NCBI GenBank assembly: GCA_025060595.1
Contig: JANXBX010000007.1
Coordinates: 37,785 to 101,784, forward strand
DNA length: 64,000 nt
Origin: Synergistota bacterium
GTDB taxonomy: Bacteria; Synergistota; GBS-1
Reading direction: 5' to 3'
Shown: piece after piece, positions 1-64,000 of the stretch
Layout: every line of letters begins with the position of its first letter
Numbering within the stretch: position 1 is the stretch's first letter
Position numbers and translations under genes: made by a program
The notes under the pieces: generated by a model
Databases searched by the model: none
The model's input: the letters and a program-made list of their open reading frames with translations, nothing else
What the model was told of the DNA's origin: nothing

Positions 1-2
1 TT

Positions 3-1625
3 ACTAAAATAGCCTCAAACCTTAAGATACCTGAAGATAAACTTATACCTTATGGATGGTACAAAGCTAAAGTGGATTGGCGTTATCTTAGAGAGCTTAA
101 TAACCGAGAGGATGGCAAATTAATAATGGTCACTGCCATAACACCTACTCCTGCAGGTGAAGGGAAAACAACCACAACTATAGGATTAGCCCAGGCTTTG
201 GCTAAACTTAATAAAAAGGCAATGCTATGTATTAGAGAACCTTCTTTAGGACCCTGTTTTGGTATTAAAGGTGGAGCAGCAGGTGGAGGAATGTCCCAGG
301 TCCTCCCGATGGAAGAAATAAATCTCCACTTCACAGGTGATATTCATGCTGTTGGAGCTGCTCATAACCTTCTCTCCGCAATAATAGACAATCACATATA
401 TCAGGAAAATTCTCTTAATATTGACCCCCGAAGAGTAAAATGGGGTAGAGTTATAGATATGAATGACAGAGCTCTTCGTAAAATAATAATAGGCCTTGGA
501 GGCCCTGCCCATGGCATTCCTCGCGAAAGCCGATTTGATATAACAGCAGCATCAGAGGTTATGGCTATACTCTGCTTGTCTAAAGATATGGACGAGCTCA
601 AAGAGAGACTAGGAAACATAGTAGTCGCTCAAACCTACGATAGAAAATTTATTAAGGCTAAAGATTTAAGAGCCCAAGGAGCTATGGCCGCCCTTCTAAA
701 GGATGCTTTGAGTCCAAACCTGGTTCAAACTATAGAAGGGGTACCTGCTTTCGTTCATGGCGGACCATTTGCAAATATCGCTCACGGAACAAACAGTATT
801 ATAGCCACGAAAATGGCTTTAAAGTTATGCGATTATACAGTTGTTGAAACGGGATTTGCAACTGATCTAGGAGCTGAAAAGTTCTTTAACATAGTTTGCA
901 GGACAGGTGGTTTTAAGCCAGATGCAGTAGTGATCGTAACTACAATCAGAGCTTTAAAAATGCACGGGGGAAAGGCTAAAGAAGAACTTAATAAAGAAGA
1001 TCTTGAAGCATTAGAAAAGGGATGTGAAAACCTTAAAAAGCATATAGAAAATATAAAGCTTCATGGTCTTCCGGTAGTTGTTGCTCTGAATAAATTCATT
1101 TATGATACTTCAGCAGAGATAAAGCTTGTTAGAGAACTGGTCCTATCAGAGGGAGCAAGATTTGCTACCTCTGAAGTATGGGAAAGGGGAGGAGAGGGGG
1201 GAATAGAACTAGCTCTGGAAGTTCTCAAAGCAATAGAAGAAGATCCTAACAACTTTAAATACCTATATGAGTTAAACCTACCTATTAAGGAAAAAATTGA
1301 AAGGATAGCTAAGTTTATGTATGGAGCAGATGGCGTTGAATACGATAGAAAAGCTGAAGAAGAAATAAGTGAATTAGAAAGGGCAGGCTATAAAGATCTT
1401 CCATTGTGTATGGCTAAAACGCAGCTTTCATTATCGGACGACCCTAACTTAAAGGGCAGACCTAGTGGCTTCAAGATAAAGGTTAGAGATGTTCTTCTTT
1501 TAGCAGGTGCCGGATTCATAGTCCCAATAGCAGGGGACATAATGACGATGCCAGGCTTGCCTAAGAAACCCGCAGCTGAACTCGTAGATATAGATTCAGA
1601 AGGAAATATAAGCGGATTATTTTAA
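3..1625 (+). CDS. fhs: Formate--tetrahydrofolate ligase, 5' end cut off by the window
   Basis: ATP-dependent activation of formate to 10-formyl-THF in one-carbon metabolism. The frame is open from base 3. A GTG at 72 is not the true start, because the upstream in-frame residues (…IPYGWYKAK) match the conserved FTHFS N-terminus, so only about 20 residues are missing. Visible signatures are the P-loop-like TPTPAGEGKTTT, REPSLGPCFGIKGGAAGGG, HGGPFANIAHG, ALKMHGG, and the C-terminal IMTMPGLPKKPA and ISGLF. It is full length otherwise and looks functional. It converges on mnmA with about 100 nt between; that gap holds no convincing terminator, only weak AT-rich inverted repeats. Confidence 0.97.
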   Translation, partial: TKIASNLKIPEDKLIPYGWYKAKVDWRYLRELNNREDGKLIMVTAITPTPAGEGKTTTTIGLAQALAKLNKKAMLCIREPSLGPCFGIKGGAAGGGMSQVLPMEEINLHFTGDIHAVGAAHNLLSAIIDNHIYQENSLNIDPRRVKWGRVIDMNDRALRKIIIGLGGPAHGIPRESRFDITAASEVMAILCLSKDMDELKERLGNIVVAQTYDRKFIKAKDLRAQGAMAALLKDALSPNLVQTIEGVPAFVHGGPFANIAHGTNSIIATKMALKLCDYTVVETGFATDLGAEKFFNIVCRTGGFKPDAVVIVTTIRALKMHGGKAKEELNKEDLEALEKGCENLKKHIENIKLHGLPVVVALNKFIYDTSAEIKLVRELVLSEGARFATSEVWERGGEGGIELALEVLKAIEEDPNNFKYLYELNLPIKEKIERIAKFMYGADGVEYDRKAEEEISELERAGYKDLPLCMAKTQLSLSDDPNLKGRPSGFKIKVRDVLLLAGAGFIVPIAGDIMTMPGLPKKPAAELVDIDSEGNISGLF

Positions 1626-1729
1626 CCTTTGAAAAACATATAAAACTTCAAATGTCTTGCTTCTTCACCCATTAATAAAAGGGCACCGAATGGAAAGATA
1701 ATTCATAGGAACCAGGGGAGGAAGGGTTT

Positions 1730-2749
1730 TTATTCTTCTATTATTCCTCCCCAAATAACTTGATTTCCTGAATAGAAGGTAGCAACTTGCCCTGGAGTCA
1801 CGGCTGTAATAGGTTCTTCTAATACTACTTTTACCCTTCCATCCTGAACCGGAACAGCTAATGCTTTAGAAGGAGGAGTATGATATCTAATCTTTACATC
1901 TCCCTTAACCTCTTTTTCCTCAGAAAGCCAATTAACTTGTTTCACCTTGAATTCACTTTTGAATAGCTCTTCAAGAGCTCCAAGAACTACTTCATTTCTC
2001 TCTGCATTTAAAGCAATTATATACTGTCTAATCCCTGTAGCAACACCAAGTCTCCTTCTTTGCCCTATAGTATAAAGAGCTATTCCCTCATGCTCTCCCA
2101 AAATTTTTCCAGAGATATCTCTTATAACACCTTTCTTTAACTTATCCTTAAGTTTATCCTTTATAAACTCCCTAAAGTTCCCTTCTATGAAACAAATATC
2201 CTGACTTCCCCGAGGACTTATAATATCAGCTATCCCTAAATCTTGAGCCTTTTTTAAGACCCACTCACGTGTCTTCTCCCCTAAAGGGAAAATTGCCTTT
2301 TCAAGTAATTCCCTATCTACAAGAGAAAGGAAATAAGATTGATCTTTTTTAGGGTCCTTACCTTTAAATAAACCGAATGGAAACCTTTTAACTATAGCAT
2401 AATGTCCCGTAGCTATATAACTTGCTCCTAGCGATTCTGCTAATTCCCAAAGCTTTAAAAACTTTATCCTACGATTACATATAGCACAGGGATTTGGTGT
2501 CCTTCCCTCGAGGTATTCCCCTAAAAAATAATCTATAACTTCAGTTTTAAATAAAGAGGTTAAATCAATTTCCAATAAGTTTATACCTAACCTACTAGCT
2601 ATTTTTCTTGCTTTCTCAGAGGAGTGATTCTCGCTCAGGATGAAATTCACTCCCACAACATCATAGCCTTGCTCCTTAAGAAGAAAAGCAGAAACAGCGC
2701 TATCCACTCCTCCACTAAGCCCTATAACCACTTTCTCCGTCATCTTCAT
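1730..2749 (-). CDS. mnmA: tRNA-specific 2-thiouridylase MnmA
   Basis: Thiolates U34 of Lys/Glu/Gln tRNAs, taking sulfur from a persulfide relay. The 339-residue protein has the N-terminal PP-loop SGGVDS, the catalytic-cysteine motif NPCAICN, the GHYA motif, and the second cysteine in DICFI, followed by the C-terminal beta-barrel with TIGQRRRLG. Length is slightly below the usual ~360. Its ATG overlaps the stop of the upstream ThiF-like gene (ATGA), so the two are translationally coupled. That suggests, but does not show, a shared role in sulfur transfer. Confidence 0.97.
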   Translation of the reverse strand: MKMTEKVVIGLSGGVDSAVSAFLLKEQGYDVVGVNFILSENHSSEKARKIASRLGINLLEIDLTSLFKTEVIDYFLGEYLEGRTPNPCAICNRRIKFLKLWELAESLGASYIATGHYAIVKRFPFGLFKGKDPKKDQSYFLSLVDRELLEKAIFPLGEKTREWVLKKAQDLGIADIISPRGSQDICFIEGNFREFIKDKLKDKLKKGVIRDISGKILGEHEGIALYTIGQRRRLGVATGIRQYIIALNAERNEVVLGALEELFKSEFKVKQVNWLSEEKEVKGDVKIRYHTPPSKALAVPVQDGRVKVVLEEPITAVTPGQVATFYSGNQVIWGGIIEE

Positions 2750-3420
2750 AACTCTATTAGATAAACTTCTCCCTCCAGAGTATCTATCATCATTAACCTA
2801 TTCACCAGGGATTTCCCAACACCAAACAATATCTTAATAACTTCACAAACTTCATATCCGGCCACTATAGCCACAACCGGAACGATAGCAGGTATAACCT
2901 CAGGAGTTTTTGCCCCTTCAGGATAAAGCTTTTCCAAAACGCTATCATCTTTAATAACACAAACTCTTCCCCACCACCCATGTACAGCTCCATGAACTAA
3001 AGGTATCCCAAGTTTTGAAACTGATTTTATAAGAATCCTCCTTGAGGGAATATTATCCAAAGCATCTACAACAACATTCGCCCCCAATATAAGCCTATCT
3101 ACGTTTTCCTCAGAGAGCTTTTCTCTAATAGGAATTAACTGAACCTCAGGATTTATCTCCTGAACTCTCTTCAAAGCCTCTTCCACCTTAGGTCTACCAA
3201 GGTTATCTAACCTTGAAAGTATTTGCCTATTGAGATTGCTCTCCTCAAATACTTCTGGATCTATGGCTATTATTTTACCAACTCCCAATCTTGCAAGGCT
3301 TTCTATGACAAATCCCCCTAATCCACCACATCCTACCACTGCAACAACACTTTTCCTCAGCTTATTCTGTCCTTCCTCTCCCCACAAGACAACTTGTCTC
3401 GAATATATTTTGTCCAGCAA
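2746..3420 (-). CDS. ThiF/MoeB/HesA-family E1-like adenylyltransferase
   Basis: Predicted ATP-dependent adenylating enzyme for the C-terminal Gly-Gly of a ubiquitin-like sulfur carrier (ThiS/MoaD type). It has the nucleotide motif GCGGLGG, the NLNRQ arginine motif and the DALDN loop. The C-terminal CxxC zinc pairs of MoeB/ThiF are not seen, so it belongs to the short HesA-like class. I prefer the TTG at 3420, which has GGGAGG 8 nt upstream, over the GTG at 3438, which has no Shine-Dalgarno. A TATAAT lies at 3460-3465 upstream. A likely partner is the MoaD-like protein at 39.7 kb (inference). Confidence 0.85.
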   Translation of the reverse strand: MLDKIYSRQVVLWGEEGQNKLRKSVVAVVGCGGLGGFVIESLARLGVGKIIAIDPEVFEESNLNRQILSRLDNLGRPKVEEALKRVQEINPEVQLIPIREKLSEENVDRLILGANVVVDALDNIPSRRILIKSVSKLGIPLVHGAVHGWWGRVCVIKDDSVLEKLYPEGAKTPEVIPAIVPVVAIVAGYEVCEVIKILFGVGKSLVNRLMMIDTLEGEVYLIEL

Positions 3421-3492
3421 AGCCTTTCCCTCCCACACGTTAAGCTAAAAACTGCTTAAATTATACACTCCTCTAAACACTTTTAAAAGACC

Positions 3493-3521
3493 TTGACAAA
3501 AACAAAGAAGAGTGCTATCCT
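3493..3521 (+). promoter_or_regulatory. Sigma-70-type promoter of the RpiR/CoA-transferase operon
   Basis: TTGACA at 3493-3498 (perfect -35), 17-nt spacer, TATCCT at 3516-3521. It lies 55 nt upstream of the RpiR-family start codon. Confidence 0.7.
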
Positions 3522-3575
3522 TTTTGAAGGAAAAGTTACATTTTTTAAATTAAAAAGAAGAGGATTTTTCTTCAA

Positions 3576-4454
3576 ATGGTTGGATTAATAGAGCAACTAA
3601 GAGAAAATCAAGAAAAGTTTACATCTGCTCAAAGAAAATTAGCTAAGTTTCTATTAGAAAACCTTGAAAAGGTAGCTTTTATGTCTACTTCCACCTTAGC
3701 AAGAATGGCAGGTGTTAGTGAAGCCACAGTCATTAGATTTTCCCAACTCGTTGGGTACAAGGGATTTCCAGAACTTAAAGAAGCCTTAAGAGAAATAGTT
3801 CTTAGAAGATTAGACACATCTAAGAGATTAAGTGATTATATCAAAACAGAGGAAGGAGACCATATATTACTCAAAATTCTCAAAAAAGAGAAAGCTATTC
3901 TCGATTTACTTATAGAAACAGCATCCGTAAACGACTTTGAAAAAGTTGTAGATGCCATAGAAAAGGCAAAAAGAATATTCATCATATCCCATAGAAGTGT
4001 CTATGCAATAGGTTATTACCTCAGCTTTTATCTTAATCTCTTAGGATATCAAAATTTCCTTCTCAAAGGAAAGGAATTATCTTACGAGCTCCTTTCATCT
4101 TCTAAAGAGGGAGACTTAGCAATAGCTATTACTTTCCCCAGATATTCCGCAGAAACGGTCGAGCTTTTCTCTTTCGCAGTTCAAAGAAATATAGAAACAA
4201 TAGCCATTACCGATGATTACCTTTCTCCCATAGCCTCTAAAGCATCATATGTTTTATCCGTCCCAACGGATTTTATCTCCTTTGTTGATTCTCTTACAGC
4301 TCCAATGAGCTTAATTAATGCTATTATAGTTGCTCTGAGCTTGAAAAAGCCAGAAGAATATAAAGCAAGACTTGAAAATCTTGAAAAAATTTGGAAAAGC
4401 AAGAATATATACTGGCAAGAAAAGATAAAGGAGGCAGAAGAAGATGAAAAATGA
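3576..4454 (+). CDS. RpiR-family transcriptional regulator (HTH + SIS)
   Basis: 292 residues. The N-terminal ~75 residues form the HTH_6 helix-turn-helix (TLARMAGVSEATVIRFSQLVGYKGFPELK), here only cited as a region around residues 40-70. A SIS sugar-phosphate-binding domain follows at about 120-250. RpiR proteins usually sense phosphorylated sugars or related metabolites. This one is first in an operon with an aminotransferase, CoA-transferase and thiolase, whose start overlaps its stop, so it probably controls that catabolic operon. The effector is unknown. Confidence 0.92.
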   Translation: MVGLIEQLRENQEKFTSAQRKLAKFLLENLEKVAFMSTSTLARMAGVSEATVIRFSQLVGYKGFPELKEALREIVLRRLDTSKRLSDYIKTEEGDHILLKILKKEKAILDLLIETASVNDFEKVVDAIEKAKRIFIISHRSVYAIGYYLSFYLNLLGYQNFLLKGKELSYELLSSSKEGDLAIAITFPRYSAETVELFSFAVQRNIETIAITDDYLSPIASKASYVLSVPTDFISFVDSLTAPMSLINAIIVALSLKKPEEYKARLENLEKIWKSKNIYWQEKIKEAEEDEK

Positions 4455-5790
4455 TTTTGTTTTCTACAGAGATTTCAAGCATTACCATCCAATAGTCGAA
4501 AGAGGCGAAGGGATATACATATATGACAAAAACGGTAAAAAATATATAGATGCTTGCTCAGGAGCTCTCGTTTCCAACTTAGGACATGGCATAAAAGAAA
4601 TAGCTGAAGCTATATATGAACAAGCTCAAAAAATAGCCTTTGCCCATCTTTCAATGCTCGTTAGTGAACCAGCTATAGAACTAGCTCTTTTACTTAAAGA
4701 TCTCGCTCCTGGAGATTTAAACTATACCTGGTTCGTATCTGGTGGTTCCGAAGCTGTAGAATCTGCTATAAAGCTCGCTCGTCAATATTTCTTAGAAAGA
4801 GACAGTGAAAAAAGCTCTAAGTATAAAATAATAGGGAGATGGAACTCCTTCCACGGAAACACTCTCGGAGCTTTAGCTATAGGCGGACACATTTCAAGAA
4901 GAAAGCCCTATATCCCTATGTTCATGGAGTTCCCACATATAAATCCCCACTACTGCTATCGCTGTCCATTTAAGCTAGAATATCCCTCCTGTGATTTAAG
5001 ATGTGCTTTCGAGCTAGAAGATGTAGTAAAGAGAGAAGGGGCCCAGTACATCGCTGCCTTCATAGCAGAACCTGTAGTTGGCGCTACCGTTGGAGCTTTA
5101 GTCCCTCCACCAGAGTATTGGCCTATAGTGAGAGAAATATGTGATAAATACGATATTCTTTTAATAGCAGATGAGGTTATGACAGGGCTTGGTAGGACAG
5201 GTGAAAACTTTGCTGTAAACCACTGGAAAGTAATCCCTGATATGATAGTTTTAGGGAAAGGGATGTCGGCAGGATATAGTCCATTAGCTGGAGTTATAGT
5301 AAGCGAAAAGATTACCGAAACAATCAAGAAAGGTAGTGGAAGATTTATTCATGGTCACACTTACGGAGGAAACCCTCTATCCTGTGCTACAGGTGTTGCA
5401 GTACTCAAGTACATTCTTAAACACAATTTAATAGAAAACGTTAAAAACATGGGAGCTTATTTAGAAACTCTTTTAAGAAAAGATCTCTGCGAGATTCCTA
5501 TAATTGGTGACATTAGAGGTATAGGACTGATGTGGGGAATAGAAATAGTTAAGGATAAAAACACTAAGGAACCTTTTCCAAGATCAGTAAATGCAATATC
5601 GAAAGTAACTAACATTCTTACTGAAATGGGTCTATTAGTTTACCCAGGAAGTGGAGCTGCAGACGGTATAAGAGGAGATCATTTCATGATAGCTCCTCCA
5701 TTCACCTTGAAAGAGGAAGAAGCCATTGAAATAGTCCATCTATTAAGAGAAGGCCTGAAAAAGGCTTCCGAGATCTTATTAAGGGAGTGA
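4444..5790 (+). CDS. Class III PLP-dependent aminotransferase, YodT-like
   Basis: 448 residues, fold-type I aminotransferase. It has the pyridine-nitrogen aspartate in ADEVMTGLGRTG, the PLP lysine in LGKGMSAGYSPL, and GGSEAVESAIK for phosphate binding. A short cysteine-rich insert (HYCYRCPF…CDLRC, about residues 165-185) may be structural. Being next to CoA-transferase alpha and beta genes recalls the Bacillus yodT-yodS-yodR arrangement linked to beta-lysine breakdown. The substrate is probably an omega- or beta-amino acid (inference). Start ATG has AAAGGAGG about 9 nt upstream and overlaps the regulator's 3' end. Confidence 0.88.
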   Translation: MKNDFVFYRDFKHYHPIVERGEGIYIYDKNGKKYIDACSGALVSNLGHGIKEIAEAIYEQAQKIAFAHLSMLVSEPAIELALLLKDLAPGDLNYTWFVSGGSEAVESAIKLARQYFLERDSEKSSKYKIIGRWNSFHGNTLGALAIGGHISRRKPYIPMFMEFPHINPHYCYRCPFKLEYPSCDLRCAFELEDVVKREGAQYIAAFIAEPVVGATVGALVPPPEYWPIVREICDKYDILLIADEVMTGLGRTGENFAVNHWKVIPDMIVLGKGMSAGYSPLAGVIVSEKITETIKKGSGRFIHGHTYGGNPLSCATGVAVLKYILKHNLIENVKNMGAYLETLLRKDLCEIPIIGDIRGIGLMWGIEIVKDKNTKEPFPRSVNAISKVTNILTEMGLLVYPGSGAADGIRGDHFMIAPPFTLKEEEAIEIVHLLREGLKKASEILLRE

Positions 5791-5798
5791 TTGTTAAT

Positions 5799-6467
5799 AT
5801 GGGTTCTTATTTTAAACCTATAATGACTCCAGATGAAGCTGTTAAAGATATTTTTGATGGAGCAACTATAATGATAGGAGGATTCAATGTAGGTGGGATT
5901 CCTTATTCCTTAGTCGAAGCTCTGCTTAGAAAAGGAGTTAAAAATCTAACATTGATATGTAATGACACAGCTTATGAAGATGTGGGACATGGCAAACTCA
6001 TAGCAAATGGTCAAGTCAAAAAGGTAATCGCTTCCCATATAGGACTAAATAAAATGACTCAAAAGCTATATAATGAAGGTCTTTTAGAAGTGGAATTTGT
6101 TCCCCAAGGCACTCTTGCTGAAAGAATAAGAGCAGGCGGCTTCGGTCTTGGAGGAGTACTTACACCTACAGGCATTGGAACCTTAGCAGAAAAAGGAAAA
6201 CAAGTTTTAGAAATAAATGGCAAAAAATATATTCTTGAGCTCCCCTTACGTGCCGATTTCTCCTTAATAAAAGCAAAGAAAGCCGACAAGATAGGAAACC
6301 TTTGGTACTGGGGAAATGCAAGAAACTTCAATCCACTTATGGCAGCAGCTGCTGACATAGTTATAGCCGAGGTAGAGATTCTCGTAAATGTTGGAGAAAT
6401 TGATCCAAATGACGTTCACACACCGGGAATACTAGTAGATAGATTGGTAATATCTGGAGGTGAGTAG
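5799..6467 (+). CDS. 3-oxoacid/butyrate-type CoA-transferase, subunit A
   Basis: Alpha subunit of a family I CoA-transferase that activates short carboxylic acids with acetyl-CoA, acetoacetyl-CoA or succinyl-CoA. It shows the glycine-rich GATIMIGGFNVGGIP loop and GGFGLGGVLTPTGIGT typical of AtoD/ScoA/YodS. I prefer ATG 5799 (AAGGGAG 11 nt upstream) over GTG 5787, which abuts the same Shine-Dalgarno. It follows the aminotransferase directly, and subunit B begins 2 nt after its stop. Confidence 0.92.
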   Translation: MGSYFKPIMTPDEAVKDIFDGATIMIGGFNVGGIPYSLVEALLRKGVKNLTLICNDTAYEDVGHGKLIANGQVKKVIASHIGLNKMTQKLYNEGLLEVEFVPQGTLAERIRAGGFGLGGVLTPTGIGTLAEKGKQVLEINGKKYILELPLRADFSLIKAKKADKIGNLWYWGNARNFNPLMAAAADIVIAEVEILVNVGEIDPNDVHTPGILVDRLVISGGE

Positions 6468-6469
6468 TA

Positions 6470-7141
6470 TTGATACCCAATATACCTGAAGAAGAAGCCA
6501 AAATAAGGATAGCAAAAAGAATAGCTAAAGAATTTAAAGATGGGGATGTGGTTAACCTTGGAATAGGTATACCATCTCTTGTGGCTGATTATATTCCCAA
6601 AGATATTCACGTAATATTTCACACAGAAAATGGTATGCTTGGTGCTGGCCCTAAAGTTAAAGAGGAAGAAGGAACGATAGATATTATAGGAGCTGGAGGA
6701 GTGAAAATTACCGTTCTTCCAGGCGGCTCTTTTTTTAGTAGTGATATTTCTTTTGGATTAATTCGTGGAGGACATATAGATATAACAGTATTAGGAACAT
6801 TAGAAGTAGACGAAGAGGGAAATCTTGCAAATTGGATGATCCCAGGAAAACTCACTCCCGGCATGGGAGGAGCAATGGATCTTGTAACGGGATCGAAAAA
6901 GGTTTTTGTGGCAACATTACATACAGCTAAAGGAAAACCGAAAATAGTAAAGAGATGTTCACTACCTTTAACAGGACAAAAAGTCGTAAGCAAGATATTT
7001 ACTGAATTAGCAGTCTTTGAGGTTACAAAGAAAGGTTTAGTCCTCGAAGAAATCGCTCCAGATGTCGACTTAAAAACACTAAGAGAAATCACAGAACCAG
7101 ATTTCAAAGTTAAGGAACCACTTAAAATAATGGAGGTATGA
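6470..7141 (+). CDS. 3-oxoacid/butyrate-type CoA-transferase, subunit B
   Basis: Beta subunit, 223 residues, carrying the catalytic glutamate in the HTENGMLGAGP motif. Also visible are GVKITVLPGGSFF and PGMGGAMDLV. Starts at TTG 6470, with GGAGGTGAG 5 nt upstream. Together with subunit A and the following thiolase it can convert a 3-oxo acid into its CoA ester for thiolytic cleavage to acetyl-CoA. Confidence 0.93.
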   Translation: MIPNIPEEEAKIRIAKRIAKEFKDGDVVNLGIGIPSLVADYIPKDIHVIFHTENGMLGAGPKVKEEEGTIDIIGAGGVKITVLPGGSFFSSDISFGLIRGGHIDITVLGTLEVDEEGNLANWMIPGKLTPGMGGAMDLVTGSKKVFVATLHTAKGKPKIVKRCSLPLTGQKVVSKIFTELAVFEVTKKGLVLEEIAPDVDLKTLREITEPDFKVKEPLKIMEV

Positions 7142-7146
7142 TGAAA

Positions 7147-8325
7147 ATGAGTAGGGTAGTCATACTTTCAGCAGTTAGAACTCCAGGAGGGAGGTTTGGA
7201 GGTTCTCTATCATCTTTCACAGCAGCGGAGCTAGGAGCTATTGCTATTAGGGAAGCCATTATAAGAGCAAATATACCTATTGAAGTAATTGGAGAAGTAA
7301 TAATGGGCAACGCCTGGCAAGCAGGGGTTGGACCTAATGTAGCAAGAATAAGCGCAATCTTCGCAGGGCTACCTGAAAGCGTATCAGCCTTTACGGTTAA
7401 TAAAAGATGCGGTTCCGGTTTAAAAGCAGTAATGCTTGGAGCCGATGCTATATTATTAGGAAGGGAAAAGGTAGTGGTAGCAGGAGGAACAGAAGCAACA
7501 AGTCAGGTCCCCTATATACTTCAAGGTGCAAGATGGGGATACAAGATGGGTCATCAAGAAATATACGATGCCCTTCACAAAGATGGTTTCTTCTGTCCTA
7601 TGGCTAATATGATGATGGGAGCCACAGCAGAAATCTTGGTTCAAGAATACAATATATCTCGAAGAGAACAAGATGAATACGCTCTGGAATCACACAGAAG
7701 AGCTATACACGCTATTGACTCTGGAAAATTTAATGAAGAAATCGTTCCAGTAGAAGTTAAAGACAAAACAGGCACCTTTTTATTTAAACAAGATGAAATT
7801 CCTCGCAGAGATACCTCTCTTGAAAAACTTGCAAAACTTCCTCCTGTGTTTAAAGAAAACGGTACTATTACTGCTGGAACAAGCTCTGCTTTATGCGATG
7901 CGGCAGCAGCCGTTGTCCTAGCTGATGAAGACTGGGCAAAAGCCGAGGGCTTAAAACCTTTAGCAAGAATACTTTCATATACAAGTATCGGAATAGCACC
8001 AGATCACATGGGATTAGGTCCTGTAAAAGCTGTTCCTAAAGCACTATCATTAGCAGGTATCTCTTTAAAAGATATAGATTTAATAGAACTTAACGAAGCA
8101 TTTGCAGCCCAAGTAATAGCTGTAGAAAGGGAACTTGGCTTAGATCACACAAAAGTAAATATACACGGAGGAGCAATAGCACTAGGACATCCTATTGGAG
8201 CAACAGGATCTAAAATTCTGACAACTTTAATCCATGCCCTTAAAACTTATGACAAGCAATTTGGTCTTGTGACTCTTTGTATAGGTGGAGGACAAGGTAT
8301 TGCTATGGTGATCGAAAGATTATAA
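7147..8325 (+). CDS. Acetyl-CoA C-acyltransferase (thiolase)
   Basis: Degradative/biosynthetic thiolase. The acylated cysteine is in NKRCGSGLKA (about residue 88), the histidine in GGAIALGHPIGATGS, and the second cysteine in CIGGGQGIA. It is the last gene of the RpiR operon and would cleave the 3-oxoacyl-CoA made by the CoA-transferase. Three in-frame ATGs occur (7138, 7141, 7147). The last gives the family-typical N-terminus MSRVVILSAVRTP, 10 nt after GGAGG. The 3' end overlaps the convergent nicotinamidase gene by 6 nt, leaving no room for a terminator. Confidence 0.94.
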   Translation: MSRVVILSAVRTPGGRFGGSLSSFTAAELGAIAIREAIIRANIPIEVIGEVIMGNAWQAGVGPNVARISAIFAGLPESVSAFTVNKRCGSGLKAVMLGADAILLGREKVVVAGGTEATSQVPYILQGARWGYKMGHQEIYDALHKDGFFCPMANMMMGATAEILVQEYNISRREQDEYALESHRRAIHAIDSGKFNEEIVPVEVKDKTGTFLFKQDEIPRRDTSLEKLAKLPPVFKENGTITAGTSSALCDAAAAVVLADEDWAKAEGLKPLARILSYTSIGIAPDHMGLGPVKAVPKALSLAGISLKDIDLIELNEAFAAQVIAVERELGLDHTKVNIHGGAIALGHPIGATGSKILTTLIHALKTYDKQFGLVTLCIGGGQGIAMVIERL

Positions 8326-8832
8326 TATTTCTATTTTTAAACTCTCGCTCATCTCTTTCAAAGCCCATTTGTGTTTTTCCTCTGTTATACTTGCACACCC
8401 ATCCTTATAAACCTTAACTGGATAACCTAACATCTTGGCATGAGCGCTCGTATAGAGAACACATATATTTGTTAAAACCCCAACAACGTATATTTCATTT
8501 ATTTTTTCCTTTTCAAGAATATCTTTAAGCTGAGTTTCTATAAAGCCATCATAAGTTTTCTTTTCTACCAAGATATCCTCGGGTTGAGGTGCAATCTCAT
8601 CTATAACTTTAGCCCCCCAACTTCCCTTACTTGCATGAGGAGGCCAATCCTTAAATTCTTTATCATCTTCAGAATGAGCATCACATATGTAAAATACTTT
8701 TCCTTCCTTCCTAAACTCATGAACCCTTTCTTTAATAAAGGGGACTATCCTCCTACCAGATTCACCAATATAGAGCTTCCCAGCAGGGTTTACAAAATCA
8801 TTAAGCATGTCAATTACAAATAAAGCTTTCAT
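8320..8832 (-). CDS. pncA: Isochorismatase-fold hydrolase, probable nicotinamidase
   Basis: About 170 residues. The cysteine-hydrolase triad is visible: Asp in VIDMLNDF, Lys in VEKKTYDGF, Cys in GVLTNICVLYTS. The metal-binding DAHSEDD…H pattern favours nicotinamidase (nicotinamide to nicotinate, NAD salvage) over isochorismatase. I choose ATG 8832, preceded by GGGGGTGAGG, rather than GTG 8841. The start lies inside the end of the upstream small ORF. Confidence 0.86.
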   Translation of the reverse strand: MKALFVIDMLNDFVNPAGKLYIGESGRRIVPFIKERVHEFRKEGKVFYICDAHSEDDKEFKDWPPHASKGSWGAKVIDEIAPQPEDILVEKKTYDGFIETQLKDILEKEKINEIYVVGVLTNICVLYTSAHAKMLGYPVKVYKDGCASITEEKHKWALKEMSESLKIEIL

Positions 8833-9064
8833 CTTCCTCACCCCCTTTATTAAGCATAATAGATATAAGTTTATAGAGCTCTTTCTCTTCTAAGAAAGAG
8901 ACGAGAAAGAGCTCTATTTCCCACTTTCCAGGAGATACTTCCTCTATCTCTGAAACTTTTAAGGGAAGAACGCCAAAAAGGTGAATATTTTCTAATAAAA
9001 ACTTTATTTTCTTATAACTATCTACCTTTAGACTTACCAGGCGAATATGGGAAAACTTTCGCAA
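8810..9064 (-). CDS. Small hypothetical protein, DUF4911-like (tentative)
   Basis: 84 residues, no signal peptide or cysteine cluster. It looks like a small alpha/beta fold with alternating hydrophobic strands ([16 protein letters not shown]) and a C-terminal amphipathic helix. Size and pattern recall DUF4911, but I cannot confirm this. It overlaps the end of glyA by 31 nt (TTG start with AAGGAA upstream) and the start of pncA by 23 nt, so it is wedged into a glyA operon. A later non-standard start at the glyA stop is possible. Confidence 0.6.
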
Positions 9065-10272
9065 ATTTCCTTAACCCTACTTTTAACTAAAGAAAGCTCC
9101 CTTTCATTATATCTATTTTTAATCGCTCTATATATAAGATCAGCAATCTCCTCCATTTCTTTAGTTCCCATGCCTCTTGTTGTCAAAGCTGGTGTTCCTA
9201 ATCTTATTCCACTTGTTATAAATGGAGAATTAGGATCGTAAGGAATCATATTCTTATTTACAGTAATTCCCACACTCTCTAAGAGTTTTTCAGCTTCTCT
9301 TCCGGTTATATTAAAATTTCTTAGGTCAATCAATATTAAATGATTATCCGTACCTCCACTTACAAGCCTAAAACCTCTATCTTTAAGAGACTTCGCAAGA
9401 ACCTTAGCATTCTCAACTATTTTTTGAGCATACTCCTTAAAGCTAGAAGTTGACGCCTCAAGGAAGCACACCGCTTTTGCCGCTATCACATGCATTAATG
9501 GCCCGCCTTGTATACCTGGGAAAACCATCTTATCTATTTGAGAAGCATATTCTCCTTTACACAAAATAAAAGCACCTCGTGGTCCCCTCAGGGTTTTGTG
9601 AGTTGTAGAAGTAATAAAGTCAGAATGAGTTACAGGGTTAGGATGAACGCCACCTGCTACTAAGCCAGCTATATGAGCCATATCAACCATAAGATAAGCA
9701 TTTACAGCATCAGCTATCTCCTTAAACTTTTTAAAGTCTATTACTCTAGGATAGGCACTTGCTCCCGCAACTATAAGCTTTGGTCTTTCTTTTTCTGCTA
9801 ATTTATAAATTTCCTCATAGTTTAACAATTCCGTTTCCCTATCTACACCATAATGAACAACCTCATAGAATATCCCTGAAAAGTTAACAGGACTCCCATG
9901 AGAAAGGTGTCCTCCATGAGCCAGATTCATCGCCATCAGCTTCTCTCCAGGCTTTAAAAATGCAAAATAAACTGCCATATTAGCTTGCGTTCCACAATGA
10001 GGTTGAACATTAGCATGCTCAGCACCAAAAAGCTCACAAACTCTCCTTTTTGCTATTTCTTCAATCCTTTCTACATATTCACAACCACCGTAATACTTCT
10101 TACCAGGATATCCCTCAGCATACTTATTTGTTAAAACCGATCCCTGAGCCTCAAGTATCGCTAAAGAAACAAAGTTCTCACTTGGGATAAGCTCAAGATG
10201 CTCCTTTTGTCTCCTCTCTTCACTAGCTATAAGAGACGCTATCTCTGGATCTACCTTCGCAATAAAATTCAT
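9034..10272 (-). CDS. glyA: Serine hydroxymethyltransferase
   Basis: Interconverts serine + THF and glycine + 5,10-methylene-THF. 412 residues with LIPSENFVS at the N-terminus, the THF/PLP region, PLP lysine in [12 protein letters not shown], and the C-terminal [15 protein letters not shown] 10272 has GAGGAGG 6 nt upstream; the GTG three bases earlier is less likely. It follows the LOG-family gene directly and connects to the one-carbon genes fhs and the MtdB-like dehydrogenase in this window. Confidence 0.97.
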
Positions 10273-10275
10273 CAC

Positions 10276-10773
10276 TTACCTCCTCTCTACTTTTAAGATT
10301 TCTTTTATTAACCTTATAGCATCCTCAGGAGAGGATGCTTCATATATCCCTTTAGCCTCGAAGCCTCTCCTTTTAAGTTCCCAACCAGCCAAACTTACAA
10401 CAGGTTTTTCAAGCCTTAAACCTATTGCAATTTCACTCAGGGTCCCATATTCCCCTTCAAAGGCTACTAATATATCTGATGCCTGCGCTATAATGAAATT
10501 TCTAAAATGACCTAAAGCTGTTGGAATAGCGTAAGTTAAATATGGATTTCCTTCATCACGAGAAGAACCGGGAAGTATCCCTATCACTACACCTCCCTCT
10601 TGATACACCCCTTTAGCCACTGCTTCCATTATTCCCCCTCTTCCACCACAAAGCGTAACCCACCCTTCTCTAGCTATTAACCTGCCCATTTTAATTGCAG
10701 AGTCTTCAACATCTTGGCTAAGATTATAACCTCCACCAATCACTCCCACATAAAGCTTCTTTTCCAAAACCAT
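10276..10773 (-). CDS. LOG-family (SLOG, TIGR00725-like) protein
   Basis: 165 residues. Rossmann-like nucleotide-binding fold of the lysine-decarboxylase-like/LOG superfamily: GVIGGG near the N-terminus, GGRGGIMEA, and EYGTLSEIA in place of the PGGxGTxxE motif. Members include cytokinin-activating phosphoribohydrolases, but the TIGR00725 group has no settled function and lacks the full catalytic signature here. It is the first gene of a unit with glyA, the small ORF and pncA. Confidence 0.82.
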   Translation of the reverse strand: MVLEKKLYVGVIGGGYNLSQDVEDSAIKMGRLIAREGWVTLCGGRGGIMEAVAKGVYQEGGVVIGILPGSSRDEGNPYLTYAIPTALGHFRNFIIAQASDILVAFEGEYGTLSEIAIGLRLEKPVVSLAGWELKRRGFEAKGIYEASSPEDAIRLIKEILKVERR

Positions 10774-10861
10774 CCCCCCTTTTCTCCTAATTTTATCATA
10801 TATAAAAGCTTTATCTTCTAATTATAAAGCAAACCTTTTAGTTTCTCTACAATGCGTGTCT

Positions 10862-10889
10862 TTGTTTTCTATATCTTGTGGTATATACT
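10862..10889 (+). promoter_or_regulatory. Promoter of nrdR-nrdD-nrdG
   Basis: TTGTTT at 10862-10867, 16-nt spacer, TATACT at 10884-10889, 31 nt before the nrdR ATG. The -10 lies within the palindrome GTATATAC. NrdR boxes have a TATATA-like core, but the flanks here do not match the consensus, so an operator is not claimed. Confidence 0.55.
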
Positions 10890-10920
10890 AAAGAAGATCC
10901 TAGATATTGGGGGTTGTTAA

Positions 10921-11415
10921 ATGAAGTGCCCTTTTTGTGGAGAACCGGAAAGTAAAGTTATAGATTCAAGACCTGTTGAAGATGGATCAGTTATAAGGAG
11001 GAGAAGAGAGTGCTTAAAATGCACAAAGAGATTTACTACTTATGAAAGAATAGAATCTCACTCTATACTTGTTATAAAGAAAGATGGAAGAAGAGAGATG
11101 TTTGACAGAGAAAAAATAATAAGAGGACTTTTAAAAGCCTGTGAAAAGCGTCCTGTATCAAGGGAAAAAATCGAGGAAATAGCTGATGGAATAGAAGCAG
11201 AATTGAGATCTGAAGGAAGAAAAGAAATAACAAGTAAGGAAATAGGGGAGAGAGTTATAGAGGCTCTTAAAGAACTTGATAAGGTAGCTTACGTTAGATT
11301 CGCTTCCGTTTATAGAGAATTTACAGATTTAACACATTTTATAAAGGAGCTAGAAAACCTATTGAATAAAACCATAGAGATAAAGGAGGCGAAGAGGAAT
11401 GGTAAAGAACCTTAA
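10921..11415 (+). CDS. nrdR: Transcriptional repressor NrdR
   Basis: Nucleotide-sensing repressor of ribonucleotide reductase genes. 164 residues: zinc ribbon with CPFC at residues 3-6 and CLKC, then an ATP-cone starting at [16 protein letters not shown] (about residues 50-140). It is directly followed by nrdD, which overlaps its 3' end by 17 nt. The repressor therefore appears co-transcribed with its likely target, implying autoregulation. Confidence 0.97.
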
Positions 11416-13483
11416 CCTCTTCGAATTTGGTGAAACAACAGATAAAGCGCTGCTTGTTGAGGCAATATCAAGAGAGGAAACTAGCTCTTGGGATCCTAGA
11501 AAAATATACGAGGCTCTCATAAGAGAAGCAAAAGTAGAGCCTTTGATAGCTCACCAAATAACGAAAGAGGTAGAAGAAATTTTGTTAAACAGCGGAATAA
11601 AACGTACAACAACCGCTTTTATAAGAGAACTTGTAAATGTAAAGCTTTTTGAGCATGGTTTACCTGGAAGAATAATGGACCATGCCCGCGTTGGTATGCC
11701 AATATATGACGTAGAAGAGGTTATATTCTTCCCAAACAAGGAAAACTCTAACACGTCTCATAATCCAGAATCCATAAACTTAACTATAGCTGAAACTATA
11801 TTAAAAGAATACGCTCTAAAAAAGGTATTCTCCCCTGATGTTGCTGACGCTCATCTTGAAGGAGATATTCATATTCATGACCTTGGCATGATAAATAGAC
11901 CATACTGTTCTGGTCAATCCCCAGCATACGTCGTTAAGTTTGGCTTAAATATCCCCTCTATTACTTCTGTTTCTTACCCAGCTCGCCATGCAGAAGTTCT
12001 ACTTGCTCATCTTTTGAAGATGACCTCCGTTCTTCAAAATCACTTTGCGGGAGCAATAGGTTGGGATGCAGTTAATATGTTTTTTGCTCCATTCATCGAA
12101 GGCAGATCAGATAAAGAGGTCAAACAATTAGCTCAGATGTTAATCTTTGAATTTAATCAACTTGCAGGTGGAAGAGGAGGCCAGGTGGCCTTTACAGATA
12201 TAAACCTCTATTGGGAGATTCCAGCTCACTTTAAAGATGTTCCAGCTTTAGGACCAGGTGGAAAACTTACCGATAAAACTTACGGAGAGTACTTGAAAGA
12301 ATCTCAAAGGTTTCTAAAGGCATTATTTGAAGTATATCTCGAAGGAGATGCTCAGGGTAAACCTTTCTTTTTCCCCAAACCACTCCTTCACATAACTGAG
12401 GAATTTTTTAAAACCCCTGGGTGGGAAGAATTCTTAGAACTTGCATGCGAAGTTGCATCTGAAAAAGGAAATACCTATTTCGTATTTGACAGAGGAGGAC
12501 AAGCTAAACTCTCAGAATGCTGTCGACTTCAGTTCGAATTAACTGAAGAGGACTTGAGAGAAGCGTCTACTCCCTGGAAAATGAGATTTTCAGCACTCCA
12601 AAATGTAACTATAAACCTCCCGAGGATAGCCTACAAAGCCAAAACGCAGGAAGAGATCTTCAAAGGAATAGATAAAGCTATGGAGCTTGCCATCTTGGCA
12701 CACCTTCAAAAAAGGGACTTCATTAAGAAACTCTTAAGCTTGGGAATAGTAAGTCCATTAACACTTTTACTAATAAACCATGATGGAGAACCCTATCTCC
12801 GTTGGAATAAGGTCTCCTTCCTAATAGGACTTCTAGGATTAAACGAAGCAGTACAATATTGGACAGGTAAGGAACTTCACGAATCTGAGGAGGCTTATAA
12901 ACTGGGACTTACAATAGTAAACTATATGTCATTAAAATGTCAAGAGCTAGGCCAAAAGTTTAACCTGAGACTCGTTCTTGAGCAAACACCTGCAGAATCT
13001 ACCGCTTATCGCCTTGCTCGCCTTGACTTAAAACACTATCCTGATAAAGCTTCAAGGGTTGTTAAAGGAAGTATTCATGATGGGGGGGTTTATTACACGA
13101 ACTCTACGCACCTAAATTATTCAGCAGACATTAACCCAATAGAAAGGGTTATAAAGGAAGGGGAATTTCATCCGCTTATAAAAGCAGGAGCTATAACTCA
13201 CATCTGGATGGGTGAATACAAACCAAATCCGAAAGCCTTAGCCAAATTTGTAGAGAAAACATTTAGAAATAGTCAAAATACCCAGATAGCCTTTTCTCCA
13301 GAATTTACTATATGTCTAGACTGTGGGAAAACCTCAAGAGGCTTAAATGAATTCTGCCCCTACTGTAGATCCAAAAACATAGATGGTATAACAAGAATAA
13401 CCGGATACTTTACAAGAACATCAAGCTGGAACAAAGGTAAGAAAGCGGAATTAAAAGATAGAAGGAGGCTCAAAATAGCTTGA
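11399..13483 (+). CDS. nrdD: Anaerobic ribonucleoside-triphosphate reductase (class III)
   Basis: Oxygen-sensitive glycyl-radical enzyme making dNTPs. 694 residues: an N-terminal ATP-cone-like helical segment (about 25-85) that lacks the usual VxKRDG start, the barrel domain with DIHIHDLG, a C-terminal zinc site (CLDC…CPYC), and the glycyl-radical loop RITGYF just before the C-terminus. ATG 11399 has AAGGAGG upstream within nrdR. Its stop overlaps the start of nrdG, the activase. Presence of the strictly anaerobic class fits the organism's lifestyle. Confidence 0.96.
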
Positions 13484-14160
13484 GTATAAAGGTTGCGACT
13501 TGGCTTGAAACAAGCTTTATAGATTGGGACGGCAATATAACAGCAGTACTTTTCACACCAGGCTGTAATTTCCGCTGCCCCTTCTGTCATAATCACGAAA
13601 TAGTCTTTTACAAAGGAGAAGGAGCTCCCTTAGAAGAAGTTTTAGAATCTTTAGAAAAATACAAAGAATGGTTGGATGGCATAGTAATAAGCGGAGGAGA
13701 ACCGACTATACATGAAATGTTACCAGATGCTATCAAAATGATAAAAGAAAAGGGATGGAAAGTTAAGCTTGACACAAATGGTTCTAATCCTGAAATGATC
13801 GAATTGCTTCTTAAAGAACAATTGGTAGATTATATAGCGATGGATATTAAAACTTCTTTTGACAAATATGAAAAGGTTACCGGAGTGAAGGTTAATAAAG
13901 AAGCAATCTTAAGAAGTATAAAAATATTACTTCCATTAGAAGGAAAAGTGGAATTTAGAACAACAGTAGTGCCTCATGCTGTTAGCGCTGAAGATATTCG
14001 AGAAATAAGAAAAATTATAGGAAGTAGGGCAAAATACGTACTTCAAGCTTTCTCCCCAGAAAACACTAGCAATCCCTTTTTTAAAAATCTTAAACCTTAC
14101 AAAGCTTGCGAAGTTCGCCTTTGGGACAAAAATGCTATACTCCGAGGATTTAAAGATTAG
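13480..14160 (+). CDS. nrdG: Anaerobic ribonucleotide reductase activating protein (radical SAM)
   Basis: Generates the glycyl radical of NrdD. 226 residues with the radical-SAM motif CNFRCPFC (CxxxCxxC) near residue 28, the SAM-binding GGEPT, and LDTNGSNP. Starts at TTG 13480, overlapping the nrdD stop (TTGA). It is the last gene of the nrd operon and ends 15 nt from the convergent lipoprotein gene. Confidence 0.94.
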   Translation: MSIKVATWLETSFIDWDGNITAVLFTPGCNFRCPFCHNHEIVFYKGEGAPLEEVLESLEKYKEWLDGIVISGGEPTIHEMLPDAIKMIKEKGWKVKLDTNGSNPEMIELLLKEQLVDYIAMDIKTSFDKYEKVTGVKVNKEAILRSIKILLPLEGKVEFRTTVVPHAVSAEDIREIRKIIGSRAKYVLQAFSPENTSNPFFKNLKPYKACEVRLWDKNAILRGFKD

Positions 14161-14175
14161 ATATATAATATAACT

Positions 14176-15282
14176 TCACTCTGGTTCTCTTCCCGTCCTC
14201 GCATTATTTCCCTGAAATGTTGGCCAGTTAGACTGAGAACTGCTCGTTTTCACACAATAAAGTTTTCCACTAACAGTTCCTACAAAAAGCCTTTCCCCTT
14301 TTGCCACAGGAGATGAATAAGCTACATTATCTAATTCAAGACTCCACCTTTTCTCACCGCTTGAAGTCTCGATACAATAAAGCTTACCTTTTAAATCAAC
14401 AAAATAAATATATCCAGCCGTAGGACATAGCGAAGAAGGATATCCTCCATCAGCTTTATAAGACCAAATAATGCTTCCTCTTTTAGGGCTTATAGCATAT
14501 AAGCTACCATCTGATAGAGATAAGAGAACTTTATTATCGCTATAAGAAGGGGGAGAAACTATTTTTTTGTTAAATGAAACTTCCCACAATTTTGCTCCAT
14601 CATCAAGGTCTAAACAATAAAGCTTTCCTGAAGATGTAGCTACATATACTTGACTATTATCATCTATACACACTTCTAGTTCCACAGGAGCATCCGAATC
14701 AAAATTCCATAAAACCTCACCATTAGAAACACTTATACAGTAAACCTTCCCCAAAGAAGAACCTATAACAAGTTTCCCTTTTTCTATAGCTGGAGATGCA
14801 TATAAAGCTCCTTCTAACTTCTTAAGCCAAACAGGGTTTCCGTCTAGAGAAAATGCATATATACTACCATCTGTACTTGCAAAAAACATTTTATTCTCAT
14901 ATAAGGCAGGGGATGAGGTCAATGGAGAAGAAACCTCTTTTTCCCAAATCCTACTACCGTTATCCAAACTTAAACAATAAATTTTACCCTTTGTCAACGC
15001 AGAAGAGGTTATAAAAACTCTTCCACTCGCCATAAGAGGTGTTGAAAAAATAGTTTCATCCTCGCTTAGCTCTACTCTCCAAACCACTCTACCATCCACA
15101 TCAAGACAAACAACCAACCCTTCTAAACCATTAATAACTATTTTATTCCCATCTATGCTTGGAGAAGAGTATACTGAAAAACCTAAAGAGTAGCTCCATA
15201 TTTCTTCCCCTTCTTCCTCTTCTTCACAAGCATGTAAGCTAAGACATAAAACCACTATTAGAAGAAGTAATAGTTTTTTCAA
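14176..15282 (-). CDS. PQQ-like beta-propeller repeat lipoprotein
   Basis: 368 residues. N-terminal signal with lipobox LHAC (Cys19), then an acidic Glu-rich linker. About eight ~40-residue repeats of the PQQ/YVTN-like type follow, each with the pattern G-xx-YC-L/I-xxx-G-xxx-W. Resembles BamB-type propellers but is not clearly BamB. Probably an outer-membrane or periplasmic scaffold. Start overlaps the stop of the upstream coiled-coil gene by 4 nt, so the two proteins may work together. Confidence 0.88.
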   Translation of the reverse strand: MKKLLLLLIVVLCLSLHACEEEEEGEEIWSYSLGFSVYSSPSIDGNKIVINGLEGLVVCLDVDGRVVWRVELSEDETIFSTPLMASGRVFITSSALTKGKIYCLSLDNGSRIWEKEVSSPLTSSPALYENKMFFASTDGSIYAFSLDGNPVWLKKLEGALYASPAIEKGKLVIGSSLGKVYCISVSNGEVLWNFDSDAPVELEVCIDDNSQVYVATSSGKLYCLDLDDGAKLWEVSFNKKIVSPPSYSDNKVLLSLSDGSLYAISPKRGSIIWSYKADGGYPSSLCPTAGYIYFVDLKGKLYCIETSSGEKRWSLELDNVAYSSPVAKGERLFVGTVSGKLYCVKTSSSQSNWPTFQGNNARTGREPE

Positions 15283-15929
15283 GATTTTCCCTCATCTCCT
15301 TTTTCTTTTGAAAGCTTTCTAAAAGTTTTTTCAAGTTGAAGAAAAACTAAAAAAGATAAAAGAACTAAATTAACTATCAAAAGACTAATTATCTTAAACT
15401 GGGTTCCTTTGGAATTCTCAAACTCTCTTTTGGAGAGTTCAGTAAGCTTTCTAAGCTCTTCTCCCGCCGATATCAAATGATCCTTAAGAGCCTGAGCCTC
15501 CTTTGTCAGATCTTCAACATTTTTAAACACCACCATGGCTCTTCTCATTACAGTAGTGAGAAAATCAAGTTTACTTAGAAACTCTTCCCTTACAAACTTA
15601 CTTTCCTCATCCAACCTCTTTAAGATATCCCCACGTAAGCCATCCAAGAGCCCTTTAATAGAAAGGATCTCCTCTCTCAACGGCTCAAGATCGGTTCTAG
15701 AAGCCTCTATTTTCTTAAAAATTTCCATTAAAATCTTTTGAAGTTCAGAAAGACCAATTTGTAAAGTTTTTAAGGTTTCCGAAAAACCTTTAATGTCCTC
15801 TCCTGTTATAACTATGCTCCCCACTTGAGGCTGAAGATGCACAGTTCCAATCTCTCGGGAGTAAACCTCTGAGGTCAAAAAAACAAGAAAAATTATACCT
15901 ATTAATATTAACCCTCGTTTCTTTTTCAA
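15279..15929 (-). CDS. Secreted coiled-coil protein with C-terminal membrane anchor
   Basis: 216 residues, not recognised as a known family. Signal peptide (residues 1-24, ending VYS), a short beta-like stretch containing the QPQVGSIVITGED segment, then long heptad-rich helices (about 45-170). A single hydrophobic segment (about 180-198) precedes a basic/acidic cytoplasmic tail. Topology predicts a periplasmic coiled coil anchored in the inner membrane. It is co-directional and overlapping with the PQQ-repeat lipoprotein. Confidence 0.72.
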   Translation of the reverse strand: MKKKRGLILIGIIFLVFLTSEVYSREIGTVHLQPQVGSIVITGEDIKGFSETLKTLQIGLSELQKILMEIFKKIEASRTDLEPLREEILSIKGLLDGLRGDILKRLDEESKFVREEFLSKLDFLTTVMRRAMVVFKNVEDLTKEAQALKDHLISAGEELRKLTELSKREFENSKGTQFKIISLLIVNLVLLSFLVFLQLEKTFRKLSKEKGDEGKS

Positions 15930-15966
15930 TTAGGGGCACCTCCTTTTTTAACTAACCTTATCAGGC

Positions 15967-16416
15967 TTAAAAGTAATCTTTATTGTTAAGAACCCATCGT
16001 AAAAAGGGGTATCCTAATGCGAAACAAGCAATAGCCTCTCCTAAAGCTATATACATAACTGTAACCCAATAAGGAAGATTAAAGATGAAATGTAAATATA
16101 AACTTACTCCAAAAGCATTAACTACAATAGGAGGTAAGGGGGCAAGCTGTGGTTTTGGCATAATTGAGGTTAAGAATCCAGCAAGTAAGGTGCATAAGCT
16201 CCCCCCAATTACGTCCCATACACCTAGTCCGCCATATATATTAGCAACTATACATCCTCCAAACAAACCCCACATATAAACCCTTCTCACATAAGGCAAA
16301 ACTGTGAGAGCTTCCGTAATTCTAACCTGGACAGGGCCATAACTTATAGGAGCTAAGAGAATAGTTAGAACAGCATACAAGCTTCCTATTAAGGCTACTT
16401 TTGTTATGATCTTCAT
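15967..16416 (-). CDS. queT: QueT family transporter (queuosine precursor uptake)
   Basis: 149 residues, four or five hydrophobic segments. The LAPISYGPVQVRITEALTVLP region (about 21-41) is the signature of the QueT (PF06177) family, S-component-like proteins for preQ1 uptake. The family assignment is strong, the substrate inferred. The ATG at 16416 has no Shine-Dalgarno and sits 7 nt after a TGG-TATAAT extended -10, which suggests a leaderless mRNA and leaves no room for a preQ1 riboswitch. Confidence 0.85.
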   Translation of the reverse strand: MKIITKVALIGSLYAVLTILLAPISYGPVQVRITEALTVLPYVRRVYMWGLFGGCIVANIYGGLGVWDVIGGSLCTLLAGFLTSIMPKPQLAPLPPIVVNAFGVSLYLHFIFNLPYWVTVMYIALGEAIACFALGYPFLRWVLNNKDYF

Positions 16417-16423
16417 GGTAGTT

Positions 16424-16429
16424 ATTATA
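16424..16429 (-). promoter_or_regulatory. Extended -10 box of queT, leaderless arrangement
   Basis: TATAAT preceded by TGG (extended -10, TGnTATAAT). It ends only 7 nt upstream of the queT ATG, so transcription would start at or next to the A of the start codon. The -35 region is poor. Confidence 0.65.
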
Positions 16430-16505
16430 CCACAATCTTATGATATACTTAGAAAGTGAAGAAAAGAAGCAGAGAAATGGATAGAGGGTGGAGGAGGAGG
16501 AAAAA

Positions 16506-17276
16506 ATGACCCCGAAAGAAATAAGAACCCTTATAAGGGAAGAAAGATGGACAAAACCCACATCAGGTTTAGCACCATCTTATGCTCAAGCTAATCTAGT
16601 AATTCTCCCTAAAGAAGATGCTTTTGATTTCCTCCTTTTTGCTCAAAGAAATCCAAAACCCTGTCCTATATTAGAAGTTTTAGATGTGGGAGACCCTAAA
16701 CCTAAGATTATGGCTTCCGACGCTGATATTAGATATGATTTACCTAAGTACCGGATATACATAAATGGGGAACTTGTAGATGAACCGTTAAACATAGAAA
16801 AGTACTGGAGAGATGACCTCGTAGCCTTTTTAATAGGATGCAGCTTCTCTTTTGAATGGGCTCTTTTAGAAGAAGGTATCCCTGTGAGACACATAGAAAA
16901 TGGAAGAAATGTGCCGATGTATATAACTAATATACAATGTATACCCGCAGGAAAGTTTCGAGGTCCTATGGTAGTTAGCGCTCGCCCAATACCGTTTAAT
17001 CTAGTCACAAGAGCTACCCTAATAACATCAAGGTTTCCAAGAGTACATGGAGCCCCAATCCACATAGGCTACCCAGAGTTAATAGGTATAAGAAATATAA
17101 TGGAACCGGATTTTGGTGATCCCCCTATAATCGAAGAAGGAGACATTATGGTTTTTTGGGCATGTGGGGTAACGCCTCAAGCTATTGCTATGCAAATCAA
17201 ACTTAAATTTATGATAACCCATTCTCCAGGCCACATGTTTATAACAGATATCAAGAATTCAGAACTTACACTTTAA
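16506..17276 (+). CDS. DUF1445 / UPF0317 family putative hydro-lyase
   Basis: 256 residues of the DUF1445 (YcsI-like) family: N-terminal GLAPSYAQANLVILP, the FLIGCSFSFE motif with its conserved Cys, VPMYITNIQC, and the C-terminal FWACGVTPQ and SPGHMFITD. The family is linked to mitochondrial D-glutamate cyclase but its own reaction is uncertain. ATG 16506 has GGAGGAGG 5-6 nt upstream and is clearly better than GTG 16488. It precedes the MtdB-like gene by 15 nt and is probably co-transcribed with it. Confidence 0.85.
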   Translation: MTPKEIRTLIREERWTKPTSGLAPSYAQANLVILPKEDAFDFLLFAQRNPKPCPILEVLDVGDPKPKIMASDADIRYDLPKYRIYINGELVDEPLNIEKYWRDDLVAFLIGCSFSFEWALLEEGIPVRHIENGRNVPMYITNIQCIPAGKFRGPMVVSARPIPFNLVTRATLITSRFPRVHGAPIHIGYPELIGIRNIMEPDFGDPPIIEEGDIMVFWACGVTPQAIAMQIKLKFMITHSPGHMFITDIKNSELTL

Positions 17277-17291
17277 AGAGGTGTCCTAAAA

Positions 17292-18188
17292 ATGGAAGGT
17301 AGAAAAAAGATTTTTCTTTTTATTACAAGCGAAAAACACCCGAGCCCTTTTGACATTTTCGTAATGTATGATGCGGGAGCAGATGCAGTTTTATCTTATG
17401 GGAATGTTCTACCAGAAGAAGTTTCTAAACTCGTTATTGATACAATGTTCTCAAGGGGACCAAAAGGCATAAAGAACACTGCTATCCTTATAGGAGGAAA
17501 TACAATAAATGAAGGTAAAAGATTGCTTGAAGAAGTCAAAAAAACTTTATTTGCACCTTTTGAAATATCCTTTGCCTTTGATCCCCGAGGAGCATGTACT
17601 ACTGGAGCAGCTATAGTAGCTCTTGTTAAAAAGTTTTTTGAATTAAAACTTGGAGAAAATTTAGAGGGGAAAACTGCTTCGATCCTTGCAGGAGGAGGTA
17701 ACATAGGTTCAATGACATCTTACATCTTAGCTTCTCAAAAAGTTAAAGTTAACATAGTAGACATAGACCTACATCGAGCAAATGAAACCGCTTCAAACAT
17801 AAACTTTGAATACAGCGAGGAAATTGCTCACGCCTTTGGAGTAGATAAGATTGAAGAAGCTTGCTTAGATTCTGATCTAATTATATCTACAGGACCACCA
17901 GGCGTGGAAATCCTGAAATTGGAAAAGTTAAAAAAATTAAAGAAGTGTAAATTACTATTAGACACAAATCCTATACCACCTTATGGTATAGAAGGACTTA
18001 CGCCAGACTACATGGTAAACGAAGTCATACCTGGCATATATGGCATTGGATCTAAAGCTATAGGAGCTTTAAAACTTAAAACAGAGAGAGCTTTCCTTAA
18101 AAAAACATTAGAAGCTCCAAAAGGATTCTTCGGGCCTTTTGAAGCCTTTGAGATCGCTTATTCTATGACTTCTTTTAATGTCGGATAA
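17292..18188 (+). CDS. Methylene-H4MPT/H4F dehydrogenase (MtdB/MtdA-like)
   Basis: 298 residues. N-terminal Mpt_N domain (residues ~15-110): SPFDIFVMYDAGAD, MFSRGPKG, TAILIGG, DPRGACTTGAA. An NAD(P)-binding Rossmann domain follows with ILAGGGNIGSM (about 140-150), STGPPGVEIL and GIGALKLK. Homologous to methylotroph MtdB/MtdA, which oxidise methylene-tetrahydropterin with NAD(P)+. In an organism with fhs and glyA it could supply the methylene-THF dehydrogenase step. Cofactor (THF versus H4MPT) is unknown. ATG 17292 follows AGAGG. Confidence 0.85.
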   Translation: MEGRKKIFLFITSEKHPSPFDIFVMYDAGADAVLSYGNVLPEEVSKLVIDTMFSRGPKGIKNTAILIGGNTINEGKRLLEEVKKTLFAPFEISFAFDPRGACTTGAAIVALVKKFFELKLGENLEGKTASILAGGGNIGSMTSYILASQKVKVNIVDIDLHRANETASNINFEYSEEIAHAFGVDKIEEACLDSDLIISTGPPGVEILKLEKLKKLKKCKLLLDTNPIPPYGIEGLTPDYMVNEVIPGIYGIGSKAIGALKLKTERAFLKKTLEAPKGFFGPFEAFEIAYSMTSFNVG

Positions 18189-18243
18189 TGTATCTTATGT
18201 TAAATAAACCGCTTAAAATAATATCGAAAGGAGGTTTTAATCA

Positions 18244-19266
18244 ATGCTTGAGGAACTCAGGAAAAAAATTTCTGAGATAGATGATAAAATAAAAGCCCTG
18301 TTAGATGAGAGAGCTAATATTGCCAAAAAAATTGGGGAATATAAAAAGAAAGAAGGTTTGCCCCTTTGGGATCCACAAAGGGAACAAGAAATTCTCATTT
18401 GGGCTGGAAAATATAAGGATATTTTCAGAGAAATAATAGGCTTTTGCAGGACAATACAAGAACCAATAAAAGTATGCTTTCTTGGACCAGAAGGAAGTTT
18501 TTCCCACCAAGCAGCTATAAAACTATTTTCCCATTACACAGAGTTGATACCTTGTAAAAACTTTAGAGAGCTTTTTGATGCGGTCGAAGGCGGAAAAAGT
18601 AACTTTTCTATTCTGCCAATAGATAATAGCTTAGCCGGTCCCGTTGGAGAAGTACTGGATCTACTTTTAGAAAGAAACGTGTATATAGTAGGAGAAAAAT
18701 ATGAGAAAATAGACATTTGCCTTCTTTCCAATAAAAACTTTGAGGAAATCAAAGAAGTTTACTCTCATCCTCACGCCTTAGAGCAATGTAGAAATTATCT
18801 TGCAGAAAAGCTTCCAAATGCTAACATCATTAGTGTAGATAGCACATCTAAAGCAGCTTTACTAGCAAAAGAAAAGAACGAAGCTGCTTTAGGCAGCGAG
18901 CTTTTATCAAAAACATATGACTTAAAAATCATAGACAAATCGATCCAAGATAGAAAGAATAACTATACGAGGTTTATAGTCATATCAAAAGAACCATCTG
19001 AAGGAGATAAAACAAGCCTTATCTTTAGCGTTAAAAACGTCCCTGGAGCATTACATAGAGCTTTAGGACCTTTTGCAAAAAGAGAAATCGACCTTACAAG
19101 CATCCACTCAAGACCTGTAAAGACTAAACCATGGGATTATATTTTTTTCATGGACTTTAAAGGAAGCTTAAAAGACAATAAAGTTAAAGAAGCTTTAAGA
19201 GAGCTTGAGGAAATATCTACATTTATAAAAATCCTAGGATCTTACCCATTAGCTCAAGTAACTTGA
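18244..19266 (+). CDS. pheA: Bifunctional chorismate mutase / prephenate dehydratase
   Basis: 340 residues in three parts. Chorismate mutase (AroQ, residues 1-60: RKKISEIDDKIKALLDER, KKIGEYKK), prephenate dehydratase (about 78-255: GPEGSFSHQAA, NYTRFIVI), and a C-terminal ACT domain for phenylalanine feedback (about 260-338: VPGALHRALGPF, SIHSRP). Makes phenylpyruvate from chorismate. AAAGGAGG lies 10 nt before the ATG. Converges with tyrA, the ends overlapping by 13 nt. Confidence 0.96.
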   Translation: MLEELRKKISEIDDKIKALLDERANIAKKIGEYKKKEGLPLWDPQREQEILIWAGKYKDIFREIIGFCRTIQEPIKVCFLGPEGSFSHQAAIKLFSHYTELIPCKNFRELFDAVEGGKSNFSILPIDNSLAGPVGEVLDLLLERNVYIVGEKYEKIDICLLSNKNFEEIKEVYSHPHALEQCRNYLAEKLPNANIISVDSTSKAALLAKEKNEAALGSELLSKTYDLKIIDKSIQDRKNNYTRFIVISKEPSEGDKTSLIFSVKNVPGALHRALGPFAKREIDLTSIHSRPVKTKPWDYIFFMDFKGSLKDNKVKEALRELEEISTFIKILGSYPLAQVT

Positions 19267-20084
19267 TATAGGTTTTGTCTCTCCTTCTTTATCTTTTCAA
19301 AAAAGTTTTCTTTTTCCAATTCGCTCATGTTAAGAATTTCTACTATAAGATCAAATAAATCTTTGAGTCTCTTTTCTATAAAATCCCTATTATCTGAAAC
19401 AATGTCCCTCCACATTATGGGATCGCTTAAAGCTGGCCTTGTTAAATCTCTAAAGTTTCCGGCCACAAGCTTTCTAGCCACATCTTCTGTAGATACTAAC
19501 TCTACTAGCGCAACAGAAATAAGATAAGGGACATGGCTTATAAGAGCAACAACCAAATCGTGAGTCTCTGGGTCAAGTATATAAGGTTTAGCCCCTATGG
19601 ATTTAACCATGTAAATCAACTCTTCTACTCTTCCCCTATCAAAAGGCGATACAGGAGTTAATATATAGGGAGCACCTTCGTAAAGATCCTCCCTTCCATA
19701 TTCAACCCCTCTTTTTTCAGAGCCAGTCATGGGATGCCCTCCTATAAACGCAAGGTCCTCCCTTAAAATCGATGTTATCTCTTTAACTACACTTCTCTTT
19801 GTACTTCCAAGATCACTTATCAAAGCACCCCTTCTAACATATGACTGAACTTCCTTAAAGAGTGAACCTATGCTCTTAACTGGAGTAGCGAAGAATACAT
19901 AATCCGCATCTATAACACCTTCTTCAAGCGAGAGAGTCCACTCATCTAAAGCCCCCAACTCTAAGGCTTTTACACCTGTTTCTTCTTTCCTAACAACACC
20001 CTTAACAAAAGCTCCTATCCTTCTTCTTAAAGCCATTCCAAGAGAACCCCCCATAAGCCCAACGCCTACTATGGAAACTTTCAA
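19254..20084 (-). CDS. tyrA: Prephenate dehydrogenase
   Basis: Converts prephenate to 4-hydroxyphenylpyruvate for tyrosine. 276 residues: NAD-binding GVGLMGGSLG at the N-terminus, DLGSTKRSVV, GGHPMTGSEKRGVE with the catalytic His, and ISHVPYLIS. No ACT domain is fused. Starts at TTG 20084, with GGGGTGGTG upstream. Its tail-to-tail overlap with pheA puts the two terminal aromatic-pathway branches back to back. Confidence 0.95.
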   Translation of the reverse strand: MKVSIVGVGLMGGSLGMALRRRIGAFVKGVVRKEETGVKALELGALDEWTLSLEEGVIDADYVFFATPVKSIGSLFKEVQSYVRRGALISDLGSTKRSVVKEITSILREDLAFIGGHPMTGSEKRGVEYGREDLYEGAPYILTPVSPFDRGRVEELIYMVKSIGAKPYILDPETHDLVVALISHVPYLISVALVELVSTEDVARKLVAGNFRDLTRPALSDPIMWRDIVSDNRDFIEKRLKDLFDLIVEILNMSELEKENFFEKIKKERQNLYQVT

Positions 20085-20186
20085 AAAACACCACCCCTTA
20101 CATAGAAGTCTTAAAGAATAACTTTATATCACTTTACTGGATATACAACCTATAAGGTTCTGTACAAACCAGGCCTAACTTTAGTA

Positions 20187-20828
20187 TTATCTGAAAAGCT
20201 TAAATTTCATTAAAACCACAGGAGCTAATAAGAGAAGCCAAGATAAACTTCTGACTCCACCAACTTCGCATCCTCCCCCACCATAGGTGTAAACTTTAGC
20301 TATAACTAAAGTAACTCTAATTTCCCACCATACTGAACTACCATCATAATCAGAATTATCCCCTACAACTATAGTCAGCGGCGATATAGAAGATATATAA
20401 GCCCCCAGGGAATCCCTGTCGATAACCTCCCAATTTCCCCAAAACTCATTAAAAGCTATAACTATATCCTCTCCATCATTATAAATCAAAGAGGGAATTT
20501 CTATAGAAAGCGGAATATTCCCCATTCCATGTGCACGAAATTTCATACTTAATCCGTAAAGGTAGACACTATCATAATAAGATACATAGGAATCTATGAG
20601 ATCTTTAAGTTTTAACAACCCATGATCCGTAGTATATCGTTCTATATCAGACCAGGTATAAAGTCTCTCATAGAAATACCATGGGAAATAAACATTCAAA
20701 TCATTTTCAGTAATAATTCTATGAGGTAAGATATGAGCTTTATCATTAGCGCTTGCAAGCCCTGTCCAAATCCATAATAATAAGATGCTTATCCCAAAAA
20801 CAATTTTCAACCCTTTAACTTTAAACAT
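20187..20828 (-). CDS. Secreted protein with Synergist-CTERM-type sorting tail
   Basis: 213 residues. Signal peptide (1-27, ending GLASA) followed by an aromatic-rich extracytoplasmic domain I do not recognise. The last ~30 residues read GGGGCEVGG, a hydrophobic helix (LSWLLLLAPVVLM) and a basic end (KFKLFR). That layout with an invariant Cys after glycines is the Synergist-CTERM sorting domain, a phylum marker of Synergistota. The Cys is probably processed or lipidated. GAGGAGGTGAGG precedes the ATG. Confidence 0.8.
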   Translation of the reverse strand: MFKVKGLKIVFGISILLLWIWTGLASANDKAHILPHRIITENDLNVYFPWYFYERLYTWSDIERYTTDHGLLKLKDLIDSYVSYYDSVYLYGLSMKFRAHGMGNIPLSIEIPSLIYNDGEDIVIAFNEFWGNWEVIDRDSLGAYISSISPLTIVVGDNSDYDGSSVWWEIRVTLVIAKVYTYGGGGCEVGGVRSLSWLLLLAPVVLMKFKLFR

Positions 20829-20860
20829 TTTAACCTCACCTCCTCATGAATACAACTTAA

Positions 20861-20889
20861 ATTCTAATATTAGTTACTATAAAAATCAA
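20861..20889 (-). promoter_or_regulatory. Promoter of the Synergist-CTERM protein gene
   Basis: Minus-strand TTGATT (20884-20889), 17-nt spacer, TAGAAT (20861-20866), about 33 nt upstream of the start codon. The remainder of the 227-nt divergent gap is AT-rich without other clear structure. Confidence 0.45.
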
Positions 20890-20990
20890 TAAGATCTAAA
20901 ATAACTTGTTATATCAGAAATTCAGAAATTATAAAACAACATTGAATAAGCAGTTACTTAGAAACAAAGTTCAACAATATGGGTTATCCC

Positions 20991-21019
20991 TTGAAAGGTT
21001 AAAAAAGGGCCTGTATAAT
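20991..21019 (+). promoter_or_regulatory. Promoter of wtpABC
   Basis: TTGAAA at 20991-20996, 17-nt spacer, perfect TATAAT at 21014-21019. The predicted leader is only about 30 nt, so there is no room for a molybdenum/tungsten-cofactor riboswitch downstream of the start site. Confidence 0.75.
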
Positions 21020-21055
21020 CTCAGTATCAGAAAAACCGCCGTATAAAAACGATAG

Positions 21056-22861
<1,806 letters not shown>

Positions 22862-22869
<8 letters not shown>

Positions 22870-23902
22870 GCTTGAGAATGTGTATAGAAAGTGGCGTGAC
22901 TTTTATCTCGAAAGCATATCTTTTGAGGTAGAAGAGGGAGAGTACTTTATTATTCTGGGACCAAGCGGTGCGGGGAAAACTCTCCTACTTGAGGTAATTG
23001 CAGGGATTTTCTTCCCAGAAAAGGGTAAGATTTACTGGAATGGAGAGGATATTACCTATCTTGAACCGGAAAGAAGAGGCTTCGCTTATGTTCCACAGAA
23101 TTACGGTCTTTTCCCCCACATGAGCGTATATGAAAACATAGCTTATGGATTAAGACTCAAAAAAATGACAGAAAAATATATATCTCGAAAGGTAAGAGAA
23201 ATAGCTGACATCCTAGGTATAGGGGACTTGCTTAACCGAAAACCTAAGACTTTAAGCGGAGGAGAGGCTCAACGAGTTGCAATAGCTAGAAGCCTAGTCA
23301 TGAACGCTAAGCTTTTGCTTTTAGACGAACCTTTTGCCAACCTCGATCCATTAACATCATCAAAGCTTCTATCAGATTTCAGAAATTGGCGAAAAGATAT
23401 CGATTTTACTGCTATACATGTAACACACTCTTTCGAGGAAGCACTATCTTTGGGTGATAAAGTAGGCATAATGCTTGATGGACAGCTTGCTCAAGTGGGT
23501 AGTATAAGGGAGGTTTTCTCAAAACCGAAAGATGAAAGAATAGCCTCCTTTTTAGGGTTCGAAAACATAATAGAAGGAATGGCCCAAGGGGAAGAGCTCA
23601 AAGCTAATGGAATTTACATAAAGCTACCCAAAAGCCTTTACGGCAAAGCTAGAATAGCTATACGACCTGAAGATGTAATAATTTCAGAAAGCCCTTTTAA
23701 AAGCTCCGTCCGTAACATATTTGAAGCCACCATTTCAGATATTCATGATCTAGGAGGGATCCTTAAAATTACACTTAAAGTTGAAAACTTAACCATAAAA
23801 GCTTTAATAACAAAATCATCTGCTTTGGAACTAGGAATAGCTATGGGGAAAAAAGTTTTTGTAGGATTTAAAGCTACAGCAATTCATATTTTTGAGAGAT
23901 AA
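22862..23902 (+). CDS. wtpC: Tungstate/molybdate ABC transporter ATP-binding protein WtpC
   Basis: 346 residues. Walker [12 protein letters not shown] signature [10 protein letters not shown], Walker [10 protein letters not shown]-loop THSFEEA. A C-terminal TOBE-type domain (about 270-345, IRPEDV) probably binds oxyanion for feedback (family knowledge). TTG start at 22862 with AGGGAGGG about 8 nt upstream. The operon ends at the hairpin just after its stop. Confidence 0.94.
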
Positions 23903-23905
23903 AAA

Positions 23906-23945
23906 TACAGGGAAGCAAGAAAAGGCTTTTTCTTGCTTCCCTGTA
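23906..23945. terminator. Strong hairpin terminator between converging operons
   Basis: A perfect 18-bp stem (arms 23906-23923 and 23928-23945) with a 4-nt loop. On the minus strand it is followed at once by TTTTT, so it is a textbook intrinsic terminator for the long AOR/hydrogenase operon. On the plus strand it lies 3 nt after the wtpC stop and is followed by a weaker pyrimidine tract, so it may work in both directions. Confidence 0.9.
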
Positions 23946-23957
23946 TGTCTTCTTCAT

Positions 23958-24542
23958 CTATATCTCTATTTTAGCTCCGAGTAACTCAACAAACTTTCTA
24001 ATCCATTCAGGGTGAGCCGGCCAAGCAGGTGCGGTCACAAATATATCATCAACTACAGCATTAGAGAACGTGCTGTTTGGAGGAACATAGGTAGCACCTG
24101 CAAGTTCCACCTCAGCAGCAACTGCAGGATATGCACAGATCTTTTTCCCACTTATAACCTTAGCTGCTGTCAAAAGTTGAGGACCATGACATATTGCAGC
24201 AATAGGCTTTTTATTTTCCGCAAACTTTTTCACAAGTTCAACCACCTTAGGGTTAATCCTTAAATACTCTGGAGCCCTACCACCAGGTATAACCAGGCCA
24301 TCGTAATCCTCAACCTTAACCTCATTAAAATCTTTAGTTATAGCGAAAAAGTGTCCAGGTTTTTCGCTATAAGTTTGATCCCCCTCAAAGTCATGAATAG
24401 CTGTTTTTACCCTCTCACCAGGCTTCTTACCAGGACATATCGTATCTACTTTATAACCAAGCATAAGAAGCATCTGATATGGAACCATTGCCTCATAGTC
24501 CTCTACGAAGTCTCCCACCAATACCAATATTCTTTTACTCAT
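23958..24542 (-). CDS. DJ-1/PfpI family protein
   Basis: 194 residues. Class I glutamine-amidotransferase-like fold, with nucleophile Cys in AAICHGPQLL (about residue 118) and the YDGLVIPGG loop containing the conserved acidic/Gly residues. Members include protein deglycases, glyoxalases and proteases; the exact activity cannot be told. Last gene of the hydrogenase unit, 16 nt after hypB, with GGGGGCGAGG before its ATG. It could be a protective or stress function riding on the operon. Confidence 0.88.
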   Translation of the reverse strand: MSKRILVLVGDFVEDYEAMVPYQMLLMLGYKVDTICPGKKPGERVKTAIHDFEGDQTYSEKPGHFFAITKDFNEVKVEDYDGLVIPGGRAPEYLRINPKVVELVKKFAENKKPIAAICHGPQLLTAAKVISGKKICAYPAVAAEVELAGATYVPPNSTFSNAVVDDIFVTAPAWPAHPEWIRKFVELLGAKIEI

Positions 24543-24558
24543 CTCGCCTCGCCCCCTT

Positions 24559-25209
24559 TTAGAACCTATTTATTTTAGATACTATCCAATTTACGAACTC
24601 CTCTATACCTTCTTCAGTTTCACAGGAGACTTCGAAAACTGGCATATCGGGCGCAATTCTCCTTATAGGCATATAAAATCTCTCCTTATTAAACTTAAAA
24701 AGAGGCAGTATATCAATCTTATTCAAAACTATAGCCTTAGAAACCTTAACTACTACAGGATATTTCTCTGGTTTATCATCTCCCTCAGGAACGCTTAAAA
24801 CCCCTATCTTGTAATCCTCTCCTAAGTCGAAAGCAGTAGGACAAACTAAGTTTCCTACATTTTCTATAAATAGGATCTCCATATCATCAAGAGGCAGCTC
24901 CTCTATAGCCTTGCCTACCAGATTAGCATCCAAGTGACAACCACCCTCAGTATTTATCTGAACAACCGGAACCCCGGCTTTATGTATAAGCTCGGCATCC
25001 CTAATAGTTGTTAAATCTCCCTCTATAACTCCTATCTTATATTTATCCTTTAACCTATTTATAACCCTTAAAAGTAGCGATGTTTTTCCCGCGCCAGGTG
25101 ATCCAATAAGATTAAAGGTTACTATACCTTTTTCCTTGAAGATCTTCCTATTCGTCTCTGCTACCCGTTTCTCCGCTTCAAGGACTTTTCTCACTATCTT
25201 TATCTCCAA
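24559..25209 (-). CDS. hypB: Hydrogenase nickel incorporation GTPase HypB
   Basis: 216 residues from TTG 25209. SIMIBI-class GTPase with Walker A IGSPGAGKTS, IEGDLTT, NTEGGCHLD, ENVGNLVCP and NKIDILP. No histidine-rich N-terminal nickel store. TTG 25209 gives the family-typical N-terminus MEIKIVRKVLEA and has AAAGGAG 11 nt upstream; the TTG at 25242 would add 11 atypical residues. It overlaps hypA by 32 nt. Inserts Ni with HypA into the large subunit HydL. Confidence 0.95.
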   Translation of the reverse strand: MEIKIVRKVLEAEKRVAETNRKIFKEKGIVTFNLIGSPGAGKTSLLLRVINRLKDKYKIGVIEGDLTTIRDAELIHKAGVPVVQINTEGGCHLDANLVGKAIEELPLDDMEILFIENVGNLVCPTAFDLGEDYKIGVLSVPEGDDKPEKYPVVVKVSKAIVLNKIDILPLFKFNKERFYMPIRRIAPDMPVFEVSCETEEGIEEFVNWIVSKINRF

Positions 25210-25564
25210 GTTTATCTTCACTCCTTTCAATTTCAAGTCCAATTAACTCAAATTCATTTCCTCCATCAATATCAAGCTCCTCACTTCCACACTTAGGACA
25301 AGCTCCAAAGAAATCATCAATATCAAAAGAGTGACCACATGAACGACACATACCTCTAAAAGGTACTTCCTCCAACTCAAGTTTAGCCCCTTTAGCTATA
25401 CTTCCCTCAGCCAAAGAGCCAAAGGCAAAACTTAATAGGTCAGGAACAACTCCTACAAGCTTTCCCACCCTAACCCTAACCTTAAGTATCCTACATGCCC
25501 CATATTTAACTGCTTCCTCTAAAACTACACTAATTAAAGCTTCCGCTAAAGAGAACTCATGCAT
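25178..25564 (-). CDS. hypA: Hydrogenase nickel incorporation protein HypA
   Basis: 128 residues. Begins MHEFSLAE, where His2 binds nickel, and has the zinc site CRSC…CPKC (about residues 72-93). Slightly longer than usual because the C-terminal, charged ~15 residues are encoded over the start of hypB. Overlaps the end of the hydrogenase protease gene by 19 nt. HypC-F are not in this window and must be encoded elsewhere. Confidence 0.95.
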   Translation of the reverse strand: MHEFSLAEALISVVLEEAVKYGACRILKVRVRVGKLVGVVPDLLSFAFGSLAEGSIAKGAKLELEEVPFRGMCRSCGHSFDIDDFFGACPKCGSEELDIDGGNEFELIGLEIERSEDKLGDKDSEKSP

Positions 25565-26013
25565 GTTTTTAATTTACTATTTATAAAGCTATAAAGTAAT
25601 TTTTCGACTTCTCTAGCAATCTCTCGCGTTCTCCGACTTAGCCCAGCACCAAAGGAAAAATCTTCACCTTTTATACTTAATATCCAAGATTCCGGTTTAT
25701 TTTTATAAATCTGATCAAGGAGGCATAAAAGATCTGCCGGATATAGCGTATGAGAAACATAGTTTAGGGGAGCATGGTGCTCCCCTACCTCTATTTTTCT
25801 TAAAGACCAAATTTCCTCACCAGCTGAAGCATCTATAAATATTAAATACCTTGCGTTTCTGAACTCTTCAATAAGCTCTGGCATAAGCTGATGTAGAAGG
25901 AGAACTTTTACCTTCTTTTCTCCTCCAAATCTAACTTTTACTCTTGCCCCTATCCATATGCCTACACCATCATCTTTTCTTAAGTAGTTTCCGTAGCCTA
26001 TTACAACTATCAG
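25546..26013 (-). CDS. [NiFe]-hydrogenase maturation protease, CTG start codon
   Basis: HycI/HoxW-type endopeptidase that trims the C-terminus of the large subunit. The first in-frame ATG (25884) would remove the essential N-terminus. Upstream of it the frame encodes IVVIGYGNYLRKDDGVG, the family's nickel-sensing motif. No ATG, GTG or TTG exists between the in-frame stop at 26053-26055 and that motif. The best start is CTG 26013, overlapping the hydL stop as CTGA, with GGTGAAAGG 3 nt upstream. From there it is 155 residues, the normal family size. IFIDAS and SHTLYP metal/substrate motifs are also present. Confidence 0.85.
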   Translation of the reverse strand: MIVVIGYGNYLRKDDGVGIWIGARVKVRFGGEKKVKVLLLHQLMPELIEEFRNARYLIFIDASAGEEIWSLRKIEVGEHHAPLNYVSHTLYPADLLCLLDQIYKNKPESWILSIKGEDFSFGAGLSRRTREIAREVEKLLYSFINSKLKTCMSSL

Positions 26014-27437
26014 GAACCTTTCACCAACTCTTTTATTTTGTTTCCTTCGGCATCATAAATCACAACCTGAAGTGGCATTTTACCAATAGCATGAGTAGCA
26101 CATGAAAGACATGGATCATAACATCTTATAGCAACCTCCAGCATATTTAAGAAACCCTCTTTTATTTCCGGTCCTCTTATATACTCTTTGGCAACAAGCT
26201 CCACAGCTTTATTCATAGCATGATTATTATGAACGGTAGCCACAACAAGGTTAGCTTTGATAATCTCACCATTTTCATTTACCTTATAATGATGTATAAG
26301 AGTTCCTCTTGGAGCTTCAAGGATACCCACTCCCTCAGGCTTAAAATCTCTACTAACTACTTGAAGCTCCGTTCCAGTGATATCAGGATCCTCTAAAAGC
26401 TCTTTCAAACGCTCTGCAGAGTGTAAAGCTTCTATCATTCTCGCATAATGATAGAAAAGAGATCCCTCTGCTACCCTATCTCCTATCATCTCACGAAAGA
26501 GTTTAAGCTCCTCTTTAGCTAAAGGAGTAGAGATATCATCACAACAATTTATCCTCGCCAAAGGCCCGACTCTGTAACTTCCCTCAGGATAGCCAAACTC
26601 CTTATAAAATGGAAACTTCATATAAGACCACGGCTCAACCCACTCGCCTATTTTATTAAGATATTCATCTTCGCTAAACTCATCAATAATTCTCCCTCTA
26701 TGATCACAGAGCCTTATCTTGCCATGGTAGAGATCAAGATTCCCATTGCTGTCCACAAGTCCCATATAGAAAGAAGGAAAAGAAGCGAACTTTCTGAATT
26801 TTTCTCCCCACTCTATAGCCAAGTTTCTAATCAGCCTAACTGTATCTTTAAGACTATCTATTACCCAATCTATATCCTTCAAAAGCGAATCTCTCTCCTG
26901 AACAGTAAGCCCTTTATTAACCCCCCCTGGAATAGCAAATCGAGGATGTATTCTTTTACCAGCAAGGGTCCTTATTACCTCCTGTCCATACTTCCTAAGC
27001 TTTACTCCTCTAATAGCTAAGTCCGGATACTTTTCTATTATACCTATAACATTTCTTATCTTAGGATCCGCATCCATACCCAAAAGAAGGTCAGGACTTG
27101 CAAGGTGGAAGAAATGCAAAGAGTGAGATTGAACTAATTGCCCCATATGCATAAGCTCTCTTAACTTCTTAGCCGTTGGAGGAATCTCAACACCTAGTAT
27201 TTTATCCGTAGCTTTAGCTGAAGCAAGATGATGACTAACAGGACATATACCACATGCCCTCTGGGTCATTACAGGCATTTCCCAAAAAACTCTACCTTCA
27301 CAAAATTTTTCAAACCCTCTTATCTGAGTAACATGGAAAAACGTTTTTTCAACCTTTCCATCTTCATTAAGGTATATAGTAACCTTACCATGTCCTTCTA
27401 CTCTGGTTACAGGGAATATTTCCAATTTGTTTCCCAT
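26010..27437 (-). CDS. hydL: [NiFe]-hydrogenase large subunit, group 3 (HydL/HoxH-like)
   Basis: 475 residues, cytosolic (no signal or Tat peptide). N-terminal NiFe ligands C62 and C65 in RACGIC, C-terminal ligands C443 and C446 in DPCLSCATH (His449). A 26-residue tail follows His449 and should be removed by the protease encoded next. Carries the H2-forming/oxidising NiFe(CN)2CO site. With the small subunit and NuoE/F/G-like partners it forms an NAD(P)- and ferredoxin-linked soluble enzyme. GGAGG lies upstream of the ATG. Confidence 0.95.
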   Translation of the reverse strand: MGNKLEIFPVTRVEGHGKVTIYLNEDGKVEKTFFHVTQIRGFEKFCEGRVFWEMPVMTQRACGICPVSHHLASAKATDKILGVEIPPTAKKLRELMHMGQLVQSHSLHFFHLASPDLLLGMDADPKIRNVIGIIEKYPDLAIRGVKLRKYGQEVIRTLAGKRIHPRFAIPGGVNKGLTVQERDSLLKDIDWVIDSLKDTVRLIRNLAIEWGEKFRKFASFPSFYMGLVDSNGNLDLYHGKIRLCDHRGRIIDEFSEDEYLNKIGEWVEPWSYMKFPFYKEFGYPEGSYRVGPLARINCCDDISTPLAKEELKLFREMIGDRVAEGSLFYHYARMIEALHSAERLKELLEDPDITGTELQVVSRDFKPEGVGILEAPRGTLIHHYKVNENGEIIKANLVVATVHNNHAMNKAVELVAKEYIRGPEIKEGFLNMLEVAIRCYDPCLSCATHAIGKMPLQVVIYDAEGNKIKELVKGS

Positions 27438-27455
27438 GATTTAAGCACCTCCTAA

Positions 27456-28001
27456 CTATTCATACGATAAAAGCTCTGGCGGCAATACAGGTATTTTTCC
27501 TTCAAGGAGCTCTCTTAACGCATATTCTATAGCTTTCGGATCAGGTGGACATCCCGGCACATAAACATCAACTTTAACAAATTGATCGATTGCCTTAACG
27601 CTTGGGAAAAGTTTAGGAACATCTTCATGAGGAATAACCTTTTCTGGATTAACAGTACTTTCCGTTTCCACATAAACCCTTTTTAGAACCTCCTCCTTTT
27701 TAAAGAAGTTTCTCATAGCAGGAATACCGCCAAAACAAGCACAATCCCCCAACGCCACTAATATTTTCGAATTCTCACGTATCTTTTTTAAAACTTCTAG
27801 TTGTTCTTCATTTCCAACAGCTCCCTCAACTATTCCTACATCAACTGGATGAAACTCCTTTATATCCGTTATTGGACTCGCATCAAACTCTATTTTTGAT
27901 GCTAACTCCACAAGTTTCTCGTCCAAATCTAACATAGACATATGACACCCAGAACAACACTCAAGCCATGTGGTAGCAACTCTTACTTTAGCCAAGTTCA
28001 T
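27456..28001 (-). CDS. hydS: [NiFe]-hydrogenase small subunit (HydS/HoxY-like)
   Basis: 181 residues, the short group 3 form with one proximal [4Fe-4S] cluster. Cysteines are in LECCSGCHMS (N-terminus), GDCACFGG (middle) and VPGCPPDP (C-terminus). No export signal. Passes electrons from HydL towards the NuoG-like subunit. Sits 12 nt after hydA and 18 nt before hydL. Confidence 0.94.
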   Translation of the reverse strand: MNLAKVRVATTWLECCSGCHMSMLDLDEKLVELASKIEFDASPITDIKEFHPVDVGIVEGAVGNEEQLEVLKKIRENSKILVALGDCACFGGIPAMRNFFKKEEVLKRVYVETESTVNPEKVIPHEDVPKLFPSVKAIDQFVKVDVYVPGCPPDPKAIEYALRELLEGKIPVLPPELLSYE

Positions 28002-28013
28002 CTCCCCCTTACA

Positions 28014-29855
28014 TTAAAGCTTTCTAACTATATCATCTATACTTATAGAGCCAAGCCTCATAGCATCAGCTAGGTCTGACAATAATTCTCTTGGACTCTT
28101 AACTCCTTTTTCCGCCTTTAGTATGGGACTAAACCTCCTAGCTTTTCCATCCATAACCTTATAAGTTCCCTCATTTTCAAGCCAGCTCTTACCTGGTATA
28201 ACTACATCAGAAAGCTTCATTATAGCATCTATATAAGCACTGTGGAGAACGATAGTCTCATAACCCTTCTCAGCTATGGATGCTGGTGAATAACTTGAAT
28301 CTATATCTCCAAGGAAAAGGAAAAGAAGCTTTTTGCTTTTACCAGCACTATCAGCCAAATCAGGACTTATTCCTAATTCCCAAGCAGCTAAGCTATTACC
28401 CGTAGGAGTTAATATCATAACTTTAACATTGAGCTCCTCAGCGAGCTTAAGCCATGGTTCTATAGCCTCTTTATTACTTAACAAGCTGGCCCCCTCTAAA
28501 ACTATAATCGAGTTAGACATCGACTTTATCTTATTCTTATAATCATTGGCAAGAGATCCTTCACTTCCCTCTGCTACCCTTCTTACCTCTTTAGCCCATC
28601 TATCTATCTTACTTTCAATAGAGGAAATTACTACTAGCTCCGCGCCTCTGTTTCTAACGGCTCTCCTTATATAGGAACCTACTACACTATGCTCCTTAAC
28701 TATATCTCCTCCTATAAGAAGAATTAGATCAGCATTAAGTACGTCCTCATATGTACCTTTAGAAAGCTTAAAAGAAGATAAGTTTCTATATACATTACCG
28801 TCAAAAGTGTCTATATCTTTCACCCCTATCCTAGACGCAAACTCTTTAATATAAGCTAAATCCTCCGCTGGTAGAAAAGAAGAGGTCCTAAAGGCAATTT
28901 GATCAGGAGAATAAGCTTTTAGAAGCTGAACAACTCTATTCAGGGCCTCTTCGTATGTGGCCTCTACAAACCTACCTTTAGAATCCCTAAGAAGAGGAGT
29001 AGAAATTCTGTTTCTAGATTCCATAAGAGGTCCATATCTCCCTTTCTCGCAAAGCTGTCCCCCATCCAAGCTTCCCTTAACCAAGCCATTTCCTTCTATT
29101 TCAACGATATTGTTGTATCTTACGTAATTAGTAGTTTCACAACCTATACCACATATAGGACAAAAGGTTTCTATTCTCTCACAGAGGCTCCTTCTGCTCT
29201 TATAACCTCCAAACTTGCTAAAAATGGCACCAGCTGGACAAACCTGCATACAGGCCCCACAAGATATACAGCTTGATTTCCCCTTGCTTAAACCTGTGTC
29301 CACAGCTATCAAAGCTTTAGAGCCTCTAAAGCTAAAGTCAAGCGTCGAGTTAGCCACAATTTCTGAACAGACCCTAACACACCTGCCGCAAAGTATGCAA
29401 CGGTTATGATCAGTAACCATCACTGGAGAGCTTGTATCCACTGGATACTTATCTACATAGACAGGGAATGGGAAGTGCTCTATTTGAACCTCATAAGCCC
29501 TCTTCTGAAGTTCACAATCCGTATCTTCGTATTTTCCACTTTTTTCACAGAACATACAAAAGTGGTTTCTCTCCGTCATTATAAGATTCATCACAAACTT
29601 ACGAGCTTCCTTAACTCTATCGGTATCTGTGTATACCTCCATTCCATCAGCTACAGGAGTAGTGCAGCTTGTTAGAAGCCTTGGAGAACCTTTAACCTCT
29701 ACAACACAAAGCCTACAACCTCCATGAGGAGTCAAACCATCATGATAACATAAGGTTGGAATTCTAAAGCCAGCTTTTCTAGCAGCTTCAAGAATCGTCA
29801 TTCCTTCTGTTGCAACAACATCTTTTCCGTTTATCTTCAGCTTTACCTCTTTCAC
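28014..29855 (-). CDS. hydA: NuoG-like iron-sulfur subunit of the hydrogenase (HydA)
   Basis: About 613 residues. Plant-type [2Fe-2S] domain (about 1-85: CYHDG, GGCRLC), His-Cys [4Fe-4S] site (HFCMFC…C), two ferredoxin [4Fe-4S] sites (CILCGRCVRVC, CISCGACMQVCP). A molybdopterin-family Fe4S4 motif CPICGIGC and the body of a molybdopterin-oxidoreductase-like domain to the end complete it. It is more like Complex I NuoG than the short HoxU. No H-cluster domain is present, so this is not an [FeFe] enzyme. GTG 29855 is preferred, with AGGAGG about 11 nt upstream; GTG 29867 abuts the Shine-Dalgarno. Confidence 0.9.
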   Translation of the reverse strand: MKEVKLKINGKDVVATEGMTILEAARKAGFRIPTLCYHDGLTPHGGCRLCVVEVKGSPRLLTSCTTPVADGMEVYTDTDRVKEARKFVMNLIMTERNHFCMFCEKSGKYEDTDCELQKRAYEVQIEHFPFPVYVDKYPVDTSSPVMVTDHNRCILCGRCVRVCSEIVANSTLDFSFRGSKALIAVDTGLSKGKSSCISCGACMQVCPAGAIFSKFGGYKSRRSLCERIETFCPICGIGCETTNYVRYNNIVEIEGNGLVKGSLDGGQLCEKGRYGPLMESRNRISTPLLRDSKGRFVEATYEEALNRVVQLLKAYSPDQIAFRTSSFLPAEDLAYIKEFASRIGVKDIDTFDGNVYRNLSSFKLSKGTYEDVLNADLILLIGGDIVKEHSVVGSYIRRAVRNRGAELVVISSIESKIDRWAKEVRRVAEGSEGSLANDYKNKIKSMSNSIIVLEGASLLSNKEAIEPWLKLAEELNVKVMILTPTGNSLAAWELGISPDLADSAGKSKKLLFLFLGDIDSSYSPASIAEKGYETIVLHSAYIDAIMKLSDVVIPGKSWLENEGTYKVMDGKARRFSPILKAEKGVKSPRELLSDLADAMRLGSISIDDIVRKL

Positions 29856-29870
29856 AGTATAAAACACCTC

Positions 29871-31442
29871 CTAAGATATTAATTCACTCTTGAAGAACTT
29901 AACAGCACTTGATAAAGGAAGGATAACTGACTGACCTAAGGCACATAGTGCCGTATCAGCCATTTTATCTGAAATTTCCATCATTTCTTTAAAATCCTTT
30001 TCGCTACCCTTACTCACCGCTATCCTCTCCATCTTTTCATAAAGCTTACTAATTCCTACCCTACAGGGTACACATTTTCCACAACTCTCATGCTTAAAGA
30101 AGAATATAACATTTTTGAGCATATCAACTATAGAAGTAGCTTCGTCAAAAACTAAGATAGCTCCTGAACCTAAAACCCCACCATACTCTTTCAATCCCTC
30201 ATAAGAAAGCGGGATATCAAGGGCATCTCTGCCTAAAAAGGCGCCGGCAGCCCCACCTATAAGAGCAGCCTTAAACTGCCGGTTGTTTCTAATGCCCTTG
30301 GCAAAGTCAAATATTACCTCCTTCAAAGTAGTCCCCATTTCCACCTCTATCAGCCCTGGTTCATTTACATGCCCAAGTATTGTATAAACCTTAGTACCTG
30401 GAGACTCTCTCGTTCCTATACTTCTAAACCAACTTGCCCCATTTAATATTATAGGTGGAACATTAGCAAGTGTTTCAACATTATTTACTACTGTAGGATA
30501 ACCCCATAATCCCTTGACACCAGGATAATACGGAGGTTTGGGCCTTGGGTTTCCTCTTTTACCTTCTATAGATTCTATTAAAGCTGTTTCCTCTCCACAC
30601 ACATAAGCCCCTGCTCCTTTCTTAATCTCCACATGAAAAGAAAAACCCGTCTCCAGAATATTATCTCCCAATAAACCCATCTTATAAGCATCCTCTATAG
30701 CCTTACCTATTCTTCTTATAGAAAGCTCATACTCTCCTCTTATATATAAGTAACCCCTTTTAGCTCCAACTGCATAACCTGCTATTATCATTCCCTCAAG
30801 AACTTTATGAGGATCCCCTTCAAGTATAAGCCTATCCTTAAACGTACCCGGTTCTCCTTCATCCGCGTTACATACCACAAACTTCTGAGAGGCTTTAACA
30901 TCAGCGGTAATTCTCCACTTTCTACCTGTAGGAAAACCTGCTCCCCCTCTACCTCTTAAACCGGAATTTTCTATTTCATTTATAACCCATTCAGGAGAAG
31001 ACTCTAAAGCTTTAGCTAAAGCTTCATAACCCCCAGTGGCTATGTATTCTTCTATACTGTCTGGATTTATAACCCCCGCATTCTGTAAAACAACTCTCTT
31101 CTGCCTGGCTAATTTTTTAGGAGCTTCACCTCTTGCTAGAATTTCGGCTATCTGGGGTTCAAGCATCAATCTTTTAACAAATCTACCCTTAAGAAGATGC
31201 TCCTCCACTATTTGAGGCACATCTTCAAGCTTTACATTGACATAGTAGACACCTTCAGGATAAACAAGCAAAACGACACCCCTACCTGTTATACCAAGGC
31301 TTCCCGTCTCAAGGACCCTAACCTCATCTTCAAGCCCTCGTTTCTTGATTTCTTCCTCGAGCTTCCTTTGGACCTCTCTTGCTCCAGCCAAAACAGCTCC
31401 CGCATCTATACCAACCAAAACATGGGCTCTCTCTATCCTCAT
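29871..31442 (-). CDS. NuoF-like subunit lacking N-terminal [2Fe-2S] cysteines
   Basis: 523 residues. The Complex I 51-kDa FMN/NADH domain (RGRGGAGFPTGRKW, NADEGEPGTFKDR, GAGAYVCGEETAL), SLBB, and C-terminal [4Fe-4S] site ESCGKCVPCRVG are intact. The N-terminal thioredoxin-like domain aligns with that of the neighbouring NuoF (31956-33749), but every cluster cysteine is replaced (VLVGIDAGAVLAG, TGSLGITGRG). The C-terminal 2x[4Fe-4S] ferredoxin domain of the neighbour is also absent. It keeps NADH/FMN chemistry but not the full bifurcating cluster set. Adjacent to its own NuoE and to hydA. Confidence 0.9.
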   Translation of the reverse strand: MRIERAHVLVGIDAGAVLAGAREVQRKLEEEIKKRGLEDEVRVLETGSLGITGRGVVLLVYPEGVYYVNVKLEDVPQIVEEHLLKGRFVKRLMLEPQIAEILARGEAPKKLARQKRVVLQNAGVINPDSIEEYIATGGYEALAKALESSPEWVINEIENSGLRGRGGAGFPTGRKWRITADVKASQKFVVCNADEGEPGTFKDRLILEGDPHKVLEGMIIAGYAVGAKRGYLYIRGEYELSIRRIGKAIEDAYKMGLLGDNILETGFSFHVEIKKGAGAYVCGEETALIESIEGKRGNPRPKPPYYPGVKGLWGYPTVVNNVETLANVPPIILNGASWFRSIGTRESPGTKVYTILGHVNEPGLIEVEMGTTLKEVIFDFAKGIRNNRQFKAALIGGAAGAFLGRDALDIPLSYEGLKEYGGVLGSGAILVFDEATSIVDMLKNVIFFFKHESCGKCVPCRVGISKLYEKMERIAVSKGSEKDFKEMMEISDKMADTALCALGQSVILPLSSAVKFFKSELIS

Positions 31443-31444
31443 TC

Positions 31445-31900
31445 CTATCCTCCCCTTCTATACTCATTAATAATGTCTCTAACTCTAGCCGGGGTTAAAT
31501 TTCCATAAGCTATCTCGTCTATCATCATGGCTGGAGCTACACCGCATATTCCAAGACAGCTTGATATCTCCAAGGTGAATAGCCCATCTTTTGTGGTATC
31601 CCCCACGTCCACACCAAGTTCTTCTTTTAAGGCTTCTAAAATACTCTCTCCTCCTAGCAAATGACAAGCAGGTGAAACACACACCCTTATTACATGTTTT
31701 CCTCTAGGCTTTACAGAAAACATCGTATAAAACGTCGCTGTACCATACACCTCTGCAGGTGTTATTCCGACATATTTAGCAATCATCTCTATATCCTCAC
31801 TAGATAAGCTATTATTGGGAGAAGTTTCTTGAACAGCGTGAAGAATATCTAATAAATTTTCTCTCCTCGGCTCAAACTTACTCAACACATCCTTCACCAT
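31445..31900 (-). CDS. NuoE-like [2Fe-2S] subunit (second copy)
   Basis: 151 residues, thioredoxin-like [2Fe-2S] protein. N-terminal helical bundle, then cluster cysteines in VSPACHLLGG and SSCLGICGVAP. Equivalent to the 24-kDa subunit of Complex I and HydC. Stops 2 nt before the NuoF-like gene at 29871-31442, its probable partner. Preceded by the largest gap in the operon (55 nt), where an internal promoter cannot be excluded. Confidence 0.92.
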   Translation of the reverse strand: MVKDVLSKFEPRRENLLDILHAVQETSPNNSLSSEDIEMIAKYVGITPAEVYGTATFYTMFSVKPRGKHVIRVCVSPACHLLGGESILEALKEELGVDVGDTTKDGLFTLEISSCLGICGVAPAMMIDEIAYGNLTPARVRDIINEYRRGG

Positions 31901-31955
31901 GGAATTTTACTCCCCCTCCCTTGACTATAGCTTTACTCATCCCATCCTTGCTTCC

Positions 31956-33749
31956 CTAATCAATTATAACGGCATTCACGGGACAAACCTTCTTGCACTC
32001 TCCACATTTTACACAAATTTCCGAATTTATAAAATGAGGCTTTCTTATAGCTCCACTTATAGCTTTAACTGGACATACTTTAGCACATCTACCACACCCT
32101 ATACATTTTTCCACTAAAATAAGATACTTGATTAGAGAGACACAGACCTTAGCTGGGCACTTCTTTTGTATAACGTGAGCCTCGTACTCCTCTCTAAAGT
32201 ATCTAACGGTGCTTAATACAGGATTAGGCGCTGTTTGTCCTAAACCACATAGAGAAGCTTGTTGAACCCAATTTCCAAGTCTCTCCAACTCATTAATATC
32301 CTCCATCTTGCCTGCTCCCTGGGTTATCCTTTCAAGAATCTCTAACATTCTCTTGGTCCCTACTCTACAAGGAATACACTTTCCACAAGATTCAAGCTGA
32401 CAAAACTCCAAGAAATATCGTGCTAACTCGACCATACATGTGTTTTCATCAAGGATTATTAGTCCACCAGATCCAACAATAGCCCCTGCTTCCTTCACAG
32501 ACTCATAAGTTAAGGGAAGATCTAAGTGACGCTCAGTTAAACATCCACCAGAGGGTCCTCCTATCTGCGCAGCTTTAAACTTTCCATCGTTTATGATTCC
32601 TCCACCAATATCAAACACAACCTCTCGCAAGGTTATTCCCATTGGTACTTCTATCAATCCCGTATTTTTCACCTTTCCCGATAGAGCAAAAACCTTCGTT
32701 CCCGAGGAACTATCGGTACCAAAGCTTCTAAACCACTCAGGACCATTAAGTATTATATGCCTTACGTTAGCATACGTTTCTACATTGTTTATCAAGGTTG
32801 GCTTACCCCAAAGCCCATGCGTAGCTGGAAAAGGAGGTTTAGACCTTGGCATTCCCCTTCTACCCTCTATAGAGGCAAGAAGAGCTGTCTCCTCACCACA
32901 AACAAAGGCGCCAGCACCTATTCTCAACTCTACATCAAAGGAGAAACCCGTATCAAGAATATTCTTACCTAAGAATCCGTATTTCCTTGCCTGCTCCATA
33001 GCTATCTGCAACCTTTTTATTGCTAATGGATATTCAGCTCTAACGTAAATATAACCTTGCTTTGATCCTACAGCATAGGCTGCTATAAGCATACCCTCTA
33101 AAACAGCATGAGGGTCTCCCTCTAAAATAGCTCTGTCCATAAAGGCTCCAGGATCTCCCTCATCCCCATTGCAAACAACATACTTTGGCTCCCCTTTTGC
33201 TGATCTAACAAACCTCCACTTTAATCCCGTTGGAAAACCTGCACCTCCTCTTCCCCTAAGGTTGGACTTTTCCATCATAGATATAACCTCATCAGGCGTC
33301 ATTCTCTCAAGTACCCTAGCTAAAGCCTCGTACCCGTTTGCAGCTATGTACTCCTCTATATTCTCCGGATCGATAACACCACAGTTAGCAAGTACTATCT
33401 TCTCTTGCTTTGCAAAAAACGGGATTTCCTCTTTGCTAACCCTTACGGCAGCTTCATCCTTAGCCAAAAGCTCCTTTACAACTCTACCCTTTAGCAGATG
33501 CTCCTCTACTATAAGATCTACATCGCTTAAACCAACTTTCTGATAAAATGCACCTTCCGGGTAGACCAGAACAATGGGACCTCTCTCACACGGTCCCATA
33601 CAACCAGTACCTATTATTCTAACTTCAACATCCAGCTCTTTCTCTTTTATTTTCTCCTCTAATCTCTTCTTAACAAGCTCGCTACCTGCAGATACACAGC
33701 CCGCTCCCATGCAAACCAAAACGTGAGCTCTTTGAATCAAAACCATCAC
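31956..33749 (-). CDS. hydB: NuoF-like HydB, complete bifurcating-type subunit
   Basis: 597 residues. N-terminal thioredoxin-like [2Fe-2S] domain with all cysteines (CMGAGC, GTGCMGPC), FMN/NADH domain (RGRGGAGFPTGLKW, GDEGDPGAFMDR, GAGAFVCGEETAL), SLBB, ESCGKCIPCRVG [4Fe-4S], then a C-terminal ferredoxin domain with two [4Fe-4S] motifs (CIGCGRCAKVCP, CVKCGECKKVCP). This is the domain set of HydB in flavin-based bifurcating hydrogenases. The NADH and ferredoxin electron branches would meet at its FMN. ATG at 33746 is an alternative start. Confidence 0.93.
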   Translation of the reverse strand: MMVLIQRAHVLVCMGAGCVSAGSELVKKRLEEKIKEKELDVEVRIIGTGCMGPCERGPIVLVYPEGAFYQKVGLSDVDLIVEEHLLKGRVVKELLAKDEAAVRVSKEEIPFFAKQEKIVLANCGVIDPENIEEYIAANGYEALARVLERMTPDEVISMMEKSNLRGRGGAGFPTGLKWRFVRSAKGEPKYVVCNGDEGDPGAFMDRAILEGDPHAVLEGMLIAAYAVGSKQGYIYVRAEYPLAIKRLQIAMEQARKYGFLGKNILDTGFSFDVELRIGAGAFVCGEETALLASIEGRRGMPRSKPPFPATHGLWGKPTLINNVETYANVRHIILNGPEWFRSFGTDSSSGTKVFALSGKVKNTGLIEVPMGITLREVVFDIGGGIINDGKFKAAQIGGPSGGCLTERHLDLPLTYESVKEAGAIVGSGGLIILDENTCMVELARYFLEFCQLESCGKCIPCRVGTKRMLEILERITQGAGKMEDINELERLGNWVQQASLCGLGQTAPNPVLSTVRYFREEYEAHVIQKKCPAKVCVSLIKYLILVEKCIGCGRCAKVCPVKAISGAIRKPHFINSEICVKCGECKKVCPVNAVIID

Positions 33750-33773
33750 TCCCCCACACTAAGGTATCAGAAC

Positions 33774-34124
33774 TTATACAACATATTCAGAAACTATTCT
33801 GCCATTTATAACATGTTCAACAACTATTCTTCTCGCTACTTCAGGAGTAACTCTACCGTAAGTTATAGAAGCCTCTGGAGTAATAACTTCCACAAGAGGC
33901 TCTGCTGATGCCAAACCTTTCTCGCCAGTTTGCAAAACAATAACATCCTTCAATCCTCTTTTTGATATCTCGTCCAAAAATGCCTTTAATACCTCCCTTG
34001 CCCCAGCAGCTATACCTGACGTCCCCATACTCACGATTATCTTTACTTTAGGTTCTATGCTTTCCCTTAGCTTAAGCTCCTCCTGCACCTTTTCCCTCAA
34101 CTTCCTAAGTTCCTCTATCTTCAT
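33774..34124 (-). CDS. Thioredoxin-like ferredoxin-fold protein with no cysteines
   Basis: 116 residues, family of the stand-alone (2Fe-2S) ferredoxin found in HydABC clusters. The fold is recognisable (IIVSMGTSGIAAGAREV, LQTGEKGLASAEPLVEV, YGRVTPE). The cysteines expected in MGTCG and TGCxGLC are Ser, Glu and Ala, and the whole protein contains no Cys. It therefore cannot hold an iron-sulfur cluster and is probably a structural or regulatory subunit. Lies between the ATPase gene (0 nt) and hydB (24 nt). Confidence 0.82.
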   Translation of the reverse strand: MKIEELRKLREKVQEELKLRESIEPKVKIIVSMGTSGIAAGAREVLKAFLDEISKRGLKDVIVLQTGEKGLASAEPLVEVITPEASITYGRVTPEVARRIVVEHVINGRIVSEYVV

Positions 34125-34676
34125 CTATATACCTCCTTTCAAAATAGCATTTATCTCCCTCTCTATATCTTCCTTTACAAATCTTATAACCTCTGGGTGA
34201 AAAAGGGCTTCCTTTCCAAGAACTTCCTTTATTTCCCTCGTATCGATTTTAAACTCTCCATAATCAGTTTTAACATATATAAAGAAATCTATATCAGCAT
34301 GACCAGCTATTATAGTAAGTATTGTAGATGATAAATCACCTAATGGAGGTCGATCTATATGATTAAGCTTCATCTGAACAGTAACCTTCGTACCTTTACC
34401 TTTCTCGCTATCAATAGTCAAAGAGCCCCCACAGCCTTCCGCAACCTGAGCAAATATGGGCAATCCCAAACCCACCCTTTTCCCAGATTTAGATGTATAA
34501 AATGGATCTAATGCTTTTACCGCCTCATCTTTTTCCATTCCCTTACCGTTATCTTCTATAACTATCTTTAAGACATCGTTCTTCTCGCTAACTTCTAATA
34601 GTATCTTAATAATTGAAGCACCTGCACTTACTGAATTTTCAACTATATCTAATATATTTAAAGAAAGTTCCTCCAT
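34125..34676 (-). CDS. GHKL (HATPase_c) protein of the hydrogenase accessory block
   Basis: 183 residues. Histidine-kinase-type ATPase fold: N-box (LDIVENSVSAGAS), G1 (EDNGKGM), G2 (GKRVGLGLPI), GKGTKVTV. No phospho-acceptor His or sensor domain, so not a classic sensor kinase; related to anti-sigma/serine-kinase types. Such genes commonly sit with hydC/hydB, function unknown. Its ATG overlaps the NuoE stop (TAATG). Confidence 0.85.
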   Translation of the reverse strand: MEELSLNILDIVENSVSAGASIIKILLEVSEKNDVLKIVIEDNGKGMEKDEAVKALDPFYTSKSGKRVGLGLPIFAQVAEGCGGSLTIDSEKGKGTKVTVQMKLNHIDRPPLGDLSSTILTIIAGHADIDFFIYVKTDYGEFKIDTREIKEVLGKEALFHPEVIRFVKEDIEREINAILKGGI

Positions 34677-35149
34677 TATCCACCATATTTAGAAATTATA
34701 TTTCTCACACTCTCAGGAGTAACCCTACCATGTATATCCTCATTAACCATAAGTACTGGAGCCAATCCGCAGCAACCAAAACATCTAGCTATATCTAGCG
34801 TGAACATACCATCAGGTGTTGTATGTCCTACCTTTATACCCAAAACCTTCTCAAGCTCCTTGACTATTTCTGGAGCTCCTCTAACATGGCATGCCGTACC
34901 TTCACATACGGTTATTATGTATTTTCCAACAGGCTCTCTTCTGAAAAAGTTATAAAAGGTCACAACACCATAAACAGTACTCTCCGGAATTCCAAGCTTC
35001 TCCGCCACAAGCTTTTGAACCTCCTCTGGAAGATAACCGATCTCTAGCTGAATAGAGTGAAGAGCACCTATAAGCGAAGACTGTCCCTTAGGAAAGCGAT
35101 TTAAAATCTTTTCAACTTTTTCAAGCTTTTCCTTTGATAATTTTACCAT
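34676..35149 (-). CDS. hydC: NuoE-like HydC, [2Fe-2S] subunit
   Basis: 157 residues. Helical N-terminus (FPKGQSSLIGALHSIQ), thioredoxin-like domain with cluster cysteines in CEGTACHVRG and ARCFGCCGLAP. Probable partner of hydB (31956-33749). Overlaps the PHP gene by 7 nt and the ATPase gene by 1 nt. Confidence 0.92.
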   Translation of the reverse strand: MVKLSKEKLEKVEKILNRFPKGQSSLIGALHSIQLEIGYLPEEVQKLVAEKLGIPESTVYGVVTFYNFFRREPVGKYIITVCEGTACHVRGAPEIVKELEKVLGIKVGHTTPDGMFTLDIARCFGCCGLAPVLMVNEDIHGRVTPESVRNIISKYGG

Positions 35150-35877
35150 ATTTTAACCCTCCTTTTATCTTGAATCGCTTCAATCAAATTGTAGGGATCA
35201 AGCCTGTCCAGACAAACAAGGGTTCTCCCTTTTCCAATAGAATCTAAAAAATGAGCATCAGAAGAAACTATAATAACGTGCTCGCTGAACTCTGGATGCT
35301 CCGAGAGAAATGAAGAAATATCCGTGGAGTGACCTATTTCTAATATCTTGAAGGGGAAATCCTGAGGAACAAAACCCAACACGGGGATTATCCCACAGAA
35401 CTCACGATTAACATGAGCTGGATAAGCTATACCTCTTAACTCCCTTGTCTTTTGAACAACATCCTCAATAGAAACCCTAGCAGAAATCTGAAGCAACCTC
35501 TTATCTATTTCAATAACATTATCCTCCTCATCCACAACCACTTGAACTCCAAATATCTCCTCATTGTTTATTAAGTTAGGTATATATTCTTTAAGCCATT
35601 CCTCAAAGCTCAGAACCATTTCCTCTGTTGGGAAAAGGGAGACAAGATGTACCTCCTCTTGCGTCTGCACTTCTATACCTGGTATGACCAAGATATTTTC
35701 CCTTTGACCAGCTCTAATGCATGCTCCGACATTCTTAGCACTATTATGATCCGTTATGGCTAAAACTTCAACCCCAACCTCTTTCGCTTTAAGGATAATA
35801 TTCCTGGGAGTCATCTCCCAGTCAGCACAAGCTGAAAGCACGGTATGTATATGAAGCTCTGCTTTAAACCATTTCAT
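35143..35877 (-). CDS. PHP-domain metal-dependent phosphoesterase
   Basis: 244 residues. Metal ligands are intact: HIHT near the N-terminus, TDHN, the Glu in GIEV, AYPAHV, and SDAHF near the C-terminus. Related to YciV/TrpH-type phosphoesterases and the PHP domain of polymerases. PHP genes recur in HydABC-type loci between DRTGG and NuoE genes; the substrate is unknown and a nucleotide-signal role is speculative. Confidence 0.88.
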   Translation of the reverse strand: MKWFKAELHIHTVLSACADWEMTPRNIILKAKEVGVEVLAITDHNSAKNVGACIRAGQRENILVIPGIEVQTQEEVHLVSLFPTEEMVLSFEEWLKEYIPNLINNEEIFGVQVVVDEEDNVIEIDKRLLQISARVSIEDVVQKTRELRGIAYPAHVNREFCGIIPVLGFVPQDFPFKILEIGHSTDISSFLSEHPEFSEHVIIVSSDAHFLDSIGKGRTLVCLDRLDPYNLIEAIQDKRRVKIW

Positions 35878-35893
35878 ATTATAACACTCTAGC

Positions 35894-36229
35894 TCACTTT
35901 AATCCAGCCTTAAATAAGATTCCAGAGGTTCTAAAGGAATTTTCCTTAGTCCTTATGATAGCCACACCTTCTTGCTTTGCCTTCTCAACAACCTTAGGAT
36001 CCACACTTTTATTCTCGCATATTATTATAGCCTTTATACCTACTAAGACGGCTACAGCAACCACATTCAAGTGGCTTTGTATAGTTACCCACACAGAGTC
36101 TGCTTTAGCTTTGCCTATAACTTCGCTTAAAAGATCGCTCGTATAACCGTAAGTCACCTCTTCATCCATGTTAAGCTCACCAGTCAAAACCTCACAATCC
36201 AAAATATCAACTATCTCCCTTATCTTCAA
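35894..36229 (-). CDS. DRTGG-domain protein (copy 1)
   Basis: 111 residues, a single DRTGG-type domain of the kind attached to CBS domains in pyrophosphatases and PTA. Begins MKIREIVDILDCEV and has a YGYTSDLLSEVIG segment. Presumed ligand binding (adenosine nucleotides). The canonical DRTGG letters are not conserved. Overlaps the CBS-ATPase gene by 4 nt. Confidence 0.8.
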   Translation of the reverse strand: MKIREIVDILDCEVLTGELNMDEEVTYGYTSDLLSEVIGKAKADSVWVTIQSHLNVVAVAVLVGIKAIIICENKSVDPKVVEKAKQEGVAIIRTKENSFRTSGILFKAGLK

Positions 36230-37179
36230 GACTCTCCCTCCCTAATATTAAAGACCATTTCCACTTTAGTCCCCTTTCCTACCTGAGATAGAATTATTAA
36301 TCTATCAGCTACTCTTCTCATGTTAGGCAAGCCCATCCCTGCACCAAAGCCGAACTCCCTTATATAATCCGGTGCTGTTGTATAACCCTCTTTCATTGCT
36401 AGATCTACATCTTCTATACCAGGTCCCCAATCCCTAACTAACACTACAACGCTATTTTCATCAAAAAATGCAAGAATTAGTCCCTTTCCACCAGCATGAA
36501 TAACTACATTTACTTCAGCTTCATAAGTTCCAACACTAACTCTTCTAATGAACGGTTTAGGATAGTTCCTTTTCTCTAAAACCTTCTTTAAAAAAGTTGT
36601 TCCCTCACCAGCTTCCATTATCGAACTTGTGTTTATCTCATATTTGAAAGAAGCCCTATTTTCTATAAACTCTTCTCCAGTTAGTATAGACACCTCTTTG
36701 CTTAAAAAAGCCTCTCTTCTTTTATCGTGAATGTATATTGAATGAAGACGTCTTAAAATAGCTCTCAAAATATCGTGTTTAGTTATTAAACCGACAAGCT
36801 TCCCCTTCTTGTCTATTACAGGATATCTACCATACTTATATTTCTCAAAGGTTTCCACCACTTTCTCAAACGTATCATTAGGCTCAAGATAGATTATCTT
36901 ATCTAAAGGTGTCATATATTCTCCTACTTTCTTATTTATCACACCCTCTTCAAGAGCTCTTATTATTCTTTCTGTACTAACTAAACCAACAAGCTTACCT
37001 TCACCATCCACGATAGGAATTCCCGAAATTCTTTTATCCCGCATAATCACCCTCGCTTCCGAAAGCTTATTCTCAGGCGTTAAAGTTATCAAATCCTTCT
37101 TCATTATTTCATCAGCGGTCATAAAGCTGAATATCCTTTTGTATTCGCTTAAATAATTCAAAATGTCAAGCTCGCTCAT
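36226..37179 (-). CDS. CBS-pair + HATPase (anti-sigma-type) fusion protein
   Basis: 317 residues. Two CBS domains (about 20-145: FMTADEIMKKDLITL, GISGIPIVDGEGKLVGLVS, GRYPVIDKKGKLVGLIT). A linker and a C-terminal HATPase_c region with RDWGPGIEDVD and FGFGAGMGLPNM (about 250-290) follow. CBS pairs sense AMP/ATP/NAD-type ligands, so this is an energy-state sensor candidate for the hydrogenase unit. Flanked on both sides by DRTGG proteins with 4-nt overlaps. Confidence 0.87.
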   Translation of the reverse strand: MSELDILNYLSEYKRIFSFMTADEIMKKDLITLTPENKLSEARVIMRDKRISGIPIVDGEGKLVGLVSTERIIRALEEGVINKKVGEYMTPLDKIIYLEPNDTFEKVVETFEKYKYGRYPVIDKKGKLVGLITKHDILRAILRRLHSIYIHDKRREAFLSKEVSILTGEEFIENRASFKYEINTSSIMEAGEGTTFLKKVLEKRNYPKPFIRRVSVGTYEAEVNVVIHAGGKGLILAFFDENSVVVLVRDWGPGIEDVDLAMKEGYTTAPDYIREFGFGAGMGLPNMRRVADRLIILSQVGKGTKVEMVFNIREGES

Positions 37180-37520
37180 ACCCCTCGCAGACCCCGTTCA
37201 TAAAGCTTACCACAAGCATCAAATAGGAAGTATCTGGTTTTTAAAAGAGGAATATTCTCCTCTTTCGCCTTATCCACAGTCTCAGGAAGAGGCTCCTTAC
37301 CTCTAACTATAACTATCCCGGCTAGATCCAATATCTTCCCTACCTTGACTATCTGTGGACTGACAATACCAGTTAGAAGAACGGATCCAGGTGTAGCAAA
37401 AGCCAGTATATCGCTAATCATATCGGACGCACATCCATATTTAACTTCCTTGTCAAGAAGCTCTTCACATGCATATACTTTGGCTTCCAAAATATCTCTG
37501 ATTTCCGCTAAAGTCAACAT
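37176..37520 (-). CDS. DRTGG-domain protein (copy 2)
   Basis: 114 residues, paralogue of the protein at 35894-36229 (LAEIRDILEAKVYACEELLDKEV start region, YGCASDMISDILAF). Probable ligand-binding partner of the CBS-ATPase. First gene of the accessory block, 27 nt after the ornithine-cyclodeaminase-like gene; no promoter is evident in that gap. Confidence 0.8.
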   Translation of the reverse strand: MLTLAEIRDILEAKVYACEELLDKEVKYGCASDMISDILAFATPGSVLLTGIVSPQIVKVGKILDLAGIVIVRGKEPLPETVDKAKEENIPLLKTRYFLFDACGKLYERGLRGV

Positions 37521-37547
37521 TCCTCACCTCTATTTTAAACAAGTTTT

Positions 37548-38528
37548 CTAAAAGTCCTTAATTTCGATACCAACACCCTTTTCCTTCGCTCTTTCATATA
37601 TAAGCTTTCCAACAACCACATCCTCAACCGCTATACCTACGGTTTTAAATACAGTTATTTCTTCTTTGCTCCTCCTACCAGCCTTGACTCCAGCTAAAAT
37701 CTCCCCAATTTCAACTATATCCTCTTTCTTCAAAACGGCTTCTCTTAAAGCCTCTATTACCTCTCCAGCCTCTTCAAGAACCGCCTCTTTAGAGTCTACA
37801 GCTACAACCGATGCTCTCTTAAAAACTTCAATATCTAGCTCTTTCATATCAGGTGTATAGGAACCTATTGCATTAATATGAACCCCTTCCTTAATATATT
37901 TTCCCCTTAACACTGGTTTATTCGACGTAGTGGCCGTAATTATCACATCGGCCTCAGGAATAACGCTTTCATAATCTCTAACAGCCATTACTTTTAAACG
38001 CATTTTATCAGTCATTTCTTTAGCGTAGATTTCTGCTTTTAAAGTATCAATATCATAAACGTAAACGAGCTCTATATCTCTAACTTCAGATAAAGCCTCG
38101 ATTTGAATTCTTCCCTGGACACCAGCTCCAATTACAAGAGCAACTTTCGAATCCTCATTAGACAAAGCCTCAGCTGCAGCTCCACCAGCTGCTCCCGTTC
38201 TAATGGTTGTAACGGTACTTCCTTCTATCAAGGCCTGAGGGACCCCCGTTTCACCATCTATAATGAGTACAGCAGCATTTATCAAAGGCAAACCTCTCTG
38301 AGGATTAAAAGGACATACAGATACAACTTTAACCCCTGCACATTTATCCTCGAGAGTTGCTCCAGGCATAAAAAGAGTCGCGTTATCTCCCAATTTTATC
38401 GAAACTCTCAAAGGAATAATAGCTTTGCTCTGAGAAAAAAGAGCAAATCCCCTTTTAACAGCCTCAATAGCATCCCGCATTGTTATAACCTTTCTCACAT
38501 CATCCCTAGTTATTACTAGCAATTTCAA
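37548..38528 (-). CDS. Ornithine cyclodeaminase / mu-crystallin family protein
   Basis: 326 residues. NAD(P)-binding motif VIGAGVQGRIQIEAL (about 128-142), FMPGATLE, GVKVVSVCPFN, NAIGSYTPDMKEL. The family includes ornithine cyclodeaminase, alanine dehydrogenase and ketimine reductases; substrate not predictable. Lies 9 nt after an FAD amine-oxidase-like gene, consistent with handling imines from amino-acid oxidation (inference). Confidence 0.9.
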   Translation of the reverse strand: MKLLVITRDDVRKVITMRDAIEAVKRGFALFSQSKAIIPLRVSIKLGDNATLFMPGATLEDKCAGVKVVSVCPFNPQRGLPLINAAVLIIDGETGVPQALIEGSTVTTIRTGAAGGAAAEALSNEDSKVALVIGAGVQGRIQIEALSEVRDIELVYVYDIDTLKAEIYAKEMTDKMRLKVMAVRDYESVIPEADVIITATTSNKPVLRGKYIKEGVHINAIGSYTPDMKELDIEVFKRASVVAVDSKEAVLEEAGEVIEALREAVLKKEDIVEIGEILAGVKAGRRSKEEITVFKTVGIAVEDVVVGKLIYERAKEKGVGIEIKDF

Positions 38529-38537
38529 TACCCCCCA

Positions 38538-39680
38538 TCAAATACAAACTGGCTCAGGTATGAGCTTACCCTTGTCAAACCTTTCTAAAAAGAAGGGAGT
38601 AATATCTATAAAGGGCTTCTCCCCAAGTATAAGTTCAGCCATTGCTCTGCCTATCGATGGGGCAAATTGGAGGCCATGTCCACTCCAACCAAGATTAAGA
38701 TAAAAACCCTCTATAAGGGTGGGGCCTAATATCGCTTGAGAATCTGGTGTAATATCATAAATACCAGCCCATTGCCTTATAACTCTTATCCCTGATAAAA
38801 GCGGCATTTTCCTAACCACCTTTTTTGCAGCTTCCTCAAGAAAAGCCCAAGAGGATTTCATATTAAACCCCTTAACTTCGTTTGGGTTGCCAATACCAAG
38901 CACAAAGTTACCATTAGGAGTTTGTTTCCAGTAAGAACCGTCATCTAAACAAAGTACAAAGCTGTTTAAGACCCTATCCACCGGTTCAGTAACCAATATC
39001 TGGTGCCTTTCGGGATATAGTGGAACATCAATACCTACCCAAGATGCTATCTCCTTACCCCAAGGGCCTGCACAGTTAACAATGACAGGAGTAGATATAA
39101 AACCCTTTTCAGTATAAACTCCTTCAACCTTACTTCCACTTAACTTAATTCCCCAAACTCCGGTATAAGTATATAATTTTACGCCGAGCCTTTTAGCAGC
39201 CTCAGCATAAGCCAAGGTAGCATGAAACGGATTTATATGACCATCCTGATCACAAAAGCTTCCCCCAATTATACCTTCTACATTAAGGCAGGGGAAAAGC
39301 TTTTTAATGTCCTCCTTAGAAAGCATTTTAGATGAAATACCAAGTTTATTTTGAAGCTTAACGTTTTCTTCAAGCTGCCTGAACTGCTTTTCAGTATAAG
39401 CTATCCAAAGATAACCACCTTGCTCAAATTCTATCCCTTTAGGATATTCAAGCTCATAAGAAAGCCTCTTAAAAGCCTCAATATTATACTTAGCTAATAT
39501 ACAATTTATTTCCGTTCCAAACTGGTGCCTTACCCCACCCGCTGACCTTCCAGTCCCTCCAAAAGCTAAAAAGCTCCGCTCTAATAAAACTATACTTCTA
39601 CATCCCTTTTTAGCTAAATGATAAGCTAAAGAACAGCCCTGGATTCCTCCCCCTATTATAACGACATCAGCTATTTCCAT
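38538..39680 (-). CDS. FAD-dependent amine/amino-acid oxidoreductase (DAO family)
   Basis: 380 residues. N-terminal Rossmann ADVVIIGGGIQGCSLAYHLA, GTGRSAGGVRHQFG near residue 45, and C-terminal LNLGWSGHGLQFAPSIG. Resembles sarcosine oxidase beta / glycine oxidase / proline-dehydrogenase beta proteins. In an anaerobe it is probably a dehydrogenase passing electrons to another carrier. In operon with MoaD-like and OCD-like genes. Confidence 0.9.
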   Translation of the reverse strand: MEIADVVIIGGGIQGCSLAYHLAKKGCRSIVLLERSFLAFGGTGRSAGGVRHQFGTEINCILAKYNIEAFKRLSYELEYPKGIEFEQGGYLWIAYTEKQFRQLEENVKLQNKLGISSKMLSKEDIKKLFPCLNVEGIIGGSFCDQDGHINPFHATLAYAEAAKRLGVKLYTYTGVWGIKLSGSKVEGVYTEKGFISTPVIVNCAGPWGKEIASWVGIDVPLYPERHQILVTEPVDRVLNSFVLCLDDGSYWKQTPNGNFVLGIGNPNEVKGFNMKSSWAFLEEAAKKVVRKMPLLSGIRVIRQWAGIYDITPDSQAILGPTLIEGFYLNLGWSGHGLQFAPSIGRAMAELILGEKPFIDITPFFLERFDKGKLIPEPVCI

Positions 39681-39688
39681 AAAAATGA

Positions 39689-39916
39689 TTACCCTCCAGC
39701 TATAGGAGCCATAAGAGCCACTTCTTGACCATCCTTAATCTCTTGAGACTTATCTAATACTTTACCATCCACTATTACACCTGCCACTAAATCCTCGGGA
39801 ATTTTAAGTTTAGCAAGAAGCTCTCTAACGGTTATAGAACCATCTATCTCCACATAACATACTTCAGGAATATATTTTTTAAGCAAAAGACCTCCCGTTT
39901 TAACCTTCACTGCCAT
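39689..39916 (-). CDS. MoaD/ThiS-like sulfur-carrier protein
   Basis: 75 residues, beta-grasp fold, ending in the Gly-Gly needed for adenylation and thiocarboxylation (APIAGG). Located directly after aor, so probably the sulfur donor for the tungstopterin dithiolene of AOR, a common aor neighbour. Its ATG lacks a close Shine-Dalgarno; the nearest GGGAGG lies inside the hairpin at 39926-39956. Confidence 0.88.
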   Translation of the reverse strand: MAVKVKTGGLLLKKYIPEVCYVEIDGSITVRELLAKLKIPEDLVAGVIVDGKVLDKSQEIKDGQEVALMAPIAGG

Positions 39917-39925
39917 GGATATACA

Positions 39926-39956
39926 AGTGAAGGGAGGCTTCTAACCTCCCTTCACT
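39926..39956 (-). other. Intercistronic hairpin between aor and moaD-like gene
   Basis: Perfect 12-bp inverted repeat (39926-39937 with 39945-39956), 7-nt loop. It includes the aor stop codon and a GGGAGG Shine-Dalgarno-like segment. There is no T-run on the minus strand, so it is more likely an mRNA-stability or translation-control element than a full terminator. Confidence 0.7.
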
Positions 39957-41766
39957 CTATCACCTCCAACTCTAATTCTTTTATTTTTTCTAAAGTCGGC
40001 CTGCCGTTTTTATCCCAACCCCTGACTTCATAATAAAAGTCAAGGAGCTTATCCACTTCTTCCTTCGGAATAAACTTTCCTTGCGTAGGACCACTTACCG
40101 CTGGTTCTTCCATCCATCTTGCGGGTGGATAATCATATTTCCTTCCAAAATCTGGAATTTCTCTCATCGCAAAGAGCCTGTTCTGGTTCCAAACTCTCTC
40201 AGCAGACTTAAGCAGCTCATCTAAAGTGGTTTCCCAACCTGTTATGGCACTATAAATCTTAGCATAATACTCTAAATCTAAGCCGCACTCCACCCATGTT
40301 AACCTACACACTCCAAGGGCGTCAAACATAGGTCTGGCATGCTGAAGGAAAACAACCCTCTCAGCTTTATCCCTTGTTATCTTCTCCCTTCCAACCTCAA
40401 TATCATAAGTTATAGCCCAAGCCCTGTTATGATGCGCTCCTATATCACACGTGGCGTAAGCAAGAAGCATAGCCGGTGCCAGATGAGAATCATAAGCGCT
40501 TATCTCCATACCTTTCACCTGCATAGCAAACTTTATTGAGTCTTTCCCAAAATACTCAGCCGCTTTCTTAGTTCCTTCAGCGAGAATATTCCCTATGCCT
40601 TCCCTTTTAGCCATCATTTCAGCAAGTTTTACAAAACTTTCTATATCTCCCCATTTCAATTCTAATCCTCCCGTATCTTGTTTAGTTATTATGCCCTTCT
40701 CATAACACTCCATTGCAAAAGCTATTATTCCACCCGTAGAAATAGTATCTAAGCCAAGATTGTCGCATACATAATTTCCATAAGTTACTTCATATATGGA
40801 GGGCATCATACAATTCCCACCAATCATACCGATAGTTTCATACTCTGGTCCCTCTACGTAATATTTTTTGCCCTTATATTCAACACAAGAGTAGCTACCA
40901 CAAGCTATTGGACAGAAGCCACAAGCCTTGTCATGAATTACCACTCTGCTTCTCATAGCTTCACCATTCATCTCTTTATAGTTATCATGATAACCTGTAG
41001 CAAAATTCTTCGTAGGAAAAGCCCCTATTTGATTCACCCAGTCTACAACCATGGATGTCCCATATCTCTGAAACTCAGGAAATACAGGGCTAGACATTAA
41101 CTTCTTAAACATTTCCTTGCCAATTCTAAAGTACCTATCAAAGTCTGCAACAGGTATGCTCTTAGTTCCACGAACAGCTATAGCCTTTATCTTTTTAGAA
41201 CCCATGACAGCTCCAACACCTGTTCTTGCAGATTCTCTGCCAAAGTCATGCCTTATTATAGCCACTTTAACCAAGTTTTCACCAGCAGGACCTATAACAG
41301 CTATTTGAAAATCCTCGCCCAACTCGTCTTTCAAGCTTTTCTCCGTTTCAATCGTTCCCTTCCCCCATAGATGCGAGGCATCTCTTATTTCCACATTATC
41401 ATCATCTATAAGTATATATACAGGATCTTTCGAAGCCCCCTCAAATATAACCATATCATAACCTGCATATTTCAACTCTGAAGCCAAATGCCCTCCCATA
41501 TTGCTATCTCCATAAATTCCAGTCAATGGAGATTTTGCAGCAAAGGTAATTTTACTTCCACAAGGGTTAAAAAGCCCCGCTAATGGTCCAGAGGCCATAA
41601 CAAGCTTATTCTCTGGCCCCAATGGATCTATACCCTTCTTAAGTTCTCTATAAAGAATATAAGAGGCAAAACCTCTTCCCCCAAGAAACTTCCTCGCCAT
41701 ATTTAAATCAAGAGGTTCGGTTTTTATCTCCCTTTTTGAAAGATTAATCCGCAAAACCTTATGCAT
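39952..41766 (-). CDS. aor: Aldehyde:ferredoxin oxidoreductase (tungsten enzyme)
   Basis: 604 residues, AOR/WOR family, oxidising aldehydes to acids with ferredoxin. N-terminal pterin region (GGRGFASYIL, LAGLFNPCGSK, YGDSNMGG, RTGVGAVMGSKKIKA). Cluster motif CGFCPIACGS is in the middle, with the last cluster Cys in FDALGVCRLTW. ATG 41766 is chosen because AGGAGG lies 6-7 nt upstream; the start 15 nt earlier has none. Flanked by a four-cluster ferredoxin and MoaD-like protein, and a tungstate transporter is 18 kb away. Confidence 0.95.
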   Translation of the reverse strand: MHKVLRINLSKREIKTEPLDLNMARKFLGGRGFASYILYRELKKGIDPLGPENKLVMASGPLAGLFNPCGSKITFAAKSPLTGIYGDSNMGGHLASELKYAGYDMVIFEGASKDPVYILIDDDNVEIRDASHLWGKGTIETEKSLKDELGEDFQIAVIGPAGENLVKVAIIRHDFGRESARTGVGAVMGSKKIKAIAVRGTKSIPVADFDRYFRIGKEMFKKLMSSPVFPEFQRYGTSMVVDWVNQIGAFPTKNFATGYHDNYKEMNGEAMRSRVVIHDKACGFCPIACGSYSCVEYKGKKYYVEGPEYETIGMIGGNCMMPSIYEVTYGNYVCDNLGLDTISTGGIIAFAMECYEKGIITKQDTGGLELKWGDIESFVKLAEMMAKREGIGNILAEGTKKAAEYFGKDSIKFAMQVKGMEISAYDSHLAPAMLLAYATCDIGAHHNRAWAITYDIEVGREKITRDKAERVVFLQHARPMFDALGVCRLTWVECGLDLEYYAKIYSAITGWETTLDELLKSAERVWNQNRLFAMREIPDFGRKYDYPPARWMEEPAVSGPTQGKFIPKEEVDKLLDFYYEVRGWDKNGRPTLEKIKELELEVIE

Positions 41767-41797
41767 GTAACCTCCTACCACTTAAAATCCCTCCCCC

Positions 41798-42187
41798 TTA
41801 ACTCTGAGCTACATAAAGAACGTTAAGCCCACAATATTCGATACACTCTCCGCAGAGATCACATTTTATAGGAGCACTCTCCGCAGGATGCTTTATCATT
41901 ATTTCCTCCGGACAAGCACTAACACAAGCATAACAACCGATACACTTCTCTCTATCAATTTTATAAACTTCTCCTTCTTGATATATAGCCTCTACTGGAC
42001 ATACGCTTGCACATACACCACATTGAGTACAAGTTACTACTTTAAAGCCTGGCTCAGGTAAATTAGATTTAATAAGAATAGCCCCCTTTTTTGGATTGCT
42101 CTCCTTAAAATGAGATAAAGCACACACTAACTGGCATACCTTGCATCCGCTACATAAACCAGATTTTGCCGCTAGATGCCTCGCCAT
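41798..42187 (-). CDS. Polyferredoxin, four [4Fe-4S] motifs, AOR partner
   Basis: 129 residues with four cysteine sets: CSGCKVCQLVC, CTQCGVCASVCP, CIGCYACVSACP, CDLCGECIEYC. Electron acceptor or relay for the following AOR, like AorB-type subunits. The start at ATG 42187 has the excellent Shine-Dalgarno GGGAGGGAGG. A longer frame to 42241 adds a basic stretch with no ribosome site and would begin upstream of the transcript start predicted here. Confidence 0.92.
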   Translation of the reverse strand: MARHLAAKSGLCSGCKVCQLVCALSHFKESNPKKGAILIKSNLPEPGFKVVTCTQCGVCASVCPVEAIYQEGEVYKIDREKCIGCYACVSACPEEIMIKHPAESAPIKCDLCGECIEYCGLNVLYVAQS

Positions 42188-42231
42188 TAACCTCCCTCCC
42201 CGCCTTAAAGATTGTAACTTTTTCCTATGAC

Positions 42232-42260
42232 ATTTTATCAAAAACAGACAGATAAAGCAA
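42232..42260 (-). promoter_or_regulatory. Promoter of the polyferredoxin-AOR-hydrogenase unit
   Basis: Minus-strand TTGCTT (42255-42260), 17-nt spacer, TGa-TAAAAT extended -10 (42232-42237), 45 nt before the polyferredoxin ATG. No other comparably good promoter or terminator was noticed in the genes downstream until 23.9 kb. Confidence 0.65.
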
Positions 42261-42275
42261 TTTAAGTTAAATAAC

Positions 42276-43274
42276 TTACTTTAAGTTTAGTACAGGTGAG
42301 AGGAACCTTATCCAGAAGACTCTGAAAACTATACCGCAAGGAACCGCTATTAAAGCTCCAAGGATATCAAGAGCCGAACTAAATAGCATTATGAGGAAAA
42401 TTATCGCAACCGGATTTATCCTTATATATCCTCCCATTAGTCTAAGAAATATGAGAAAAGCCGAAATATGTATTATAAACACCCCTATTCCCAAAATTAT
42501 GCTTGCCTTTAATCCCAAGGAAAAGGTCATCAAAAATAAAGGAATAAGCTCCAAAAATACCCCTACAATAGGAATGTAGTTTGTTACAAATCCCCAAAAA
42601 CTAAGAAGAATAATGTACTTTGATCCTAAATACCATAGAAGTAATCCCAAAGAAACTCCGACGAACAATGCAACTATGGAAATAGAGAATATATACTGTC
42701 TCAACTGAATATATACATCCCTTAAGAATAAAGAGGCTTCCTTACGACAGCTTTTTGGAAAAAGATAGGGTATTCCCTTTCTAAGCTGTTTAAAGTTATA
42801 CATCAAGTATACAGAACCTAAAATCACATAAAATAAGAAGGTCAAAAGTTGAGGAGTCACTCTCGTAACCGTGGAAATAATGCTTTCAAGAAGCTTGAGC
42901 AATCTTGGTTCAAATAGGCTAAAAAGCTGACTTAACCTAACTGCCAAAGTAGGAGGAAGAAGTTCCTCCCATTCCTTCTTTTCAAAAAACCTTGCAGCCA
43001 TCTCATAGAAAGTTGCGGTTTCTCTCACAAGCGATGGTATCAAGAAAATAAGAAGTAAAGTTAAAGATAAAAAAAATAGAAGAAGAGTAACACCGTTTGA
43101 TATGGCTTGACTTAACCTAAGTTTTCTACTTAAAAAAACCGAGAGCGGTTCAAGAATCATAACTATAGCAATAGCAGTCAAAAACGTACCAAATACAAAT
43201 GGAAATACAAAAGCCAGGAGCATAACCAACAAAGCGTAAAGAATGAAGAGTCTGATCAGCGTTTTATTCAACAT
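42276..43274 (-). CDS. AI-2E family (PerM-like) membrane protein
   Basis: 332 residues with about 7-8 membrane segments. Paired hydrophobic N-terminal helices, a central soluble helical part with charged residues (about 95-140), and the C-terminal segments with GFVTNYIPIVGVFLEL-type conserved loop. Family members export autoinducer-2 or act as Na+/H+ antiporters; function open. Overlaps tsaB by 7 nt at the end of the spoVS/hisS operon. Confidence 0.88.
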   Translation of the reverse strand: MLNKTLIRLFILYALLVMLLAFVFPFVFGTFLTAIAIVMILEPLSVFLSRKLRLSQAISNGVTLLLFFLSLTLLLIFLIPSLVRETATFYEMAARFFEKKEWEELLPPTLAVRLSQLFSLFEPRLLKLLESIISTVTRVTPQLLTFLFYVILGSVYLMYNFKQLRKGIPYLFPKSCRKEASLFLRDVYIQLRQYIFSISIVALFVGVSLGLLLWYLGSKYIILLSFWGFVTNYIPIVGVFLELIPLFLMTFSLGLKASIILGIGVFIIHISAFLIFLRLMGGYIRINPVAIIFLIMLFSSALDILGALIAVPCGIVFRVFWIRFLSPVLNLK

Positions 43275-43861
43275 GGCTGACCCCCTTTAATGTATATAGG
43301 GGATATAATAAAAGGATCGTCACTACCATTCTTTTCAAATAAAAATTTTGCTAATAGAGCAACACCCTTCAACATTAAGAACGTATAATTATTCCACGAT
43401 TCATCTAAAAAAAGTATCCCATCCTTTTTAAAAGCTTCCATAGTTCCTAAAATTATATCTGAAAGCTTTTCTGGCGGAATCCCTCCCTTAAATAGCGCTC
43501 CCACATACTGATTTTTCCTCACCTTTATCGTTGGAAGTACCGTTTCTCCTTTAAAGTTAGAGGCAAGGGCGTCCAAAGACGGAACTCCTTTAATGGGCTT
43601 AGACAAAGCATAAGACATACTTTTAGCCACAGCTAAACCGACTCTCACGCCAGTAAATGAGCCAGGACCTAATGCCACGGCTATCAGATCTATATCTTCA
43701 AGCCTTTTCCTAGACTCCTCCAAAACCCTTTGAATATAAATAGGAAGATAGATAATATGCTTTCTTTCCTCTGGGAAAGGAAGATAAAAGATAGGAATTC
43801 CCTCTTCAAATACTCCAACTCCTCCTCTAAAGCAAGAGGTGTCTATCGCCAAAATAAGCAT
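43268..43861 (-). CDS. tsaB: tRNA threonylcarbamoyladenosine biosynthesis protein TsaB
   Basis: 197 residues, ASKHA fold: N-terminal ILAIDTSCFRGGVGV, ALGPGSFTGVRVGLAVAKSM and GVPSLDALA. Scaffold of the TsaB-TsaD-TsaE complex making t6A37 in ANN-decoding tRNAs. A bit short at the C-terminal domain compared with the usual 220-230. Overlaps tsaE by 35 nt. Confidence 0.92.
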   Translation of the reverse strand: MLILAIDTSCFRGGVGVFEEGIPIFYLPFPEERKHIIYLPIYIQRVLEESRKRLEDIDLIAVALGPGSFTGVRVGLAVAKSMSYALSKPIKGVPSLDALASNFKGETVLPTIKVRKNQYVGALFKGGIPPEKLSDIILGTMEAFKKDGILFLDESWNNYTFLMLKGVALLAKFLFEKNGSDDPFIISPIYIKGGQPC

Positions 43862-44306
43862 CTTTTTTAATCTCCTCTCTTATGCACTCTGATATTTTCT
43901 CTTCCCCACAGATTTCAATTATTCTATCGTTACCCTTAATAATATCTAACTTTATAGATATAGAGGGTTTCAACAGATCTCCTAATCTATCAGCCCACTC
44001 TACTATTATCACTCCCTCTCCTAAAAATTCATCTAAGCCGATATCCGGTAGCTCTCTTTTTTCCAATCTATAAAGATCAACATGATAAATATTAAATTTC
44101 CTACCCTTATAATGGCTCACCAAAACAAAACTTGAGCTTCTGAGCCTCCTTTCAACACCAGCCCCTTCAGCTATTCCCCTCGCTAAAACAGTTTTACCAA
44201 CTCCAAGACCACCAATAAGAAAAATAACCTCTTCACCTTGCAGGCAAGAGGCTATCAATTTTCCAACTCTTTCAGTTTCTTTTTCAGAAAAAGTGAGGAT
44301 TTTCAT
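43827..44306 (-). CDS. tsaE: t6A biosynthesis ATPase TsaE
   Basis: 159 residues. P-loop GGLGVGKTVLARGIAEG, the SSSFVLVSHYKG switch and VEWADRL motif. Activates TsaB-TsaD. The last ~12 residues (KDAYFGDRHLLL) are encoded in the overlap with tsaB and are atypical. Follows a small membrane-protein gene with 4-nt overlap. Confidence 0.95.
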   Translation of the reverse strand: MKILTFSEKETERVGKLIASCLQGEEVIFLIGGLGVGKTVLARGIAEGAGVERRLRSSSFVLVSHYKGRKFNIYHVDLYRLEKRELPDIGLDEFLGEGVIIVEWADRLGDLLKPSISIKLDIIKGNDRIIEICGEEKISECIREEIKKDAYFGDRHLLL

Positions 44307-44548
44307 CTCCTTCTCCTAAGAAAAGATAAAACTAACAATATGATCCACCCACCCATTAAAGCCAATAAAACCTTAAGTGGACTAGTTATATCTACATTCG
44401 GATTCAGCCTCTTCGCCAAAAGTAGCATGAGGGTAACAAAAACCAAAGTAATGATGTAAATTTTCACGTTCCTTCTATAAATCCTATCTAACCTCTCCTT
44501 TTCCTCTTCTAACCTAGCTTTCCTCTTTTCCCACCTCAAGCTGAACAC
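44303..44548 (-). CDS. Small two-helix membrane protein
   Basis: 81 residues, family not recognised. Charged helical N-terminus (about 1-28), two hydrophobic segments (about 30-46 and 58-77), and a basic C-terminal RRRR. Predicted cytoplasmic N and C termini. GTG start 44548 overlaps the end of nnrDE, and its stop overlaps tsaE. Its conservation in position would support a real gene. Confidence 0.65.
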   Translation of the reverse strand: MFSLRWEKRKARLEEEKERLDRIYRRNVKIYIITLVFVTLMLLLAKRLNPNVDITSPLKVLLALMGGWIILLVLSFLRRRR

Positions 44549-46083
44549 ACCTCTTTAATGGCCTCGGGAAGAAAATCAAGCAAATCCGAGGCTATAAGAG
44601 ATAGCTCTCCTTTTTTGGAAGCCACTATATCACCGCTCAATCCATGAAGAAAAACCCCTACACAACTTGCTTCCGTAAGACCTAATCCCTGAGCTATTAA
44701 CCCTCCTATCATCCCTGTTAAGACATCTCCTGTTCCACCGGTAGCCATTCCCGGATTCCCCGTAGGGTTAACATAGATCTTTCCATCTGGAGAAGATATG
44801 ACGGTCCTTGCTCCTTTCAAAACTACTACCACACCTGTTTCAGAGGAAAAGCTTTCTGCAACCTCAAGCCTATTTTCCTGAACATAAGAGGTGCTTTTAC
44901 CTATAAGACGAGCCATCTCCCCAGGATGAGGAGTTATAACGACCTTACCCTTACAAGCCTTTAGTAACTCCACATTATCCGCTAAGCAGTTTAAGCCATC
45001 CGCATCTATTACTATCGGCTTATTAATCTCCTCAATTAGCTTATGGACAAAAAGCTTAGTAGGAGGTGACGTTCCTATCCCAGGACCAAGCACTATTACA
45101 TCACACTTCTCTATATGCTCTTTAAGGTCTAAAAAAGACCTTATATCAAAAGCTCCATCACTATCCGAAACAGGTATTTTAATTACCTCCGTAAGTTTAG
45201 TCTCTAAAATATCATTTAAACTTTCAGGAGTAGCTAGATAAACTAAACCAGCCCCTATTCTAAGAGCTCCAAGAGAGGTTAAAGCTGCTGCACCAGTAAA
45301 ACCTCGGGAGCCCGCTATTACAAGAACTCTTCCAAAGTCACCTTTGTGAGATTGTGGATCCCTTTTAAGAGGCAACAGTTCCCTTACATAAGGGATGGTT
45401 AATAACTCCCTCTTTATATTGAATTCCTTTTCCCAAACCCAGGATGGAACGCTTATATCGACGACAAATATCTGCCCACTATAATAGGCTCCAGGATAAA
45501 CCCAAAGTCCAAGTTTAGGTAAGCACATCGTAAAAGTCCAATTAGCTCTAATACAAGGACCATAAACCCTCCCTGATGAAGCCTCTAAACCTGATGGAAG
45601 ATCTATAGCAACTATAGGTTTACCCGCAAGATTAACCTCTTTTATAACCTCTGCAAAGAAGCCTTTTACCTCTCCTCTTACACCTGTCCCTAAAAGGGCA
45701 TCTACGACTATATCACTCCAATCCAAAAGCATTCTAAGTTCGTCTATAGATCCTATCTCGAGAAGGCACACTCCTATATTTTTAGCAATTTCAAAATTGA
45801 TTAGCGCATCTCCCTTTATCTCAGATGAAGGAGAGCAAAGGGCAACCTTCACTTCTCCTCCTAAATTAAATATATGTCTTGCTACTACAAAACCATCCCC
45901 AGCGTTGTTCCCCTTACCCGCAACTATTAGAATTCTCTTTTCCAATAAATTAGGTATAACCTCTCGCATTCCTATAACCGTCTTAAGTCCAGCATTTTCC
46001 ATTAATATAATGCCAGGAATACCAAGCTTTTCAATCGCATATCTATCTATCTCTCTCATTTCCTCAGCAGTTACCAGTTTCAT
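44536..46083 (-). CDS. nnr: Bifunctional NAD(P)HX epimerase / ADP-dependent dehydratase
   Basis: Repairs damaged NAD(P)H hydrates. 515 residues. N-terminal NnrE/YjeF_N epimerase (1-215: VTAEEMREID, GKGNNAGDGFVVARHL-like, DALLGTGVRG, AIDLPSGLEAS) and C-terminal NnrD/YjeF_C dehydratase (about 230-515: GDFGRVLVIAGS, GPGIGT, VITPHPGEMARL, GTGDVLTGMI). A fitting repair enzyme for an NADH-heavy anaerobe. Overlaps acpS by 20 nt. Confidence 0.96.
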   Translation of the reverse strand: MKLVTAEEMREIDRYAIEKLGIPGIILMENAGLKTVIGMREVIPNLLEKRILIVAGKGNNAGDGFVVARHIFNLGGEVKVALCSPSSEIKGDALINFEIAKNIGVCLLEIGSIDELRMLLDWSDIVVDALLGTGVRGEVKGFFAEVIKEVNLAGKPIVAIDLPSGLEASSGRVYGPCIRANWTFTMCLPKLGLWVYPGAYYSGQIFVVDISVPSWVWEKEFNIKRELLTIPYVRELLPLKRDPQSHKGDFGRVLVIAGSRGFTGAAALTSLGALRIGAGLVYLATPESLNDILETKLTEVIKIPVSDSDGAFDIRSFLDLKEHIEKCDVIVLGPGIGTSPPTKLFVHKLIEEINKPIVIDADGLNCLADNVELLKACKGKVVITPHPGEMARLIGKSTSYVQENRLEVAESFSSETGVVVVLKGARTVISSPDGKIYVNPTGNPGMATGGTGDVLTGMIGGLIAQGLGLTEASCVGVFLHGLSGDIVASKKGELSLIASDLLDFLPEAIKEVCSA

Positions 46084-46438
46084 TTTTACCTACCCCCTCT
46101 AAAATGAGAAAGGCAAGAGCGTAATCCCCATCATGTGATAATGAAAGATGTATATGTTTTAGGCCTTTCTCCTCAACAAGCGCTTTTGTCCTTCCGCTTA
46201 AAACCATACAGGGCTTTCCGTTCTCCTCTCTTAAAACTTCTATATCTTTCCAACTTAAAAGCTTACCGAAAGCTTTAATAAATGCTTCCTTAGCAGCGAA
46301 GTTTACAGCAATGCTCTCTAACCTTCCCTCCAAGAACATATCTCGCTCCCTCGAAGTAAAGATTCTTTCCAAAACCCTTCTATTCAATTTCTTGAATCTA
46401 CTTATTCTAACGATATCAACACCTATTCCCAGTATCAG
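46064..46438 (-). CDS. acpS: Holo-[acyl-carrier-protein] synthase, CTG start codon
   Basis: Transfers phosphopantetheine to ACP. The first standard start in frame (TTG 46387) cuts off the conserved N-terminus. Upstream the same frame encodes ILGIGVDIVRISRF, the AcpS Mg-binding motif. The in-frame stop at 46448-46450 leaves no ATG, GTG or TTG. CTG 46438 gives MILGIGVDIV, 124 residues (normal size), and has GAGGTG 10 nt upstream; the gene then starts 1 nt after the aspS stop codon. The second metal site AAKEAFIKAFG and LSLSHDGDYALA are present. Confidence 0.88.
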   Translation of the reverse strand: MILGIGVDIVRISRFKKLNRRVLERIFTSRERDMFLEGRLESIAVNFAAKEAFIKAFGKLLSWKDIEVLREENGKPCMVLSGRTKALVEEKGLKHIHLSLSHDGDYALAFLILEGVGKNETGNC

Positions 46439-46439
46439 T

Positions 46440-48218
46440 TTAAAGCTTCACCTCTATATGAAGCTCTTTAAGCTGCTTCTCTGTAACAGGAGAAGGAGCC
46501 CCGGTCATCAAACAGATAGCCTTTTGAGTCTTAGGAAAGGCTATAACCTCTCTAATGCTGTTTTCACCAGCAAGAAGCATTACTAGTCTATCAAAACCGA
46601 AGGCTATCCCACCGTGAGGCGGTGCACCATAAGAAAGGGCCTCCAAGAGAAAACCAAACTTCTCCTTTGCCTCTTCCTCTCCTATATTTAAAAGCTTAAA
46701 GATCTTAGACTGAAGCTCAGCATTATGTATTCTTATGCTTCCTCCTCCAAGTTCAATGCCGTTTAGCACCATATCATAGGCCCTTGCCCTAACCTTTAAT
46801 GGTTCCGAATCAAGAAGATAAATATCCTCCTCCTTAGGCGAAGTAAATGGATGATGAACAGCTTCATATCTTTTTTCTTCTTCGTTCCATTGAAGAAGAG
46901 GAAAGTCCACAACCCAAAGAAACTTATATCCCTGAAGCCTTATACCAAGCTTCTCAGGAAGGGCAAGCCTAACTCTCCCCATATATTCAGCAAGTTTTTC
47001 CTCGTTCTCATCAGCCCCTACTAAAACCACATCCCCAGTTTCCACAGATAAGGCTTTCTTAAACAACATCAACTCGCTTTCATCTAAAAACTTAGCCAAT
47101 GGAGATCTTACACCATCAGAAGCAAAAACAAACCATGCAAGCCCTTTAGCACCAAAAGCCCTTGCTAACTCTACAAGCTCGTCCAGATCCTTACGAGAAA
47201 GCTTCTGACCTTCAGGAACCCTTATAGCTCTAATCTTCCCGCCTTTATCTATAATCTCTCTAAATATTTTTACTTTTGTATCCTTAAAAACACATGTCAC
47301 ATCGCTTATCTCTAAGCCGAACCTTAAATCAGGCTTATCTGAACCATATTTAAGCATTGCCTCACTATAAGGCATTCTCAAAAAAGGTCTTTCGATCTCC
47401 ACATTTATCAATTCTTTAAACAAACCAGTTATCATTCTCTCACTTATATCAAAAATATCTTCTTCACTCGGAAAACTCATTTCCATATCTATCTGAGTAA
47501 ACTCTGGCTGCCTATCAGCCCTCAAGTCCTCATCTCTAAAGCATCTTACTATTTGAAAATACCTATCGAAACCAGCTATCATAAATATCTGCTTAAAAAG
47601 CTGAGGAGATTGAGGAAGAGCATAAAAGCAACCAGGGTTAACCCTGCTTGGAACAAGATAATCCCTTGCACCTTCAGGAGTACTTTTAGTCAAAAAAGGA
47701 GTCTCTATCTCAAGAAAACCCTGAGAGGATAAAAAGTTTCTAATCCAAAGAGCAGCCTTGTGTCTTAAAATTATATTACTCTGCATCTTAGGTCTCCTTA
47801 GGTCAAGATATCTAAACCTTAGCCTAACGTTCTCATCAACATCTATATCATCTGCTATAGAGAAAGAAGGAGTCAAAGAGGTATTTAATATCTTTATCTC
47901 CCTACACCACACCTCTATATTACCTGTCTTTAAAGCGGGGTTTTCCGTTCCAGAAGGTCTTCTCTTTACCTCTCCCTTAACAGCTATAACATATTCTGAA
48001 CGGACCTTTTTGGCCTTTTCATGTGCTTTCGGTTCTATATCTGGACCAAAAACAAGCTGAACTATACCAGTTCTATCTCTTAAATCTATAAACGTTAACC
48101 CCCCATGATCTCTCTCTCTATTTACCCAACCCATTAAGGTGACTTCCTTACCTATATCGCCTTCGCTAAGCTCACCACAATAGGAACTTCTTTTCCAGTC
48201 CCCTAATAACTCTATCAC
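46440..48218 (-). CDS. aspS: Aspartyl-tRNA synthetase
   Basis: 592 residues, class IIb bacterial-type AspRS: N-terminal OB fold (VTLMGWVNRERDHGGLTFIDLRD region), motif 2 (FRDEDLRADRQPEFTQ), the bacterial GAD insertion domain (about 285-410), and motif 3 (GGIAFGFDRLVML). Possibly non-discriminating; not judged here. ATG overlaps the hisS stop by 4 nt. Confidence 0.97.
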   Translation of the reverse strand: MIELLGDWKRSSYCGELSEGDIGKEVTLMGWVNRERDHGGLTFIDLRDRTGIVQLVFGPDIEPKAHEKAKKVRSEYVIAVKGEVKRRPSGTENPALKTGNIEVWCREIKILNTSLTPSFSIADDIDVDENVRLRFRYLDLRRPKMQSNIILRHKAALWIRNFLSSQGFLEIETPFLTKSTPEGARDYLVPSRVNPGCFYALPQSPQLFKQIFMIAGFDRYFQIVRCFRDEDLRADRQPEFTQIDMEMSFPSEEDIFDISERMITGLFKELINVEIERPFLRMPYSEAMLKYGSDKPDLRFGLEISDVTCVFKDTKVKIFREIIDKGGKIRAIRVPEGQKLSRKDLDELVELARAFGAKGLAWFVFASDGVRSPLAKFLDESELMLFKKALSVETGDVVLVGADENEEKLAEYMGRVRLALPEKLGIRLQGYKFLWVVDFPLLQWNEEEKRYEAVHHPFTSPKEEDIYLLDSEPLKVRARAYDMVLNGIELGGGSIRIHNAELQSKIFKLLNIGEEEAKEKFGFLLEALSYGAPPHGGIAFGFDRLVMLLAGENSIREVIAFPKTQKAICLMTGAPSPVTEKQLKELHIEVKL

Positions 48219-49477
48219 CTTTTACACCTCCTAAAGTAGGCCAGGATCTCGCCAATAGGAACCTCGTCTTGTTTCCCGCTTTCCATATCTTTTATTTTAA
48301 CAACTCCTGAAGAAAGCTCATCTTCTCCAAGTATCAAAACCCTTTTCGCCTTTTTCTGGTCCGCAAGTTTCATTTGAGCTTTTATATTTTTATCCATGTA
48401 GTCCATGTCAACCGAAAATCCTTCCCTTCTTAGAATATAAAGCAGCTTAAAGGCTTGCTTTTTAGCCTCGTCTCCCAAAGATATCAAAAATAAGTCTATA
48501 CCCCTTTCTATATCTTTGAGCAATCCCTCTTCCTCTAAAACCATGATAATTCTCTCCAAACCAGCAGCAAAACCTACAGCTGGAACCACAATGCCCCCTA
48601 CTTCAAAAGCGAGGAGATCGTATCTTCCACCACCACACAGAGCGTTCTGAGCACCTAGTCTATCTGACATTATTTCAAAAGTTGTTCTTGTATAATAATC
48701 CAAACCTCTAACAAGATAAGGATTTAAAACATAAGGTAAAGAAAGCAAATCCAATCCTTCCTTCACATCTTCAAAGTGAGATTTACAATCAGCACAAAGA
48801 TGATCTACCATCTTTGGAGCTCCCTCTACGATAGCTCTACAACTCTCCTTTTTACAGTCAAGAATTCTTAAAACATTAAGTTCATATCTTCTCTGGCAAT
48901 CCTCACATAAAAGAGAAAGCTTATCAGAAAGGTATTCTTTTAAGACAGCTTTATAAGGCTCTTTACACTTAGGACACCCTATACTATTTATTTGAACCTC
49001 TAAGTTCCTAATTCCTAGGGAAAACATTAAATCCCAAGCCAAAGCTATTACCTCAACATCCAATAGAGGATCAGGAGAACCTAAAGCCTCAAAATCCAAC
49101 TGCCAAAACTGTCTATACCTTCCAGCCTGTGGCCTCTCATACCTAAACATGGGACCAAAAAAGTAAAATTTCTGCGGTTGGGGCTTTTGTTCAAGGTGAT
49201 GCTCTAAGTAGGCTCTGACTATAGAAGCGGTGGCCTCTGGTCTCAGTGTCAAACTTCTTCCAGCTTTATCCTCAAAAGTATACATTTCCTTCATGACTAT
49301 ATCCGTAGCTTCCCCTATACCTCTAGAAAAAAGCTCTGTATGTTCAAAAATAGGTATAATTATCTCTTTATAGTTATACTTTCTTGCAAGCTCGTAAGCT
49401 ACGCCCTCTACAAACCTCCACTTTTCCGTTTCCCCAGGAAGTATATCTCTTACACCTCGTGGAGCGGCAATTCCCAT
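48215..49477 (-). CDS. hisS: Histidyl-tRNA synthetase
   Basis: 420 residues, class IIa HisRS: RGVRDILPGE, motif 2 (MFRYERPQAGRYRQFWQ), the His-A motif GLDYYTRTTFE, CGGGGRYDLL-like loop, and a C-terminal anticodon-binding domain. A zinc-type CxxC insert (CPKCKEP, CEDCQRR, CADCKSH) is visible at about 165-240. GGGGGGAAAAG precedes the ATG. The gene follows an intrinsic terminator by only ~28 nt with no room for a promoter between. Confidence 0.97.
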   Translation of the reverse strand: MGIAAPRGVRDILPGETEKWRFVEGVAYELARKYNYKEIIIPIFEHTELFSRGIGEATDIVMKEMYTFEDKAGRSLTLRPEATASIVRAYLEHHLEQKPQPQKFYFFGPMFRYERPQAGRYRQFWQLDFEALGSPDPLLDVEVIALAWDLMFSLGIRNLEVQINSIGCPKCKEPYKAVLKEYLSDKLSLLCEDCQRRYELNVLRILDCKKESCRAIVEGAPKMVDHLCADCKSHFEDVKEGLDLLSLPYVLNPYLVRGLDYYTRTTFEIMSDRLGAQNALCGGGRYDLLAFEVGGIVVPAVGFAAGLERIIMVLEEEGLLKDIERGIDLFLISLGDEAKKQAFKLLYILRREGFSVDMDYMDKNIKAQMKLADQKKAKRVLILGEDELSSGVVKIKDMESGKQDEVPIGEILAYFRRCKR

Positions 49478-49504
49478 GACTTTTCCCCCCTTCGTTCAAA
49501 AGCA

Positions 49505-49547
49505 GAAAAAGAACCTGCTTGCCTATTTAGATAGGCAAGCAGGTTCT
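49505..49547 (-). terminator. Intrinsic terminator/attenuator between spoVS and hisS
   Basis: Perfect 17-bp stem (49510-49526 with 49531-49547), 4-nt loop, followed on the minus strand by TTTTT (49505-49509). It lies downstream of spoVS and upstream of hisS on the same strand. The 40 nt before it show at best a weak promoter (TTGGTC, 17 nt, ATTAAT). Confidence 0.88.
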
Positions 49548-49586
49548 GCTCTCAATATTAATAAACCTCCCTGGGCGGGGACCAAT

Positions 49587-49847
49587 TTAACGAGACTCGA
49601 CCACGAACTTAATTGCCGTCCTTTCCTCTCCTTCAATCTCAACCTTCGTAAAAGCAGGTATGCAAACTATATCGATCCCATTTGGAGCCACGTATCCTCT
49701 TGCAATAGCTATTGCCTTCACAGCTTGGTTTACTGCACCCGCCCCAATAGCTTGAAGCTCAGCGCATCCCTTTTCCCTTAATACGGCAGCCAAAGCACCC
49801 GCAACCGACTTAGGTCTAGACTGAGCCGAAACTTTTAAAACCTCCAT
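49587..49847 (-). CDS. spoVS: Stage V sporulation protein S homologue
   Basis: 86 residues from ATG 49847: MEVLKVSAQSRPKSVAGALA start, GAGAVNQAVKAIAIARGYV and the EGEERTAIKF end of the SpoVS (Alba-like) family. Despite its name it is widespread in non-sporulating bacteria and is probably a nucleic-acid-binding regulator. ATG 49847 sits 6 nt after AGGAGGGG; the TTG at 49853 directly abuts the Shine-Dalgarno. Confidence 0.95.
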   Translation of the reverse strand: MEVLKVSAQSRPKSVAGALAAVLREKGCAELQAIGAGAVNQAVKAIAIARGYVAPNGIDIVCIPAFTKVEIEGEERTAIKFVVESR

Positions 49848-49898
49848 GCACAACCCCTCCTTTTAAAAAGTGCATATTCCCGCCCTTATACTGTAAAA

Positions 49899-49927
49899 AT
49901 AATGACACATCTATTTATTTTTGTCAA
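49899..49927 (-). promoter_or_regulatory. Promoter of spoVS
   Basis: Minus-strand perfect TTGACA (49922-49927), 17-nt spacer, CATTAT (49899-49904). Leader of about 45 nt with a good Shine-Dalgarno. Its -35 partly shares the divergent region with the mscS promoter. Confidence 0.7.
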
Positions 49928-49946
49928 TAGCTCCTAGCTTTGGTGA

Positions 49947-49952
49947 TATAAT
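49947..49952 (+). promoter_or_regulatory. Extended -10 box of the mscS gene, near-leaderless
   Basis: TATAAT preceded by TGA (extended -10), ending 9 nt before ATG 49962, so the transcript would begin within about 3 nt of the start codon. A TTGTCA lies upstream at 49921-49926 but with a 20-nt spacer. Confidence 0.6.
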
Positions 49953-49961
49953 TTTAATATC

Positions 49962-51656
49962 ATGATAGAAAGTTTGCTTGAAAGGTTAATGCTTATCTCA
50001 AACGAGATAAGCCAAAGTTACAATGGATTGATCTCTTTTATCAGCATTACACATTTTTACTTTCTTCTTACATTTTACGGGCTTACCATTATAGGATATG
50101 TTTTCTTCCGATTAAAAATTAAACCTATAATATATGAAAAGATTGCCATAAGCAATTTATTATTTCCTTTCATAGCCTCTTTCATTTTCTTAGTTTTACC
50201 TGAGCTTATAAATTATAAAAACCCCTTCCTATCAGCTTCTGGCTTTATTTTTCTCGCTTCTGGTGCTCGCAACCTATCCCAGCTAATCATAATGCAGTTA
50301 ACTTTTAAAAACCTCAAGCTTACCAGACATATCAAGCTCTTTCTAAACTTCGTTATAGTTTCAGGAACGGCACTCCTTCTTATAAAAAGCCTTAATCTAA
50401 GCAAAACACTAGAAAGGTTATCCTTCCTTGTATTAAAGCTTGGTATATTCATAATAGCTATTCAAGTGTTGCTCTATAAAGAAGACATTCTCTCCCTCTT
50501 ACCGGATATAGATGTGGCTTTCTATAAGAAGTTAAAGCTTCTTTTTAGAAGGTTCTACTTCTTATTTTTAATTTTCGTCTCACTTGTGGGCGGCTTCTGG
50601 ATCACAGGCTATGAGGAAATCTCGATATCGCTTTTCTGGAGGTTTTTAGGGTTAACTAGCTTTATAACTGGACTTTCAATTATTCATCAAGCTATAGCTA
50701 AAGCAATAAAACAAAACGAAAATCTGGCCTTTCTATCTAAAGAAGCGTATCTTCTATGGCTATACTTTGAGGTTATTTTAAGCTTTCTTATAATCTCAAA
50801 GCTCTTGGGGGTGTATAAGCTACTCTCATCCTGGCTCAACTTACAGCTTATAACTATAGGAGAAACTCCCCTTTACCTTTCACAGCTTATAGAGGCAATA
50901 CTTATAGGAACCCTCTTCTATCTTTTAGCTTTACTATTACGAAAGTTAATAGAAGTTAAAGGGGACGTGGTCACAGATAGTCCAGAGCTTCGTAAGATAA
51001 TATCGAAAGCCTCTTTCTATACTATTATATTCATTGGCTTACTTGCCTCTCTAAGAGCACTAGGAGTAGGTCCCTCTATCTTAGCAGTCTTCGCGGGAAC
51101 ACTAGGCATAGGATTAGGGCTTGGGCTTCAGGACTTAGCAAGAAATATAGTAGGAGGGATATTGATATTCATGGAAGGGCATTTCAAATTAAACGACATA
51201 ATATCCATAGAAATAAACAGTAGCTCACCTATTACAGGGAAAATAACAAAAATTGACTACAGATGCGTAACCTTGAAAACTTTCGATAATACTGAGGTTA
51301 TAGTTCCCTCTTCCCTCCTGGCTTCTAACATGGTCATGAACTGGACCAAATCAGACCCCATTGTTAGAAGAAAAATCACCCTTGGAGTATCTTACAATTC
51401 AGACCCAAGACATGTAGAAAGGGTTATATTTGAAGAGGTTAAAAAACACCCCGATGTGCTTCCAGATCCTGAACCAATGGTCCTATTCCGAGAGATTGGA
51501 GAAAACTCTCTTATATTCGATATCTACTTTTGGGTAGATCAAAATAAAGCAAATCCTTTAAAGGTAAATTCCGATTTAAACTTCAATATATGGTACAGAT
51601 TTAAAGAAGAGGGGATAGAGATACCCTATCCCCAGATTGACATTCATCTAAAATGA
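49962..51656 (+). CDS. MscS-family mechanosensitive channel
   Basis: 564 residues. Eight or more N-terminal membrane helices (to about 330), then the MscS core: pore helix with small-residue pattern (LAVFAGTLGIGLGLGLQDLARNI region, about 375-398), beta domain (EVIVPSSLLASNMVMNW) and C-terminal vestibule ending PYPQIDIHLK. A large-type, multi-helix MscS protein for osmotic shock release or small-molecule export. An ATG at 49989 with AAAGG just upstream is an alternative start. Ends 4 nt from the convergent panE-like gene. Confidence 0.92.
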   Translation: MIESLLERLMLISNEISQSYNGLISFISITHFYFLLTFYGLTIIGYVFFRLKIKPIIYEKIAISNLLFPFIASFIFLVLPELINYKNPFLSASGFIFLASGARNLSQLIIMQLTFKNLKLTRHIKLFLNFVIVSGTALLLIKSLNLSKTLERLSFLVLKLGIFIIAIQVLLYKEDILSLLPDIDVAFYKKLKLLFRRFYFLFLIFVSLVGGFWITGYEEISISLFWRFLGLTSFITGLSIIHQAIAKAIKQNENLAFLSKEAYLLWLYFEVILSFLIISKLLGVYKLLSSWLNLQLITIGETPLYLSQLIEAILIGTLFYLLALLLRKLIEVKGDVVTDSPELRKIISKASFYTIIFIGLLASLRALGVGPSILAVFAGTLGIGLGLGLQDLARNIVGGILIFMEGHFKLNDIISIEINSSSPITGKITKIDYRCVTLKTFDNTEVIVPSSLLASNMVMNWTKSDPIVRRKITLGVSYNSDPRHVERVIFEEVKKHPDVLPDPEPMVLFREIGENSLIFDIYFWVDQNKANPLKVNSDLNFNIWYRFKEEGIEIPYPQIDIHLK

Positions 51657-51660
51657 TGAC

Positions 51661-52590
51661 TTACAGCTCACCGCTAATACCGCTCTCCATGAACTTAATT
51701 AAAAGCGTTATCGCTTCATTCGCACCAACCGAAATGCCGTACTTCTTACCTCGTGAAACTACCTCACCATTTATGGCATCTATCTCCGTCCTTCTTTTAT
51801 TTAATATATCCTGAAGCATAGAAGATCTGTTCCTCGCGGTCCTTCTTGCCACTTCAAGAACCACATTTTTCATCTCTTCTGTATCAAAACTGTACCCTTC
51901 CGCTTTAGCAACCAGACACGCTTCCTCTACAAGAAGCTCACTTAAAGCTTTAAGATTTGGATCTTCTGGAATCCTCCCGTTCAACACCTTTGCTATAGCT
52001 GTTATTGGATTTATACCAACGTTTATGATCAGCTTTCGCCAAACGTTTCTCAATGGATCATCAACAAGAATAGGAGCAAGACCTGCTTTTTCAAAAAGAT
52101 CCCTAATTTCGATAACCTTCTCCTCATTCACCTGCCCAAAGGGACCAAACGTGGTTTCTCCCCTTCCAGCATACCTAACCTTTCCAGGGCCTAATAGAGT
52201 CGCTCCAGCGGTCGTAGTCCCACATAACACCCTATCTTTGCCAACTATTGAAGCTATCTTTTCTGCATTGCCCAACCCATTTTGAAGAGTTAAAAAAAGG
52301 GTATCCATACCGACAAGAGGTAAGGAAAACTTAACAGCTTCTTCAGTAACATAGGACTTAACAAAAATTATCACTAAATCTACTTCTCCCACGTTTTGAG
52401 GATTAGTAAAAGCCCTAACTTTAAAGATTCTCTCCGTGCCATCTAACCACTCTACCTTAAGACCTTCCTCGTTTATCCTCTTGACATGTTCCTCCCATAC
52501 ATCTATCAAGTTAACCTCTGCCACCTGAGATAAGCAAGCACCGTAAACGCTTCCCATAGCTCCAGCGCCTACTACAGCTATCCTCTTCAT
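51661..52590 (-). CDS. panE: 2-dehydropantoate 2-reductase (PanE/ApbA family)
   Basis: 309 residues. N-terminal NADP-binding GAGAMGSVYGA, LTLQNGLGNAEKI, and the C-terminal domain with the catalytic Lys in WRKLIINVGINPITA and conserved Glu/Ser in EIDAINGEV. Reduces ketopantoate to pantoate. Directly follows and overlaps panB by 4 nt, which supports the pantothenate role over other family activities. Confidence 0.94.
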   Translation of the reverse strand: MKRIAVVGAGAMGSVYGACLSQVAEVNLIDVWEEHVKRINEEGLKVEWLDGTERIFKVRAFTNPQNVGEVDLVIIFVKSYVTEEAVKFSLPLVGMDTLFLTLQNGLGNAEKIASIVGKDRVLCGTTTAGATLLGPGKVRYAGRGETTFGPFGQVNEEKVIEIRDLFEKAGLAPILVDDPLRNVWRKLIINVGINPITAIAKVLNGRIPEDPNLKALSELLVEEACLVAKAEGYSFDTEEMKNVVLEVARRTARNRSSMLQDILNKRRTEIDAINGEVVSRGKKYGISVGANEAITLLIKFMESGISGEL

Positions 52591-53453
52591 GAGCCAAGAT
52601 ACTCCTCCTTAAGGGTTCTTAAAACATCTTCATTCATAGAAAAGCTATGCTCAGATGTTGGAAAAGCTCCCCCTTTAACCTCATCACGATATTCCACAAG
52701 AGCTTTAAGTATAATTTCATAAAGATTTACATAAGACTTGACAAACTTCGGTCTAAAGCGCTTGAACAATCCCAAAAGATCGTGAAGAACAAGAACTTGA
52801 CCATCGCAGTTAGGTCCAGCTCCGATACCTATAGTCGGAACCGACACCTTTTTGGTTATTATCTCAGCGAGACCTGAAGGGACACACTCAAGAACTATCG
52901 AGAAAACACCAGCTTGCTCCAAAGCTATAGCATCCTCAATTATCTTCCTAGCAGAATCGATGTCTTTCCCTTGAACCTTAAATCCACCAAGAAGACTCAC
53001 GCTTTGAGGTGTCAGACCTATATGCCCCATAACAGGTATGCCTGCTTTAACTATAGCTTCCACCTTATCAGCGACCCTCACTCCTCCTTCAAGCTTAACA
53101 GCATCAACCCCTCCCTCTTTCATTATCCTTCCAGCGTTTTTAACAGCCTCTTGTGGGCTTATTTCATAGCTTAAGAAGGGCATATCTCCAACTACAAAGA
53201 CAGTGCTATTGCCTCTCATAACACATTTACAATGATAAATTATCTCCTCTAAAGTTACAGGAACGGTAGATTCATGTCCTTGAACAACCATTCCAAGAGA
53301 GTCTCCAACAAGAATAATATCTATTTCCGCTTCATTAACTATTTGAGTCATCGGATAATCATAGGAAGTTATCATCGTTATCTTCTCGCCCTTTCTCTTC
53401 TTCTCAAAGAGATCTGGTATGGTTACTTTTTTACGCAAGCCTATCACCCCCAT
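52587..53453 (-). CDS. panB: 3-methyl-2-oxobutanoate hydroxymethyltransferase
   Basis: 288 residues, TIM barrel. Contains ITSYDYPM, VGDSLGMVVQG, GDMPFLSYE, KLEGG, GHIGLTPQS and GIGAGPNCDGQVLVLHD. Uses methylene-THF to make ketopantoate. ATG 53453 lies only 6 nt after an extended -10, hence leaderless; alternatively TTG 53438, which has GGGGGTGAT upstream, is the start and the transcript has a ~15-nt leader. Confidence 0.96.
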   Translation of the reverse strand: MGVIGLRKKVTIPDLFEKKRKGEKITMITSYDYPMTQIVNEAEIDIILVGDSLGMVVQGHESTVPVTLEEIIYHCKCVMRGNSTVFVVGDMPFLSYEISPQEAVKNAGRIMKEGGVDAVKLEGGVRVADKVEAIVKAGIPVMGHIGLTPQSVSLLGGFKVQGKDIDSARKIIEDAIALEQAGVFSIVLECVPSGLAEIITKKVSVPTIGIGAGPNCDGQVLVLHDLLGLFKRFRPKFVKSYVNLYEIILKALVEYRDEVKGGAFPTSEHSFSMNEDVLRTLKEEYLGS

Positions 53454-53459
53454 AGAAAC

Positions 53460-53465
53460 ATTATA
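53460..53465 (-). promoter_or_regulatory. Extended -10 box of panB
   Basis: Minus-strand TATAAT preceded by TGG (extended -10), between the lplA-like stop (53471) and panB, ending 6 nt before ATG 53453. The -35 (TTAGCT) is poor. Confidence 0.6.
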
Positions 53466-53470
53466 CCAAA

Positions 53471-54088
53471 TTAAAATATAGAAGCTAAAGCATTTTTAAG
53501 ACTATTTTCTATTAAAAAGATAAGCCCATTCAGAGAAATACATGGATCGGCTTCCTTAATAGAAGTTAGAAATTCGACATGATCTCTTCCCTTTCTATAA
53601 TCCGGTTCACGAGGAGGATGCTTTAAACTTCCGCTAATAAGCTCTAAATCCAAACTATAGATGAGGGAAAGCTGGTATAAAATCAAATCCTTTGAAGAGT
53701 AAAGAGAAACTCCCCCTATCTTCCTATCCCCGTAAGCGATATCTCCCCAACCCCTTTCCTCAACATCTCTTAATCCAGCTTTCCTTAAGGCAGAAATAAC
53801 AGCATCATTGATAAAACTTATCCATTCTCGAGGAAAGATATCCTTTTTTGAGGTTTTTCTCAATGCCACACTAATTACAATAGTTCCAGGATATAAAACA
53901 ACGCTACAGCCTCCTCCTAGCCTTCTCTTTATAGGAAGGCAAGAGCTTTCTTTAACCTCCTCTTCTTCTTTCGAAAACCTTCCTAAAACTATAAAAGCTG
54001 AAGATGGTATCCATATACGAAATGCCCATCGCGCTCCCATATATATGCTTTTTAAAAGAAACCCATCAACGTAATCACTAATTACCAT
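53471..54088 (-). CDS. Lipoate/biotin protein ligase-family protein
   Basis: 205 residues, BPL_LplA_LipB fold. RRLGGGCSVVLYPG lipoyl-binding loop and the lysine in DRKIGGVSLY are present. Shorter than LplA (~330) with no C-terminal accessory domain, so it may be an octanoyl/lipoyl transferase-like member. Could serve glycine cleavage H protein or oxo-acid dehydrogenases. Overlaps ribF by 7 nt, last in the rimP operon. Confidence 0.82.
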   Translation of the reverse strand: MVISDYVDGFLLKSIYMGARWAFRIWIPSSAFIVLGRFSKEEEEVKESSCLPIKRRLGGGCSVVLYPGTIVISVALRKTSKKDIFPREWISFINDAVISALRKAGLRDVEERGWGDIAYGDRKIGGVSLYSSKDLILYQLSLIYSLDLELISGSLKHPPREPDYRKGRDHVEFLTSIKEADPCISLNGLIFLIENSLKNALASIF

Positions 54089-54975
54089 ACTTTTCCTCTG
54101 TAATGGCTCTTTATCCAGTTAATGTCTCTCTCGATTTGCGCTTTTAACTCTTCAAGACCTTGAAACTTTCTCTCTCCTCGCACTCTACATAGTATCTCAA
54201 CTTTAATTCTTTCTCCATATATGTCTCCATTAAAATCCATGATGTGAACCTCCACTCTCTTCTCCATCGAAACTCCAGAAACTGTAGGCCTTGTACCAAT
54301 ATTCATAGCGGAAAGATATCTTTTACCTCTTACCTCAGAAAAAACGGCATATACACCATCAGCTGGTATAAGCTTCTCCGAAGGCATCAAAAGATTAGCA
54401 GTAGGGAAACCTATCTTTCTTCCGAGAGCATCTCCTTCTACAACCGTCCCTGTAAAAAAGTAATTTCTTCCTAGGAGAATTGCCCCCTCTTCAACTCTAC
54501 CACTTCTTATAAGATCCCTTATTATCGTACTTGATACTATTCTACCCATGACAACCTTCGGCGGAATTACCTCTACAACGATCTTTCTCTCCTCTGCGAG
54601 CCTCTTTAAGAGACCTGCCGTTCCCCTTCCTCCCCTCCCAAAGGTAAAGTTAAAGCCTACAGAAATAAATTTAGCATTAAGATTAGTCACTAAAACGTCT
54701 TCAAAAAACTCCTCTGGAGCCATTGAAGCAAGCCTTACATCAAAGGGAAGCTCTATAATTTCATCTACCCCCAGCTGAAGAAGCAGTTCTTTCTTCTCTT
54801 CATCAGTAGTAAGAAGCTTAAAATCTTCTCCTTTAAAAAACCTCTCAGGATGTGGAGAAAAGGTCAAAACGGAAACTTTTAAATCACTCTCTCTACCCCA
54901 AGATAAAGCTCTCTCTATAACCTCTATATGTCCCAAGTGAACCCCATCAAAGGCTCCTATAGCTAAGGACCTCAC
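54082..54975 (-). CDS. ribF: Bifunctional riboflavin kinase / FMN adenylyltransferase
   Basis: 297 residues. N-terminal nucleotidyltransferase (1-160: IGAFDGVHLGH, FSPHP, ISSTIIRDLI-like SSTIIRDL) and C-terminal riboflavin kinase (about 165-295: GRKIGFPTANL, DGVYAV, MNIGTRPTV). Supplies FMN and FAD, relevant to the NuoF-type and DAO flavoproteins here. Overlaps truB by 4 nt. Confidence 0.96.
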   Translation of the reverse strand: MRSLAIGAFDGVHLGHIEVIERALSWGRESDLKVSVLTFSPHPERFFKGEDFKLLTTDEEKKELLLQLGVDEIIELPFDVRLASMAPEEFFEDVLVTNLNAKFISVGFNFTFGRGGRGTAGLLKRLAEERKIVVEVIPPKVVMGRIVSSTIIRDLIRSGRVEEGAILLGRNYFFTGTVVEGDALGRKIGFPTANLLMPSEKLIPADGVYAVFSEVRGKRYLSAMNIGTRPTVSGVSMEKRVEVHIMDFNGDIYGERIKVEILCRVRGERKFQGLEELKAQIERDINWIKSHYRGKVW

Positions 54976-55835
54976 AGCTTAAACACCCTTATAGGCCTTA
55001 AAAGACCTTCTTCGCTTTGAGCTATAGCTATTAAAGTTCCTGTATAAAAGATTCCTACCAATCCCCCATAATCCTCGCTGGCTTCTATATTCATACCGTT
55101 CAAAAGCTTTCGAGCTTCTTCCTTAGAAACCTCCTTAATAGGCATTATCATCCTCACAGCCTCTTCGTTACTCAACATAGCCTGAAGGAGCTTTTCCCTA
55201 TTCCATGGTGTAGAAGCACCTTCAACGCTAAACGGCCCTATCTTGGTTCGTTTCAAGGAGTATAAGAAAGCTCCGCACCCTAAGGTATCCCCTATATCTT
55301 CTATCAGCTTCCGAACATAGGTTCCCTTAGAACATCTCAATCTAAAAGAAAACTTTGGAAAATCTCCAATTTCAAAAGAAAGCACCTCAAACTCGTATAT
55401 ATAAATCTCTCTTGGCTCTACCTCGATACCATCTAAGCCCTCTCTCGCATACTCATAAAGCCTCTTTCCGCCTATCTTAATAGCAGAATAAAGCGGAGGA
55501 ACCTGTTTCATCCTTCCCTTAAAACCATTGATTACCTCTAAGAGAGCATCGAGATTAACCTTTTGAGTATTAACTTCTAAGACTGTTCCTCCCCTGTCTC
55601 CCGTGCTGGTTTTCACTCCCAAAATGGCTTCTCCAATATACTCTTTATCAAGCTGAAGCAAAAAAGGAACGAGTTTAGTAGCAGAATTTAAGCACACAAG
55701 AAGCAAACCTTCAGCATGAGGGTCTAGCGTTCCTGTATGACCAGCCTTCTTCACACCAAGGGCACTCTTAACCTCTTCAAGGCAGTCAGTGGAGGTAATA
55801 AGAAGGGGTTTATAAACTTTAACTACTCCTTCCAT
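54972..55835 (-). CDS. truB: tRNA pseudouridine synthase B
   Basis: 287 residues. Makes psi55 in the T-loop. Catalytic Asp38 in AGHTGTLDPHAEGLL, then PPLYSAIKIGGKRLYEYAR and CSKGTYVRKLIEDIG. The C-terminal PUA-like part is short. Overlaps nrnA by 13 nt within the rimP-nusA-infB operon. Confidence 0.96.
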   Translation of the reverse strand: MEGVVKVYKPLLITSTDCLEEVKSALGVKKAGHTGTLDPHAEGLLLVCLNSATKLVPFLLQLDKEYIGEAILGVKTSTGDRGGTVLEVNTQKVNLDALLEVINGFKGRMKQVPPLYSAIKIGGKRLYEYAREGLDGIEVEPREIYIYEFEVLSFEIGDFPKFSFRLRCSKGTYVRKLIEDIGDTLGCGAFLYSLKRTKIGPFSVEGASTPWNREKLLQAMLSNEEAVRMIMPIKEVSKEEARKLLNGMNIEASEDYGGLVGIFYTGTLIAIAQSEEGLLRPIRVFKL

Positions 55836-56809
55836 TGATATATCTCTTTTATAGCTTCAAAAATAAGCCTCCTCGCTCCATCAAGGTCAGCATCCAAGGT
55901 ACACGCCGCAGCCATATCATGTCCTCCTCCACCAAAGCAAGAAGCAATAAACCTCACCTTTACATTTTCATCATTAGAGCGTAAACTTGCTCTTACTCTC
56001 CCGTCCATCATCTCTCTAAATAGGATAACCATCTTAACTCCCTCAGCCATTCTAAGAAAGTGAATAAATCCCTCAGACTCTATAGCATCGAAACCGTTCT
56101 CTCTAAGCTTACCCTCAGAAAGCGAGCTCCAAATAACCTTGCCATCGAAAGCGAGCTGTGCCCTTTCTAAAACCTCTCCTATAGCCTTAAGAAGCTTAAA
56201 GGGCTTATTCTCATAAAGATGCCGTGTTATCTTTACCTTATCAGCACCCCTTGAAAGTAAATCGGCAACTATCCTGTGGGTCCTAGGAGATGTGGAATTG
56301 TAACTAAACCTTCCGCTGTCAGTAACTATAGCGACATATATAGCGTCAGCTACCTCTGGGGTTATCAGGTTTTCCTCCTCTATTAAAACCTCGTAAACAA
56401 GCTCCCCTGTCGCAGAAGCGGAGGGATCTATAAGATTTATGTTTCCGTAAAGCCTATTATCGATGTGATGATCTATATTTATTATATAACCCCCTAAGCT
56501 ACTTAAATCAAAACCGTTCCAAATCCGTTCAGGATTAGCTGTATCAAGAAAAATATATAAGTCGAAATCCTTTAATATAGAACTATCAATCCTTTTAATT
56601 CTCTGACTACCTGAAAGGAATCCATAAAGCTTCGGGAGACCATCAGGAGAAAACATCTCTACCCTTTTCCCAAGCCTCTCTATACCTAAGCCCATAGCCA
56701 ATAAACTTCCAATGGCATCTCCATCAGGCCTCTCATGAGATATAACAGATACACTATTAGCTTGCTTTATCCTCTCCATTATCTCCTTCGTCGTCATTCT
56801 CTTTTCCAT
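55823..56809 (-). CDS. nrnA: DHH/DHHA1 phosphoesterase, NrnA-like
   Basis: 328 residues. DHH motifs: SHERPDGDAIGS, FLDTANP, IDHHIDN, IVTDSGRFSYNST; C-terminal DHHA1 with GGGGHDMAAACTL. Degrades nanoRNA, pAp or cyclic-dinucleotide products. Found between rbfA and truB in many bacteria. The first ATG (56809) overlaps rbfA by 53 nt; ATG 56797 is also possible. Confidence 0.93.
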   Translation of the reverse strand: MEKRMTTKEIMERIKQANSVSVISHERPDGDAIGSLLAMGLGIERLGKRVEMFSPDGLPKLYGFLSGSQRIKRIDSSILKDFDLYIFLDTANPERIWNGFDLSSLGGYIINIDHHIDNRLYGNINLIDPSASATGELVYEVLIEEENLITPEVADAIYVAIVTDSGRFSYNSTSPRTHRIVADLLSRGADKVKITRHLYENKPFKLLKAIGEVLERAQLAFDGKVIWSSLSEGKLRENGFDAIESEGFIHFLRMAEGVKMVILFREMMDGRVRASLRSNDENVKVRFIASCFGGGGHDMAAACTLDADLDGARRLIFEAIKEIYQWKE

Positions 56810-57152
56810 CTTTTCTCGACACCTCAGACAAAATCCTCTCTATGTGAAAGCTATAATCTATTGACCTATCTTCCTTAAATACTATCTCAGGAACTATCCT
56901 AAGCCTTAACTCCCTACCTAACTCTCTTCTTATAAAACCTTTGGCGCTCTGGAGACCATCCATAACTTCAACCGGATCTGGAACACCATATATGCTAACG
57001 TAAACCCAAGCCCATCTTAAATCTTTAGAAACCTCAACCTTAGTTATACTAACCCCCTTAACCCTGGGATCCTTCAAATCCCTTGATATAAACTCACCAA
57101 TAAACCTTTTTATCTCCTGTTCAACACGCTTTAGCCTAAATACCTGACTCAT
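56757..57152 (-). CDS. rbfA: Ribosome-binding factor A
   Basis: 131 residues, KH-type fold: FRLKRVEQEIKRFIGEF start, GVSITKVEVSKDLRWAWVYVS, and PEIVFKEDRSIDYS near residue 95. 30S maturation factor. The charged C-terminal tail (about 115-131) is encoded in the overlap with nrnA. Confidence 0.94.
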   Translation of the reverse strand: MSQVFRLKRVEQEIKRFIGEFISRDLKDPRVKGVSITKVEVSKDLRWAWVYVSIYGVPDPVEVMDGLQSAKGFIRRELGRELRLRIVPEIVFKEDRSIDYSFHIERILSEVSRKDGKENDDEGDNGEDKAS

Positions 57153-57176
57153 CTTCTATCCCTTCTTTCACGGTTC

Positions 57177-57458
57177 CTATAAGATTTCGATTGACCAGTT
57201 TTCAATCCATATGTTACCTTCCTTTTCAATAAAGGACAGAACATTGTTAAGAGCATTATCAAGAAAGGCCTTCTCGTTTCCAACCATCGCTATTCCCAAG
57301 ACGCACTCTTTCCACTTATCGTTTTCCCCAACCTCTGCAACAGAAACATTAAAGGTATTTCTTAACCTCGCTATTATCCTTTGAATACAGGCTCTTTTCT
57401 CCTTAAGGGTCTTAGCGGAAAAGAGCCTAAGCTGAACCTCAAGTATGCCAACAAACAT
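57177..57458 (-). CDS. DUF503 (YlxP-like) protein
   Basis: 93 residues, the YlxP family: begins MFVGILEVQLRLFSAKTLKEKR and contains the VAEVGENDKWKECVLGIA segment (each about 20 residues). Usually lies between infB and rbfA, as here; thought to link to ribosome maturation, mechanism unknown. Confidence 0.9.
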   Translation of the reverse strand: MFVGILEVQLRLFSAKTLKEKRACIQRIIARLRNTFNVSVAEVGENDKWKECVLGIAMVGNEKAFLDNALNNVLSFIEKEGNIWIENWSIEIL

Positions 57459-57469
57459 ATCTATTTAAC

Positions 57470-59233
57470 TTAAAGAGTGGTTCTCCTTACCTCTCTTACC
57501 TCAAAGGCCTCTATTATATCTCCCACCTCAAAATCAGAAAAGCCATCTATCCCTATACCACATTCGTAGTCCTTCGCTACCTCCTTAACATCATCTTTAA
57601 ACCTTTTAAGGGAGGAAATCTTCCCTTCGTAAATAACCGATTCCTTCCTCTTAACTCTAACATTAGCATTTCTAACAATAGTGCCATCCAAAACATAACA
57701 ACCTGCTACTTTACCACCTCTAACCTTGAAAATCGCCCTTACCTCGGCCTTACCTAAGAAGACCTCTTCATACTTAGGTTTAAGCATACCTATCATTGCA
57801 GCCTTTATATCCTCTTCTACGTCATAAATTATCTGGTAAAGTCTTATCTGTATACCTTCTTTTTCAGCCTCCTGCTTAGCATTAGGTTCAACCTTAACAT
57901 TAAAGCCTATTATTATAGCCTCAGAAGCAGAGGCAAGCATAACATCGTTTTCATTGATATTACCTATGCCTCCGTGAATACACTTAACCTTAATCTCCTC
58001 GGTGGAAAGCCTCTCCAGAATAGGTACCAAGGCATCAAGCTCCCCTTGAGCATTGGTCTTTATAACCAATCTAAGCTCCTTAGCCTCCTCTTCCTTGGCC
58101 TGCTTAAGAAACTCTTCCAAGGTAATCTTTCTCGGCCTTGTAGAAAGCCTCTTCTCCCTAAGCTCCTCGAAATAGGCCTCCACCGCCTCCTTAGCTTCCT
58201 TTTCACTCGCAACAACCCTGAAGCTATCACCGGCCTCGGGAAGGGAATTTAGACCTATTATTTCCACAGGCATAGAGGGACCAGCTTCATTTACCTGCCT
58301 TCCCTTGTCATCAAGCATCGCCCTAACTCTACCATAAGCAGTTTTAGTTAATATAACATCTCCTCTTCTTAATACTCCCTTTTTAACTATAGCGCTTGCA
58401 ACCGGTCCTTTTCCCTTATCAAGCCTTGATTCCAAGATATACCCTTCCGCAGGAACGTTAATCTCAGCCTTAAGCTCTAGATATTCAGCCAAAAAAATTA
58501 TCATATCTAGAAGCTCCTCTACTCCCATACCCTTCTTAGCGGACACCTCAACGCAAATTGTATCTCCGCCCCATTCCTCAGGAATCAATCCAATTTCAGA
58601 AAGCTCCTTTTTAGTCTTCTCCACATTAGCACTAGGCTTATCTATCTTATTTATAGCCACTACTATAGGAACACCAGCTGCTCTTGCATGATTAACAGCC
58701 TCTATCGTTTGAGGCTTAACCCCATCATCAGCAGCAACAACAAGGACAGCTATATCTGTAACCTGAGCTCCCCTAGCTCTCATCTTAGTAAACGCCTCGT
58801 GCCCAGGTGTGTCTATAAAAACTATCTTTTTGCCTCCTCGCTCTACGACAGAAGCTCCTATCTTTTGGGTTATTCCTCCAGCCTCTTTCTCAGCAACATT
58901 GGTTTTCCTTATAGTATCAAGAAGCGTAGTTTTACCATGATCAACATGTCCCATAACTGTAACCACAGGAGGTCTTGGCTCAAAAATTATAGGCTTCTCT
59001 TCCTTTTTCACAATCTCTTGAACGCCAGAAATCTCTTCCTTCTTCTCTTCAACTATCTCTTCCATCCTTTTCCTTTCCTCAAGCAGCTCCTCTTCTATGA
59101 TCTTAGCCACCTCTGTATCTATCGTGCTCATATGAGTTTTTACCTCCACACCAAGGTCCTTCAGTCTGTCCATAAGCTCCTTTGTAGAAAGGCCGATCAT
59201 CTTCGCTAACTCGTAGACCCTTATTTTGCTCAA
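57470..59233 (-). CDS. infB: Translation initiation factor IF-2
   Basis: 587 residues, short compared with the usual 700-900 because the N-terminal extension is minimal. IF2_N (1-55: [19 protein letters not shown]), a charged linker, then the G domain ([10 protein letters not shown] about residue 93, [14 protein letters not shown]) and domains II-IV. Starts at TTG 59233 with GGGGGTGAT upstream. The preceding ylxQ frame runs 131 nt into this gene. Confidence 0.96.
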
Positions 59234-59516
59234 AGTCTATCACCCCCTGAGCCATCCTCGAATCCGTCAAACCGAGGACGCTACAACTTTCCCTTCCTAC
59301 AACCCTCCCCATATCCTCTTTAGAGTTAACCCAAATAACTCCGATTTTCGACTCTTCAGAAAACCTTATCATCTCCTCTCTAACCGCTCTTCCTGCATCC
59401 TTAGCAAGAATAATAAGGCAAACCTTACCTCTCTTTAAGGCCGCAAGTGTCGCTTTCCTTCCTATAGTAAGCTTATTAGCCTTTCGGGCAAAGCCCACTA
59501 GGGTCTTCCAATCCAT
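59103..59516 (-). CDS. ylxQ: L7Ae-family ribosomal-like protein YlxQ with overlapping tail
   Basis: 137 residues from ATG 59516 (AGAGGAG upstream). Residues 1-95 are the L7Ae/L30e/YlxQ fold ([41 protein letters not shown]). The next ~40 residues, rich in Gly, Tyr and charged residues, are encoded in a different frame over the first 131 nt of infB. The family normally ends near residue 100, so the tail is probably a read-on without function, or a lineage extension. Confidence 0.85.
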
Positions 59517-59787
59517 CTCTCCTCTTAGCAATCAGTCTTTCAACTTCTTCTATTATAGATCTATCTAACTCATTTATCTTCAAGCTTCTCTGAATCGCCT
59601 TCTTTTTCAAAGCTTTTCCAACGCAATCGGAATTAAAACAGACATAAACACCCCTACCGCTTTTCTTCCCAGAAACATCAAGGGAGATACCCCCATCAAC
59701 TGTCCTAACTATTCTTAGCATTTCACCTTTCGGTTTTTTCTCTCCACAACCAACACAGGTCCTGATCGGGACATGCTTAGCCCTCAT
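59476..59787 (-). CDS. ylxR: YlxR (DUF448) RNA-binding protein
   Basis: 103 residues: PIRTCVGCGEKKPKGEMLRIVR, GRGVYVCFNSDCVGKALKKKA, the YlxR zinc-less nucleic-acid-binding fold usually next to nusA. ATG 59787 (AAGG 3 nt upstream, overlapping the nusA stop by 11 nt) is preferred to TTG 59808. The last residues overlap ylxQ. Confidence 0.92.
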   Translation of the reverse strand: MRAKHVPIRTCVGCGEKKPKGEMLRIVRTVDGGISLDVSGKKSGRGVYVCFNSDCVGKALKKKAIQRSLKINELDRSIIEEVERLIAKRRDGLEDPSGLCPKG

Positions 59788-60829
59788 AGACCTTAAGCTC
59801 CTCCTCAAACGGCTTTATATCTATTCTCCAACCCGTCAACCTAGCAACAAGACGAGCATTTTGCCCTTCTCTTCCTATAGCTAAGGAAAGCTGTTCTGGA
59901 GGAACCCATATCCTCGCTCCCTTTTCCTCTCCTTCTATTCTTTCAATTTTAATGACTTTTGCCGGACTTAATGCATTGGCTATAAAAATCAAAGGATCAG
60001 AACTCCAAACCACTATATCTATTCTCTCACCAGAGAGCTCTCTACTTATCGCTTGAACCCTCGCCCCTTTAGCTCCAACACATGCACCTATGGGATCAAC
60101 ATTTGGATCGTTTGACCACACGGCCACCTTAGATCTCGCTCCAGGTTCCCTAACAACAGCTTTTATATCAACAACTCCATCATGAACCTCCGGAATCTCA
60201 AGCTCAAAAAGCCTCTTTAACAAACCCGGATGAGTTCGAGAGACCACTATTTTAGGCCCCTTTGTGGTCTTCCTCACTTCGAGAACATAAAACTTAAAGG
60301 CCCTGCCAGGATCATATTCCTCAGTGGGAATCTGCTCCTGAAGAGGCAATATAGCTTCTGTCTTACCAAGATTAATCATAACTTGAGCCTTATCCTTTCT
60401 GTATATGGTGCCCGTAACTATATCCCCAACTTTTCCCCTAAACTCCTCATATACTACCTCTCTTTCAACTTCCTTCAGTCTCTGAACAATAACCTGCTTA
60501 GCAGTTTGAGCCGCTATCCTTCCAAAATCGTGAGGCGTTACCTCTATTCTAACCACAGACCCCTCAATAGGGCTCTCCCCATGCTCAACTGCTTCATCTA
60601 TAGAAATCTCTAAACGAGGATCTTTAACCTCTTTAACTACTCTCTTTAAAGCAAAAACTTTTATTTCTCCATCGGTAGGATCTATATCAATTTCGATATT
60701 ATGAGAGCTACCGAAATGTTTTTTGTAAGCAGATACTAAAGCTGCCTTAAGCATATCAAAAAGAATATTCTTACTGATACCTTTCTCCTTCTCTATCTGT
60801 TTTATCACTCTTATAAGCTCCTTACCCAC
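59777..60829 (-). CDS. nusA: Transcription termination/antitermination factor NusA
   Basis: 350 residues: N-terminal RNAP-binding domain (1-120), S1 domain (about 125-200: GDIVTGTIYRKDKAQVMINLG), then KH1 and KH2 (GACVGAKGARVQAIS, SLAIGREGQNARLVARLTGW). No C-terminal acidic repeats, like most non-proteobacterial NusA. GTG 60829 gives the correct N-terminus with GGAG 5 nt upstream and overlaps the rimP stop by 8 nt; the frame extends to 60880 but that part is rimP out of frame. Confidence 0.96.
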   Translation of the reverse strand: MGKELIRVIKQIEKEKGISKNILFDMLKAALVSAYKKHFGSSHNIEIDIDPTDGEIKVFALKRVVKEVKDPRLEISIDEAVEHGESPIEGSVVRIEVTPHDFGRIAAQTAKQVIVQRLKEVEREVVYEEFRGKVGDIVTGTIYRKDKAQVMINLGKTEAILPLQEQIPTEEYDPGRAFKFYVLEVRKTTKGPKIVVSRTHPGLLKRLFELEIPEVHDGVVDIKAVVREPGARSKVAVWSNDPNVDPIGACVGAKGARVQAISRELSGERIDIVVWSSDPLIFIANALSPAKVIKIERIEGEEKGARIWVPPEQLSLAIGREGQNARLVARLTGWRIDIKPFEEELKVYEG

Positions 60830-61325
60830 GTTCTCCTTTCCTCCCTTTTTTCGCTTCCACACTCCAATCCTTAACCACAAGTTTAGCTTTGTTTATATTC
60901 TCAAAAGCTATCTCTACATCTCCTGAGTCGGTTTCTATGACAACGCTAGTATTCCCTGCGGCCTTTATCTTTCCAGTAAAGTTTCTTCTTCCCTCTATAA
61001 AAACGTTTGTATTAATTTTAACGATCTCTCCCTTAAAGCGCTCATAATCTTTCATCTTAAATAGAGGCCTTTCTATGCCTGGAGAGGAAACCTCAAGAAA
61101 ATATCTCCCCTCTATAAGGTCTATCCTATCTAATATGGGATCTATAGCCTTACTAACACGTTCACAATCTTTAAGAGATACCCCCATAGGTGAATCTATA
61201 TAAACTCTAAGGACCCTTCTCCCGCTTTCAGTGACCAACTCCACACCTAAAAGCTCGACTCCCTCCCTTTCAACGACACTTTGAATTTCCTCCTCAATCC
61301 TTCTAGCTAGACCCTTTAGATCCAT
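60822..61325 (-). CDS. rimP: Ribosome maturation factor RimP
   Basis: 167 residues: N-terminal alpha/beta domain (GVELLGVELVTESGRRVLRVYID), LEVSSPGIERPLF motif, and a C-terminal SH3-like domain. First gene of the nusA-infB operon. AAGGGAG lies 11 nt before the ATG. The leader contains a terminator-like hairpin. Confidence 0.94.
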   Translation of the reverse strand: MDLKGLARRIEEEIQSVVEREGVELLGVELVTESGRRVLRVYIDSPMGVSLKDCERVSKAIDPILDRIDLIEGRYFLEVSSPGIERPLFKMKDYERFKGEIVKINTNVFIEGRRNFTGKIKAAGNTSVVIETDSGDVEIAFENINKAKLVVKDWSVEAKKGRKGERG

Positions 61326-61343
61326 GATCTATATCACTCCCTT

Positions 61344-61378
61344 AAAAACAAAAGAGCGGGGCTTTCCCCACTCTTTTG
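61344..61378 (-). terminator. Leader hairpin of rimP-nusA operon, candidate attenuator
   Basis: 13-bp stem (61366-61378 with 61349-61361, one G-U pair), 4-nt loop, followed on the minus strand by TTTTT (61344-61348). It lies between the rimP promoter (61394-61422) and the rimP ATG (61325). It can also stop transcripts arriving from the flagellar/peptidase genes upstream. Confidence 0.85.
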
Positions 61379-61393
61379 CAAATCTACACTTAA

Positions 61394-61422
61394 AGTATAA
61401 CACCTTAATCCTATTTTTGCAA
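61394..61422 (-). promoter_or_regulatory. Promoter of the rimP-nusA-infB operon
   Basis: Minus-strand TTGCAA (61417-61422), 17-nt spacer, TATACT (61394-61399), starting 8 nt after the M48 peptidase stop. Predicted start near 61387, i.e. upstream of the leader hairpin. Confidence 0.65.
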
Positions 61423-61430
61423 GAGAGGGA

Positions 61431-62438
61431 CTAAAAAGGCATATATTTTATCCTAAAATCTAATAGTATTTTAACCAACTTATCTTTAACTGCCCTTAGC
61501 TCCTCATCTGAGCCCTTCTTTATTAAAATTCCATCTACCGTAAGCTTCCCCTCCTCAACCCTTATCTGAAAGGGCTCAAGATCCACCTTAAAGGCTTTAT
61601 CAAGCTTAGATGCAAAATCGCTAGCCTCCTCCTTCGAGGAAGCCTTATAAAGAAGAACATCTTCAGCATATACGCTTAATCCATCCTCCCCGACCTTTAT
61701 AGGTACGTAATTTGCGGCTTTCCTTCTATCTATTTCTATGCCCTTATCCTTTAGACACTTGTGTATATATACCGCTCTATCCTTTAACTCGGGATGACTC
61801 ATCATTATACCGTAGTCTCTTGGAGGCTTAGTAAGAGAAAGAGCATAAAGTCTCTCGATAATCGTTAAAGCAGAAACTGGATTATAACCAGCTTTAAGTA
61901 AGAGCTCTATTGACCTGAGGTCCGCTTCTTCCTCATACTCTCTGCTATATTTGTTTAAGACAGCCGTCTGTATCAAGTTCGGTAGCAGTACTCCAGCGGT
62001 CGTCCTAGTAAGCAAAGCTACAGCAAGAGAATACACCGTCATCCTCTGTGCTGCAGCTACTTGCTTTAAGGCATGCCTATATTCTATGTGAGCTATCTCG
62101 TGAGCTATAACAGCAGCCAGCTCTGAATCGGTTCTCACGAAGTTAAGCATTCCAGAAAAAACATATATATAACCGCCTGGAATAGAGAAAGCATTAATAT
62201 CTTTCTTAGCTATGACCTTAAATTTATAATCTATGTCTTTACGGCTAGAATGACGAGCTAATGAGTAGCCAACAGACTCAACGCGGGAAACTTCAACAGG
62301 GTTCTTAACAAGGGGGAATTCCTTCTCCACTTCCTTAGCTATATTATCCCCCATTTTAACCTCATCAACTGTTGCACCGAAAGCAGAATTAAACCAGAGA
62401 AAAACAACAGAAACAAGGATTAAAAATACCCTTCTCAT
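61431..62438 (-). CDS. Periplasmic M48-family metalloprotease
   Basis: 335 residues. Signal peptide (1-22, ending AFGA), zinc motif HEIAH (about residue 112) with the third ligand in EEEADLRSIELL, and IPGGYIYVFSGML. BepA/LoiP-like architecture; the C-terminal ~100 residues hold a BON-like or chaperone-like segment I do not recognise. Probably outer-membrane protein quality control. Overlaps flgN by 4 nt. Confidence 0.9.
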   Translation of the reverse strand: MRRVFLILVSVVFLWFNSAFGATVDEVKMGDNIAKEVEKEFPLVKNPVEVSRVESVGYSLARHSSRKDIDYKFKVIAKKDINAFSIPGGYIYVFSGMLNFVRTDSELAAVIAHEIAHIEYRHALKQVAAAQRMTVYSLAVALLTRTTAGVLLPNLIQTAVLNKYSREYEEEADLRSIELLLKAGYNPVSALTIIERLYALSLTKPPRDYGIMMSHPELKDRAVYIHKCLKDKGIEIDRRKAANYVPIKVGEDGLSVYAEDVLLYKASSKEEASDFASKLDKAFKVDLEPFQIRVEEGKLTVDGILIKKGSDEELRAVKDKLVKILLDFRIKYMPF

Positions 62439-62914
62439 TTGCGCTGGTCTATAAATCTTGGCTCTTGAACCTTAGAGGAGTTATAATATTCAGCTATCGC
62501 TCTTTTCCCCTCCCGAAGGCCTTTTAAAGCCTCTTTTACCTTCTCGATCTCCAAAGAGAGCTTCTCCCTCGACCTGTTCTCCACCTCAAGAATCCTTAAA
62601 ACTTTGCCTTTTATAAGGTCTAAAATCTCCTCCACCTTCTCCCTGATATCCTTAGAGAGAAAATCCAAAAGCCTTGCCCTATCTTGAGAACGCTCCACAA
62701 CGCCAGAAAGACCGCTTTGGACTTCCTCAAGCTCCTCGTTTAATTTATCCTGCTCAGATATAATAGTTTGTTTCCTGCTTATAACCCTAAGCAATCCCTC
62801 TATATCAGACTCCTCTATCCTTTTTTCCTGCTCATTTACTAAGCTCTCAAGCATATTATAAAGCTCGAGCTCCTTTTCAAGTATCTCAATTATTCGTCTT
62901 TCCTTATCCTGCAA
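62435..62914 (-). CDS. flgN: FlgN-like flagellar export chaperone
   Basis: 159 residues, almost entirely alpha-helical coiled coil, matching FlgN in size (ELYNMLESLVNEQEKRIEES, LLRVISRKQTIISEQDKLN). FlgN escorts hook-associated proteins FlgK/FlgL. Starts at TTG 62914 within the last codons of fliS, with GGGGG about 8 nt upstream. Confidence 0.8.
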   Translation of the reverse strand: MQDKERRIIEILEKELELYNMLESLVNEQEKRIEESDIEGLLRVISRKQTIISEQDKLNEELEEVQSGLSGVVERSQDRARLLDFLSKDIREKVEEILDLIKGKVLRILEVENRSREKLSLEIEKVKEALKGLREGKRAIAEYYNSSKVQEPRFIDQRK

Positions 62915-63329
62915 TATTAAATCCCCCTTTCAGGGGCTTAGGCGAAGTTTCTTCAGCCTTTCCCTCTCTCATCTTCTTAATCGCCATATCCCAAGCATCT
63001 CTAAGATCCTGAAGCATCTTTAACACTTCATCAACTGGCTTAACATCCTTATTCACATTAGCCTCGACCAAGCGATAGTGCATATATTCATAAAGCCTAA
63101 ATAGATTCATGGCGATTTCCCCCACCTCCATGTTAAGCGAAACCATAAGCTCAATTATTATATCCTGTGTTTTTATAAGAAAAGTATGAGCTTCCGGTAT
63201 GTTTTTATCTTCTATCGCCTTTTTAGCCTTCTTCAGAAAATTTATAGCGCCATCGTATAGCATTAAAAGAAGCTGTTCCGGTTTTGCAGTCTGGACCTGA
63301 GTTTGTTTATACTGCTCATAAACGTTCAT
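62904..63329 (-). CDS. fliS: Flagellar export chaperone FliS
   Basis: 141 residues, four-helix FliS fold: YEQYKQTQVQTAKPEQLLLMLYDGAINFL at the N-terminus (region 4-32), then LFRLYEYMHYRLVEAN and a C-terminal tail. Binds flagellin before secretion. Marks the organism as flagellated. Confidence 0.95.
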   Translation of the reverse strand: MNVYEQYKQTQVQTAKPEQLLLMLYDGAINFLKKAKKAIEDKNIPEAHTFLIKTQDIIIELMVSLNMEVGEIAMNLFRLYEYMHYRLVEANVNKDVKPVDEVLKMLQDLRDAWDMAIKKMREGKAEETSPKPLKGGFNIAG

Positions 63330-63358
63330 AATGACACCTTCCCATTTATTTATCGGCC

Positions 63359-64000
63359 CTAAAACCTCTCCTCCTTAAGCCTTCTAGATAACAAAGTCAA
63401 TAACTCCTCAAGCTTTCGAGCAACTATCTCATATGTTTCCTTACCCTTTCCATAAGGATCCGGAATCTCATAAGACTCCAATTTTTCTCCAAGCTTACGC
63501 AACTGAAAGATTTTAGAAGATAACTGATCCTCCACTCGAGCCAATATTATACTCATCTCTCTCTCAATATCATTCATTTCTCTCTTAAGCTCCTCATACC
63601 TTCTCTTAAGAATCTCGAGTCTATCTTTCTCAAAGCTCAGTAACCTTTCCTTTTCCCTCTCAAGAGCGTCTAAAGCCCTTTCATACTCGGCTATATCTCT
63701 TGATATCTCGGGAAAAACAAATTCGCTTAAAAGGAAGGTCTTTCCTTTTGCCTGTGGGAATCTCTCTAAAAGCTCTCTCTTTTGAGTAAGACTCATCGTC
63801 AAAATTAGATCTGCCTCGTTAACGTCCTTTTCCGTCAAACTTCTTGCCCTATGTAAGCTAATGTCTATACCCCTTTCACGCATAACCTCTTGGGCCCATC
63901 GAGATGCTTCCATACCATCGATAGCGCTTAAACCGGCAGATTTAACCTCTATACTATCCGAGGAAAGCATACGCTTTAACATCGCTTCAGCCATAGGACT
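63359..64000 (-). CDS. LMW protein-tyrosine-phosphatase-like protein with coiled-coil insert, partial
   Basis: Start lies beyond the window end; the frame is open to base 64000 (SPMAEAML…, so the C-x5-R P-loop is just outside). Residues 1-96 (counted from the first visible Met) match LMW-PTP/YwlE/ArsC-type enzymes (SAGLSAIDGMEAS, ADLILTMSLTQK, FLLSEFV). Then about 80 residues of charged coiled coil (about 97-175) are inserted before the family's general-acid loop DPYG (Asp179) and the final helix. Next to fliS and flgN. Confidence 0.85.
   Translation of the reverse strand, partial: SPMAEAMLKRMLSSDSIEVKSAGLSAIDGMEASRWAQEVMRERGIDISLHRARSLTEKDVNEADLILTMSLTQKRELLERFPQAKGKTFLLSEFVFPEISRDIAEYERALDALEREKERLLSFEKDRLEILKRRYEELKREMNDIEREMSIILARVEDQLSSKIFQLRKLGEKLESYEIPDPYGKGKETYEIVARKLEELLTLLSRRLKEERF

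Follow-up and report, generated by a model that had tools for sequence, protein, structure and literature searches.

Bifurcating [NiFe] hydrogenases of the NiFe-HydABCSL type (type 3 Bfu) are known from Acetomicrobium mobile (7T2R/7T30; PMC8880783, PMC9304861), where two identical pentamers make up the enzyme and the operon includes genes named HisK and HydD (PMC8880783). Two other described systems resemble parts of the locus reported here: the class IV tungsten oxidoreductases (WORs), which join WorL and WorS with BfuABC (WorABCSL; PMC13328260; PDB 9MQX) and whose WorX is ThiS-like (PMC13328260), and a class of non-bifurcating enzymes with an [FeFe] catalytic subunit, recognised by four criteria in the beta subunit (PMC7311640). 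Searches of open-access papers found neither an aldehyde:ferredoxin oxidoreductase (AOR) gene beside HydABCSL nor a NiFe-Bfu enzyme with two BfuBC pairs.

The locus lies in a 64,000-nucleotide stretch of a Synergistota contig (the window, to which all positions refer) and comprises 22 genes, the number counted in a preliminary description, which occupy 42187 to 23958 of the minus strand and are nowhere more than 55 nt apart. The widest gap (55 nt) separates HydB1 and HydC2, given a non-ATG start of the hydrogenase protease near 26004. The locus was compared with two relatives of the same family that carry this hydrogenase (G001 and G002, the genome under study being G000), whilst in a further family member (G003) the hydrogenase is wholly absent. 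With the A. mobile operon it shares HydL, HydS, HydB1, HydC1, the cluster motifs of HydA, HydD, HisK, HydP and the DRTGG/PHP block, but it differs in having a further pair, HydC2-HydB2, placed after HydB1 and before HydA, in a shorter HydA (617 vs. 692 residues, ~38% identical to canonical HydA) and in the AOR, DAO and OCD genes upstream.

The hydrogenase and its two HydC-HydB pairs

The catalytic part is of the expected NiFe-HydABCSL type. HydL (26010–27437) scores 642 bits to 7T2R_D and has a CxxC at both ends (RACGIC, DPCLSCATH) and a cleavable C-terminal tail, HydS (27456–28001) is recognised by Pfam (Oxidored_q6) and NCBIfam, and HydA (28014–29867), the NuoG-like hub of 617 aa, is unusually diverged and keeps the A1–A5 cluster motifs, including those of the A4/A5 arm, a dead end in A. 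mobile. HydB1 (31956–33749, 597 aa) scores 887 bits to 7T2R_B and its partner HydC1 (34676–35149; BfuC, Pfam 2Fe-2S_thioredx) occupies a position kept in canonical loci. Judged by published marks of bifurcation (PMC9304861, PMC7311640; we assume that the F/Y position these papers refer to is the GAGA(F/Y) site), HydB1 has the N-terminal [2Fe-2S] cysteines, A/M (A202/M204), GAGAF with its F, GGPSG, the His-Cys ligands of B2 (His525) and a C-terminal 2x[4Fe-4S] domain, with clusters B1–B5 all represented, and HydC1 has the BfuC [2Fe-2S] site. The gene set is that of NiFe-HydABCSL enlarged by HydC2-HydB2, and the enzyme is predicted to bifurcate. The preliminary description had mis-assigned the bifurcating part: the NuoF in its complete NuoE/F/G-HydS-HydL hydrogenase is HydB2, a degenerate form without a single one of the hallmarks in any of the three genomes, and the NuoF of bifurcating type is HydB1, encoded upstream.

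Measured against canonical partners, HydA and HydC1 have diverged further (38 and 42% identity, vs. 63 and 71% within the group) than HydB1, HydL or HydS, which matches the expectation if their contacts had changed. In G002, the ferredoxin-binding domain of HydB1 is replaced by a GltD-like domain, so the low-potential branch may work without ferredoxin in part of the family. A separate [FeFe] HydA serving HydB1 from elsewhere was rejected, as the genome encodes no [FeFe] hydrogenase. It does encode a second [NiFe] hydrogenase on contig C1, Mrp-linked and group-4-like, with NuoB/C/D/H/I-like subunits and no EFG nearby.

The additional pair consists of HydC2 (31445–31900), an extra BfuC/NuoE recognised by Pfam and found only in these three genomes, and HydB2 (29871–31442), a NuoF of 523 aa carrying T/K, GAGAY and GGAAG, which has no N-terminal cysteines or C-terminal ferredoxin domain and ends before the His/Cys of B2. 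The B2–B4 ligands of the bifurcating core are missing from HydB2 in all three genomes, and the combination of T/K, GAGAY, GGAAG and zero N-terminal cysteines occurs only in these three proteins among 44 HydB rows. Such features are published marks of non-bifurcating subunits (PMC7311640, PMC9304861), and HydB2 shows all four features by which the beta subunit of that class is recognised (PMC7311640), but here the catalytic subunit is [NiFe], not [FeFe], and a bifurcating HydB is encoded in the same operon.

HydB2 is intact and under purifying selection. We rejected a decaying pseudogene, since all three genomes have an undamaged copy, the model of the protein has an intact HydB/FdsB-like fold and pN lies far below pS between G000 and G001 (0.074 vs. 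0.733, ratios that are indicative only as dS is saturated). The HydB1 and HydB2 of the family fall into one split (support 99/96), and a placement of HydB2 outside NiFe HydB is rejected (p = 0.029, a test weakened by the long branch of HydB2); HydB2 is therefore probably a duplicate of HydB1, the tree support covering HydB2 and not HydC2. It is not typical of Synergistota, as a phylum search gave at most 51% identity outside the family. In a pattern-limited scan of genome contigs, which sets the scope of the absence of HydB2 outside Synergistota, the only close relative came from bacterium 42_11. The HydC2-HydB2 pair is, on these comparisons, a family-specific addition.

Several of the remaining genes are ordinary companions of such an enzyme. 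DRTGG domain protein 1 (37176–37520, marginally below the Pfam cut-off) also occurs in an A. mobile-type locus (L099), whose HydB is identical to 7T2R_B over 597 residues. It is followed by a protein with a CBS pair and an anti-sigma/kinase-like HATPase domain (36226–37179), DRTGG domain protein 2 (35894–36229), a PHP-domain phosphoesterase-like protein (35143–35877) and, below HydC1, a HisK-like HATPase (34125–34676), all Pfam matches, and a HydD-like Trx-fold ferredoxin homologue (33774–34124; weak NCBIfam 2Fe-2S ferredoxin match), which stands beside HydB across the phylum. The accessory signalling genes noted earlier are present, but the block is a standard part of HydABCSL operons. Maturation is represented by the protease HydP (25546–26004, non-ATG start; TIGR00072), HypA (25178–25564; TIGR00100) and HypB (24559–25242; TIGR00073), all over their cut-offs. 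The HypB open-reading frame overlaps hypA by 65 nt, and its true start probably lies inside.

The tungsten oxidoreductase half and its linkage

Upstream of the hydrogenase lie a WorS-like polyferredoxin (41798–42187; Pfam Fer4, four CxxCxxC motifs), the tungsten AOR, WorL (39952–41781; Pfam AFOR_N/AFOR_C), and a ThiS/MoaD-like WorX (39689–39916; Pfam ThiS). The closest solved relative of WorL is Pyrococcus furiosus FOR (1B25, 517 bits, vs. 489 bits for 1AOR), and the alignment keeps the residues at PfAOR Thr243, Glu313, Tyr427 and His448. With its AFOR domains, these four residues, a four-cluster polyferredoxin and WorX, the group belongs to the tungsten oxidoreductase (WorL/WorS) family. It resembles WorABCSL (9MQX; PMC13328260) in placing AOR, polyferredoxin and WorX near BfuBC genes, but is not a class IV bifurcating WOR with its own WorABC beside WorSL: the unit holds no separate BfuA, the BfuBC genes are those of the hydrogenase and the AOR is nearest to FOR among solved structures.

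Next come a DAO-family flavoprotein of the L-proline dehydrogenase beta/SoxB type (38538–39680; Pfam DAO) and an OCD/mu-crystallin family protein of the Delta1-pyrroline-2-carboxylate reductase type (37548–38528; Pfam OCD). Their closest solved relatives are the P. horikoshii proline dehydrogenase complex (1Y56_B) and Delta1-pyrroline-2-carboxylate reductase (6T3E), matches of similarity only, as neither protein reaches a specific NCBIfam equivalog cut-off. The likeness to 1Y56 extends to G002, whose locus contains SoxA-like alpha subunits and an SLC6 transporter; orthologues of these genes adjoin a trans-4-hydroxyproline dehydratase in G000. The locus differs from both solved systems in coupling DAO and OCD with an AOR and a hydrogenase. 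Pfam and PDB matches uphold the earlier call of a tungsten AOR, polyferredoxin and MoaD-like protein followed by an FAD amine oxidoreductase and an OCD-like enzyme, the latter two being enzymes of amino-acid metabolism. The predicted substrate is an aldehyde derived from an amino or imino acid; proline or hydroxyproline would most likely supply it, as a semialdehyde related to pyrroline-carboxylate, although the DAO and OCD matches leave its identity uncertain by missing the curated cut-offs.

A search of Synergistota genomes, as proposed in the preliminary description, found the AOR-hydrogenase neighbourhood in both relatives, hence in all three family genomes that have this hydrogenase. Its absence from every relative, which would have counted against that description, is thereby refuted. 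Contig C49 of G001 has the order AOR-WorX-DAO-OCD-DRTGG-CBS, and in G002 an exact 127-bp overlap inside the SLC6 gene joins contigs C9 and C18, and with them AOR…OCD to DRTGG…HydB2-HydA. The linkage is absent from the other Synergistota hydrogenase loci examined, A. mobile included.

Explanations for the combined locus

We favour, with a probability of about 0.5, reading the locus as one unit that combines an AOR/imino-acid half with a NiFe-Bfu hydrogenase in which bifurcating and plain NADH modules share HydA-HydSL. The polyferredoxin-AOR-WorX-DAO-OCD half would oxidise the aldehyde and reduce ferredoxin; HydC1-HydB1 would confurcate NADH and reduced ferredoxin to H2, whilst HydC2-HydB2, a duplicated and de-bifurcated pair, would exchange electrons with NADH only, both pairs feeding one NuoG-like HydA hub and one HydS-HydL [NiFe] site. 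We infer this direction of electron flow, in which H2 would be made from NADH and ferredoxin, or from NADH alone when a partner organism keeps H2 very low. More tentatively, at somewhat short of even odds, both NADH-FMN modules may sit on one hub in a single complex that switches between ferredoxin-coupled and NADH-only H2 formation, HydC2-HydB2 perhaps entering via the A4/A5 arm. This would require a second docking site, against which it counts that no NiFe-Bfu in the papers examined has two BfuBC pairs and that the A. mobile pentamers are identical. The preliminary description had suggested a dedicated route from aldehyde to H2, which is too strong, because the genome encodes nine AORs and the Mrp-linked hydrogenase could take up the same reduced ferredoxin.

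It is possible, though on balance unlikely, that one operon instead supplies two isoforms, in which HydA-HydSL binds HydC1-HydB1 in a bifurcating enzyme and HydC2-HydB2 in one that uses NADH only, as each pair is self-complete, both are under purifying selection and, to judge from 7T2R, a single face for docking HydB/HydC is evident on HydA; strict co-location with a single HydA in all three genomes and the unusual divergence of HydC1 and HydA speak against this but are not decisive. The contiguity of HydC2-HydB2-HydA-HydS-HydL would also suit a non-bifurcating, NADH-dependent hydrogenase with HydC2-HydB2-HydA as its sole diaphorase, HydC1-HydB1 then serving another partner such as the AOR-polyferredoxin, as class IV WORs combine WorL/WorS with BfuABC (PMC13328260, 9MQX). 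We consider this quite improbable, since the unit has no second BfuA, HydB1 is nearer to NiFe HydB (887 bits) than to the WOR HydB 9MQX_B (718 bits) and HydC1-HATPase-HydD-HydB1 occupies the HydC-HydB place of the A. mobile-type operon. Least credible, and very improbable, is HydC2-HydB2 as the input module of another complex that lacks NuoEFG, such as the contig C1 hydrogenase: the HydB2 NADH site is now Nqo1-like and the C1 complex has no EFG nearby, but the pair is encoded within the HydABCSL operon in every one of the three genomes and Mrp-linked group-4 enzymes are, as a rule, ferredoxin-linked.

That AOR, DAO and OCD lie beside the hydrogenase by chance and are functionally unlinked is improbable. 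Canonical HydABCSL loci examined lack the linkage, AOR homologues (51–53%) in three other genomes (G007, G009, G040) have no adjoining hydrogenase in the stretch examined and the two blocks of G002 may be transcribed apart; against this, the linkage survives across two genera whilst the genes between have changed, and tungstate-type transporter genes are still convergent in G002.

Under the favoured reading, two different NADH modules would set this hydrogenase apart from its characterised relatives, and its coupling would shift with conditions, which is relevant to fermenters with or without H2-consuming partners. Intact and de-bifurcated copies of one subunit in one operon amount to a natural experiment on HydBC bifurcation, the determinants of which are under current study. 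The locus would also link a hydrogenase to tungsten-dependent aldehyde oxidation in organisms almost without aldehyde dehydrogenases (one in G000, none in G002).

Transcription and the flanking genes

The locus is predicted to form a single long transcription unit in this genome, because of its short gaps, a terminator, a candidate promoter and an equivalent promoter in G002; spacing and signals are compatible with one transcript from 42232 to 23905. The polyferredoxin start at ATG 42187, behind GGGAGGGAGG, fits better than the TTG of the longest open-reading frame. The candidate sigma-70 promoter (42232–42260, minus strand) reads TTGCTT-N17-TGaTAAAAT (3/6 and 5/6, extended -10). The extended -10 reported earlier is there, but we grade the promoter as moderate, not good: it is absent from the list of a consensus scan, in which promoter-like sites are no commoner than in shuffles (43 vs. 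47.2), and its strongest support is a better promoter, TTTACA-N17-TACAAT, at the equivalent intergenic position in G002. The unit may continue from upstream housekeeping genes, but the 88-nt gap between the permease gene and ATG 42187 and the positionally conserved promoter favour a new start.

The earlier proposal of one transcription unit holds as a prediction for this genome, but co-transcription is probably not conserved: in G002 a hairpin of 22 bp, together with a promoter-like site, lies between the SLC6 gene and DRTGG1, and the AOR and hydrogenase blocks may be transcribed separately there. Downstream, the last gene encodes a DJ-1/PfpI family protein (23958–24542; TIGR01382 over cut-off). 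The perfect terminator described before is confirmed as a bidirectional intrinsic terminator with a 19-bp stem (23905–23946), its minus-strand tail TTTTTATC being the better of the two. The tungstate ABC transporter genes wtpABC (21056–23902, plus strand) converge on it, as had been noted, with WtpA (447 bits, cut-off 355) and WtpC (498, 440) above their NCBIfam cut-offs and WtpB (330, 340) slightly below; in G002, wtpCB-like genes likewise converge on the DJ-1 gene.

Gene content and predicted transcription of the AOR–hydrogenase unit

The preliminary description had proposed that 22 minus-strand genes (23906–42260, gaps ≤55 nt) join a tungsten oxidoreductase (AOR) to a bifurcating [NiFe] hydrogenase, and this arrangement is borne out when the hydrogenase protease is given a non-ATG start near 26004. 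By Pfam, NCBIfam and PDB comparisons, the run opens with a WorS-like polyferredoxin carrying four CxxCxxC motifs, an AOR whose closest solved relative is P. furiosus FOR and which keeps the catalytic residues named in PMC13328260, and a ThiS-like WorX. A DAO flavoprotein and then an OCD-family protein follow, the best solved relative of the latter being the Delta1-pyrroline-2-carboxylate reductase 6T3E. The DAO flavoprotein has 1Y56 chain B as its best solved relative; the PDB lists this chain as sarcosine oxidase, and we take it to be the beta subunit of L-proline dehydrogenase from P. horikoshii. The order then continues DRTGG, CBS-HATPase, DRTGG, PHP, HydC1, HATPase, HydD-like, HydB1, HydC2, HydB2, HydA, HydS, HydL, protease, HypA, HypB and a DJ-1 protein.

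A single transcript over this run is predicted from the sequence. The perfect terminator facing wtpABC has a 19-bp perfect stem able to act bidirectionally. The candidate promoter (TTGCTT-N17-TGaTAAAAT) is present within the 88-nt gap heading the run, however its strength, previously rated good, is only moderate and falls under the threshold of the promoter scan, in which promoter-like sites show no excess. Sequence comparison places TTTACA-N17-TACAAT at the equivalent position in a relative, G002. In that genome DRTGG1 also has a 22-bp hairpin in front of it, together with a promoter-like site; co-transcription of AOR and hydrogenase is thus not general.

Linkage in relatives and canonical operons

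The neighbourhood is found in two other family members. In G001 a single contig spans AOR to the CBS gene, whilst in G002 the ends of two contigs match exactly over 127 bp within the gene for an SLC6 transporter, connecting an upstream part (permease, polyferredoxin, AOR, WorX, DAO, SoxA-like subunits, DAO2, OCD, Ddl and SLC6) to the stretch from DRTGG to HydB2-HydA, and a third contig (HydL to DJ-1) faces wtp-like genes. These gene orders show that the AOR–hydrogenase neighbourhood spans two genera, so the refuting outcome named in the preliminary description, its absence from every relative, did not occur; HydL was not found in G003, the member representing a third genus.

HydL homologues (55–61% identity) are present in many other families, and the HydB of one member of the phylum, G010 (locus L099), is identical to Acetomicrobium mobile 7T2R chain B across 597 residues, which identifies this phylum as Synergistota. 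Where the upstream region is readable (e.g. L092, L097, L099, L100 and L102), these canonical loci run DRTGG, CBS/HATPase, PHP, HydC, HATPase, HydD and continue with HydB, HydA, HydS, HydL and protease, with a single HydB and a single HydC each; AOR was not found near them within the stretches read. The DRTGG/CBS-HATPase/PHP genes, previously set apart as an accessory signalling block, are therefore part of the normal hydrogenase operon, in which HydD, HydP and HisK had been noted earlier (PMC8880783).

Two NADH modules in one NiFe-Bfu operon

The new part of the locus is the family-specific HydC2-HydB2 pair (31445–31900 and 29871–31442), which, among the genomes searched, lies between HydB1 and HydA only in G000 (the genome holding the window), G001 (whose locus is the same as L042 of 'bacterium 42_11') and G002. 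The chief result is that bifurcating and de-bifurcated NADH modules are paired within one bifurcating [NiFe]-hydrogenase (NiFe-Bfu) operon; both may belong to a single enzyme. HydB1 (31956–33749; its partner HydC1, 34676–35149) has all bifurcation features, whereas HydB2 is truncated, lacking the ferredoxin-like domain and the B2 His/Cys ligands, none of its N-terminal cysteines is left, and the alignment shows T/K for A/M, GAGAY for GAGAF and GGAAG for GGPSG, changes confined to the three HydB2 among 44 HydB rows. Published criteria class a beta subunit with such features as non-bifurcating (PMC7311640; PMC9304861). The further change of DEGDPG to DEGEPG would, with the position matched by alignment, place an Nqo1-type glutamate at the aspartate of bifurcating homologues (residue roles in PMC10482914). 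The bifurcating label had thus been given to the wrong NuoF, the one adjoining NuoG-HydS-HydL; overall, the earlier observation is confirmed, and its interpretation is supported in part and corrected in part.

The AlphaFold model of HydB2 (pLDDT 78, pTM 0.74) aligns over its full length, including the cysteine-less thioredoxin-like N-terminal domain, to bifurcating HydB subunits and to the formate dehydrogenase subunit FdsB from C. necator, with TM 0.85 to 0.87. The model indicates a sound protein with an intact fold; it speaks to fold and not function, because the alignment rows are mostly bifurcating HydBs. Purifying selection acts on HydB2 (G000 vs. G001: pN 0.074, pS 0.733). Family HydB1 and HydB2 form one split in two trees (100/97 and 99/96). 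Placement of HydB2 outside the NiFe HydB group was rejected (p 0.029). Given the long HydB2 branch, these results are to be read with caution.

Motifs for each of the five clusters are retained in HydA (28014–29867), which together with HydC1 is further from its canonical counterpart than are HydB1, HydL and HydS, as might be expected of a remodelled hub. A. mobile HydA has a dead-end A4/A5 arm; that this arm might serve as a second entry point in the family HydA is speculation. The second cluster motif of family HydA has a five-residue insert (CMFCEKSGKYEDTDCELQ vs. CMYCSQSGDCELQ).

Aldehydes, electron flow and related variants

Orthologues of the G002 DAO2/SoxA-like set lie on G000 contig C8, next to a trans-4-hydroxyproline dehydratase that exceeds its curated cut-off. 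An SLC6 gene by this cluster (L136:10158–11141) is broken over frames 3/1/3, owing to either frameshifts or assembly errors, and is intact in relatives. The 1.86-Mb G000 genome (99% complete) holds nine AOR paralogues in mostly unrelated contexts and one aldehyde dehydrogenase, and none of the latter was found in G002; most aldehyde oxidation therefore probably runs through AORs. Pyrroline-5-carboxylate is in equilibrium with glutamate semialdehyde. Because of this, the few aldehyde dehydrogenases and the HypD context (pyrroline-5-carboxylate being the HypD product, PMC7077986), our leading guess for the substrate of the AOR in the unit is a proline/hydroxyproline-type aldehyde.

Reduced ferredoxin could pass to HydB1, or to an Mrp-linked hydrogenase on G000 contig C1, and with two possible users the route to H2 need not be the dedicated one that had been suggested. 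The Mrp-antiporter-linked complex (L128:5121–13587) has a NuoD-like large subunit with CxxC pairs kept at both ends (CGIC, DPCMSC), which marks it as a group-4-like [NiFe] hydrogenase. The same contig carries a bacterial-microcompartment-like locus (L129, C1:4000–18000) with an RnfC-like protein and the sole aldehyde dehydrogenase, identified by eye.

CooS-CooC-HydC-HydB-HydA-like (Codh-Bfu) sets, with CooS and CooC assigned by eye from sequence, occur within this Synergistota family in G002 (L133:1707–8051), G001 (L134) and G003 (L082), and such a set was not found in G000; Codh-Bfu had been reported from Firmicutes only (PMC9304861). The G002 HydB1 (contig C18, L078:4340–7354; 1004 aa) has a GltD-like NADPH-oxidoreductase-type domain in place of the C-terminal ferredoxin-like domain. 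Comparable HydBs of 1046–1048 aa in G173 (L098:6946–10086) and G019 (L110:3147–6293) lie on a separate tree branch, which suggests NADP-linked NiFe-Bfu variants.
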